The notes beneath the pieces were generated by a model. That model ran no database searches. It was not told the origin of the DNA and saw nothing but the letters and a program-made list of their open reading frames with translations. A program made the translations under genes and the position numbers. From Lethocerus indicus (taxonomy: Eukaryota; Arthropoda; Insecta; Hemiptera; Belostomatidae), in contig JACDQD010000010.1 of assembly GCA_019843655.1 (NCBI GenBank), forward strand, positions 4,881,637-4,945,636: a stretch of DNA of 64,000 nucleotides, in the 5' to 3' direction. Shown piece by piece: positions 1 through 64,000 of this stretch (the stretch's first letter is position 1; every line of letters begins with the position of its first letter).

Positions 1-3000
1 GTAATAGACATGTCTCGAATTAGAGGTCGAACCGTTTGATCCTCCAGTTTAGTCAACCTTATGACTCTTAGGTGAATAACCGACGGCGGCCCGTCCGCCC
101 GCCCGGCTCTTGACGGGAGCGGCTCTTGAACCCGATATCGCAATTTCTGTAACGAATTTCTCTGGAAATTCACCCGATTGGTGAATTGCCACCGTCGAGA
201 CATTCAATTCAGAACTGTTGTCCAATGTAATGCGCTCTCGGTCTTACGGGTCATAAAGAATTGTTGTGACGTGTCGGTCACGTCTGTAGGTCGTTATAAT
301 TGACCTGGCTGGGACTGAGCGGCCCCCGTTGTTTGACCTGTTTCATAGCCGCGGTTTTTATTTATTTTTTTCTTTCCCAGACTTGCACAACTCCTAGGCA
401 ACATAGACACACGTCCTATCCCCACTTTTTCGGTTTTGGACGCCGAATCCCAGCAACTTTTGGCCATCCCTTGTGGCTTGGCTCTAGGGCCGTTCAGTTG
501 GGTAAACTCAAAAAAGGAACAGTTTCCTCCAGCAAACAATTTTATTGCAATAACAAGCCTGTTGTAATCCGAGTGCCAACGATGGACATTTAGCCATTCA
601 TTAAGTGCAAAATATTGTAACTTTTTTGGGGCCCGCGTGGGTTTGGAATTCGGGGTTTTACTTCTGCACTTAGTTATTTGGTCGTATTGGTTTCAGCTTC
701 TCGCTATAAGCAATATTATGTAGTGCGGTTCTTATCCCGATGAAACCTGTCCGCGTTCTTACTTTTATTATATAGCATTTACAATGAATAATTGCCTACC
801 TGACAAAGGCGCATTATGCGCGTTCGTGTCATGCTGTTTCTTTAGATTGTGATTTGTTATCGTTTGTGTGGTTAAATTTAATTTTGTTTGGTTTCGTTCT
901 TCTAGTTTTGTTTAGGTTGGTAAGTGGTGGGGGCTGATACCTTGAGGCCTGTTACCCCCTGCCAGGTCTTGTGCGGGATCCTTCTGAGTCCCGAGGTGTG
1001 TAATGCATGTGCCACGTGTATATGAATGTGGCATGTTGTTTGTTTTGTGTGGGTTTTGTAGTTATGTTTAGTCCACAGTTTATGTGAGCCGGGTCCCAAA
1101 TTATCAGCATGGATCTGATGCCCCCCGTGCGCCGCTATTATTGATTGGTAAAACAAGAACACTATACACAATCTGGCGTATGTCTGTACTAAGCTAGGAG
1201 TGCCAGAATATGTAAATGTAAAAATTTAAAAATAAAAAAACTTGTGTCCTATTATTTATAGACCAACGAGAAATATAGACCAGGCATTAATTTACATTAA
1301 CGAATGCACTGTTGCATGGAGTGACACGATGCTATTTATTCTTAAATATCTCGCTTTCCCAAATGTCCCCGAATATATATCATTTTATCGGTGAAAGTTA
1401 TATTCCTAATTAAATATTTTCTATAACGACAAGATCCGAATGATACCAGTTATGATTTATTTTGGGATTATAATTCTTTACATTTTTTTATTACGACCGA
1501 CAAGGAAAATTCCTATATCACGTCACATTTACTGCAATCTCTTTTCGAACGGAATTTATTTTCGCCGACTTCTGGAATTTATTCGATTCTGAGGTTGGGT
1601 GAAAATAATTTACTCCCATATCTGGCCGGCCGGTCGAATTTATAACGGGTCTCCAACTTCATAAGTAACCCGGGTTGGATTTCTTCTGTCAAGGCGATTC
1701 TCGTTCTTTCCTTTCTCGAACCTGTCCTTTGACTCGTGTTTTCGATCCCCGATAGCGTTCGTTGTATTCAGTCTTGTTTTCATTGAAAAAAAAAATAGTA
1801 TCGGTCTCATGTTTATTGGGTTTGTCCTTTGGCTTATGGCGTCCGGTAAGGCAATTTACAACCGGAGACGCGGAATCTCAAACTCAAGTTTGGCGAACTG
1901 GTTGAATTCCACGAGATAGCAGGTCCACTCGGCGATATATGACTTGGTGAGAACGTTGTATTAACAGAATGTATGCTTGGAATGATATAAATACGCGGTA
2001 TAGTGTGAGATTATGGTTCTTATATAAATTAAAAATGGTTTTATTTTTATCACCCCTCTCAGTGCGATAAATATTGGTGTGAATTAAATCGAAGCACCTG
2101 AACTCATAAGTAGTCACTCGGACATAAATAAAACTCATTTTCACACGAGTTGAACGAAGCTTTCCATTTCATTCAACTACATACCTCATTAGAGTTGATC
2201 ATTATCTATCATTTGGCTAGTATTTTGAATGTTTAATCCTATGTGTTCTTTACATTTAATTATTTAAGTATTTTATTCATAACATTCATAATAAAAAAAA
2301 TGAAATTTGTGTTATTTACAATGATACAATTGCCTTATAAAGTATATTTAATTATCCGAAAGTGTTGGCTTGTTGATCTATTACATCATTTTTGACATTG
2401 GTGGAAAAAGGACCCGTCACACTATAGCCGCTTCTTATTTTCAATGGATCAGAACCTTCCAAATTCCAGCGGGCTGCTTCCCTTAAACGTTTTACAATGT
2501 ATTCATATTTTATACGAACAATTCTTGTAATGAGCCCGAGTTCGTTGTCGCTTCGGTGGTTTCCGTCGCCCGTGTATCGGACAAAAAATATTTAAACGGG
2601 TCCTAATTTATCCTAGGGTCCCCCCTAGCGAGTCGGGTCGCTCTTTGGGCGTATATTACAAGACACTATCGGGGTTCTCTATAACGCGGAGCCGTCCGTT
2701 TCTCAAATCCGATTCAGATAAGATCGGCTCGCCAAATTAATAAGCGGGGCTCATTATCAAATGACCGAAAATTGGGTGTCCGTCTCGCGTCCGGGAACCG
2801 GTTTTCTTTCACGTTTTTTTCTCCCCGCCCACTCCATTTTTTCCCCTTTCTTTATTCTCCCTTCTCGTGCTGCTTAAACGAGGCGGCGATAATTGCTGTC
2901 GGGAGTTAGGTTGAAAAACGACAGTAACGTCGTGGCAATGCCCGGGGGGCTTTATCCGTCCGGTTCATCTTCGGATTTGATAGGTTCTACACTTTCACCA

Positions 3001-6000
3001 GGGCGTTGGGGAAAAAAAAAGAACAGAAATAATTGGAGGACGAAATTGTACTCCAATTTCGTACGGCTCCGGTCTGAATTAATTTTCCTCCAAACAGTCT
3101 TTGTTGAAAATGTTGCACTAGTGCACACTATACCATGATAGATAATTACATATGAACTCTGAAATTTAAGCAGGTCTTAACATACAAGAATGTGATGTCG
3201 GGTAGTCTCCGGGTATGTGGAGTTCAATCCTTCCTTTGAATGGATTCCTACAACTACTAACACTACGCACCTAGAATCCTTTTGAGATAATACCTGAATT
3301 ACAGGGATAATTTGGCAACATAATAATCATGATAAAGGTCTAGAACAGAATGACCCATATCCTCATTTTTCTCCCTTTCTGTCTTATATATCTCCTATCT
3401 CATACGGAATATATTCCGTACCATGAGAATCGCTTCCGGATTTCGTTAGCACGGGAACATCGAACTCGTTTCCTCTCTCTCCCCTGTGAGTGGATTCTTT
3501 GACCGAAATTAGTGAACGTTGAGAGGAGATGGGCTAAATTTAGTGTTGGGCACTTGTTAGTGCCGAGGGCGAGTGCTGACCCCCCAGTGTTCGGGCCGAC
3601 TCGCTCCCCCTCCCCGTTTGACTTACGGTCGGTGACGACAGGCTTCAATTTTCTGCGTCGCATAAACCAAACTCCCTTCTAAGTTGTTGTTCCGTCTCAG
3701 TACGCTATTGTTCATTGCTTCCGTTCGGCAGTTACATTTAAAAATCAGTCGACGGGTTTCTGATAGAGATTGGGCCTATTTTTAGAGGGGTCGACGTCGC
3801 TGTTTCGGTCTCATGCTACTTTCAAATTAGTAGGAACAGGCTGGAAACTAATATGTTTGTGTAGATATTTATATAAAATTTGATAAATCTATTAGCTTCA
3901 TGTTTCAGTTTCACTATGCTTATATAACTGTAAAATAATTGTTTTACGACATATATTAATTCGAAATCATGGAATTCGAAAAGAGCTGCAATAGTAAATC
4001 ATATTTAATAATTTATTTCTGAAATTTTAAAGTATTGAAATAATTGTTTCTTTAAAAATATATTTATATTTTATTTAATCACTGAAGGGGTTATAATAGT
4101 CTTGTGCACGTGTTCTTCACGATGGAACTCAGTTTATCTTTCACATATTATCGATTAGTGGTCGTTCAGATTAAATTTATTTTGAAATATATAAGCTTTA
4201 ATGACTCATAAATCAGAGCTATGTGCGGCGAAAGTTCAACATTTACGATATGCCGGAACTAATTGCCGATAAGAAATCAATCGGTTACAAGATAGCACCG
4301 ATAATGTACGGTACCAGTTCGTAATTGGAACAGGAAATATCTGAATAATATTAAAGCTCTTCGGAAACTTTTTTTTAGGAGGATGATTTTAGTGGAAAGA
4401 AAAGTTTACTGATCATTAAGTATGGTAATGTATGATAACAGCGCACCCTTTAAGCCGTTGCGAGGCTTTTTGCTCTACGAAATCGGCTCTGCTTCTTTAT
4501 AATAACGCTAAGGAGGTTGACGTAGCAGGAGGATTAAATAAAACAGATTTTCGATTTATTTTTTTCATTATCTATTACGATTTTCAAAATCTAGACCGGT
4601 TTTCGCCTCCTTCAGTAGCGTTGCATAAGAAGGTTAGTGAGGGAGTTTAGCTTGTCGGTTGGGGGCCCATTTCTGAAACCATTTTATTCCATTCCAAACC
4701 TGCGTGGATCTCCAAAGAGGTATCTTAAATTGGGTTATATATTAGAATATTTGGAGTTCTATTGTCTAACTCAACTGCGCGTTACAGTTTAAAGTTGTAA
4801 CAGAGGTTTGTGTAATCCGGCATCAGTACACCAAACTATCTTTCCGGTTTTAGGCTTTCTAATCTACACGGTTTTAATCACGAATTCTTGGTTATTCATC
4901 GGCCGGGGCTTCTAGGAATTCCCAGTTTTAGATAACTCTCCTGGGGCCATTAATTGAGACTGTCAAAAGAAATCTGGACGGATCTAAGACATCTGCTTTG
5001 GGCCAGCTGTTCACGTATCGCGTTACCGGGCGTGTGGCCGGGAGTGGCGGTGAAGGGGGAGGCAGGTATACTCTTCTTATTTGGACGGTTTCTAGATTTA
5101 ATATGCACTGGATAACTATAACCTTGGGACCTGTTACCAGGGAATAGTAGGTCAGGAATGGGTGGATCCCGTTTCGTCATTTTAAACCTGGTATTCTTGA
5201 CTTCATGTGGTAAACCGAAGTACATATACGAAAATAGGCTGACCGATTTTCAACTGAAAGCATTCATATGTAAGGTACAGTTATAAACTTTATATGTTTT
5301 CATGAAAATAGCAGTAACTTCTACTTTTGTACTGGTTTAGTAACTTCGCAAATGTATTCCCATATAATTCCCAATGTCCCATTCATTTCGTAAAGACTAT
5401 CGACCTCAATTTCGTTCGAGTTGCCAATACGTTGGGGCATGATTTGTTTGACACATATTCAAACTATTAAGACGATATTTCCTTTATATTTTAGTACATG
5501 ATTACTGTTGATGTTTGTATTTTAATTTCAGAGATTTTATTAAAATGTGATTCACAACACTCTCCTCTCATTTTATGAAAACATCATCAAGAAGTTCATT
5601 CCTCTAACCTACCCCTCCCCCCCAATCATTATTGCGATTTACACCTCAGATAGCTTCATTTCATTTTCACACATAATGTCGCAGCGATTTCCGTACTGCT
5701 GTGTAATGCTATTGAAATTTGTTGCATTATATTTCATCAGTTGCGTCATTGAAAAAGATCATTTTGGAATTAATTAAAAATATTAATATATCTTTTTCCA
5801 TCTTTAGCGTGTTCAAACAGTTAGGACAGATATAATAAGGAGAACTGGAGGAGGAAAAAATGAAATTACATTAGACGGTAACTGACGCGCAGCAAATTTA
5901 ATCTGTCAGCTCTAAGGGATTCAATAATCGGCACTTTCTAAACTCAGGTCACATCCTCTCGTCATCATGGTCGGTCACAAATGTCTATTACAATGTTAGC

Positions 6001-6612
6001 GTTTCTAAGCCGACTCCATAAAGGAAACGATCGGACACTGCGGGATCGATTCGGTATTTCAGGTATCGTTTTTGGGGCGGGTTCGTTCTATCATCCTACC
6101 GCGCATCGCCCAAGGCCCCGGTGTTCGGGCGAAGAGACGCCGTTCATTTTTACTGTCGCAATAAAATCTTACAGTCGTCCTCGTCGTCGGATATTGTCGG
6201 TTTGGAAAAAAAAGGGGGAAAAGTGGGAGAGCTGGGGACGAAATTGGATTTGCCGGGGACCCGGACTTGCGGAAGGAGGGGCGGTCGCTCCCCTACCCAC
6301 AGTAAACATTTTTCCTCGCCTTCTTATTCGAATATCCAATAGCGCCCGCGAACTCCTCGCAAAACTAATCCTCCTCGACGGGTTTAAACTCAACGATGCT
6401 TGCCTTTCAATAGTAGATGGCGACTCTTCTTTCGCCCGAATGTTTTAACATCCTTAAGGAATTACAAGCATTCTTGCGTTATTCGTACAAAATTGGTCCA
6501 ATTCCAGGACCACGCATAGATTCATCCGAGTACTATTCGAACAGGCGAAATCATTTTTCTGATTATCTGTACTGCTGAAAATATTTTGCTCTTAAAATTG
6601 TAAACAATACAC
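1..6612. other. Noncoding intronic-looking block upstream of ratchet point 1
   Basis: I see no recognisable exon, RNA gene or mobile element here. The block is AT-rich, with strongly AT-rich stretches around 2220-2400 and 3840-4090. GC- and CpG-rich pockets sit at about 61-130, 2780-3010 and 6040-6440. The pocket at 61-130 contains the 10-mer CGGCTCTTGA twice. Small open frames, the longest being 155 codons at 5981-6448 on the + strand, coincide with GC-rich pockets where stop codons are rarer. They overlap open frames in other phases and on the other strand, and their translations show no domain I know, so I do not call them genes. A 3'-splice-like TTTTAATTTCAG near 5520-5531 has no convincing paired donor. 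Confidence 0.6.
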
Positions 6613-6645
6613 TACTAACCAGATTTTTTATTCTTTGTGTTACAG
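6613..6645 (+). promoter_or_regulatory. Branch point, pyrimidine tract and AG of recursive splice site 1
   Basis: This is a near-ideal 3' splice site. It has TACTAAC at 6613-6619, identical to the optimal branch-point consensus, with the predicted branch A at 6618. A T-rich tract then runs to TGTTACAG, and the AG ends at 6645, 27 nt from the branch A. A donor (GTGAGT) follows with no intervening base. In established recursive splicing, such a site accepts the upstream exon and at once recreates a 5' splice site for the next step. The match to the two other modules in the window, all sharing TGTTACAG|GTRAG, supports function. The reading that it acts in a giant intron is inference; no RNA data are available here. 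Confidence 0.8.
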
Positions 6646-6739
6646 GTGAGTGTTATCGGTAACTACTGAGTTGTAGAGATAGGGGTCTGTAATGCTTTTC
6701 GAGTCTGTCAACCAAACGACGCTCGAAACGTTGAATACC
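6646..6739 (+). other. Candidate RS-exon 1 (94 nt, stop codons in all frames)
   Basis: This is the segment between the recursive AG and the next strong donor at 6740. It begins GTGAGT, which is both the regenerated 5' splice site and the first bases of the potential exon. Its 94 nt are not divisible by three, and every reading frame has a stop (frame 1 TGA at codon 8, frame 2 TGA at once, frame 3 TAA at codon 5). If retained it would therefore truncate the protein. RS-exons known from vertebrates and flies are defined by their downstream donor and then normally skipped by use of the regenerated upstream donor. The length fits the small-exon range. Alternatives are an ordinary cassette poison exon, or chance juxtaposition of splice sites. 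Confidence 0.65.
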
Positions 6740-6767
6740 GTAAGTAAGAAATTTTTAAAAATATTAC
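6740..6767 (+). promoter_or_regulatory. Downstream 5' splice site of RS-exon 1 with AAAATATTAC element
   Basis: GTAAGTAAG at 6740 matches the U1 snRNA consensus through intron positions +1 to +6. The AAAATATTAC 10-mer starts 18 nt further on (6758-6767). The same 10-mer lies at nearly the same offset after RS-exon 2, and its first eight bases lie after RS-exon 3. The donor would define the RS-exon for the spliceosome. The AT-rich element could bind a TIA-1-type U-rich or AU-rich factor, or be residual homology between duplicated modules; its role is not known. Confidence 0.65.
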
Positions 6768-7113
6768 GCCATATCTGAACTCTCCCGACCACTATACCCA
6801 TGGTGTGTCTCCAGATTATTTAATAATTACAACAATTCCTAATTACAGGTTTTAATTGGAAGAAAATTCGGTTAGCCTGAGGAATTTTCAGTTTAACGCC
6901 CTGATTTATCTGTTACAGTAAACTATCTCTGACCATAATCTAAAGTGATTTTGGATACTACTTCAATTGCATTCTCGAAAGCCACTCTCTGTTTATAGGG
7001 GCGTTACGCCATTTGTTTTGGGCATCCTTCTCGGCATATTTCAGATGGGCAGTAGTGGTTTAAGGCCACAACTATCCCACTATTTTAGTACGTTAGGAGT
7101 ATTTTAGGTGTTC

Positions 7114-7175
7114 ATGCAGATACACTTGCACTACTTGTTAATGTTGTTACAGATGTACTTGTTAATGCAGATACA
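7114..7175 (+). repeat. Interleaved direct repeat
   Basis: Two short motifs each occur twice: ATGCAGATACA at 7114 and 7164, and TACTTGTTAATG at 7132-7143 and 7156-7167. The order is A, B, B, A with all copies on the same strand. This looks like local duplication by replication slippage; TACTTGTTAATG could also be a repeated protein-binding site. No coding potential is evident. Confidence 0.6.
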
Positions 7176-10100
7176 TTAGTAAAATTTTAATTCAGAGAAA
7201 ATTCGCCTTTTGTTTTTCCTTCAAAAAATATAAAAATTATACCTAACAATGGTTCTGGTATTAGAATGAAATTGTTCCTCTTTGATTGGACTCTAATGCT
7301 CCGGAAGTATTTTCTGAAATATGTTTATCGAGTCTCGTTCAGTGTAGACACAGTTGGTTTACAGTTTGTCTAAATAACGTATCACTTCCGGTTAGTAAGT
7401 TCACCTCGTAATTTGATTTTATAGACTAGGAAATTAGTTAATCACCGGAGTTTCAAAAGTATCCAATTTTGGTAACGAGTCTGTTATTATGTAAAGTTAA
7501 ATTAGTTCCTTATGATTTGGGTACTGTATAGCCGACATTCTTATTCGCGAAACGTTCGATGGCCGACAACCTATCATTGTATGTTACAATTTGTCGAAAT
7601 AACTTAGATCCGACGATAGTCCGTGTCTAATAACCATGTTTACATTATTCGGTAATACTTAGCCCAATAATATGTTCGTACCGAAGCGTATAATTATGAG
7701 CAAGGATCGTTAGTCATTAAGTAGGAAGGAGCAATCACGAGTGTAACTTTCACCTCAAGTTTGATGGATGCTTTGTATTGATCAAATCGATGTACGGATT
7801 TGGTGTGGAAACGTGTCGGTAACTCTGTGTGTGTTTGGCTCGCTGAAGAGTTCGTTGCTTGCTACTTGCATAATGAATAATTGCTATATTCTGATCTTCC
7901 GTATTTGTGTTTGAGACACATCAGGTGCCCCAATTGAGATCTGTATTTTCATAATCGAGGCTCAATAATAAATTTACTATTAATGTGAAAAATAAACTGT
8001 TTCCGAGGGCGAGTAGAACAACATAAAATAATATTCTACCAGTACATTTGGAGCTACTATGCTATAATAAGTACAGTATTGACGCACATTAAATTAATCA
8101 CGTTTTATCAACAAAGTCATCACATGTCATCATTTCTTATGCGTAGATTCTATTGAAAAATTGTATCAAGAAGAGATTTTATCATAACAGTTTAAAAAAT
8201 GCGCCTTGTTCACAGTATAGTCAACGTTTGTACAATCAATTGTCAGATATGAAGAAAATAGGCCATATTCAGATATTCATATCTGTGCTTCCAGGATGAT
8301 GTATTGTAGCTCGGGTCTTGGTGGTGGTCGCTTTTGATCGAAGATATCACTTGTCAGTTCTGTTTGACATTAATATCTCTGGAGACTGACTTGTCCATTT
8401 AACGCAAGACTAGACGGGAGCCGGGGCCGCGCCTATTATTGATACCGCCGGTGGAGTATGTGGTAAGGTGTACACAACTGCCTAACCGCGGTCCTTTGAT
8501 ACCCCCTTGGGTAGCTGCTTCTTCATTTAATGCGCTGAAACTAATATCAACCAAAGTTTATGAGATTAGGGTCCTTAGAAGGATTTTTATCCTTTTCATA
8601 TGCTTGTAGACTACTCAAACATTCGAGTTTATGTTGATTCTGTACCTCTTTGAAATCACAGTTATAAATGTATTTTATGTCTAGAGTATTGTTTGACAAA
8701 GATAACGATTATAAGTCCCTTTATACTATAATAAGTAATTATTCCAGAAAACGATTTTTATCATTGATGTTTCAACTACCTCTTGGCTGTAGATTGACCA
8801 TACTTTCAAATTAATTGCAGTAATATATGATTTTGAGACTAAAAATACGGATATTATATATGTCTGCAAAATTGTGTACCGAAAACGAGACAAATACGAA
8901 TCCCCTTCATATTAGAGTAATTCTTAAGCAGGAATCGACCGTTTATTCAGAATATATCTCAAACTTAAACCGGCTATAAGACTCATCAGCTACTTCTCTG
9001 AGAAGCCTTTTAGCGCGCATGTAGCGCGGCTAACGACTTCAATATGAGAAAGAGCCAAGCCGTATCCTTAATTTAGAACTGCCTTCGGAGTAACTACCAT
9101 TGCAGGATACAAGTATAAACTGCTGAAATGAATGGAACACCCCTTTAAATATTTAAAACTGAGCGATAACTTTTCTTTCGATCTGTTGGAAATCGCCCGG
9201 GCAACATCTCGTGAATAGCCAGCAACTTCGGCAGGCTGTATCATTAGTGAACGGTGTTCAGAATTTGTTCAGTTCGTTAAGGAATGAAATATTGGTATGA
9301 AAATGAGACGCGGTATTGCGCCGAGTTCAGGCGCCTATGGGCTTCCTAACAATCAAAGGCTAAGTAACGATTCGTAGGTGGGAGCAACAACGGCTTATTC
9401 CGCTGGTAGTTCATGCCGGATTTAAATCAGACTAAATCCAGAAATAAACGCCTTATACTATTGCGTTCGTTATACCGTAAATTGGGTAGGCCCGTTGATA
9501 TCGTGCCTCCAAGCTAAACCTATTTGTTACTCGGATGCCGAATACAAATTTCACCTAATGGTGTCTATGAATATTATCCCGTACCCGTCCCTTCGTTTCC
9601 GCAGCGATTTATTGGCTCGAAACACGAACTGTTTCCCGCAATAAAACTTCCGAATAATTTCTGATTATTTCAGATAAACGAAACGTCCATCAGTGTTATC
9701 GCATTGGTAAATAAAAATTTAACATGAAACGTACTGGGCTTGTTTAAAGGATTACCTGGCTAGAAATCTGTTTTAATGGTCAATATACCATTTTTAATTA
9801 CCCATTTCTCATTTCGTATATCACCGTTAGGTCATACTGTAATCCAACATAATTTCAATTTTTTCGTGTTCATATATTTCCAGTTTCTTTTGTGCCTTTC
9901 TTCCTAATAAAATTATATAGAGACCGCCAATCATAAAAATGTTCAAACAGGTTTAGAAACATATTTGAATAAATTTGCAATTGACGGTGACTTTAATATT
10001 TAAGACATACTGAAGGGGCTAAACTTGATTTGTGGGGCCATAATCGAAATACTTGCAAGAGAATCTGTTTTCACACTTTTGATATCACGCCCGTGAGACG

Positions 10101-12564
10101 CTGGCCCCAGCGCGAATCCGATTTGTTGCGCTTTGACAGAATAAAATTTCGGTATATCATCCAGCGGGGGGTTCTATGAATATTATTAGGTTGCCTTGAA
10201 TACTCTGAAACCTATTAATGCAACTCCTAGATATGAAATGCGGACTTGCCAATTATAAAGGTTTTCGAACGCCCACATTTCATTCTCGGTCGTATATGAA
10301 GTAAATATTCCCGTATACTTTCAACTGGAGCGTATACATTCATTATCAATATCCGTTGGTTTATTGACGTTTTCAATTTCAAATCACCTCATAATAAATG
10401 AGTATAAATCTCGATATCGATTTATCTCGGGATTTAATACGTTGAACTTGTCCCACAGTTGCGCTTGTCCACATATATTTCAAGGCTTGCGGAATGCAGC
10501 GGTTCAATTTGAATGCACAATAGTCATGGCAGCGAATGTAATGTTGGATGCAATAAGGTTATGTTTTCAGAAATAAATTTTAAATAATCAAATATTCACA
10601 GCTGCACTAAGCACATTGTCAGTACTATAAGATTTGCAAAGTGTGTTCTCGATTCCTAGGGCTAGAAAAAATAAATTAGGTATTTTGTCACGTTCATTGT
10701 AGTGAATAGAGGGGAAGCTTGAATAATCCTTCGAAATCGTATAATCCCTGCTATTTTTTTCCTCCGCTCGAAGGCCGCACATACTGTTCTGCGTTACTTG
10801 ACTCGGACTTATGCACAAGTACGCCGGTAAGTCCGTGACCAACATCAGAGCTTAAACATACTCTCTCGGAATACAAAGGAACGGTTGGTCGGGAAAAAAC
10901 TGGGTATAAGCTCGGCCGAGAATTGACAGTCTCCCTCCAGTGGTCTAAGGTTTCGTTTTTTGTTTCGATTAGCATTCCGCCAAAGCCAACCCGAGATCGG
11001 TGGTTTAATATTCAGGGAAGATAGCGGGCGGTAGCCTTTCACCGGGCGGTGTTCCTCGCCCACGATAACGGGATTTAAACGGCGGGATTTTTCGGCGAAG
11101 GCTCCAAAAATAACCGGAGCCAGAATCGAATACCTCATACCCCAGTGTCATTGCGAACCTAGTGGCTCTTGGTCATGACCGACATTTGGCGCATATCTGC
11201 CCCGACGACATAGTTCCTCTTTTTATCCGAAAGTTCCCTACTTTCATGTACTTCAATCTTATATCCTTTGAAGACTTTCATTAGTCATTTAATTACTGTG
11301 AACCAAAAAACCTTAAGTTGTTTATGGCCTATTGTTTCTACATATCTCCCATATGCCAGCTGTTCATACCCTCCCAATAAGTAAGATTGTTTGAACAAGC
11401 GCTCTGTTTATTTATATCTGCGTTTAAATACAAATTTTTTCGTTTGGAATACCTGTGATCGTATGTCTCAATTTTAGCTGGCCTACTAAATTGCTAGAAT
11501 CGAACCATCAACAATGATTACGCCAAGCACTTGTAGACCGCGAACGCTCTGAAAGAAGCTAAAGTATGAAAGCATTATGAAATCTACGGGCAAAGTGTTT
11601 TAACTTATGCCTTCAATCTGTCCATAAAAAACAAACAGATAGAACTAACTCATTCTACAAATATCAGACATCCAAACGAGTTATAGTTAGCGTATAGGCA
11701 GTGCGGGTCTAGTTGTCTAAATTGGCTAGAATTTCTTAGACTGACAGAGCATAGTTGAATCCTACAGTTGCAGCGAGTCGAGCCGTCGTGGAAGCAAACA
11801 GTCTATTAAAAATATCAGTTCCGACAATGTCCAAGTCCAAAATAACTTCAGAACAACTTGCGATCACTGTCTGCATTAGTTTAAAGTTCCGTACGATCAC
11901 ATACGTTTTGAACGTAGGTGGTCCGATTGAAAATTATTTATTATGTACCACTTGAAAAAACGAGTTCAGATTGCAGTATTCACCCTACGCTATAATCAGT
12001 GTACATTCAGGATCCATTTTATCGTTTGAGTTCATCGTTTCAGATGTTGAAATTGATCTTATTTGATCGGTTTAAACGGCCGTATGTAAAATCGAGATGG
12101 GACGTGATGGTATACAGTTTGACCTAATGAACGGGGATTTTATTTTTGATCCGACAGTTTGGAAAATGGATTATGAACTTGGACAAATCGGGACAGGTCG
12201 ACGAACCCGAAACCTTGACCATGGCAGGGAAGACTTTCCAGTAAACTGACTGGGTCGTCAAGAATCGAGGTCCCCCGATAACCGCTTACCGATTTTATAA
12301 TCTGTCATTATATACAACAATCGGCTTGTAATATACCGGAATTATACCCAGTTTCTATTCCGTTCGGTCGTGTCCCCGCGACGCCGACGACGGGGAGGAG
12401 CCCACTTTCGGGATTGAAGTCGACAGCAATGAAATCAGTACCTTTTCCTCGGATCGTCGTGTGACCTGAAAAACGTTCTCCGATTTCTCCCTTGAATATA
12501 ATTTCAATAAGTTCGGGATAGGAAATGACAATTCTGGATGACGTCCCCCGATCATCGTAATGAA

Positions 12565-12612
12565 CGGAATAATGATAAAGATAATGGTAGATGGCTAATG
12601 GATAATGGCAGA
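12565..12612 (+). repeat. Degenerate TAATGG-type repeat
   Basis: Repeated AATGATA, ATAATGG and TAATGG words follow each other across about 48 bp. TAATGG matches the loose consensus of Antennapedia-class homeodomains, so this may be a homotypic site cluster. In AT-rich DNA it may equally be slippage-derived simple sequence. Confidence 0.4.
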
Positions 12613-15600
12613 CATTGTCTATTCAGTCTCTAAAAACACCGGTATAATACTAGAAATTATAGTATCGACATAACCTAACGGCTTGAAAAATATGTATTCT
12701 TATTGAACTCGTTCTTAGTCATTTGAACATTAACCAACTTTTTTGTGTAACATTATCCACTTTATCTTACATTAATAAAATAATATACATATATTTATAC
12801 CTCATTCTACGACAACGCCCAGAATATAATGACAGCGTTATTCTTAGTGCCAAACAAACAGTAATTGTGAGTAATAAAGTTGGTTAAACCTAATCTAGCG
12901 CTAGTTCGGTTTAATGCTTAATAAATTATTCGAACTGCATACTATTTATATGTGAATATCTCTAAGCCTGCGTTCGTTAGTGTCACATTTTCGTTTATAA
13001 TAAAACCCGTTGGGGAATTTCAAGACGACCCCTTCGAAGATTTCCTCGGCGTTTTATTCGAGGTACTTTATTATTTTTCCGCGGAAAGAACGGAAAAAAC
13101 GATTGTAAGGGGAGTTGGCTAGGGTTTGCAACGGCGGTAGATTAAATTTACGACTTCTCCCGAGTGCAATGTCCTCGAGCCGGCAAAGAGTCGTATAATC
13201 GACTTTATGACTGCATTAGAAAACGCAGTAACAATCCCGGCACCTCCTAACGAGTGAGTTGGGCTTTTTCGGGATCTGTCCGGCTTTTAGGAGGGACTGC
13301 GGGGCATACTACCACGAGTTCAGATTTACGGTAGACTCGATGTTCATTTTCGAATAATAAACCCCGAAGGTAATTCGCATAGGCCCGTGCCTCGGGTTAT
13401 ATCACTTGTTTCATTTTCCTAAGCTTCACTATCTGCAGTTGCCGGCCCCGTAAACAAAGGCCGGTATTAGCGGGAAGAGTATTTTTAGACGGTCTAAATT
13501 TTCGGGAATAGAATTAGACACCCTGTTTTTCTCGATTCGGCTACGAGGAAATTGATGCTCGCACGTTTTATGTTATTCCTGGCGATTTAGTTTTATAAAC
13601 AATAAAATACATAGTCAAATGTGTAAAAATAATTATTGGCCTTAAGAAATCATTGACTCTCTTTGATATTTGTATAGTATGTCCTCAACAAGGACTGGGT
13701 ATTTGTTTAATAACGAATACGAACATGATATCTCCATAATACCTCCTGAATAGGTTTTCTGATAAGATAACGCTATTTTAATTTCTATTCTACTCAATCG
13801 ATTATTGGACGCAAAATGTCAGTAAATATTTGGCTCTATTGATCGTTTCCCTATAAATGGGATTTGCATCTTTCGAAATCATTAGGTGAAAACTTTAGAC
13901 GTAGATTATTGAGACTAGGCAATGCTACTATAAAGGAAGATATTATTAATAATAATAAAATTGTTAAGGTGTTTTGAAACATGTTTGTGATATTAATTTC
14001 CAATTGATTATGTGGCAATTTTACTATGAAAAAACAACTAGATTGGAGCGGGATCCAACATGTATTGGTCTGAAAATAGTTACTTCTTTCCCGTTATTTT
14101 GTTTTTTTTTATTCGACAGTAAATATAAAATAACTATTATCAGTAATTTTATTTGTTATCTGAACCTATATAGATATGTTATCATCTGTCTCCTGTCGCC
14201 TGGTTTGTTCAGGTTTGGCTTTTATGCTTTTACTTTTGGCCGTAACCAGTTGAATATTGGTCTGACTATGGAATATGGTCGCATCATCTCTATAACTGCA
14301 ACGTGTTATTAAACGCAAATACTTTCAAGATAATGCGTCTAAATAAACAGTATCGTAAAATTAAAAAGCGCTCCCATGGTATTATCCTAAGGAATAGTAT
14401 TTGAATAGCGGTATAGTGCCCGAAAACAGGATAACTTCCAACACAGTTATTACAATAGTAATCATTCCATAATGAGTCATTTATAATCAAAGTACGATTA
14501 ATTAAGGTTCAATAAGCTATTTAGTTACTTCCCTTAAATGTTGTAACTTTAACACTTCTTTCCAATCTGTATCCATGAAGACCATTCAGATTTAGTCTTT
14601 CTTTCTATTTCTTTTATGGTTTTATTTCGATCCAATGAACTGTATAGTTTTAATTGTACTTCGTAATGATCATTATTTTTCAACATTTTATAAAAGCGAA
14701 CAGCGTAATTGTAGTCTTCAATCCACAGTTTTGGGGCCTAGTGCTGAAACTGTTGTTTGCAGCGTGCTCACATAACGTCGGTATTTAAATAGTAATCATT
14801 TATACTAATTGAAATTGTAAGCTTTGCTCAAAATCAACGAAACGGTGGAGAAACGCTTACCGGTTCATTTATTCTTGGGGTGTCAGCGGTTTTACTCCTG
14901 TATAATAACACGTGGTTTTAATATCTTGAGTTATCCTTTCCAAGAGTAAATTATAAGATATTCTTTTGTTTTAAATGAATCTTGCGTTTTATTTCCTTTT
15001 CCCTATAGCTTGGTGTAGTAAAATTAGGACTAGCATATACGGGCCATCCCGAGTCAAAAATTCGGTCCAGAACTACTCCTTGTAAAAAGCCGGTAGTTGC
15101 CAATGTCCACAGTCGAAACGTCGATATCTTATCTCGACCACAACTTCAATAAAACTTTATTTTTTCTCAGTATCCAGATAAAAACTTTTCTTTACCGATG
15201 CCTTTTTTTCGCTATCTCGTCTTTATAGTTTTTTGGCTTCAAAGGAGAAAATAATTTTGACCCGGAGGAAAGACCGCCGAGGAACACGGTTTAAAAAAGA
15301 TAAAGTTCAAAAGAGTTTTCCCTTCAGAAGTGAGCAAGAGCGAGAGAGATTATTCTTTTATAGGTCACTCAACTCTTCAATCTATTTCGGTGTGCAATGG
15401 ATAGTTGAATCGGCCGCCTACTTTTATGCGGAATGGACATGAAATGGGAGGATGATCGTACCAAATTGGCAACACAATGTCCTATGTTCAATGCTTACCA
15501 ATTCCGCCGATTTTTACGCATCCTTATTATAATTGATTTTGTCGTATGGTAATCTACCATAAAAAAGGAACATTGATAAGAGTAATATAAAACCATTATT

Positions 15601-16628
15601 GTGCATGTTTTAATATATATTCAATTGTTTGCTAGTGATTAGATTATTCTGTATGCATATTTTTATTTTAATATGGAATTTAATATGATTATTATTGAGG
15701 ATAGGAACTAATTTTTTGTTTTATTTTTTTGTTGCAAGTATGTACAACTTTGTAGTTGTGCTGTCTCTTCGTCCATCGATGCATCCTGTTGGGTTGCAAC
15801 CGTATAACGTATCGTTGTAATTTTGTCCTTAGATATTTTTTACGCACACTGTTGTATTATACGTACTATGTATACTTCCTTTGAATCCCACACGTGTTAA
15901 CGGTTCAGACGATTAGAGTGTTGAACCTATCTTAGCGGCGGCTTCCTAACCGGCCGGGTTTATCTGATCCACGCTAATTTTCGGGCACGGCTACGATATT
16001 AACCTTCCAAAAGTGTACCACTACATTTAATTCGCCCGACGGGCATATTGGCTGCATCTTACTGTTATTAGTAGATTCATAAATTGTTCAAGTTTGAATC
16101 GATCAACTGCATAAAAGTTTATCAAAAGCTTATGAGGCAGATTTAATGTGCTAATATCTCAGTATGTGGTTGTGAGGGGTGTTGTTGAGTGTTATATGTT
16201 GATGGAGGATCGTCATGAGGGATGATATTCCAAATACTATATATTAGTTACAAAATTACTTCCTACTCTGACATATGTTCTGCTTATTTGACTTAAACTC
16301 TGGCGAAGTCTGTATTTTAAGTATAACAATTACAAGCATTATAGAGTATAATTTAATAACACCCATGGTAATTTCTAGCTTCCGAACAGTTTTCATTTTC
16401 AAATTAGATGCCTGTTGAGCATTGTTTCCATTAAGAGTTCCTTGACCCCTGCCGACGGATCAAGTCAAATCCCGAGTCTGAATCGTAAGCCCCGGCGGTG
16501 GGCTAAGCCGCGAGCGAGATGGCGGCGGGTAATTGTCTACGCGTCCCATTAATTAATAGTTTCTCCTGCCAAGATTAATTGAGCCCGATTAAACTGTCTC
16601 TAAACCTCCTCCGTTCTCCCTTCCCTCC

Positions 16629-23301
<6,673 letters not shown>

Positions 23302-23325
23302 CCTAAGTACTTTTTTCAGGTAACA
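23302..23325 (+). promoter_or_regulatory. Weak recursive-splice-site candidate
   Basis: CCTAAG is followed by TACTTTTTTCAG and directly by GTAACA, the AG ending at 23319. It has the branch/pyrimidine/AG/GT order of a ratchet point. However, it lacks the TGTTACAG end shared by the three strong sites, has a weaker donor at positions +5 and +6, and has no GTAAGT donor within the next 150 nt. It lies 16.7 kb after ratchet point 1 and 10.2 kb before ratchet point 2. It is best regarded as an intronic decoy or minor site. Confidence 0.2.
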
Positions 23326-26300
23326 AACGACTCTACGTCTGTCCGCTGAAGATTAAATTGCCGTATTCCTCACCAGCGCGTTCTTTAATTTTTATATGTT
23401 TTTAATTCTCCTTAATTTTCGCGTCCACGGTTCCTATAGAAGGGACCGCGGAGCGGCATGAAAACGTAATCAAAACAATTAAATATGAAATCCAGCTAGG
23501 GACTAAGGACTGGTTACTTCCTGAATTAGGTACTAAAATATAATTTTTCCTATATACACGCAGGAAGAAATTTATGAACTAGTACTAATGTGATGTCTAT
23601 AAATCACATGATGCATATTTGTGTAGTTTAAAATTCTGGTTGAAATATTCTACCTCCGCTGTCGGAAGAATTAATATTCACACTCCTCTTTTGGCCGTTT
23701 AATGAAACTTGAAACACGTAGCGCTTATTTGGTATGTGCCGACAACGGCACTTAAAATAGAAGACCCCGTTGGCTCTGAAACACTTTTATAGTGTCTTGA
23801 ATACTTAACGCGGTCGGTAGAACAGGATAGTCCGTCTTCTTTCCCAGCAGCAAAATGAAGAATTTCCTCGTTGCTCGCATCCCGGCCCGGGCCACTACTT
23901 GTAACTATTTCTCACCTGTCCCCCGAGACTTTTCCCTCCGTGTTCGTTTCCTTTTTCAGTTTGGACTTTTCTCCGCGCATTCCTGAATAATTTGTTTTAC
24001 CTTTTTCTTTTATTCTGCAAATTTTATTGACAGTGTATAATAAATTGTAGAGATATTTTCAGAGAAGAATTATTTACTTGTTGACGAGACTTTTATGAAA
24101 ATGAAAATGATTCGCATCATATATATCTTAGAAGGCCATGTTGTTATCTTCTAGAATTTTTGTATATTTAAACGATGGATTGAACCAATACGTTCTATAA
24201 CAGAACATAATAATAGGATACTGGTGAAAATTCAGTTATGTACCTTGGTGCATTTGGTTTGGGAGTATACGCATTTGAATTATGTTTTTTAAACGACTGT
24301 CTTACTTCACGCAACTGTATAGATCGGCTGTGAAAGCAGGTTTGTTCACAGTATGTGCGCCATACGTATTTATTTAATGGAGGTTTGGATTTCAATCGTA
24401 ATAAGTCGAACCGGTTGCGAGATCACGTTTTGTTGGTCTTAATATGCAGCACGAGTTTCAATCACGAAAGTTTATTTTAGGTTAAAACAAAAATCAGCGC
24501 GTACTTGTCCATAAGTGAATGAAAAACTGTTTGTATTTATCATTAAGGAACTGTCCCACTTTGCTAATTTTATATTCTCTAACACTGGACCAAACAAACG
24601 GGAATGGTCGAGTCACCTGAGTGATGATATCGATAATGATCATCAATAATGGAATTAAATCATTTTGAAATTGATCCCGTTATAAAATCAGATTATTTTA
24701 TATTGCCGATGGAGTCGTTCTTCAGAAGAATCCAGGCGGGGCCTGCGTTCCAAATTCCAGAATTGGGTCACATATTTTTATACGAAATTTTTTTCTAGTT
24801 TCAGTCATGGCCAGAATTGGGGACGGGCAGCGAGCTAACTTGGAAAGACCGTTTTATTGTCAATATTTTTTTTCATCTTGAAAATGTATTTATTCCAGGT
24901 GTACTGGGCTAATAAGCGGGCCCAGGCTGGCTCGCATTGTTAAGATCAGCGGACGCGATAAACCTTTTTCGGAGCCCGGTCGTAAGCGGGTTGGATACAC
25001 CAGATCTTGTGGATATAATTTGAGGCGGTTTTGCAGAATGGATTTCAACTGGATGTTTGATATTCATATTCACTTGGGACATAAGTGTTAATAGCGTTGT
25101 GATTAGTTTTTTATTTGTTGCTTTTTAATGGGGATTAAAATTATCGAAGTTTTGGAGGTCTTGGAGTCAGTTAGGTAGTATCTGAATGTTAGGGCTGAAT
25201 GTGTAAGCTAAAAAAACAATGTCAAGTGCAACTTCATTTAGAACTCTCAAATAAGAATTCCAATTTTGAATATGCGAGGGCCACAGTATTTTTTAATTAG
25301 TTTGAACCCGGCATTCTCATTATGACGGAATGTCTTCTTTTCTGTTAGTTATATTACAAGTAGACACTTTTGGCAATGAATGGTATAGTCTTTTGTAGAC
25401 TTCGTATTGAGATTCTGCTCAATTCTATATGCAATGAGATAAATCCGTGACATTTATTTATTACAATTATTATTATTATTATTGATACTGTTTATTGGTT
25501 TTACACCTGTTAATGTTATATTATAATGCATTCGGTATAAAAAAATTATGTATGAATAGGGATTTGGCTACTGTATTTTGTATTCCCAGGGGCTCACTAC
25601 CGGCCTCACATTTCATAATTTAATTGCACTCCATAATGAACTCATGAGGACAGTTAACATCGCACAGGTGCATCGCCTGTGCTAACTCTTTTTCCCAGTA
25701 AAACAAATCTTTTCCACGTAATCTTGCCCACACAGACAACCTGGGCCTAATAAAGGAGTTCCGCCGAGATGTTTAAGATTCGCAAAACAGATAAACATAC
25801 TCTTTTGGTTGTTGGTGGGAGGGGGGGGGATCCAGTCCCATAATCCGCACTGTTCTTCTTTTTACAGACGAGAGGTAGATAAGGTGTGGAATTTGCCGAA
25901 CGGGTTTAAAACCGCGTTTGAGCTTAAAACAAGTTCCGGTCGGTCCTTTTGTGTTCGGCGTTTGACGCGAATCCTGCCTTGAAAAAATTAAAAGGCGAGA
26001 GAACTTTCGTAGAAACAAAGAAAAAAAGGAACAGGATGATAAATAAAAAGTCTTCGGAAAAAGAGAAACATCGCCGAATATTTATTATAATACTTTTTGG
26101 ATAGGCTCAGCTCTAAGTTTAGACATTGGAGTGGGCCTCCACTTAAGAAGCTCCGTTTGGGTTTTTAATTTTCAAGGCTCCATCGACTCATCCTTATTGG
26201 GACCGACGATTTAACAACCGTGTAATGTAGTCCGGCTTTTTCCGCGTATATAATTTTTAATTATGTGCTTTAATAATGCCTACTGCTTTTTTTGTTATTT

Positions 26301-27060
26301 CCACGATACTGTACGTTGCTTAATCTCTCTAACCCCAAGCTTTCGATCATCTACATGATTTTGGACAGAGATCTGTAGTCAGTAGTGAACATAAAAACTA
26401 TTCCCATTGCTGTATCCTTGAATTTAAGTTTTTACTGGACACACCAACGAAGTGTTTCTTGTTCCCTACTTGCTGATACGAATTTAGAAACATACTTTAT
26501 TTCTTTTGAAATGTTCGAATTTATTTGGATTATTTGGATATTTGGACATGTGTTAACATAGTATAGAAAGGCGCGTTTCGTGCAAACGGTCCTCATAAAT
26601 TTCTCGTCAGGTAAATTCAGAGCTTACTTAAATCTTATGACGCTATGCAAACCGCCCGAGTCCAGTTATTCCAGCAGGGTCCCCTTTCTGAGTTATACCC
26701 GAGGACACCCTATCCCGTGAGATGGTGAGCCCCGATAGTATTTAAATCAGTCCGCTGTTCCTCCCTATCTTTCACGTATCTTCTATAAGCCCGTTCCTAA
26801 AACGGTTTACCCCGGCGGCGGTTCCCCAGGTGTTTGTGGTTTTACCTGACGGACCATCGGAAAAGAGGTTTCGGTTTCAAGGGGCCCGCATACTTCTTAA
26901 GGAGGACGCTGACCGTGGGGGTTTCACATGCCTGTGTCACTCAGCCAACAGAGATGGGACCTCCCAGGAGGAACAGTAGCCTCCTCCGAGGCTTGTATAA
27001 TTCTGTTAAACCTTCATATTTTACAAAGGTAAACCTTTTACCCTAGGTAATATGATATAA

Positions 27061-27063
<3 letters not shown>
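23326..27063. other. Noncoding block before the AT microsatellite
   Basis: No gene or RNA is recognised. Contents are mostly AT-rich sequence, with a GC pocket at about 23870-23960, an (ATT)n run at 25466-25483, a guanine run at 25818-25829 and a compact hairpin at 25653-25686. The open frames here are below 85 codons and show no domain. Confidence 0.55.
25653..25686 (+). other. Short hairpin GCACAGG/CCTGTGC
   Basis: GCACAGG at 25662-25668 and CCTGTGC at 25676-25682 form a 7-bp stem with a 7-nt loop. Outer GTTA (25653-25656) and TAAC (25683-25686) can extend it across a 5-nt bulge. It is too short for a microRNA precursor. A protein-binding palindrome or chance are both possible. Confidence 0.45.

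Positions 27064-27108
<45 letters not shown>
27064..27108. repeat. (AT)n dinucleotide microsatellite, about 22 units
   Basis: This is a perfect alternating AT array of 45 bp with AT-rich flanks. Such arrays are self-complementary, can extrude as cruciforms and are length-variable. No function is implied. Confidence 0.97.
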
Positions 27109-27113
<5 letters not shown>

Positions 27114-30100
27114 TTATTCTCAGCTTTTCTCATACTAGCCTAAACTAATTTGTGCTTCGTCATCGTGGTTCATCAATTATCATCTGATTCGTATGAGTTT
27201 ACGACATTGAACACGGTAAACCTGTTTCGCTTCTCATCAACGTCAGTAGCGTTCCGTTAGTGCCCCTTATCTCCTTTATTACCGATGATATTATCCTGGG
27301 TGGATATTCGGGGACTCGGCTAAGACACAGATAGGAAGGTCTCTCAGCCGTGGATCTCAGTTCACCGAGATATCTGATGTATAGCCGGATCTCGACTTGA
27401 AAGAAAAAAACCCATTGTGCGATCCCGACCCTTTCTCTACCTGAGTTTGACTTGTAATAATATTGATGCCGCCTGTCCAATAGCAGAGGCCCCGTTATCA
27501 GTTCCACCCGCTGGGAAGAAGATGAAAACTGGGAGCCAGCTGCTCTCCCAGTGGGGGGACGGGACGATATCTCAGGGCGGGGACCACACATCGCGGCGTC
27601 GAAAAATGCGGAAGCATTTCGTGACTGTTGACCCCCCATCTGTCGCTCCCGCGGCCCAGCCTTCACAGTACGTAAATCACCGGGATTTATCCTACTATCT
27701 TCTGTTCGGTATCTCTGATTTCACAGCACAAAACCTGACCACCAAGGTATATATTTCACCTCCGCTTAGGCTGATGCTTAAGATACTCCTGTCCAACCTT
27801 TCCCGGATGCTGGCTGAACATTGAATACCCTTACATTGTGTAATGTCTTTCTGGGTATTTTCTTGGCCCAGTAATGAGCCATTTTATAATGAGCGAATTT
27901 ATAATACAAAGTTGTAGGTTCAACTTTTCCTATATGTTCCCAATGTAAAACGGGTGCCACGTACAAATATGTAAGAAACATTTTGATCGACGACTGTCGG
28001 GCCCCCCTCATCCGTAATTTGTGCGATATTCGAAAATTATTTTTCGCCCGTACGCTCTCCGCATTTTTGGCCCCCCGCCAACTGTTTTCACTGCCGCGTG
28101 TCGACTTAGTTGTTAAATATTCATGCGGGTTCGAGTCCTACAACATCCCTCTCCTCCGTCTCCGAGTTCGCTTGTTGTTCGCCCTCTTGCGCTGTTCCGT
28201 GCGAACGACTCCGGTCGTTCGTCCCGACGTCCGAACATTCCGTCTGTGTGTTTTCATGCGATTTATCCTCTATTTTTTTATCCTCGTGTGTCACCCACAC
28301 AGTTCAGGTTCCGAACACCTGTGTCTCCCCACCCGCGGGGTCGACGGCTATTTCTGCGGGAAAGTTGACGTCTTAAATCGCTCATTCATTATGACAGAAT
28401 AATATTGCGTAGGGTAGAGCGAATTGATTTGAGGACGTTGAAAAAGTGAATGTCAATGAAAATTTTTCCGTAATAACAAAACAGGAAGGGCGCGAAGGTT
28501 CCGGCCTACTTTGACGGAATATCGTACCGTTTTACGCCCACTGAGAAACAGTTTTATATCTCCAAATGCTTATTTGGTCGTACCGTTGGCCGGTTTCGGC
28601 CTCTCGCCATCGTCAGTGGTATTTCATCGGTAGGTAATAGATCCGCAAACAGGTATCAAGGTTCAGTTACCGACGATATTCAGAATAAGATCTGATTGGA
28701 AAGACGTTAGGCATGATCCCTCCTTTAAATAATCATTTAGGCATTATATTCTGGATGAGGCTGAATTTTGAGATTTGATTGCCGGTATTGAGGTGAGGGT
28801 TTCGCTGTGTTTTGTGATTGCTGTTTTCCCAATAAAGTCTTTGAATAGTGCTGCAATCAACTGTTCTATTGTTGGGTATGTGTACATCTGTTCGTAGTTA
28901 GCTGAAGCGTGTAACAGGTATAAAGAATGTATTTTTCATTCTCCCTTACGGAAAAGTTGTTTGCGATAACCTTATCCTCATAAAAAATTTACAAAAATAG
29001 TGCTCGAAGCGATTCTCATATTTGATCTTGGAGCACAAATGTAACATGTTACATTCTTTCAATTAAATAAAAGGAACTTATCCTTCTTATTTACTTTTTC
29101 CTCGCATATTATATAAAAAACATGGGTCATGTGTCTCTTAAATTCATACTAATGGTTTTGATTTTCCAGCTGGTTGGGTATACGATTTTCTTTGATGCCG
29201 TGATAACCCGAGGTGTTTCTTTCAACCCCTGTCATTTAGGATTACTCGGGTTGGCAGAGCGAATAAAATTCACTTCTTTTTATCTTGTAATTTGGTTTTT
29301 ATCTTGTCTGATATTTTTACATTATTATCGTGAATAGGATTTTACGGTCATGATACGGTTGTGGCCCGCCCTCGGGCTTGTCGCTCTTCGTCTTAAACCT
29401 CTTTTAAGGGAATTTTTTAATAAAAAAAATTACCTTATCTCCAGTTAAAATCTTATTGCGGTAGAAAAAAATCAGTGCTTGTTTAACTATCATGGAGGTT
29501 GAAACATAAATCATGTTTACTTCATTTTTTATTTTATGTGGTGAGAAAACGAAAAATTAGTGCTTATGTTTTTTAATTTACAGACATTTTGTGGTAAAAT
29601 ACATTTCTAGAGGTCCCTAGTTTTTTGTAGAGCTAATATTTTATTTAAAATTTTTCTGATTAAAATGTTCTTTATTAAAAATTTGTTGATTAATCGATTC
29701 TTTAGTCTTCGTGAAGTCGATATCATCTAGTTTTACCTATACCAGCATTTCATTATATCTGTAAGCCATTATCATGATATCGATTAGTTATTTACCTTTG
29801 CATTACCTTTTACATTTACCTTTGTTTTTTGTTACTGAATTGATTTTTGTTCTAATAGTAGATAACCCATTCTATTTTTTATTGTTCAACTTAAAGTAGA
29901 ACAATAACAATTGTAATGCTATCATAAAATTCAAAAATCATAAGAACTGTGGAGACAATCATAAAATTAGGTGCTGTTCTGCTTCCACCGAGGCTAGAAT
30001 GACTATAGGTCCCCTTCCGCTTCAGAATACAAGTACTGTCCTCAAGTACACTGTACGTTAGAAAGTGCTTAATAATTGAAATACTGTTGTAGGAAAGGAA

Positions 30101-31430
30101 AAGAAGAGAATGAGAAGGAAAAAATTGTAAAAGTCGTATTGGTTGAATGAGATTAATAGAAATGTTATTGTTAGAAATCATTTGTGCAGACTTTCGTATT
30201 AAACTGTAGAGTAGAATGGACAGACTCATGGGACAGTGCCATCTGTGTCTGACGATGGGTGGGAGTTACTGGTTCCCGAAGCACGTTGGCGTATCTTCCT
30301 GTGGTAGGATAAAGCACAGATTAATCTTCGCTGCGGCCATACGCCCTCCTAAGTAACGGCATATAATACACCACTCGGTATTAGGTCCTAGTTTATTGAC
30401 AAAGGTTTATACCTTTTTACGTGAATATTTTGACGTAAATTACATTATTTTTAATTGTAAATTAAGTTTACAGTATGTACTCTCGGCTTTCCATCCGAAA
30501 TTGTAATCAGTTTATTTTTTAACCTGGGTTTGGTCTCGGAAGAGAACGGGAAGGCGACTCGCTATGAACGAAATTCGACCTCAAGGTTTACGACCGGCCT
30601 TCGGGACATTAGGTGGGAAATCGCGACCAATTTGAGTTTTTCAACCGGCCCGGATGGAGTCTGTGCATTTCAATATAATGAGCACACTACCTGTTTTTCG
30701 AATTTACAACTTTTTTCACCCTCGTTAATGGAAATACTGTAAATGTTCCTTTCCTCAGTTTACACCAGAAACACGGGCTGTAAATAAAATTTTACGCGTC
30801 TTTTCCCCCCCAGAACCTGAATTTATGAGTTTAGCTCGGAGATTTCGGTCCCGAATTTCAATGGGCGATTTACAGCCCTGCTGCGCCCGTCCAAATTATG
30901 TTTATTTGGGATTTATTTTTGGTCTCCGATTTGCTGACTTTATTTATATACAAGTTTTAATTGAACGTCATTTTCAAATCTTGACCTAATAAATTGTTGG
31001 AAAAGAAATAAGTATTTCGTCTGTTAGACTGTGCTTTAAGTTACAAGAAAAAATTAACGCTGACAAGTTTCTAACGGAATCAAAACAATACTTATTGGTA
31101 TAATTTTTCATAATAATATTAAAAGCTAGTCGAGACAGAAAATCAAGCAAGTTAGGGCAACCATCTTCAAGGATTCTCAAACTAAAACCTTTATACGTAA
31201 CATTTAAATATTTTGGATATCATGGATTTGTGTAGACGTTCCTACGTAAAATGCACGCAAAGAAATAAGCATGTCAGGTCTACTAGGTATAACAATCATT
31301 ATGTCCAGCTGACCTATCAATGTTGACCTCTAATAATAAGTGCCGTTGAAAGTAGTGCAGATAAATGAAACTGCACATGAGGAAGTGCAACCGATTCGTG
31401 CTTTCTTCCGCATTAGTTTATCTATCTCAA
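27109..31430. other. Noncoding block after the AT microsatellite
   Basis: I recognise no gene. The GC-richer region at 27200-28400 holds several overlapping open frames on both strands: 27199-27666 minus (155 codons), 27417-27824 plus (135 codons) and 27983-28402 plus (139 codons). They run through the same DNA in competing phases and lack recognisable domains. The following 28.4-31.4 kb is AT-rich and featureless apart from a possible tRNA B-box match at 28128-28138. The 71-codon frame at 29122-29337 is hydrophobic, but that is expected of T-rich DNA. Confidence 0.5.
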
Positions 31431-31431
31431 C

Positions 31432-31541
31432 CGTGGCGGGGTATGTCCCATTCGGTCCCGGACTTATCGGAAGTTAAGTAAGCACTGTGGGGGCGCCGCT
31501 ATGGGAAGTTGTACCCAGTGCCATAAATGTCCCGTACCACG
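31432..31541 (+). ncRNA. 5S rRNA-like element (divergent copy, pseudogene or SINE3-type head)
   Basis: The stretch recalls eukaryotic 5S rRNA in several consecutive places. GGTCCCGGACTTATCGGAAG resembles the loop B/helix III region. AAGTTAAGTAAGC at 31471-31483 resembles the 5S box A (AAGYTAAGCAGSG). GGGGGCGCCGCT is followed by ATGGGAAG at 31501-31508, resembling the box C region around GGATGGG, at nearly the expected distance (30 nt against about 34). The ends CGTGG (31432-31436) and CCACG (31537-31541) can pair, with GGG/CCC continuing across a small bulge. They would close a domain of about 110 nt against the usual 120. Identity is clearly imperfect, so a functional 5S gene is unlikely. 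A decayed copy or a 5S-derived SINE is more plausible, and chance cannot be excluded by eye. No TTTT terminator follows immediately. Confidence 0.35.
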
Positions 31542-33110
31542 TGAGTCGTTCTAAAAGCCGGTCGACACTCGGACCGATAGTATAGATTCCTGTACTTGTT
31601 TCAGCCGCCACTATTAAATATCCTCACGCCCATTATATAAAGTCTTTATTTGTACACAAGGACAATATAACAAAAAATAGAAGAATATGGGTAAAAGAAA
31701 AGAATGCAAGACAATAGCCCAATGCTATAGCAAAGTTACACTGTCTCAACAGTTCTTAAACGAATTTGTTGTAGTATGTATGAATTAATTAAGGAAACAT
31801 GGCTGCTTGCAGGAATTTCACCGTATATGAATGTTAGAAAATATAGATTACATAAAAGAGGTACAATAATATTTAGGATATTTTAGTACTAAAATAATTT
31901 AGTAAAAAATTAAGACTACTCTTAGCACGTCACCCTGTGTAGAGTATACTTACACTCTCATATCATGTTCACTGACCACTGACTGGACAAGCCGCTTTTT
32001 TAGTTTTTCGTTCGCAACTCATATTTTTTAAAATGGGAATGGCGTTTTTTTCTCGGTGTTAGTTTGAGCTTCCAGCCTAATTCGTTTACCTGTACAAAGT
32101 ATCGACAAGCGTTTGTACAGGCAGGCTATTTATATTTCTGATTTTCGAGTGTTTCCACTCTAGAAATTTAACTCATGAACCGTACAGATAACGGACTCAT
32201 GCAAGTTACGGCGACCTAAATCGTTTCAGTAGTAGTCGGTGCTCTGGTGCTTACAGCTGATATTGAACAGGGATGTCTGACGTGGCCGCTCGAACAGCCT
32301 TCCATTGCAATTCTGGAGATGACCAAGCTGCAACCGTGAATGGTCTCAGAATAGTCCAATTACAAAATTTATGGAATCCGTTTCGTTAGATTTTTAAGTG
32401 ATTTTTTAAGCTTCAATAGTTTAGACACTTCTCCTCATTTAACTGGTAGCTAACTGTTTCTTATTATGCCATTGGGAGAATATTTATAATTATACATTTT
32501 CACGTCCTTCAATGACAAGAAATATGTTCTTCACACGGCTCGGTCTGGAGATTCGACAATACCAACGACTGAATTCCGGTCAGGAGAGGAGCGATTGTTG
32601 ATTCCTTTTTTTCTCCCTTCGGCAGCGGAAACTTTATTGTTTCGCTTTGGGCAGTGAGATAAACAACAAACAGAAAGGGAAAAGAGAGGATGTAGGCAAC
32701 ACAGGAAACCACGTGGGATGGCTGACCACTGGGTCACTGGTCCCTCCCTGCCCAATGTCCACAACTTTCATTTTCATTCAACTCACCGGCCGGCTACAAT
32801 ATACAACTTTTATAGATTTAAGTGTCCTTAAGATTAGAGGAATTTTGCAATAAGTACGGGTCGTTAATAAATGTTTACCGAAAATATTTATGAATACCCA
32901 ATTAATGAATTTCACCTTAAATATAGAGAAATATAGGTGGTCGACACAAAATTTCCATTTGTCTTTCGACCTAAAAAAATTGAAACAGTTTTGTACATAT
33001 CAAATACAGGAATAGACACACTACGGTTTAGTTCTTATAGGTAATCTCTTATAAAATTGTCGAGCGGGAGGTTGAAAATAGAGAGGCCTGGGGTGGCCCG
33101 TCGAGAGTTT
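31542..33110. other. Noncoding block upstream of the ratchet-2 structured region
   Basis: I see no gene, and no repeat beyond ordinary AT-rich sequence. The small overlapping open frames near 32509-32853 run on both strands and resemble nothing I recognise. Confidence 0.5.
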
Positions 33111-33133
33111 GGGGATAGGGGCTAGGGGGTGGG
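33111..33133 (+). promoter_or_regulatory. Canonical G-quadruplex motif upstream of ratchet point 2
   Basis: Four guanine runs (4, 4, 5 and 3 G) are separated by loops ATA, CTA and T. This satisfies the strict G3+N1-7 rule with very short loops and predicts a stable quadruplex in the + strand, inferred to be the RNA-sense strand. It lies about 340 nt before the recursive AG at 33470. RNA quadruplexes near splice sites are known to affect splice choice; any such role here is inference. The last two G-runs can alternatively pair with a C-rich tract at 33244-33254. Confidence 0.7.
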
Positions 33134-33254
33134 ATGACTGGGATTTGCATTAATCCATGTTGAAAGGGTGGCACTGAACCGGCTTTGATAATGCATTTAT
33201 GCACAGGCCTACCGCTGGCTCTATCCCAGCCTCGTTCCTACCCCCCACCCCCCT
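33124..33254 (+). other. Nested long hairpin, about 130 nt
   Basis: Three complementary segment pairs are nested in order. AGGGGGTGGG (33124-33133) pairs with CCCACCCCC plus T (33244-33254, one bulged C). CTGGGAT (33138-33144) pairs with ATCCCAG (33223-33229). TGCATTA (33146-33152) pairs with TAATGCA (33189-33195). The first pair competes with the G-quadruplex formed by the same guanines. The inner arms carry ATTTGCATTAAT and AATGCAT, resembling POU octamer and homeodomain sites. It could be a structured intronic RNA, a folded-back cis-regulatory element, or a decayed short inverted-repeat element. It ends about 215 nt before ratchet point 2. Confidence 0.5.
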
Positions 33255-33444
33255 GCGTACTTCATTTTAGACTGGATTTCAACAAATTTTGCCCGCAGTG
33301 AAAATCGTGACAAATCTGTCAGTTTTACAATTCCAAGGAACGAACTCTAAAACAATCCATCTTTTAAAACGCAACGGTGAACCGTTTTTGAAAAGTGTTA
33401 AAAAATGTATTTGATATACCCGTTATTGCATTTTGATTTTTTAT

Positions 33445-33470
33445 CTCTAATATTGAAAATTTTGTTACAG
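33445..33470 (+). promoter_or_regulatory. Branch point, pyrimidine tract and AG of recursive splice site 2
   Basis: CTCTAAT (33445-33451) fits the metazoan branch consensus, with the predicted branch A at 33450, 20 nt before the AG. It is followed by ATTTTGTTACAG ending at 33470, and then immediately by a perfect GTAAGT. A 16-base stretch across the junction (TTTTGTTACAGGTAAG) is identical to that of recursive site 3. This is the strongest of the three because the regenerated donor is the full GTAAGT consensus. Confidence 0.85.
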
Positions 33471-33545
33471 GTAAGTGTCGCAACCAACAAACTTTGTGGA
33501 AGATTTTGTTTTTAGACTGTTGAGTCCAGTGTTACGCTGCATACT
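33471..33545 (+). other. Candidate RS-exon 2 (75 nt, stop codons in all frames)
   Basis: This segment lies between the recursive AG and the donor at 33546. Its 75 nt are a multiple of three, yet all three frames are closed (frame 1 TAG at codon 15, frame 2 TAA at once, frame 3 TGA at codon 17). Inclusion would thus still truncate the protein. It contains no obvious coding signature. Normal use would be exon definition followed by removal when the regenerated GTAAGT at 33471 is spliced onward. A poison cassette exon is the alternative. Confidence 0.65.
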
Positions 33546-33572
33546 GTAAGTTACAATTTATTAAAATATTAC
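33546..33572 (+). promoter_or_regulatory. Downstream 5' splice site of RS-exon 2 with AAAATATTAC element
   Basis: CTGTAAGTTA places a perfect GTAAGT at 33546. AAAATATTAC at 33563-33572 is identical to the element after RS-exon 1 and lies one base closer to the donor. Preservation of both parts supports a common architecture for the modules. Confidence 0.65.
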
Positions 33573-34093
33573 TTTACGTCTACGATACGAAGTCTATTCG
33601 CTACAGGTGAAAAGAGATTTATCATCCTCTCTACTTCGTACCTAGATATACATAAGAACTGCATGCGGTTCGTTGAAATATTTTTATCATAATAAAATCA
33701 AAAGAAATTTATTTCTATTCACAATTTTTATTAGAAAAATATAATGAAATCGTTTAACAAGAAAAGATATTTCGTTCCTGATAATTTCGTGTTATTTATT
33801 TGTATAAATCTATAGTGGTGTAAGTCGTAGTCTATTCCCGGAATAGTCCTAAATCCTGCGCTTTTATTTGGTGGCTCCCATTATCGTCTGGGCAAAATTA
33901 GGTGCGTCCGTCAACAAATTAACGACATTTACGCCGTTGTAAATAGGCCGGCCGTTGTGGGCCTGAGTTGAACAGTCCATTAGGGCCGGATCTGGCTACC
34001 GTTCCACATTCGTCGTCCCTGCGGTCCAGTAGGCCCGGTCGAGCGGCGTGAAAACAGTGGGCGGCGTTGTTGCCCCGTCAGTGCTGTGGCACT

Positions 34094-34121
34094 GATTAGT
34101 GATTAGCGATTAGCGATTAGC
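34094..34121 (+). repeat. Four tandem GATTAGY heptamers
   Basis: The order is GATTAGT followed by three GATTAGC, with no spacer. The reverse complement contains TAATC, the core bound by K50 homeodomains (Bicoid/Otx/Goosecoid type prefer TAATCC). The 7-bp tandem period could also be pure slippage, so binding is inference. A related cluster lies 1.4 kb downstream. Confidence 0.75.
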
Positions 34122-35480
34122 GCGTGGGGGCACTTGTCACTGCCCGGGGACTCAGCGGCAAATGAGCCTTGCCCGGCCGAGGAGAGAGATATATTGTACA
34201 CACCTCGCTTCTCTCCCCCGACCCCCTCCTTTCCCATCATTCAACAACCCATTAGGCCCGACTCCACGAATAATCTGAGCGATGAGAGCGGATTCATCTT
34301 CCTGTCTCTGACTGCTGACTTTGCTACCAAACTTCCGCAGACATTGTCCAAATTGTGCGATTAGTAGAATTAAACATGCAGCGACCGAAGAATATTAGTA
34401 CGGAAGTATTAACACATCACATCTTTCATGTTTGTTTTGAGTCGGTTTCGACCGCAGTATGTAATATGGATTATCCATAGGTCTAAATAACGAATTTAAA
34501 CAATAAATATCTACCGATACGATGAAATTTTATTATATTTTAGGCTTTGCCTAATAATTCGACGTAACAAGAAAATTATAAATTTTATGGAGTCCAAAAG
34601 GAAAGACCTAGAATCTTGATTAGAGAACAGAAAATTTAGATGAATGAAGAAGAAGAATGTTCATGTACGAGTGGCAATTTTAGCGTCGCTACTAAAGGTG
34701 TAAATTCAGTGCAGAAATGCTGTAAATGGCGTGCTGGTTGTCGACTTCGGGCGTAAAACTATTAGGATAATTAAAGGAAAGGGTGTTTTTACAAATATTT
34801 AGCACAGAGTTACAAGTGGCCATAACGATCCTTTATTCTCCTGCCGCTTCTTTAAGGCAGAGATTCTAAAAGGAATGGACAATAAAAAAGGGAGCAACCG
34901 ACAGAGGTTAGTATTATGTGTCGGGTACTGTAGGTGTCTGGTTAGATTCCAGTTCTTTTGTTAAGTTATGACATACGTATATTCATATACGCATTACAAT
35001 GTCTGTAGGTGTCCGAAGGGGTTTTTCCTTTTACTGGGGTTTTACGAGCTAGACATAATACCGCTTGCATTGAGCTCCATCTGAACATAGTCTCTTGAGT
35101 TAGCATAGGGAAACGAACTCGAAACACTAGAGAACTCAACGCTTCATGAATATCGCCTTTAGCTTTTTTAATTCATGTTTATTTTATTTTAGTTTTTATT
35201 TCATGAAGGGGATTGGATAATATAATTTTGCATTGATTCGTGACGGTTTGGACAATTTACAAAATGTCATTACTTCGTTCAATACCTGCAAAATTTAGCT
35301 TTATAATGAAGAAAATTAAATGGCTGAGACGCTATCCTGAATGATGGAGAAAATCCTCGCTGGCCCTGAAGGGAGGGCAACTGCTACTACAAGAGATTAA
35401 ACCCACGAGCCCATATAAATGCTAGCAGTCAAAACAACTGCTGAACCCGAATTCGTGCAGGCAACAGTGGTCTCTGGAGT

Positions 35481-35501
35481 GATTGGTGATTAGCGATTAG
35501 T
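35481..35501 (+). repeat. Three tandem GATTRGY heptamers
   Basis: The units are GATTGGT, GATTAGC and GATTAGT, with a further GATTAGT 8 bp later. It shares the period and sequence of the 34094 cluster. Recurrence of the same uncommon heptamer 1.4 kb away favours duplicated or selected binding sites over a single slippage event. Confidence 0.6.
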
Positions 35502-36790
35502 CTGCGGGGATTAGTCTTACCAGCAGCAGTTGGTCTGACTTATCTTAGCCCGGGAACAACTCCGATGGTCAGATCGTTCACATAATATTATCGCTGTTCT
35601 CGTAATTCCCGTTTTTCGAGGTTTGAAAACCTAAATTTTTAATTAACCTATTTCCTCTGTATCTAATTATTTTCTATTACAACGTCCCAATAAATCATTC
35701 TGGATATTAGTTATTCATGGAGGAGTCTTTGCGAGGTAACTCTTTGGAGGGTATAGTTTTTAAACTATCCTGAAATTAGAGTACACGTCAGTCAAGTCAT
35801 AGCGCTTTGGAGGAATGCTCTGAATACATTAATATATTTTAAATTTAAAATGATTTCCATTTTCACTGATTTAAACTTTGAATACCAAAGACATTTTAAT
35901 GACAGGTTTGATTCCGATTTGAGAAGGTATATTGCCCGTTCACCCGGGAATGGAGACGCTTAGAGCGGGTAGTAGCTGGGACTTGTTTTGCTTGAGCATA
36001 TAACTTTCTTGTGGTTTCGACTCAGGGACTTGTCCGTTCTCCCAATAAAAAGTGAGAGCAGCTACATACATGCTGACCGTAAATCGTTACGGGCCTCTTC
36101 ATTAACCATTCCGCATACCAATCCGACCGATATTTATTGGAAATAGATTGACGATGATCGCCAGTGCTGATTGGGCAATGAGCTGGGTCCTTATATTCCC
36201 GTTTGTTTCTTTTTTTTGGTTGATTTTAGACCCCGATTGATGAGCTTTATATAGTCCGCATATGAGGGACCGTTTCGGGATAACCTTTCCGAAATGTTTT
36301 GTCGTGTGTGATCAAAACGTTAGGTTTATTTATTTAATCTACTTAATATTTCGTTCTACTCATGTAGTCGTACGCTATTAAATTACGAATGACATAGATG
36401 CTAGAATTTCTTCCTGAATAATGTATTTTCACCTGTAACGGTATTTCATGTCTCCACGCTATACTGCTATCGAACTACTATTTAATATTTATTGCTATAG
36501 ATTACTGTTAAAACTATTTATGACATATAATATACAAACTGTACTGTCTGACTGAACACAAGTTCTAAAATTAATTAGAAGTAGGTTGCTTAGAAAAATA
36601 TAATTTTGATTTGAAGCACGTAAAACAAGCATATCCTATTAGAAATTCTGACATAAGTTCTATGCTAAGATTACAAAATAAATTTCGCTGGAACTTACGT
36701 AATTGTGTTCTTTTTAAGGTTTGGGCCTTATTCGTCAGCATTCTTTTGCGATATTTCAAAACTTTCTGAATTTTGTGAAATTTCTGAAAT

Positions 36791-37444
36791 ATGTGGACTG
36801 ATTATAGCCTGGTAATACATTTTAATATTAGCATTTTGTTAGCGAAACATTGCAGTGGAACTTTTGAAGAATTTCATTTCATCATTTATTGTATAATAGG
36901 TACGGTTATATTGTATCTTGACAGTGACAGATATATGTTATTATCAATTAATTATAAACCCATACGCGAGGTGCGAACTCGCCGGTGGTTTCATTCGAAT
37001 CCGGTCGCTAAGCCGCGTCTGTGCCCCGGGGGGTTCGGTCAGTGCATAAAGTCATCGATAAAATTTAAAGCCGGGACCGCTCTCGATTCTGTGCTGGCAA
37101 CAAGAACATATTTCGAGTTGCGCGTTATCGAAGAGGCTGTGCGGCTCCCGGGGCGTTCGAAAACCCGTCTGTCCCATTTACAACTTAATCGATTATGCCG
37201 AGCGAAAGTTGGACTCCGTGTGTCTGTGAGACCGTGTGTGAATGGGCGTGCGTCTTTGTGCATACACACTTCAATGTGTGCGTGCGCGTCCGTGTCTCAT
37301 TCTCTATATGATAAAGAGCACACAGGGACGACGACCCGCCGTCCAATCCGTTGCAGTACTATTCGGCCAATTATGATAGACCCGATAGAACATGGAACAG
37401 TGATAAATTATAGTATATTCCGTAGACTCCCTGGGCGGGAATAA
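36791..37444 (+). other. Longest open frame in the window (217 codons), unrecognised
   Basis: The frame opens with ATG at 36791 and closes at 37444. The first 60 codons lie in AT-rich DNA and give a hydrophobic, isoleucine-rich N-terminus. The rest lies in a GC- and CpG-rich pocket and is rich in arginine, cysteine and serine. The abrupt change in composition between the halves argues against one evolved protein. I recognise no domain, and a TG-rich stretch around 37218-37290 produces the Cys/Val/Ser part. No strong splice sites flank it as an exon. Chance in a stop-poor pocket is most likely. A small lineage-specific gene nested in the intron is possible but unsupported. Confidence 0.15.
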
Positions 37445-37792
37445 AATATTCATTCCGCGTTCGGTACAGCTTATGGAGAGTGAGAAAGAGGGAGAGATAG
37501 AGATAATATTGAGATTCCATATGGGAGAAATCGAGGAGCATTCCGAATCTTCCGATCTAGAAAGTTCTTGGAGGCTCCTAAAAAGGAAACGGCATTCAAA
37601 CGATCGAATATATTTCGGCTATGAATCAGTGTGTTTTTCAGACTTTATCGAGGGCATCGATGGTCCATTGTTTTTCTGGACGGTCTGAACATCGCTAGTT
37701 GAACTCTGTCCCAGTACCGAAAAATTTTTAGATTTCGAACTCGTTCAATAACTTACTATGACAGATTCAGATAGAGGACGCCTAGAACTGCT

Positions 37793-37829
37793 ATTAAATT
37801 GATCGATTAATACCCATCGATCATTTAAT
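37793..37829. other. 14-bp hairpin with one bulged base
   Basis: ATTAAAT (37793-37799), a bulged T, and GATCGAT (37801-37807) pair with ATCGATC (37816-37822) and ATTTAAT (37823-37829). All 14 pairs are Watson-Crick and the loop is 8 nt. The stem contains ATCGAT twice, related to the core of DREF/BEAF-32-type sites (TATCGATA), and TTTAAT-type homeodomain words. It is shorter than microRNA precursors. It may be a protein-binding inverted repeat or a cruciform. Confidence 0.7.
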
Positions 37830-38513
37830 CGACAAATGAATATCCGGGCATGTAATATCTGTCAATGTTTTTTTTTGTTGATACATAAATTTAGGTATCT
37901 TTGTTTACACGAACTGACATTATTTGTCGTCAAGCTTGTGTATTTGATATATATGATTAATAATGACCATTCTAACAGCCGAACTATTTAATATGTCATT
38001 GTGATAATGTCATTTATGATACGTTAATACATCAAACGCTGAGATGCAAACCTTTCAATATGTTTTGACTTTGCTACAGTACACACTTTTTATGTATCTA
38101 GCCTATAAAACAGGAAGCAGATATAAGTTGAACACCATTCGAGTTCGTCCTATCGACCTATCACTGTTCGTTTGGTACAGTAGGTTCTGTCCGCATTTTT
38201 CTGGTGTTGGGCGTAAGAGGGCTTTTCAGTCACAGATGCGGGGGTAAATTAGAAGGTAAAGCTTACGAAACGACGCAATCGTAGGTTAAATTATTTATAA
38301 TCGGTGTACTTTGTCCTGGGCTGAAAACAGGTATTCAGGAGCTGAGTGGGTGCCGAGAGTTAGTTGGTGCCATTAAGTGGGGAAACTATTGGCTTTATTG
38401 AGGGGTGGGTTGTTGGGGGCGGGGTACTGGTCCACAGTTTCAATGGCCTCTTCCAACCTATTATAGCGCCCCAATTCCTCTTACTCTAATGACACCGTTA
38501 AATTTATAACAGA

Positions 38514-38541
38514 CGCGCACGCACACACACACACAAACACA
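38514..38541 (+). repeat. (CA)n-rich microsatellite
   Basis: A short CA run has CGCGCACG at its start and an ACAAACACAG end. It is a simple repeat; CA-rich RNA can bind hnRNP L-type proteins. Confidence 0.85.
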
Positions 38542-39188
38542 GTATTTGGGTTTCACCCGAACAGTTTATGGGTTTGTGAGAGGAACTCCCAACTAATAAT
38601 ATTACCCTGTTTATGCGGACGGTCCGAACCACCCCGAGCGGGACTTTAATAATCGCGGTCGCTCTTAGAAAGTATAGCTTTGCTGGCGGAGCGGCAAAGC
38701 TGATGGTCTCTGATTGTCTATCAACTGATTTCACGTACGCCTTCGGACAGTCCAAATACTAGGTTTCAACGATTGAGTGATTAAGTAACGTGCTATGATG
38801 AGATTCAGGTTGGCGTTGTGAATAACACGTTTCAAAGCATGAAATCACCTCTATAATATAAAATATAAACCTGACTTATTTATTTCACATTACATCATAG
38901 AAAAGTGTACAGGCCTTGGATATTATTTTGCGCCAATCCTATTTAATAATGGCTTAATCGAGTGTTAACGGTGACTATTTATAAATGGGTGTTTAGTGTA
39001 CAGAGGTGGACCTTTTTAAAGTATTATATATGCGAATAGAAAAGAAAATTTTGGACTTCCATTATTTCTTTCGCAGAAGACCTTATGTTGAAATCTTACC
39101 ACTTATATTAATTATGTAATTTTTTAATTTCAACTGCAGAAACTGAACATTGATCTCATTTTCAGCAAACAGTTAAATACATAATATC

Positions 39189-39208
39189 TCTGAATCCCGA
39201 GATTCAGA
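39189..39208. other. 8-bp perfect hairpin
   Basis: TCTGAATC (39189-39196), loop CCGA, and GATTCAGA (39201-39208). It is fully paired with a stable-size tetraloop. It is too short to assign a function. Confidence 0.5.
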
Positions 39209-42200
39209 AGTGAAAGAGACACGTATTCAAATAATATAAATAAAAGGTGAATAGGGTAAAAATTTTCGAAACACTAATAATAATAATAATGAATTATTAT
39301 TTTTACGGCCACTTTACTTATACGATTTCTAAGACGAAATGTTTCAGAAGCAAAAGTTAGTTTGATGCGGCTCCAAAAGTTTTGGGTCCAGGTAACGCTC
39401 GGTGTTGAAAACACTTTAAACAGCTACCATTGTATGCACACTTTGTCCCGAAAAGATTCCCTTTTGATAAGGCGGCGCCTGGGGAGTGCGTCGGACACCG
39501 AGCGGTTGTTGTATTAAAACGTGAGTCCCAGAATCCGGTTTTGTCGGGAGGCGCCTTTGTTAAATATAACCGACCGCCTGTTTAATTCTACTTGAAAAGA
39601 AACCATTATACTTTAAGACCGCGCGAATATTTCAACTCCGCGCACCGCACTATTTCAATTTAATGATATGATTAGTTTCAATAATAAAGTTATATTTTTC
39701 CGTGACATAATTTCAATTATTCGAAGACCTCTTTTTTCCGCTCCTGCCCACAACCGGATTTACGGCTTGTTTCGACACGCCATTTTGTTCTCGCTAATGT
39801 CCCGTATTATTTCGTCTGAATGAAATAATTATTTTTTAATAATGTCGTCCATTAATTTTTTGTCAACAAGATTTCTTGTACTTCAATAGTCTTATAAATG
39901 TTTAGACTTTGGTGGTTGTAATTTATTGGCTTATAACAATATTCAATTTGTGAAGTCAAGTAATGTGAATAATAACAAGCATTTATAATTTACAATATGA
40001 TAAATAAGTCACGAAAATAGAACTATAAATTTAAATATCTGGATTAGCCCAATTTTTATATTTCCCTGTTCATAATCACATATAATTTGGGCTAATAAAT
40101 AGGTTTGATTTTTCTGAATGAGAACTGAGTACAGTTGTAGCCGAATTTGGGTAAATTACGGACAATGATTTATTGACATATGCCTGTAACGCGACATTTG
40201 GTATATATCATTCGTCAGATTGACAGCTCTTTATCTTATTTCCTGAAACAGATTTTATTTAAAATATTGTATTTCTCGTATATAAGATAGGCGGATTTTG
40301 TAAAGACCTTGTGGTCATTGTGGTGGCTGTTAATTTGTTATTCAGCACATATGTGATAAATATGTTGAACTTCAAAGGAAGAATAATACTGGAATTATCA
40401 TTTTTCATAATTTGTTAAATTCCAAGCACCATTCCATTTTTCCAAGTTCCATTTTTAGGCCAATTACCCTAAAACTTCTAGTAATATCATTTGAATTTCG
40501 TATATGAAGGGGGTCTAGAGTGCATCTCAACACTTTTTGAGTTGTTTCCAAGAGTTTCTGTTTGTTTGTTCCCTCGAACCACTATTTTAAGTTGCTTAGA
40601 AATGGTCGAGTGACGGGCAAAAAAGTCCAATTTAATGTTCAAAAATATCAAATATTTGAGAAATGTCTAGGGCGCAAGTTTCATAATAACTGTGGGTGCA
40701 CACGTGTGCGCCGAGGAGGCTGGTTAAACCGGGAAATAAACTGTCCAGTTTTATTTCCCCGCTCATTGGCCGGATAACGCCGGCCTCTTGTTTGTATATA
40801 TTGTAGTGGGCTCGGCACCGCGGTTGACACTTTAGTGTCGGCGTTTTCTGGTGCCCTATCAACGGTAAGAGCGGGCCTGGTAGTCCCAGTTTGAGAGCGG
40901 TATACCGGTCCTTTTATATGCCTTTGGCGTTTAAAACAAACAGAAGAAAGTGAAAACAGAATATAGTGCTGAGTCTTCGCCTATTCAGGAACGCCAAGAA
41001 ACAGTTCTCGACCTAACCCCTACACACACACACAGACCTGAGTTGAAATGAATAATCGTAAATTGGTATACTTTATGCTATCTCTTTTTAGTGTACTATA
41101 ATTAATCATCAATAAGAATTTTAGAAAAGTCTTGACTGTAGATAAATCTAACGGTTTGGTAATACAAGATTCAGAGAAGTCAGTGAAGATGCCAAATGGG
41201 CCATGTGTATTTTAATAACTTTACAATCACCGACCAGCAAAACATTTTATATTTTCTAGATGTTTAGGTGACATTCAACTTCTTTATCGTCCAGCCGATA
41301 ATGTACCCGAAATGTTGTCTTTCGAAATGTCATTGGCCGGTCGGAATTAAGTTTGGGGGGGGGACCAGGAAACGCGCGGTGTTTTGATGAATCCCACAAC
41401 TGCGCCGTTTATTTGCGTTCGGTACACGAGCCAAACTCCCCCAGTGGCACCGCCTATTTATTATTAGCCCCGGATTTATACGGGGAGCGCTCCGTTCAAG
41501 AACAGCGAAAGTGCGGACCCCGCGAGCAAGGGGGAACTGTTGCCAGATTCCGATTAGAACGATGCTCCCTCGGCGCTCAGTTCGCACCGGGTCGCAGGGA
41601 TATTGACGTGAAAATCGAATAAGAGGTTGGGTAAAACATTGGAAAGGCCATTTGAAACCATTTTCGCGATGGTTTGGTGAATTCCATAACTCCTTCAATT
41701 TCTTTATAACCGCTTATAATTCTTATATATGATGTGATCCAGAGAGGCTATGCGCCACTAAAATTCGCGCCTTGGTCTGTCTTACTTTATTGGTGTGAAT
41801 GCGCCATTTCATAATAACACATTTTGCGGAATTTTTTATTTAAAATGTTAATTTTCTTACAGTAATATAAATTAGTAAACTATTACTAATTTCTATTATT
41901 GTTGTTGTTGGATGCCTGGGCATTTAAAACTGGGAGCTTAAGGCCGCGTGGGGTCTAGTTCGGCCCACGCCGTCTAAACACGGACGGGCCGACACCCCAG
42001 ACAGGAAACGAACGAAAGCGAAAGTCGAATAAATATTAGCTTTTGGAGTGGTGGGCTTCTCCCCCTCTCCGCTGAGGCCGTTTTCGGGCGGGGGGGATTA
42101 GTCAATGAGTCAAAATATTCTCGACTCTAAAACTGTGAAAGGGTGGAGGGGGCCTAGAAAACTGGGCCGCATATATTACGATTAGAATCCGTGGAATTGA

Positions 42201-43584
42201 GAGACACCCGATGGTTTCCTCTTGTTTCGTGGCCGCGCCATCTGTTGCTCGTCCGCCCTCGCCAAACCGGCCTCTTTCTATTTACTGACACTGTTACAGT
42301 GTCTGCAGCCCAAGTATAACTTTCAAGCACTCCCTCTTTGGAGTTTATGTGCATCCACTTACGTAGATATATAAATTTCACATTTTTATCTCTCTATGTT
42401 CGACATTGTCTATAAGCTGATAACATTATGATGTAATTCTGTCGTGTTAGTACACTATGGGGAATAGTTATATAGAAGACAGGGGTCCATCAAAAATTCT
42501 AGATTAGTATAAGGTCTACACCACAAGGTACTCACGGCAGCTTTGCAGATAGTTTTATTAGCTCTGTCCGTATCCTGGATTCATTTCATTCTCACGACAT
42601 TTAGTCTCAGGAATAACAACCGTCCTACCTATGGCTCAAGCCCGCTGTTTGGACAATTGGGTCGTTGGTAAAACAAAAAGGACGGTCCCTTTTTTAAACC
42701 GGACGACTCATTATCATAAACGGGCTACGTTTATGGGAGTGCGATTGTCTCAGAACACGCGGTCGGGATAACACGGGACACATGTGGTCTTCGGATCGCA
42801 TTATAGAAGTGTGCCAAACTCAGCCATACGTGGCTATGTGTGTCACATCTGGGCCGAGCACGTGGACCGCAATCAAGTCTTCCAAGCGCTCGCTAGTGTC
42901 TTTCGGTCGTGGATGATACTTAGTTAGACTTATGGTCTGTACTCAAGATAGGAATTGATTTATGCTTGTACACCGAATACTATTATTTGATATACCATGA
43001 ACGTAAATATAATTCCTCCAATTTTGATGTATGATAAATTAATCATAATTTTTCCGAAACTCGTAGTAAAACAGTTTTCGTTTATACAATAATGATATTT
43101 TTATTTATATTGTCTAGTAGTTTTGCAGCTTATTGTTCATTCAATTTGTTTTTTAAATATAATTTGTCCTTTTTACAGTTATGACAGTATTCTTCATGCA
43201 AATGTAACTATTGTTTTTAATACTCTTTTATATTCTCCATTTCAATTCGAGTTTGTAATATCGCGTAAAGAAATTTATTCTTGGATAGCAGCTAAAAACG
43301 TTCCTCGACTCCAGATGGAGACTGTACACATAAAAGTGTAAAAAAAAGTTCTTAAAAATACTGTTCGTTCGTCGTGATTGCTATTTGGCCTGGACGCGCG
43401 TCTTCTCTGTGCTGGTATATAAAAAAGCGCTGTGTTTTCCGCCGTGCTTGAGCGTTTGGAATCCGCGATAAAGTACTGCACCAATAGCGATTGATAGCGG
43501 AGCGGGATTCTGGTACGCAAAAAAAAGACCGCTCGAGACGGAGTGTTCGGTTGTTTTGGCAATGTCAGTTGGCAAGGCCGTTGG

Positions 43585-43612
43585 GAGAGAGAGAGAGAGA
43601 GAGAAAGAGAGA
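43585..43612 (+). repeat. (GA)n microsatellite, imperfect
   Basis: GA repeats have one AAA interruption, and a second purine-only stretch lies about 110 bp downstream (43703-43758). In fly-like genomes GAGAG is the core of GAGA-factor (Trl) sites. The two purine tracts with the same strand bias contrast with the CT tract at 16632. Confidence 0.9.
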
Positions 43613-46600
43613 ACCCCCATCTACGCCACGCGGGCTTTCGTAGAGTGTCCGTTTCCCAATGACTAAATAAATTTTGTCCCGGACAACAGATTAAGAGAGA
43701 GCGAGATTGAAAAAGGATAGGGAGAGAGAAAGAGAGAGAGAAAACGGAGGAGAAAAAAGCGGGCTCGCACTGTTTGTCCGATCGAAGGGTATGATAATGT
43801 CAACACAACGCACGGTTTTATTGAACCCCGGCGTTTGGGTTCCGCCTTTCCGTACCGAAGGTTGTTATGTTTATCGCTACTTTATTAAACGGCTTCAAGT
43901 ATAACTTTTAATTTAAGTAAATTAATGCACAGGCAATTTTCTGAAATGCGGCGTTTTTAAAATTGCGTTTATTATCGTGTTAGAATTCCCGTTTTTCAGT
44001 TTATTATCATCCTTGGTTCGCTGCTGCCTGCTTGATCCGATGCTAGGCCTATTTCTATTACAACTACTACTGGCTTTCTCTTTCATTTTCATTTCTTTCG
44101 GACTTTTTATTAAGTTAACTTCTGTACTGAACAGGCTCTTTCTTATCATTTTTTTAAAAAGGATTTGTCGTTTTCGTCCTTCTACTTCTCGTTTTATGGA
44201 CATGTAATGATGATTATTTCAGGTCTTAATGGCATTTTCTCATTATTCCATGGCATAAATAAGTTGTTATGCCCGTAAGAGACGTGCAGTAAGTTCTTGA
44301 TTGTAATTGTAAATTTTGTACTGCTAATTCCGGTTCTTATAGCTCGAAATTACTGTAATAAGCAAGCAGTCAGGTGATCCTCGATAGAGAAAGGAGCAAA
44401 ACGGCTAATCGCCAGCAGACAGCTGTCGTTGCCAGTTAGCAGCAGTCATATGCAGTTTTAATCATCGTCCGATTTCGGATCTATATGTCGGTCGCTGGGT
44501 TGGGATTATTTTACTGCCTTATATAGAAAATGAAAAAAATATTACACACTGTAGTCCATCATTACTTCCCATATTTGCAAGGCGGTTTGATAATTTAATC
44601 AACATATTGTGTATTTAAATCTACAGTCTTATGGACTAATGGAGCTCTACAGTTCAAAACATATAAAGCGCACGCAATATTTGACAATCATTTTCTTTAG
44701 TTGGAAAAGTTTTGGACGATTCGCAATAAAATTTATTATCACTGTCATTTTGACATTAAAGCGTAGATGCAGATATGCTATTGGGATATGAATATTATAT
44801 ATAGTGTTATGACTATTATAATTATTTGTAGAAATAGGTGGAATTATTTTAATGTTTATTTAAAATTTATTCTTAAGTAAATCTACGATGCTTTAATTCT
44901 AAGGTTGCACAGTTTAGTTTTAATAACTAGATACGACATAGATATCAGTTCAGAGATGTTTTGAATTTTGATCAGAGGCAAAAGAACCCATTCCTGATTT
45001 AAACTCTGGACGTAATGAACGATAAGGATCGAAATGGGAGTTGACGCGGGGAATACAAATGACAAGAAATTAGCTCGTGATTGTAATTCCCTTTAGGAAC
45101 CGAAAGTAAAGTAGGAGGTTAGGAAACAGTCCTGTTGCGGCAAGCGCCACACATACGCGGCAATTTGTAGTTCGATCTTGGTCTCGTTCTGTTGGAACTG
45201 GAAATGATATGCTTAGTTTTGCAATTGGGCCGGTATATTTTAAAGGGGTTTATTTAATCGCCGAGGAGACCCGGACTGAAATGCACACGGGTAATACCCC
45301 GGGTTCATACCCGCAGGTAGTATACCGCCACGCGGCGGTGGGGTCACCTACCGGGGACAGTGACTCGGCGCCCCACTGTTCCGTCCTGATGCGCCACAAC
45401 GTGGCTCAACTAGCTGATGCACAAACAGGGCTGAAACGGGGCCGGATACCTGTCCTGGAATCACTGTTTCCTGTCTAAAAAACAACACCCCTTTCTAAGA
45501 AATAATGATAATCGTAAGTTACATAGCTTACAAACAACTTAAAGTGTGCGTATCAAAATTTCATTACTCATAATTACGCGTAAGAGACTGCAAACCGAAT
45601 CTCACCTTTAATCAATCTAGATTGTCCTGTCCATAACTGAGGACCCTAAAGCGATTCCGGCCCAAACGTGTTATTCATTGCTTACCGATGTTTCATTTCG
45701 CGTGTATCGCAGTTTGGGCGCACTTTCGGTCCGATTATCGACACCGAGATGAGCATGTGTCTGTCGGTGTCGGCGGGAAGGTCAGCCCGAGTCTAGACGG
45801 GTACTCGGCTCGGCGCTCGGGCAAAAACTGGCCACCGGCACCCCGGCCAATCCGCCTCACTCTCGGCCCGATCTCTCTCTCTCTCTATCTGCGCCTCATC
45901 GTCCCACAATCGTCGTCCCCGGTGGTTAACCCCCGCTTCGAATCCGCACGTCCGTTAGGCTTGAGTAGGCCGACGTGATATGTGCCCCGACTGCGGCCCC
46001 GTCCGGCAGCTAATTAGCGAGCCATCGCGGCATGCGCGGAATCCCCCTCCCTCTAGGCGTTTAAATAACAGTAATATGATCGGGTAATAACGAATCGCTT
46101 CATTCCTATTTAACCATTCTTACGTTTTCTTGAATTTGAAACGGGAAAAACCGGCCGACGCACCCTAAAATTGTAGTTTATTTTATTCTGTTCTGGGTGG
46201 CATTCACTCTCAATACTGCCTAATCCACTTGTCCGCAGATAGTGGATCGCTGGGAAAATACCACTGAGTTGTACAGTATAATATCAACGGATGAAATTAA
46301 CATAAAACCTGTAAAAATATTTTGCATACACTTGCTTTGTTGTTGTACCTGTAATTGACACATGCCGCTCTCAACCATGTTCAGGACTGACCCTGATTAT
46401 AAATATCGGGTTCTTTCAAATTTCCGAGAGTGATGTATTAAAGATTTAATTCGGATCACATAAGTAGCTATGTCACAATTTTTTGATGAGCTACTGTACC
46501 TCATCATAAAGCGTTGGTTGGGTATAAAGTATCATCAAAATGTCTAGTGTTTTTTTTTTATCAAGAAAATGTCTGTTTTATTTGAACTAAAAATGAAACA

Positions 46601-48054
46601 GAAAGCCATTTCAGATATTTTCTGTTGTCAAATATTACCGAAAACGCTGAATTTCTTGTATTTCGCTCCGTGACGAGTTTATCTTACATGTCTGCACTGC
46701 AGTCGTGACCGTACAGAGAATGGTAATACTATAAATTATACCATATGATGGTGAACTGCGGTGGGGCGAATAACCGACGCCTGCTCCGTAGAATATGTAA
46801 TCATGTAAGCCAGGCGTTGAACACCTGTTTAATTTATATTTTACATGTGCCCATTTTTCTATCATAATATGCTGATAGGCAAATTCCAGCGCACGGAAAG
46901 CATATTAATAGACCATCCATTGTTGGTATTTTTTGTGAAAGAAACCTGAAGCTATTTTTATGTGTGGTTATTATATTCATATGTATTAATTAATTAAAAT
47001 GTCTTTATAGTTCCATTTTGGAGAATCCTGATATGTGTGCACTTACATTTCTGTTTTTAATTTCTTGAAATTCGGAACTGTGTTTTTGTAATGGCCTAAT
47101 ATTGTTTATGAGATATGAAAAGCTCTCTTCATGTGTCACAATACCCATGTTAACTGGCCATAACTTATGCGATTTTCCATTTTCCATTCTTATGCCGCTC
47201 CATTATGTATCGGCTTTCCGCCATCGTCGACATTATTTCGTCAACAGTATTTTCGGTTTTATTCAATCGAGATTTGAACTCATTACCCGTCTCTAAAACG
47301 ACGGTTACCCGATAGTTTAATGCGAGAACCGTTTCTGAATTTTAATCCTTTGAGGTGAAAATATTTTAGCGCATACCTCCCCCCCAACGTTTGGGCGAGG
47401 CGGTATTTAACTTTCTAGGATCTTGTCCTATACTTTTAGACTATTTCCCGCAGGTTGTAATTTATGATATCCGTACGCAATGGACACTCTAATCTCTGTT
47501 TGAAATGGTTCTGAACGCCGCTTTGAAACGATTACCGAAATATCAAACGCCCATTAGTCCCGCCCTCCTACCGCTTGTTAGGTTTCACACTTAACTGTTT
47601 CGGATAGGCAAGAGAGGAACCAATAGCAACAACAAGTTTCACTCGTTTCATCACCTCATTCTGCCACAATCTGCAATCATAGATGTTGCCAACAAGAAGT
47701 AGATAGTTCTTAGATAATTTATTAACAATTAAGTAACACCTGATATAGTAATTTATTCACACAATTATGTCTGCGAGGGTTTGTGATATCATCCCCTCTT
47801 GTGATCTGAGTCCAACTCGCTGATTCGGTCCAATGCTAGACCGGTTTCAGTTATAAAGAAATGACGAAATGACGATTGCGAGAAGCCTAAACTATTCGGG
47901 CCCCAGTCCAAACTAATTATTACAGAATTCAAGAGACCGTTCTTAGCTTACAAAATATTTTCTCGCTCGCGAATGGGAGTTTGTTGCCGGGGCGGTAGGC
48001 ATTTATGACGACTGCTTTCGCAGGGTGTCCGGTTACTCGGGGAGGTTAAAAACC
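43613..48054. other. Noncoding block after the GA microsatellite
   Basis: No gene recognised. A purine-rich tract occupies 43691-43758. GC-rich, CpG-containing DNA lies at 45220-45480 and 45680-46050, where an open frame of 96 codons (45688-45978) has no recognisable domain. The remainder is AT-rich. Confidence 0.5.
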
Positions 48055-48066
48055 CGTCACGTGACG
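48055..48066. promoter_or_regulatory. CLEAR-type E-box palindrome CGTCACGTGACG
   Basis: A perfect 12-bp palindrome contains GTCACGTGAC, the consensus of the CLEAR/M-box bound by MiT/TFE and USF-type bHLH-leucine-zipper factors. It sits in a GC-rich pocket (about 47980-48120), unlike its AT-rich surroundings, so an intronic enhancer is conceivable. A single 10-bp match of this kind can occur by chance. Confidence 0.4.
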
Positions 48067-49577
48067 ACCCCCGGAGACCTGCCGTCTAAGGAAGCGATAC
48101 TGCGCCTGCTTTTTCCAACCTCCATTTTCGAACTCCAATGCCTTTTATTACGTTCGAAAGATTATTTATGCAGCACTGGATCAAATTATTAATCATATTC
48201 GTGGTACGATATTAATAGTTTGGACCAAACAAATATAGAGGTAAAGCATTAATATTTCATTATATCACAAGACACTTTTTTATTACTTTTATTAGATGGC
48301 CGGAACAGTGCCTTTAGCGGTGTGACTACTTAATGTGTTGGCCTTAAACATTAGAATATATTTTCGAGCTTATATCTTCAGTATCGGTTGCACTAAATAT
48401 GAAATTATGGTGGACGGGACTAAGAACCAAGCTATGGTACTTTCGAAACCAAAACCCAGGAACTAAATTCAGGAATTCCAACATTTATTGTTTTTACATT
48501 AAATTAATATACCTTGCAAAATTAAACCGAATATTCAGCCCTGAGGATATGACATAGGATTTTAACATTTTTTCTGGATAAAAAAAGAATACAATTTTGA
48601 TTTATATGATTATAAGTTACCTAGGTGGATGCCTCTACCGTTGGCCTAATAATTTTGTGGATGCATGGAATTCTTAGGGCTAATAGAGGGTCTCGAACCC
48701 CGGTATCAATGTTTACTCAGACGGACTTAAGTGTGTATGTGTGTGCAGGGCCACCGTCACATTCTCTCACGTCCCTCGCCCGACTATCATTCTACCATCG
48801 CGGGCCTTCCTTTGGACCGCGGGTGGCCAATTATTTAAACCCCCGGTCCAACTTTCTTCATTCGGCGGTCCGATCCACTGGCCTGCAATTTAAAGGAAGA
48901 AAATAAACATAGGAAAGGGCGATAATTTACATTTAAGTTGCGAGCACTCGTACGGCAATTTTGATCGATGGCGATTCTAGATTTGACTTCTTTGTAGGAT
49001 ATTATTGGTGAATGGATGGTGATTGATGGATGAAATTTACTAACCAAAAGTATTTTAAATTTTGAAAATTTGGTGTTATCGAACGAATGCGATAATTAAC
49101 TTACCTATTATACCGGCAAGTCCCTTGTCTCATATCATTATTATTATTATTATACTTTCAGTGACTCTTTTAGAGATTATACAATGTCTTATTATTTTAT
49201 TGTCATTGTTTTTTATTACATAACTTTGATAATTTAAGTTATCCAAATCTGCTAATTGACCCTATTGATTTTTTTTATTTTCAATATGCGACACAACTGC
49301 TTTAATTTAAAATTTGAACTTATAGGTTCATTTCCGGTCGAGGGTGTCACGCCTAGGCTGTTGGGCTTGAGTCGAATGGTTTCATGGGCCCTACAAGCCC
49401 CCCGCAATTTGCGCTAATCACACCCACCTATCCGCCCTGTAATTAATTTCTAATTTGTAATGACGTCACACCAAAGTATAGGCTTGGACGGCGAAAAGGC
49501 GTCCACTCAAAACACCAATTGTGGATTGTTGACAGTCTGTGTGTAATGTCTAATTGCCCGTATTAGGACTGTACGAC
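48067..49577. other. Noncoding block between the CLEAR palindrome and the E-box palindrome
   Basis: No gene recognised. It is mostly AT-rich, with an (ATT)n run at 49136-49152. A GC pocket at 48690-48890 includes a minus-strand tRNA B-box-like match near 48689-48702 without a convincing tRNA fold. Confidence 0.5.
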
Positions 49578-49591
49578 CCTCCAGCTGGAGG
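49578..49591. promoter_or_regulatory. 14-bp palindrome centred on CAGCTG
   Basis: CCTCCAGCTGGAGG is a perfect palindrome with a CAGCTG E-box at its centre, typical of class I bHLH (achaete-scute/daughterless, MyoD/AP-4 type) sites. It is expected less than once by chance in a window this size, but functional use is unproven. Confidence 0.4.
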
Positions 49592-50924
49592 ATAAGGAAC
49601 TGTATCTTTGTTTTCGGGGCCGTACCTTCACCCCGGAATTAGTGTCCAATGTTTTGAGCTTAATACCGAGTTCGTGATTTAAGAAAAATGTAAAAACAAT
49701 TCTCCTCAGTGCTAAAAGACGTTCCGTCGTTGAGTTTTGCTTTCTTTTTGAAATTAAGCGCTGTTTAAAACACTGTTACAGAACCACGAAGGTACAATTA
49801 CTTGGTAAGTCGCACTGTCAATACCTATTGTTACTGGACAGGAACTTACATCTAACATCGGTGTCAATATTATAATGAAATCCCGTAATTGGAGTGAACA
49901 ATAAATTGTAGAAACAGTTGGGTAACGCCCCATGTATCTTTTCATAATAAATAATGTTCAGAAGAATAGAAAAACAATATAATATAGACTACATTCATAG
50001 TCTAGAATAGTGCGATTGTATCAACTTTTAGCCTATTGTAGTTTTTTAATGCCGTATTCTGATTCTCTTTTGCTTGGGAATAATCAGAATGGGGATGGGG
50101 GGCGTAGGACAAAGGTCATAAGAAATGGGGGCGGTGTCCCGGATTGTGTATACCTTTTGTCTGACCCGAGACACCGAAGAGGTGGAATAGAAATAGCCCA
50201 GCTTGAAAAAAAAATCTAGTTTCCCTCCACGGTCGCATTTACTTCACGGTCCCAACCAGGAGGTTCCAGTATTAAACTTTCCATTTTGTGCTTACGGATC
50301 GCATAACGCGGCCCGTTTAAGTTCTAAATTAACCAGGTTCCGACAAATGGTGCCTTATAATTATTCTTTCGACGCGAAGGAATATTTTAATTTATAATTA
50401 ATTTGTCCGTCCTTAAAATATAAAAACCGAAAACACAAGCGTTAATACAGGCGGACAGGTTTGACACGGATGTTGCGCAACGGGCCCCCCCGTAAGGCGA
50501 AGGAAGTTGAATTTCTCTCATTTTTGATGGGATGCCGGGCCGCATTATGAAATGCAAAGTCATAGTCACCGGTGAATGTTTAAATAGACAGTCTAGACAC
50601 AACGTGCACCGAATGCTTTGGCCTTCTTTGGCGTCCAGCTGGCTGGCCCTGTCCGGCCATCGGTCTTCAGAGGTCCTCCACCACTCAATAGCTTCAAACT
50701 GAAATATGACCTGGGAAATATGGTTGTCTTAAACTGTACTTTCTTTTGTTATATATTGTTATGGGGAAAAACGTCCGGTCAAGAATCAGAATGTTTTAAA
50801 TCAGTGCGTTTAATGTATTATTTAATTTACTGACAGGATCCTGTATTAGTGAAATTGCGTTGAGCTGTTGTGTTAGAATTGAAAGAATTTCATGCGTTCA
50901 ATACGTCTTTTTTTATAGTAGAAA

Positions 50925-50949
50925 TGATTAGGATGCCGCAGCCTAATCA
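50925..50949. other. 8-bp inverted repeat TGATTAGG/CCTAATCA
   Basis: The arms lie at 50925-50932 and 50942-50949 with a 9-nt spacer. Each arm carries a TAATC homeodomain-like core, in inverted orientation. The same core is tandemly repeated at 34094 and 35481. It could be a paired homeodomain site. Confidence 0.5.
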
Positions 50950-52897
50950 GTGTTTCTTAGTTACTGCATACTTTCCAAAAGGCATACGTTTTAACACTTT
51001 GGAAGTTTGGAACCTCTGTCTGTTATCCTTCAACCGTTAATTGTATGTAGTTCAATAAGAAAAAAATCATTATTATAGATATAATTTTTGCTTAAATATT
51101 AGATTTAGAATCTTCTTAATACCGTCCGAAAGAGAATAAAAAATCCTTTGTGCCTGTTACAATGGGCGTCGCTTACCGAATGTACCTCCATCTGCAGAGG
51201 TCCTGCACCCACCGACACATTATATGATTCATGGCAACGAATAGCGCCCTGATTAGTTATTGTTTGTTGCTTCAATTTCATCATTGATAGCCCATAAATA
51301 ACTTTACAGCGGCTCTGCTCATTTATTTCGGCTTTTGATTTTGATTTATCTATTAAACGATAAATACGAATGGATGAAATGTTCCCCGTCCAAGTCAAAA
51401 CTCTCATCATTTTCTATTTAAAAGTATTTTTGAGAGGTGTAAAGGTGAAAGTCGGAGCTATGTTACAAAGCGGTGGTTACTTTTATGGAGTAAATATTCA
51501 ATTAGGATGTTTCGGCTGTGGGAACGAAGAAAAAAAACAGAAATAAAAGCGAGAGGGATTTGAAAAAGCCGACAGTTTAACGAGCGAGCGGCGACTCTCG
51601 CTCTCTGAATTGTTTTTCATCTCCGGATACCAATTTATTTTATTCCCGTTTATTTCACGCAAAGCTATCCGCACTTTATTAATGAATTCAGTTCGATATC
51701 GTTCTCTCGTGAAGGTCGGAGAGGTTCCCGAACTGCGATAAACGCGACCTGCGAACCGGCAGTTCTCTCTCTTTCGGTGCAATTAACCGGTCTAGCCATA
51801 TTATAACAGAAATAGTTGTATTCGCGATACTGTTAAATCGCGTATTATCAGTTTGAACGTTCCCGTATTATATAATTCGTTAATCGGTGCATAATCGGGT
51901 GGCGCCTGGAAAGGCCGGTCGTAACTGATAGTTAGTTAAGAACTCAAATAATGTAACCTATATTGAGAATGTACAATAAAACCAATTTATCATGTGTATT
52001 ATTAGAGGCAATTTTTTAGCACGAACTTCTTGTGCACATATTGTTTTCAACTCCTTCATAATGTCAGTACCCCTTTCCTTTATCGCTGATTGTGTTTTGC
52101 ATAAATATACAAAGGCCCAAGCGCATAATAGACAAACCATTTTTAGACATTGAATATACTGATCTCGCCATATTACTGTGCTGCACTCCTTCTATCTTCA
52201 AGATGGTCTCAAGAATAAAAATACTTTTATTTTGTATAAAAGCCGTTTATCGATTTTAAAGCCAGTATTTATATCGGAGAGTGAATAGCTAATTACGTGT
52301 TGGGTGCGAGAGAAGTGGAAAAAATAAATCAGAGGATAGGACATAACGAAGTGGAGTTACAATAGCGTTGATTTCATTGTTGGATTGGCCGCTGGGCGAT
52401 GAGTCTCCCGGTGAATGAAACCCTCCCTCGGGTGTATAATCCCCGGATATTTATGACCGCGGTTTAGCACTCCTTTCATTCATTTCACTCCCGACGCCTC
52501 GGATAAACAAAGTTTATTCGTTTCAATTCGGTATTACGCTGATGATACCGGCCCTGGCGCGTCTGCAAAATAATGCGTTCGGAAATTAATAATCCGGGAT
52601 CGAATGTAGACCGGGAAACTGTGACCGTACCACTGAGACCCGAACGTAGGGGCTCGTATACCACCGATGTACTTTATCCTTGCACACTTATAATGTACAG
52701 AATCATTTGCGTAACCAGAAAACTGGAAGTGTGCCTCGTATCTGATGCTACATTAGAAAATAATTGTCTCATTTATTCCAACGTCTACATGGACCTTGAA
52801 CGTAAAGGAAAAGAATGATAATAAAATCTCCTGTATAAAAGGCAGGGACTGTCGAACGATTTCAATGTTTATTACTCTCGTAAAACCCTAAGTACTT

Positions 52898-53035
52898 TGA
52901 ATCAATTAAAACTGAATCAATTAAAGATTGGGACATTTATTTGAGCTTCTTCCAGCTATTCCCCCTTGAACTTGGTTTCATATCGTTTACTTGTCACAAA
53001 CGCTACACATGGAATAATTAATGAATTAATTAATG
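52898..53035. promoter_or_regulatory. Cluster of homeodomain-like sites, candidate enhancer
   Basis: TGAATCAATTAAA occurs twice, 15 bp apart (52898-52910 and 52913-52925). It contains ATCAATTA, which resembles composite Exd/Pbx-Hox sites. About 90 bp later, 53014-53035 has overlapping TAATTA/ATTAAT words (AATTAATG repeated). AT-rich DNA produces TAAT words readily, so the duplicated 13-mer is the stronger part of the evidence. The window contains no promoter to which the cluster could be tied. Confidence 0.35.
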
Positions 53036-56000
53036 TAAATTATTATTTATTTTAATAGTAAGAAACTGTTAGTTAATATAATAAATATAGTTATAAGGCG
53101 ATTGTAGTGGTTATATTTATATAGTTTTCCTGTAGCTATATTTAAATTCTAATGAAATTTGGGACATAAAATTATGTAATATGTGAATCGTTTCGAACTT
53201 TATATTGCCATACATTGAGGCCTGGCAGAATTGAGCTAAATTATGTACTGCCGTTATTTCTTTTGATTGTTCGAATATATTTCAGTTTTTATGAAACGCA
53301 AGTAATCGCTTGAACTAGGGCAACTTGATCCGGGTTTCAAGCGACGCTCATATCTTATTTATTCATGATGTTACATAACGTTGTCTTCGCGCGTTCTAAG
53401 AACACATCATTAACTTCGATATTTGAGGTAACAAAACGTATACGAATTTTACATCGATAATACGTAAGTTACATAAGAACGTCATTAGGCAGTCTCGTAT
53501 GTTAAAATCTTAATTCGCGGCTGCTGAGAATGCGTTTTTACTGATAGCTACATAAATACAGATAATCGAGTACGCGGAATAGGCGATTTTTAAATTAAAT
53601 TACTAATAATAACTTTTTATAGACGTTTTCAGCAACCATCACTCGGATATAGTTTGGTTATCTTGTATTTATAAGAGAATATAGATTTGCGAAGGAAAAT
53701 CTCCTTTCTGCCCTTGATAAAAAAAATGTGATTATATTTCCGTTTGCGTTCAATATTACTTTTAATTTATTTTCCAATTTTTGTTGGCACAATCATGATA
53801 TGAAATTTATTGGAGCTAAAATTTCTTCGACACGAGTTGGTGATCAATGTCTTTGGAAAAATCATATAATTCAATCGACAATATCCCGTTTGTTGTTTTT
53901 TGGCTACATTTATATTTATGTCCTTCGATAATTGCGGTTAATGGGGTATGAAGTTATTTAGAATATTGTTACACGGATCGCTGATTTTTAAGAGGACAAT
54001 TTTGACCGCCAGGGTTCCATTTGTAAATTTAAATTAGGCCAAAAGCTTAAGTGGGTCTATTTACAGCCCTATTATTTTTTTATAGTCCTTTGTTTCTGTT
54101 TGTCGTTTTGCCAATTTCCGTTTCGTTCAGAAACCGTTTTACACTTCATGACTATGTTCCGCTTATTGATTTAAAATAATATCTCGTATTATTTTTCCTT
54201 TAATTCGTCATATATTCATGAGGAAAATGCAGTGCGAAAGATAAAGTTCTTCATCAATCATAGAACAAAACAAACCAAAAAATAATATGTCCGAAAGAAT
54301 TGAGATGCACTGATTGAGTGGACTTAAACGATTAAGTTAAATATTCGCCTTTAAAATATTGAATCTGATAAAGTCGTTTGGTTTTCGAAATAAAAGACTG
54401 TTTTTCAGGCCGGTCTGAAGAGAGATCGGTAAAATTAATCAGACGAAAAACACCGTACAACGATACGACAGTTTTTCAATTTCCTACGAAGCCGGTCTCT
54501 GACAGCCGATTGTGTCCCCGGGGCGAAACAATTTCGGTGCCTGCGCCAATTGGATTTAAAACAAACTGAAAATAAAAAGTAAACATATATACCAATTCTC
54601 CGATAATTTGATCGTGTCTTCAGTCCCGGGAAGGTCCATAAATATTTAAGACCAGTTTCGGATCGAACGGCAATTTTGAAACCGCGGCGAGTTCATTAGC
54701 CGACTGGCGGGGGAAGACGAATCGGGCACGCTCTCGTTAGGAGGGCCGAAATCCCGCCGACAGCCAGCACTGGTTTTTATTTCATTATTATGACGAATGG
54801 GTTTGTTTGAGCTCAATCGACCGATTGTTGTTCGGGCCAATAGATAATAGACGGGTTAATTGAATAGAGGCAGTCCGTTACGCCATTAAAAAAAAACCCC
54901 TCTCCTCTTTTATTATTCACAATTTGTTTTACGCTACAGAATCAACAAACCCTGACTAATCGTGATGATGTATAAAACACATTAATTCATATTTGCTTTA
55001 AGGCGGAAGGGATTATTTTGAAACCTGTTTAAACATAAAACCAGTGTATATAAATATTATTTCACTGCCAATTTTCTTTCCTTCCTATTGTCCAATTGAA
55101 GAAGTCAAAGAGTTTATATATAAAACTATTTATACATCTTGGTACACAAAAGTAACACACAATTAGTTAATTTTCCCGTAATAACAAAAAGTACAATTAA
55201 CGAATATCCACGAGGGGGGAAGCGACATACTTTAATTTTTAAAGAACCTGCCAGCAGGCAGTTTGACAGCAAAACTCTCACTGATGCCAAACAAACGTGA
55301 GCTTGAAACTGTTCTTCGTCACAAACGTTTTTGGTATCCTTAGAGTAAAACAAGCGACCGTTCGTGGACAAACTCATCGCGAACCTCCAAACAGGTACCG
55401 TTCTTTCAAACAAGATTGCCGCATTGTATAATTTGTTTCGATGGTTTCGATTTGGTTCGTCTCATGTTCTCGATAGGCGAATAGGCGATTCCGTACATTT
55501 AAATTTTGTGTCCATCCATTGTAAGCGGTGTAGCTTTGCAAGTTTGGCCCTGGGGGCCGCTGTCGAAATCGAGAAGGTCTCGTGTCCCGCACGGCGGCGT
55601 CTTTAAACCGGGCTGTGTGAGTCGCATACGGTCCTTTGACTTGGGCCCCTCGTGCCGCCTCAGGGCGCTATTGTTCTTACGCGGTACACCGACATTTCTC
55701 TTATGAAACCACACAGTTTTTTTTTCTGTCTGTTCGTGTGTAGTTCACGAGCTGGGCCCGGGACTATTGAATTATTCGCCGTGCGGCGATATAAACTGTG
55801 TGAGCCGAATACGGGCCCTATTCTCCCGCCGTCGGGTTTCCTCATTCCAGAAACGTTTCTGACACTGATTCGGTAGTCTTTTTGTTGTTTTTTCTCCCTT
55901 TCCTTCTTCGCCTTCTTCGACTTCTTTACTCCGACAGGGAATAATATGGGTCCAGTGACCCCGCCGTCTAATTGACGGAAGTTTAAACACCCCACGCAAG

Positions 56001-58413
56001 TACTAAGGACAACTCAGGGCTACCCTGACATAGGTCTAGGCCAGAAGTTAGCAACCCAACTCATTTTATAAGGTCGGAATATACAACAAAAATTGTCTAA
56101 CCTGTATAAACAATGGAAAATGTATAAAAAAACTAAATCCTACGAGGAATGTTTCATGATATTTTCATTTCAGAGGAATTTCAGTTGCTGAACTCTGCGA
56201 AGGCGTCTCTTGTGTATATTTAGCTGCGTTTCTAAAATTTCTTCTCCGCGGTAAACGAAATTTTTGTAATATTTTTTTTCTTTAAGTAAGAATGTTGGTT
56301 TTTGGAAAAGGATCGGTTATGAAAATAGTACTGATTAAAATTTACAACGTGAAAATTAAATTCGCTCTCTGTAAACACATTACTCGCACTAAGAGCTTCA
56401 CGTATCCTTTCACTGCAAATGAAAATTCGCTATATTTATTGAAATAACATTCGCGCATTCATATGTTCAGCCAATGTGGAAGGGTAACTGCGTATTAACA
56501 CGAATATTTATTTCAGCTTATTGTAAACTCAACATTTTAATATATTCCACTTTTTTCCTGTGTTATAAATGTTGCGTGGAACGTTGTTGAATTCTTGTTG
56601 TAGGAATTAAATTCTTGGATGTCAGTGAAAGCTTCGGTTGTTATAAAAACATGTTATGTTTCGCTTTTTCCCGTTCTAAGAGCGAAAACAGGCTGGCCGT
56701 CTGTCGGGCCGCATATCTGTCTGGCGTCGGGTTGATACTGAAGCCTCTGTATTTGTCAAACCGGAGGTCTAATTTGAGAAATTAGCTCGTAATTATCTGG
56801 TCGCTTCGTCGCCCTGTAGTCAGTGGCTCATTAAATATGCGACAATCAACGCTCCCTAATGATAGGCCGTTAAACGACTTAACGGTACAACGCTCAGATA
56901 CGGTGAAATTTACAGAAATAATCGTTTCGTTATATTTAAATATTAGCCCAATGTTTAACCTTTAATCTTGCCAGATACTCGATATTTTCCCACGTTTTTC
57001 TATAACTATTGGATTATGAATATAGTAATTAAACTCATTATCATTGCAATATTGAAATTATTGTAGTAAAATACAATTCTGTAAATTACTCCAGGAAAAT
57101 TTATATGTACAGTGCTGGATGGATTTTAATTCATCAATCAAATGTGTATTATCTATTGAAGGTCAATTAAAATGAGAATTGTAGGCTTTTCAGTTTTATA
57201 TTTTTATTTAACGTCTAATAGTTATTAGATTAATTTTCAAAACTTAATAATTAAATAGACTTCATGTTTCTTTTACATGCGCTAACGCGGGTTTGAACTT
57301 GTTATCATAATCCTTTATATTATTCTGTGTTATCATTGTCCCCCACAGTGTTTACATTTGTTATAGTGCGGCTCGGAACAAAACTGGGACTATCGTCGAA
57401 CTTCTCCTAGACGGGATTTGGCTCCAATAATTATCAAAAATCAAAAAAATTGGGGTTTCCTCTCTAGATAGTTCATTCCGCAGCTTTTGCTATTTTAGCA
57501 AACGCCGGTTGACGCCCGTTCATCCGGGCCAGAGATAGCGCCGGGTATTTATACGGCGCCAAATTTATATTTCTTCTGCGGTCCTGCTCAATCAAAATGA
57601 ATTTCTTCACTATTCTGTATTTTTTTACTACTCAACTGCACAATATAATGTAATAGCTTAATATTATATCTAAGTAATGAACAGTAATGGGTTTTCTCGC
57701 CCATTTAATTCCCCTTCACTCCTATCGGGAAAACGTCTTTAGATTTAGAATAATGTAAGGGAACCTTTTTATCGCCTTCGTTTTTGTACTATCCCCTTTT
57801 CGGTTGTATCTACAAGGAGGTACCGTATTTACTGACTAACGTGATGGTGTTAAGTCCCAAAACGAAGAGTCCTGAATTATGGAGGACTAAAAGCTCCTCC
57901 TGGGATTGTGTTCTTCACAAATCACCTTCTGTTCAATCGCAAGCGCAGGTTTTTAGGGGCTGTCCGTTTTCTTTTCGCTTGAATTCGACTCTTGAAAAAG
58001 GACACGGCCCCTGTTGCCGTTTCAATAAAACTTCGTTGCGAGAACAAAATTGGCCGGTTGCCTATCTGGGGCCAGAAGGGACGTCCCCAGTGCTAATGGC
58101 GGGGAAGCGCGTCCTCCTCCGGGTGTCATTATCGCCGTTATGACTGACATTAGTCAGCCCCCGCTCCCCCTCTGTTGACACGGAGCCCAGATGATATTCA
58201 TTATTGGGCCGCGAGCTTGTGTTGTTGTGTCGCTGAAAACCGTGTTCATCAAATTGGGACAAACTCGGAAATTATCGCCGAGCAATTTCCGCTTCCGTTC
58301 CCTCTACAAATTGCAAATTTCTCCGTAGTAGCGCCAGATACGGAAGCGCCTTTTAATCGCTGTTTTACTTTTCGAGATTATTCATTCACATTTAGCATTT
58401 CAAATATAAACGC

Positions 58414-58452
58414 TACGATTCATTGACACATAGGATTCATACGATTCATTGA
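58414..58452 (+). repeat. Short direct repeat TACGATTCATTGA
   Basis: The 13-mer occurs at 58414-58426 and 58440-58452, with a partial copy AGGATTCAT between them. It lies about 275 nt before recursive splice site 3. It is either a local duplication or a repeated binding site. Confidence 0.7.
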
Positions 58453-58699
58453 GTTGATCTCAATTAATGTAGAACAGACCTTGAAAAGAAAGGATTCTTT
58501 ATAATATTGTAAACAGGAATAAGAATGAAATTTTTAGTTGGCTCAAATCTTCATCTCTCAACACCTTCTTTACACTAGTATTACATAATTTATATGTGTA
58601 ACTGATTGAAACTTTAGAACACTTCATACAATTTTTATATAAACTACTGTCCATCCTAACCATACTTACTTATTGTCCGTAAACCTTATTATATTTAAG

Positions 58700-58726
58700 T
58701 ATAACCAGTGTTTTCTTTTGTTACAG
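58700..58726 (+). promoter_or_regulatory. Branch point, pyrimidine tract and AG of recursive splice site 3
   Basis: TATAAC (58700-58705) is the likely branch sequence, with branch A at 58704, 22 nt before the AG. A better CCTAAC lies at 58655-58660 but is about 67 nt away. The tract TTTTCTTTTGTTACAG ends at 58726 and is followed at once by GTAAGC. The 16 bases across the junction are identical to recursive site 2. Donor position +6 is C instead of T, a mild weakening. Confidence 0.8.
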
Positions 58727-58782
58727 GTAAGCACACTATCATCGCACTTATGTTGACCACTAACAAGAGCATTTTAAGCGCA
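58727..58782 (+). other. Candidate RS-exon 3 (56 nt)
   Basis: This segment lies between the recursive AG and the donor at 58783. Frames 1 and 2 are closed (frame 1 TGA at codon 10, frame 2 TAA at once), whereas frame 3 is open throughout. Its 56 nt would also shift the downstream frame by two. It is the shortest of the three. It could be spliced out after exon definition, or included as a small cassette exon if the upstream exon ends in the compatible phase. Confidence 0.6.
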
Positions 58783-58803
58783 GTAAGTAATTAACAAAAT
58801 ATT
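58783..58803 (+). promoter_or_regulatory. Downstream 5' splice site of RS-exon 3 with AAAATATT element
   Basis: GTAAGTAAT at 58783 is a full-consensus donor. AAAATATT at 58796-58803 repeats the first eight bases of the element found after RS-exons 1 and 2, here 13 nt from the donor start. The base before GT is A rather than the preferred G. Confidence 0.6.
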
Positions 58804-59295
58804 TTTCTATCACTATATTATTTACATCAGCCTTGACCCATCGGCGGAAACACTTGATATTTGGTGTAGAATTTATTTAACTTTAACAGACTGTCCTCTC
58901 TATAAAAATCGACCCATTCTTTTTCTGTGGTATAATGTTTTCTCGTTCGTTGGACCCAATGGCACCGTTAGTATCTTTCGTCGTTACTACCATTGACAAC
59001 AATAATGTAGACGCTAACAGCACCGCTGTAGAACACTTACAAAACTCTGGCACTGTTATCAACCGACCTCTCTACGCCTTAAGAGAACGAGGCCCCGGTC
59101 GAAAAGCGAAAGCAATTTCGCTCAGAAGTTTAAACGCCGAAATAATTAAAGGTTATTGTAATAATGGGGTTTTGCCGGAGCCCAGAGCCCAGTGATCCAA
59201 TTGGTGAAGTCCACTCATTTGCGGTCGCCTCTGTCCGGAATTACCCTCCGGTAGGAATTAATAATTAATATTATGTAAATAAGAAATTAACATGC

Positions 59296-59311
59296 GGGAG
59301 GGACGGGGGGG
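59296..59311 (+). promoter_or_regulatory. G-quadruplex motif downstream of ratchet point 3
   Basis: GGGAGGGAC is followed by seven guanines, giving four G3 runs with loops A, AC and G. It is a compact, strict-rule quadruplex on the + strand, about 570 nt after the recursive AG. Together with the motif before ratchet point 2, it places strong + strand quadruplexes near two of the three sites. Confidence 0.6.
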
Positions 59312-60010
59312 ACTCCAAGTGAAAGCGGAATGGGCGCGGCGTTACGGCCCTACCTTATTGTTAGGCCTCTGTTTAAGTTCGACTCCCAAAATGCCGAATG
59401 ACTCGCGCGCAAACTAATATTAGATGTCGGAATATAATGCGGCGGGTTCAAATATTTTATGAGTTTAGGCTAAGGTGTGGACGGCGTGTAAATGTCACGA
59501 CAACAAATGCGTAACATTGGATCGGCGCCTATTGAACGTCGTTATCTCATTCGTTATATCATTTCAAATTTACAATTTGTAGTAGATTATCACTATAGTG
59601 ATAAAATACGACAGTAATAGTCAAGATCTATAACAGTGGCGAAAATAAAAAACATAATATCTTCAAAAAGTAGTATAAGAAAATTACTTCGAATTGAACA
59701 GAATTTTCAGCGTTGACATAAGTAGGGATATGTGTGTAGGTCATAGACTAGTCACGTCAGTGTCTGGCTTATTATACATGTATTTCGATACCACGATAAC
59801 ATCGCGTTTTTGTTTTCACGATAACTCGGGTTTTTGTAGATTAGGCTTGTTTTCTTCTGGCGCCTTCAGCGAGATTAGAAAATTTTAATCTGGGCGCCAA
59901 CAAATTCATTCGACTCGAGTGTGGCCCAAGCCAAAATGAAATTAATCGCTCGAAACGTTATTTATGCTTTTGCCTTCTGAGCTCGAAGCGTGTGCCTCAG
60001 AGTTTCATAT

Positions 60011-60029
60011 TCAATCCCGTTCGGATTGA
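60011..60029. other. 7-bp perfect hairpin TCAATCC/GGATTGA
   Basis: TCAATCC (60011-60017), loop CGTTC, and GGATTGA (60023-60029). The stem again contains an AATCC/GGATT core of the K50 homeodomain type. It is too short for a precursor RNA. Confidence 0.5.
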
Positions 60030-63000
60030 GAGACGTGATTTACGACTCGAGAGCCGACTTATATGTATTGGAATTTCACTTATGTAATGCGAATTAGCTT
60101 AACATTGGCGGCATTAAAGAGCAAACAGACGAGACGCCTTCTGCCATCAGATTATCGGCGCCCGTCGGCCGAGCCCATTATAAATTTGTAATCGTTAGTA
60201 ATTGCAGTTGTTATTTTTTTTAATGGCTACAGCCTTTTTTTGCACTTGCCGATATTAACCGCTGGGAGTGGGCTTACTGGGAGGAGGATGAGTGGGATCA
60301 CGTGTTGCGGGACTGTCCGCTCTAGGATGGGGCCAAAAGATCCCTCGTGACGCCGATGGGCGTCTTTGAGCCCGAATTACTATTAAGGAACTATTTTGAG
60401 GAATTCAGACTATTCGCAGGAAGGCTTTCTTCCCAGTGGTTCACTGTCTCCGGACGGATGGGATGAGAGTTTTCCCTCTACGAGGTTCCCCCCGCCGAAG
60501 CTTGACGGCGAGAATGGGCCCACGATGATGGGAGGATCGATTCAGTTCTGAGCGAGGGGTTGATGAACCAGTTGCCAGGCAGTATTGAGAGCAGAACCCT
60601 CGCACATGCCGACCAGAATTGAGAATCAAATAAAAAAAGGAATAAAAAAAATGCCAATATTAATTTGTAAATGTAAATTCCTCCGTTATCTTTTGGACGA
60701 TATGCAACAAACTGATTTGATACTGACCTTTAGATTTTTGTTGAATTCTCGGTTATCTATGTCCTACGATATCAACAATATGAAATAGGGTGAAATCAGT
60801 GAGAATAGTGTCTAATATTCCTAATAATAATAGTGAAAAATAGATAGACGCATCAGTATGAGCTTACATAAAATGATATTGCATCGAATGTTTACACATG
60901 TATATTTACCGCATAGTAGTAGAGGAGAGGTAACTTAGGTTCTTATAAGCTGATAAACGGAAATATTTTCCTTACCATTACTCAGAAGATAAACTCTGTA
61001 GGCCTGGTAAAACCTTTTTTAACATTTTTAAAAACCAATCTGATGTTATTTCAGTAGGGACCCAATTTCTGAAGGGAACAGCTGACGCACCCTGCACCCG
61101 TTATCTGAACCTGTCGAACTGTCTCCACTCTTTTTTCCCCAATCTTTTCCAGACATATTTCTCTTATCTTCATTCTTCTTCTTGTGCGCGTTCTATCAAT
61201 TCATTTGTCAACCTTATTTTAGGATTTTCAGCTTAATGATGGGCCGTCATTTTTCAGTCAGAATAGGCTGTTAAAGTACCCCTTAAAGTACAAATATGGG
61301 AATACAAATGGGAGATTTCGACGATTTTTTAAGTGTTCTTGAACAACCAGCGCTTCGAAAATAAATTTAGAGACTGCACCTACCCCGTTACAAATGCTCA
61401 TGACATTCAGAGGCAAAATGAGCGGATTTTAGTGGGTTAACTACTAACAAAACGGATTTCATGTTATTAGTTTTCGTAGAATTGTGAATATGCAAAGCCG
61501 CCTTATAATTGAGCGTGAGTAGGCTATGTTAGGTGAATCCTTTCGAGGAGAAAACCAATTAACCTCCGAGGCTGCGAACGTTTTCGCTAATAAGTCGTTA
61601 TTCTTGTTCTTTTCACTATCCACTTTGGTTTTGGGCGTGACCTATCGTGTCGGCCTGTCTGACTGTCAGCCAATCAAATTTTGCGATTTAGCAATTTATT
61701 TTCATTTAATTTAAGTGCGCCCCAGAATTATCATTTCTATGAGAAGTTAAATCCTTCACGTCAAATGATCCGAAATGTGACAGTTACAGCCTCTGATTTC
61801 AATTTCTAAGCCCCGTTTTAACAGAACCGACAGTTCTGAACAAAATCACGGACACGCATATTTAACCGTGTTTCTTAATTATACATCATTTGATTAATTG
61901 ATGTTTTAAATTATAAAAAAATGTACAGGGCCCTAGTATATGTTTTAAGCGTTAGTAGATTTTTTGTAATCATTTAAATTTTTCAGAACGTCATTTCAGC
62001 ATTCCAATTCGTTCTTACAAAAATTAATTTGACGATATACTCAATATTGCATACACGCACATACTAGAACATTTGTCGTATTACTGGAATTCATTCTTCA
62101 ACTATGAATCAAATCCGATTGTATGAAATGGGAAACACAGTTTACATTTCCACTCATTTTCCCGGCTCTTCTTTTGAAATTACAAACCAAGGGTCTAATG
62201 ATTAAATACTTTTGGAAAAATATTAAATGTATTTATCTGTGTAGAATGTTCGTTGTTCTAAAAAGAGATTTATTTCTCAATTTCTATTTCCAATTCAGTT
62301 GTATGAAAGGTTCAGTACAAGCCGTATAAAACAATAATTTATAAGAGTGAAAACCCGGAAAGTATGTTGTTAATTTTAGCGTATCTACTGCAATGTTACA
62401 TAAATAAATTCCTGATGAGCCATTCGAAGCGGGTCTGATTGAATTTTAAATGGCGATAGACAATTTGTATCTGGGACAAGTCGGCCGCCGATTTATTGAC
62501 TTTTCACTTACATTTCCATTAATTTTCCCGACCCTTCAAGCGTCACGCTTTAAGCCGAAAGCTTGTATTTCCGCGACCGCTTTTCCAATAATAGACGTCG
62601 GGGGTGCTATTGTTCAGAAAGCTTTCTCGTTTACAATTGGCAGGCTGCAGTTATTCAAGTGGTCCCTAATACTCAGCGCTTCAGTTTTAAACTTGATGCT
62701 TAAAATTAGACGACTCGGTGGCCAGGACGCGCAACGAGCAAGATCACTTTTGTTGTTCAATTTAAAAACGAAATTGGAATTTTGTTTTTGATTTTCCCAT
62801 TCTTGCAAAACGTTGAAGAATTTTAACAGCTCAGTTTCTTTTCTGTCCGATTGTTTATCAAGGGGCTACTATTTCGATGTATTTCCGAAAATAACTATTA
62901 ATCCAAGTTATCTCCTGTTGGGGTCACATAAATATCTGGCAGTGGGGTTATTTACCTCCCTACTGATCTCGATGCAGTTTAACCCGTGTGAGTAATTTAT

Positions 63001-64000
63001 TAAATGGTATTATGCAATCTTAATTCCTAATAAAATGCAGATATAATGCAATCTACGGTTTTACGACCACTGACCAGTTCAATAGACGAAGATTAAAATA
63101 ATCTTACTACAAATATAAAATGTGCATATGGCAAAAAACAACTGCGACATTTCGGATTAGTTATTATAAAATACGTTGGCATGTTAAATAATTATAATAT
63201 GAAGCACCTAAGAAGGAAATATTTAATTTCACTATTCTGAATACGAATTAATGTCGAATTTCGGATATTTGGCAGAATTTAGTACCAACAAAAATTCTTA
63301 TGAAATAACCTGCTAATACCGTATTCTTTATTGTAAATAATATTAAACAAAGTTATGCTTATTTATTGGAATGTTTGGAATGAATTTGGCATATTTGTCA
63401 GTATTGTCACTACACGAAACAGAACTGCTTACGTAGGAAACATGTTGAAAGATCCTACCGTTCGGAGAACAGCGCCTCGTTCGATGAGGGACAGTGGGAC
63501 AGCCAGAGACACCGACCTCTCGTAAAAACTTTTACTGCCCATTCTCGGGATCTGGTTTAGGAAATAAAAAATTTAATAAAAAGGAAAATCGCCGCCGCAT
63601 CGTGTCGAAAGCGAAAGTCCAACTTCACTCTTGATCCATTAGCTCCCACCTGCCCAACCGACAACCCAAATTCAAAATTCCGGTCAGAGATTTGTATGGA
63701 ACATCACCTCTATGTTTCTATAGTACAAGCTGGCCTAACGAGGTTTAAATTAATCCAGTCCCTTACAGGACGAGTGTTAATTTGTCCATTAAGAAGTTAT
63801 TAAAGGTTATTATTCGTTTATAGTTTATTCTAATGTGTATCTGATAGATTTTGTCGTGTTTAATGACAGTGGAACGTTATACGGCTTGTTTATTTTTTTA
63901 CAAGTTACTTAATAATTAGTTCGCAGCTAAAAACCAAATATTCCTCAATATCTGTACTAATGTTTTATGTATTATATATACTACTCGCGGATATATCTCT

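Follow-up and report, generated by a model that had tools for sequence, protein, structure and literature searches.

The question raised by this locus is whether three joined splice sites, spread across the window (the whole 64-kb stretch of DNA that was analysed), are ratchet points through which a long intron would be removed in steps. Fly ratchet points, as described in PMC8605326, combine an acceptor joined to a donor, a short cryptic RS-exon and a weaker donor downstream of it. We consider it highly probable that the window lies inside one or more long + strand introns of an insect gene, and that the three modules described below are ratchet points of this kind.

Three joined acceptor-donor sites

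An earlier note on this DNA had pointed to a motif occurring three times on the + strand, and a pattern search bore this out. The acceptor TGTTACAG followed directly by GTRAG has three matches, all on +, with the AG ending at 6645, 33470 and 58726; the intervals of 26,825 and 25,256 nt given in that note follow from these coordinates. The complete set of matches to TGTTACAGGTRAG on both strands of the window lies at 6638-6650, 33463-33475 and 58719-58731, again all on +, and no match to it was found in 100 whole-window dinucleotide shuffles. The modules are laid out as follows; here and throughout, scores come from a splice-site matrix, and the joined score is the sum of acceptor and donor scores.

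Module 1
6613..6619, + strand, branch-like TACTAAC read from the sequence, branch A at 6618
6638..6645, + strand, acceptor TGTTACAG
6646..6651, + strand, recursive donor GTGAGT directly abutting the acceptor, score 12.9
6646..6739, + strand, putative cryptic RS-exon of 94 nt, stops in 3/3 frames
6740..6745, + strand, RS-exon donor GTAAGT (ACC/GTAAGT), score 5.8
6758..6765, + strand, AAAATATT, starting 18 nt past the first base of the RS-exon donor

Module 2
33447..33451, + strand, branch-like CTAAT, branch A at 33450
33463..33470, + strand, acceptor TGTTACAG with a weak pyrimidine tract
33471..33476, + strand, recursive donor GTAAGT, score 13.0
33471..33545, + strand, putative cryptic RS-exon of 75 nt, stops in 3/3 frames
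33546..33551, + strand, RS-exon donor GTAAGT (ACT/GTAAGT), score 6.6
33563..33570, + strand, AAAATATT, starting 17 nt past the first base of the RS-exon donor

Module 3
58700..58705, + strand, branch-like TATAAC, branch A at 58704
58719..58726, + strand, acceptor TGTTACAG preceded by a T-rich tract
58727..58732, + strand, recursive donor GTAAGC, score 11.5
58727..58782, + strand, putative cryptic RS-exon of 56 nt, stops in 2/3 frames
58783..58788, + strand, RS-exon donor GTAAGT (GCA/GTAAGT), score 6.5
58796..58803, + strand, AAAATATT, starting 13 nt past the first base of the RS-exon donor

All three modules carry a joined acceptor and donor resembling (Y)nNCAG/GTAAGT, and they rank as the top three by joined score (23.9, 18.8 and 22.6 for modules 1 to 3) among the 367 AG/GT sites of the window, 180 of which are on + and 187 on -. 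The middle acceptor is mediocre (5.8) and its pyrimidine tract is weak. On the - strand the best joined sites score 17.9 (16870) and 17.7 (56101) and are not followed by a good donor, and a further - strand site at 32089 (joined score 15.1) has GTAAGT 136 nt behind. The claim that the - strand has no equally good site therefore holds, although narrowly against the middle module (18.8 versus 17.9).

Counted back from the G of the AG, the branch A lies at 27, 20 and 22 nt, a workable distance at every module and in agreement with the 20-27 nt reported previously. Branch-like motifs precede 4.9% of sampled + positions, a figure for a motif set picked after the sites were seen, and TACTAAC itself occurs six times on each strand of the window. 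The second GTAAGT donors claimed in the earlier note are present at 6740, 33546 and 58783, where they would delimit short putative RS-exons; their distances from the recursive donors are 94, 75 and 56 nt. By the matrix, the recursive donor is the stronger of the two at every module (12.9 v 5.8, 13.0 v 6.6 and 11.5 v 6.5), and it also outscores the best other GT up to 250 nt away (7.9, 7.2 and 6.5). GTs scoring better than the named RS-exon donor are found 157 nt downstream in module 1 (7.9 v 5.8) and 136 nt downstream in module 2 (7.2 v 6.6).

At all three modules the acceptor and downstream donor form a normal short internal exon with exon-like GC contrast: GC in the RS-exons exceeds that of their flanks by 0.14-0.16, as it does in 4-7% of random placements. 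The modules could on these grounds be ordinary cassette or poison exons of 94, 75 and 56 nt, present in a subset of transcripts, which begin with GT by chance and whose joined donor is not re-spliced. The RS-exons of fly Ubx-m1 and msi, which are mostly included in mRNA despite a stronger recursive donor (PMC8605326), speak in the same direction. PMC8605326 compared fly sites, and at most of them the recursive donor is stronger than the RS-exon donor; however, so it is in 7/7 of the reporters there whose RS-exon is expressed (partly or mostly included), and donor strength alone is therefore no predictor of skipping. An ordinary exon has no need of a GTRAG start, yet near-optimal donors (11.5-13.0) stand there in 3/3 modules; moreover, no frame of exon 1 or 2 is free of stops and only one of the three lengths is divisible by 3, an argument that a poison or 5' UTR exon would escape. 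We regard the ordinary-exon reading as improbable.

We also scanned the window for exon pairs, taking acceptors scoring at least 7 with the best GT 30-250 nt further on and a sum of at least 17. This yielded 13 pairs on + and two on -, the top - pair (20.1) exceeding the best + pair (18.9). Module 1 came second of the 13, with the donor at +157 rather than +94, and module 3 came eighth, while module 2 fell below the acceptor cut. Thus, ordinary exon scoring does not pick out the modules, whereas the joined score does.

Excess over chance and similarity among modules

A T-rich stretch of 64 kb might also produce three functionless splice-like strings by accident. In shuffles preserving 1-kb composition, sites at least as strong as the weakest of the three occurred at 0.245 per strand, with three or more in 3/1,500 shuffles; in whole-window shuffles, joined sites taken without a downstream donor reached three or more in 2/200, so that alone they are only moderately improbable. 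A single accidental site is accordingly possible, the middle one being the likeliest, and the - strand, if untranscribed, still holds its two joined sites at 17.7-17.9. When GTAAGT 40-120 nt downstream was added, the shuffle mean dropped to 0.0047, with one or more modules in 7/1,500 shuffles and two or more in 0/1,500, against the three observed (Poisson P of three or more about 2e-8). A looser rule (GTRAGT at 25-150 nt) gave a mean of 0.010 and P of about 2e-7, and the same loose rule with a score cut of 15 gave a mean of 0.15 and a maximum of two in 200 whole-window shuffles, compared with three observed on + and one on -. GTAAGT lies 40-120 nt downstream of random + positions at a frequency of 0.016; it lies at that distance behind 5/180 AG/GT sites on + (the three modules and two with poor joined donors) and behind 0/187 on -.

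These P values need to be interpreted cautiously, as they are optimistic: the ranges and cuts were chosen post hoc. We judge the resulting optimism too small to alter the conclusion. The earlier note had estimated about 0.002 occurrences per strand against three seen; the excess itself stands, with the composition-preserving shuffles giving fairer statistics (0.245 sites, 0.0047 modules). With three modules seen where 0.005 would be expected, and all of them on the T-rich strand, an origin by accident appears very improbable.

Alternatively, the modules might have arisen by copying of a single element, mobile or duplicated, that happens to carry a splice-like string. They share the identical TGTTACAGGTRAG core and have AAAATATT behind every RS-exon donor, and in the 54 nt behind those donors modules 1 and 2 align above 99.4% of random pairs and modules 2 and 3 above 96%. 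However, donors 1 and 3 are followed by stretches of unexceptional similarity (30%), and alignment of entire 300-nt modules gives 24, 19 and 18 versus random means of 13-16 with a wide spread. Between the RS-exons themselves, alignment scores are those of random pieces (77-90% of random pairs do as well), and because these short exons share no similarity the modules are not repeats. Furthermore, the window has two direct families of at least 25 nt, one made up of CT-rich tracts and the other a 28-nt pair, both away from the modules, and the longest 25 of its 48 inverted pairs of at least 25 nt are all simple repeats. A common repeat origin is thus largely refuted and seems exceedingly improbable.

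Two other AG/GT sites, considered as extra ratchet points halfway between the modules, have GTAAGT behind them and were rejected for their weak joined donors, namely 22383 (GTATTC, 3.7) and 44223 (GTCTTA, 0.4). The site at 26611 (total 15.5), which is followed after 114 nt by GTGAGC as a donor, is at best a weak candidate for an additional ratchet point.

Strand and probable intron setting

T exceeds A on the + strand in 55/64 1-kb bins and in 16/16 4-kb bins. A Pfam search at E 0.5 found no family in 15 pieces tiling the three + frames of the window, and no host-gene exon was recognised within its 64 kb. The longest-frame comparison was exceeded by one + frame of 218 aa (36788-37444), against 207 for the longest of 100 shuffles; it was without Pfam match at E 0.1. 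A tRNA scan of the window with bacterial settings found none, an Rfam search of it found no match at gathering scores, and CpG observed/expected is 1.17 at about 39% GC, a composition that, judged against insect genomes, would make a hymenopteran host probable. The T-rich + strand, the Pfam-free + frames and the stop-rich RS-exons are consistent with a long + strand intron.

Poly(A) signals are depleted on + (AATAAA 78 v 154 on -, ratio 0.51; ATTAAA 61 v 111, 0.55), and each signal has the lowest ratio in its own set of rearrangements. Much of this depletion reflects base composition, since the rearranged hexamers are depleted as well (five other arrangements of AATAAA at 0.53-0.78, 14 of ATTAAA at 0.64-1.15); we therefore rejected it as proof of transcription, and a slight additional depletion of the signals on + is possible. 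Donor counts leave the strand unsettled, as GTGAGT is found 13 times on + v 3 on -, yet GTAAGT 13 v 11.

Proposed stepwise splicing and known systems

The earlier note had read the window as one giant intron removed stepwise through ratchets. This stands in part: a joined acceptor and donor on +, a branch-like sequence and a weaker downstream donor recur on one strand in non-repeat sequence, whereas the single intron and its stepwise removal, like transcription and exon skipping at the modules, are what we infer from these features. Under the ratchet reading, a short cryptic exon between the acceptor at 6645 and GTAAGT at 6740 would be recognised first, and an upstream exon would be joined to the AG at 6645. 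This splice would rebuild a strong donor, CAG/GTGAGT, predicted to beat the weaker RS-exon donor; the rebuilt donor would be joined to the AG at 33470 and then, in the same way, to 58726 and beyond. As each regenerated donor would be spliced onward, no module sequence would remain in the mRNA. In fly ct and Ubx, disrupting the recursive donor turned skipping of the RS-exon into its inclusion (PMC8605326).

The mechanism looks like one already known from fruit flies, and the window like a good further example rather than a new mechanism. About 70% of Drosophila introns longer than 40 kb carry at least one such site (PMC13149111). Ratchet points of Drosophila that carry cryptic RS-exons (kuz, Bx, Ubx and others; PMC8605326, PMC6110457) share with the window the joined AG/GT, the weaker downstream donor, long non-coding surroundings and several sites on one strand; their RS-exons are about 50 nt long versus 56-94 nt here (PMC8605326, PMC6110457), and their segments typically 9-15 kb versus 25-27 kb here (PMC6110457). 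The insect studied here probably belongs to a different order from the flies. In vertebrate RS-exons of long genes, the downstream donor serves exon definition and the regenerated donor is used afterwards (PMC8605326), as proposed here.

Sites of the same motif class are enriched on the sense strand in introns longer than 50 kb of bee, beetle and mosquito (PMC2773006): in Table 2 of that study, density on sense relative to complement is 21.7-fold in fly, 8.0 in beetle and 4.0 in bee, and is also higher on sense in mosquito, whereas large vertebrate introns show little or no enrichment (ratios 0.9-1.5). Because computation had thus already revealed enrichment in long introns of insects, among them the bee, the present case is less surprising. 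That study counted motifs genome-wide, whereas ours describes complete modules at a single locus; three sites per 64 kb exceed the bee average of 0.484 per 100 kb (PMC2773006), with thresholds that differ. A literature search of partial coverage, which supports no claim of absence, found no RNA data on recursive splicing at any named hymenopteran locus. If the modules are used and lie within one intron, the window would add a case from beyond the flies, in which an intron of 52 kb or more is removed recursively through three ratchet points and in longer segments. Prediction from bare sequence here supplies single-base positions in a non-model insect.

Finally, a post hoc observation concerns AAAATATT, which lies behind every RS-exon donor, its first base 13-18 nt from that of the donor. 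Within 40 nt behind other GTAAGT it was found at 0/10 on + (including the recursive donor at 33471) and 0/11 on -. Such a string behind the RS-exon donor is present here, whereas the passages describing Drosophila ratchet points in PMC8605326 and PMC6110457 do not mention one. It seems unlikely, though conceivable, that AAAATATT is a dedicated element which helps to define cryptic RS-exons in this lineage and distinguishes ratchet points from ordinary splice-like strings, with segments set near 26 kb. Were it general among the lineage's ratchet points, a downstream AAAATATT would bear on telling true recursive sites from chance ones.

Candidate joined splice sites on the + strand

The earlier note had claimed three recursive-splicing ratchet modules on the + strand, within one giant intron. 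Its three strings lie at the positions that it gave and are the sole matches in the window when both strands are searched, so that the sites themselves are confirmed. At each, an acceptor AG is abutted with no gap by a GT (the joined, or recursive, donor), and a second donor downstream would close a putative short cryptic exon (RS-exon) of 94, 75 or 56 nt in modules 1, 2 and 3.

Features of the three candidate ratchet points, as read from the sequence (branch A counted back from the final base of the acceptor AG)
Module 1: AG ends at 6645, +; joined donor GTGAGT; RS-exon donor GTAAGT starting at 6740; branch-like TACTAAC, branch A 27 nt before
Module 2: AG ends at 33470, +; joined donor GTAAGT; RS-exon donor GTAAGT starting at 33546; branch-like CTAAT, branch A 20 nt before
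Module 3: AG ends at 58726, +; joined donor GTAAGC; RS-exon donor GTAAGT starting at 58783; branch-like TATAAC, branch A 22 nt before

The sequence supports well the identification of these modules as ratchet points; we infer that they are used in splicing and that all three lie within a single intron. Stop codons fall in all frames of RS-exons 1 and 2 and in two of the three frames of RS-exon 3, and the lengths modulo 3 are 1, 0 and 2, which fits exons not destined for retention in coding sequence. Their GC content exceeds that of the flanks by 0.16, 0.16 and 0.14; random placements attain these differences in 4.2, 4.3 and 7.1% of cases.

All joined AG/GT sites, 180 of them on + and 187 on -, were scored with an acceptor plus a donor matrix built on general splice-site frequencies. 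The modules rank first to third among them (scores 23.9, 22.6 and 18.8 for modules 1, 3 and 2); the best - sites reach 17.9 and 17.7 and have no good donor behind them, in agreement with the earlier claim of no equally good site on that strand. A matrix-free count of CAGGTRAG gives three on + (the modules) and one on -, but this motif alone is unremarkable, as 200 whole-window shuffles yield a mean of 0.9 and a maximum of 5 per strand; the weight is carried by the acceptor before it and the donor behind it. Dinucleotide shuffling inside 1-kb blocks (n = 1,500) gave 0.245 sites per strand scoring at least 18.8, with three such sites in 3 of 1,500 shuffles, and adding a GTAAGT 40-120 nt downstream lowered the mean to 0.0047, with two modules in none of 1,500; ranges and thresholds were set post hoc, with the sites already seen. 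More telling is the downstream donor, because it lies outside the joined motif yet is present in all three modules.

The joined site ranked fourth on + (26611, CAG/GTAAAT, a GTGAGC donor lying 114 nt farther on) lies between modules 1 and 2 and is a possible weak ratchet point. Over the window, TGTTACAG occurs eight times on + and never on -, joined to GT in only three of the eight, and GTGAGT occurs 13 times on + versus 3 on -.

Likeness among the modules

The modules are probably not copies of a repeat. RS-exon alignments are no better than those of random window pieces (77-90% of random pairs score as high), and for the 300-nt module sequences the alignment scores are 24, 19 and 18, where random pieces average 13-16. 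The 54 nt behind RS-exon donors 1 and 2 align unusually well (reached by 0.6% of random pairs), those behind 2 and 3 fairly well (3.8%) and those behind 1 and 3 ordinarily (30%). Likeness of signals in the absence of common descent suggests that splicing signals are under selection.

The well-aligning sequence is AT-rich and surrounds a common 8-mer, AAAATATT, which starts at 6758, 33563 and 58796, or 18, 17 and 13 nt past the first base of RS-exon donors 1, 2 and 3. It occurs 19 times on + and 15 on - in the 64 kb, and within 40 nt behind other GTAAGT in 0 of 10 cases on + and 0 of 11 on -. Among 5,000 random trios of 54-nt pieces drawn without GC matching, none shared an 8-mer; when GC was limited to at most 0.35 or at most 0.28, 0.24% or 0.42% of 5,000 trials did so. 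We give AAAATATT little weight because it was noticed post hoc, in AT-rich sequence.

Elsewhere in the window short tandem repeats occur, their units being 2, 7, 15 and 30 nt long; among them is a perfect CT microsatellite of 52.5 units (16632-16736). Repeats of at least 25 nt comprise CT-rich tracts and one 28-nt pair (for inverted pairs, among the longest 25 of 48).

Published ratchet points

According to PMC8605326, a Drosophila ratchet point joins an acceptor to a donor, and behind them lies a cryptic RS-exon of ~50 nt that carries a donor of its own. Recognition of this RS-exon comes first; splicing then mostly proceeds from the recursive donor, which removes the exon. Segments behind recursive sites are enriched in strong donors, and recursive segments are typically 9-15 kb, according to PMC6110457. 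In our modules the recursive donors score 11.5-13.0 versus 5.8-6.6 for the named RS-exon donors (same matrix), so that donor competition predicts RS-exon skipping. However, donor strength does not decide skipping, because the recursive donor is also the stronger in all seven expressed RS-exon reporters of PMC8605326. Counting against the ratchet reading, the acceptor of module 2 is mediocre, modules 1 and 2 have a farther downstream GT scoring above the named RS-exon donor, and scanning for ordinary exon pairs does not set the modules apart.

PMC2773006 shows an excess of such sites on the sense strand in fly, mosquito, bee and beetle introns longer than 50 kb, and according to the review PMC13149111 about 70% of the Drosophila introns that exceed 40 kb contain them. 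The candidate modules thus belong to an already described class of recursive-splicing sites.

Surrounding sequence and the - strand

GC content of the window is about 39% and CpG observed/expected is 1.17, a composition suggestive of an insect, most likely of the Hymenoptera. The + strand is T-rich in 16 of 16 4-kb bins and 55 of 64 1-kb bins; T-richness is a trait of intron sense strands. Neither a tRNA nor an Rfam family was found in the window, and 15 pieces that together cover the three + frames matched no Pfam family at E 0.5, a search that a short exon could escape. A 218-aa stop-free + frame (36788-37444) exceeds the longest in 100 shuffles and has no match in Pfam.

On the - strand, the Pfam scan covered all 32 listed stop-to-stop frames of at least 90 aa, at E 0.1, and the final 4 kb in all three frames. 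Five of the 32 matched, every match falling under the curated cut-offs, and the final 4 kb added a further sub-threshold match, to DUF2678 (E 0.031). The best sub-threshold match is to FAM104 (E 0.0012, 19.8 bits versus a cut-off of 27), in a 93-aa frame at 43922-44203. A protein search with this frame minus its first residue returned no homologue; its C-terminal INAILKTPHFRKL is like the conserved end of the FAM104 family. The frame begins with ATG and ends at TAA, and some 40 nt past the stop there is an AATAAA; it may be a small antisense gene nested within the putative intron.
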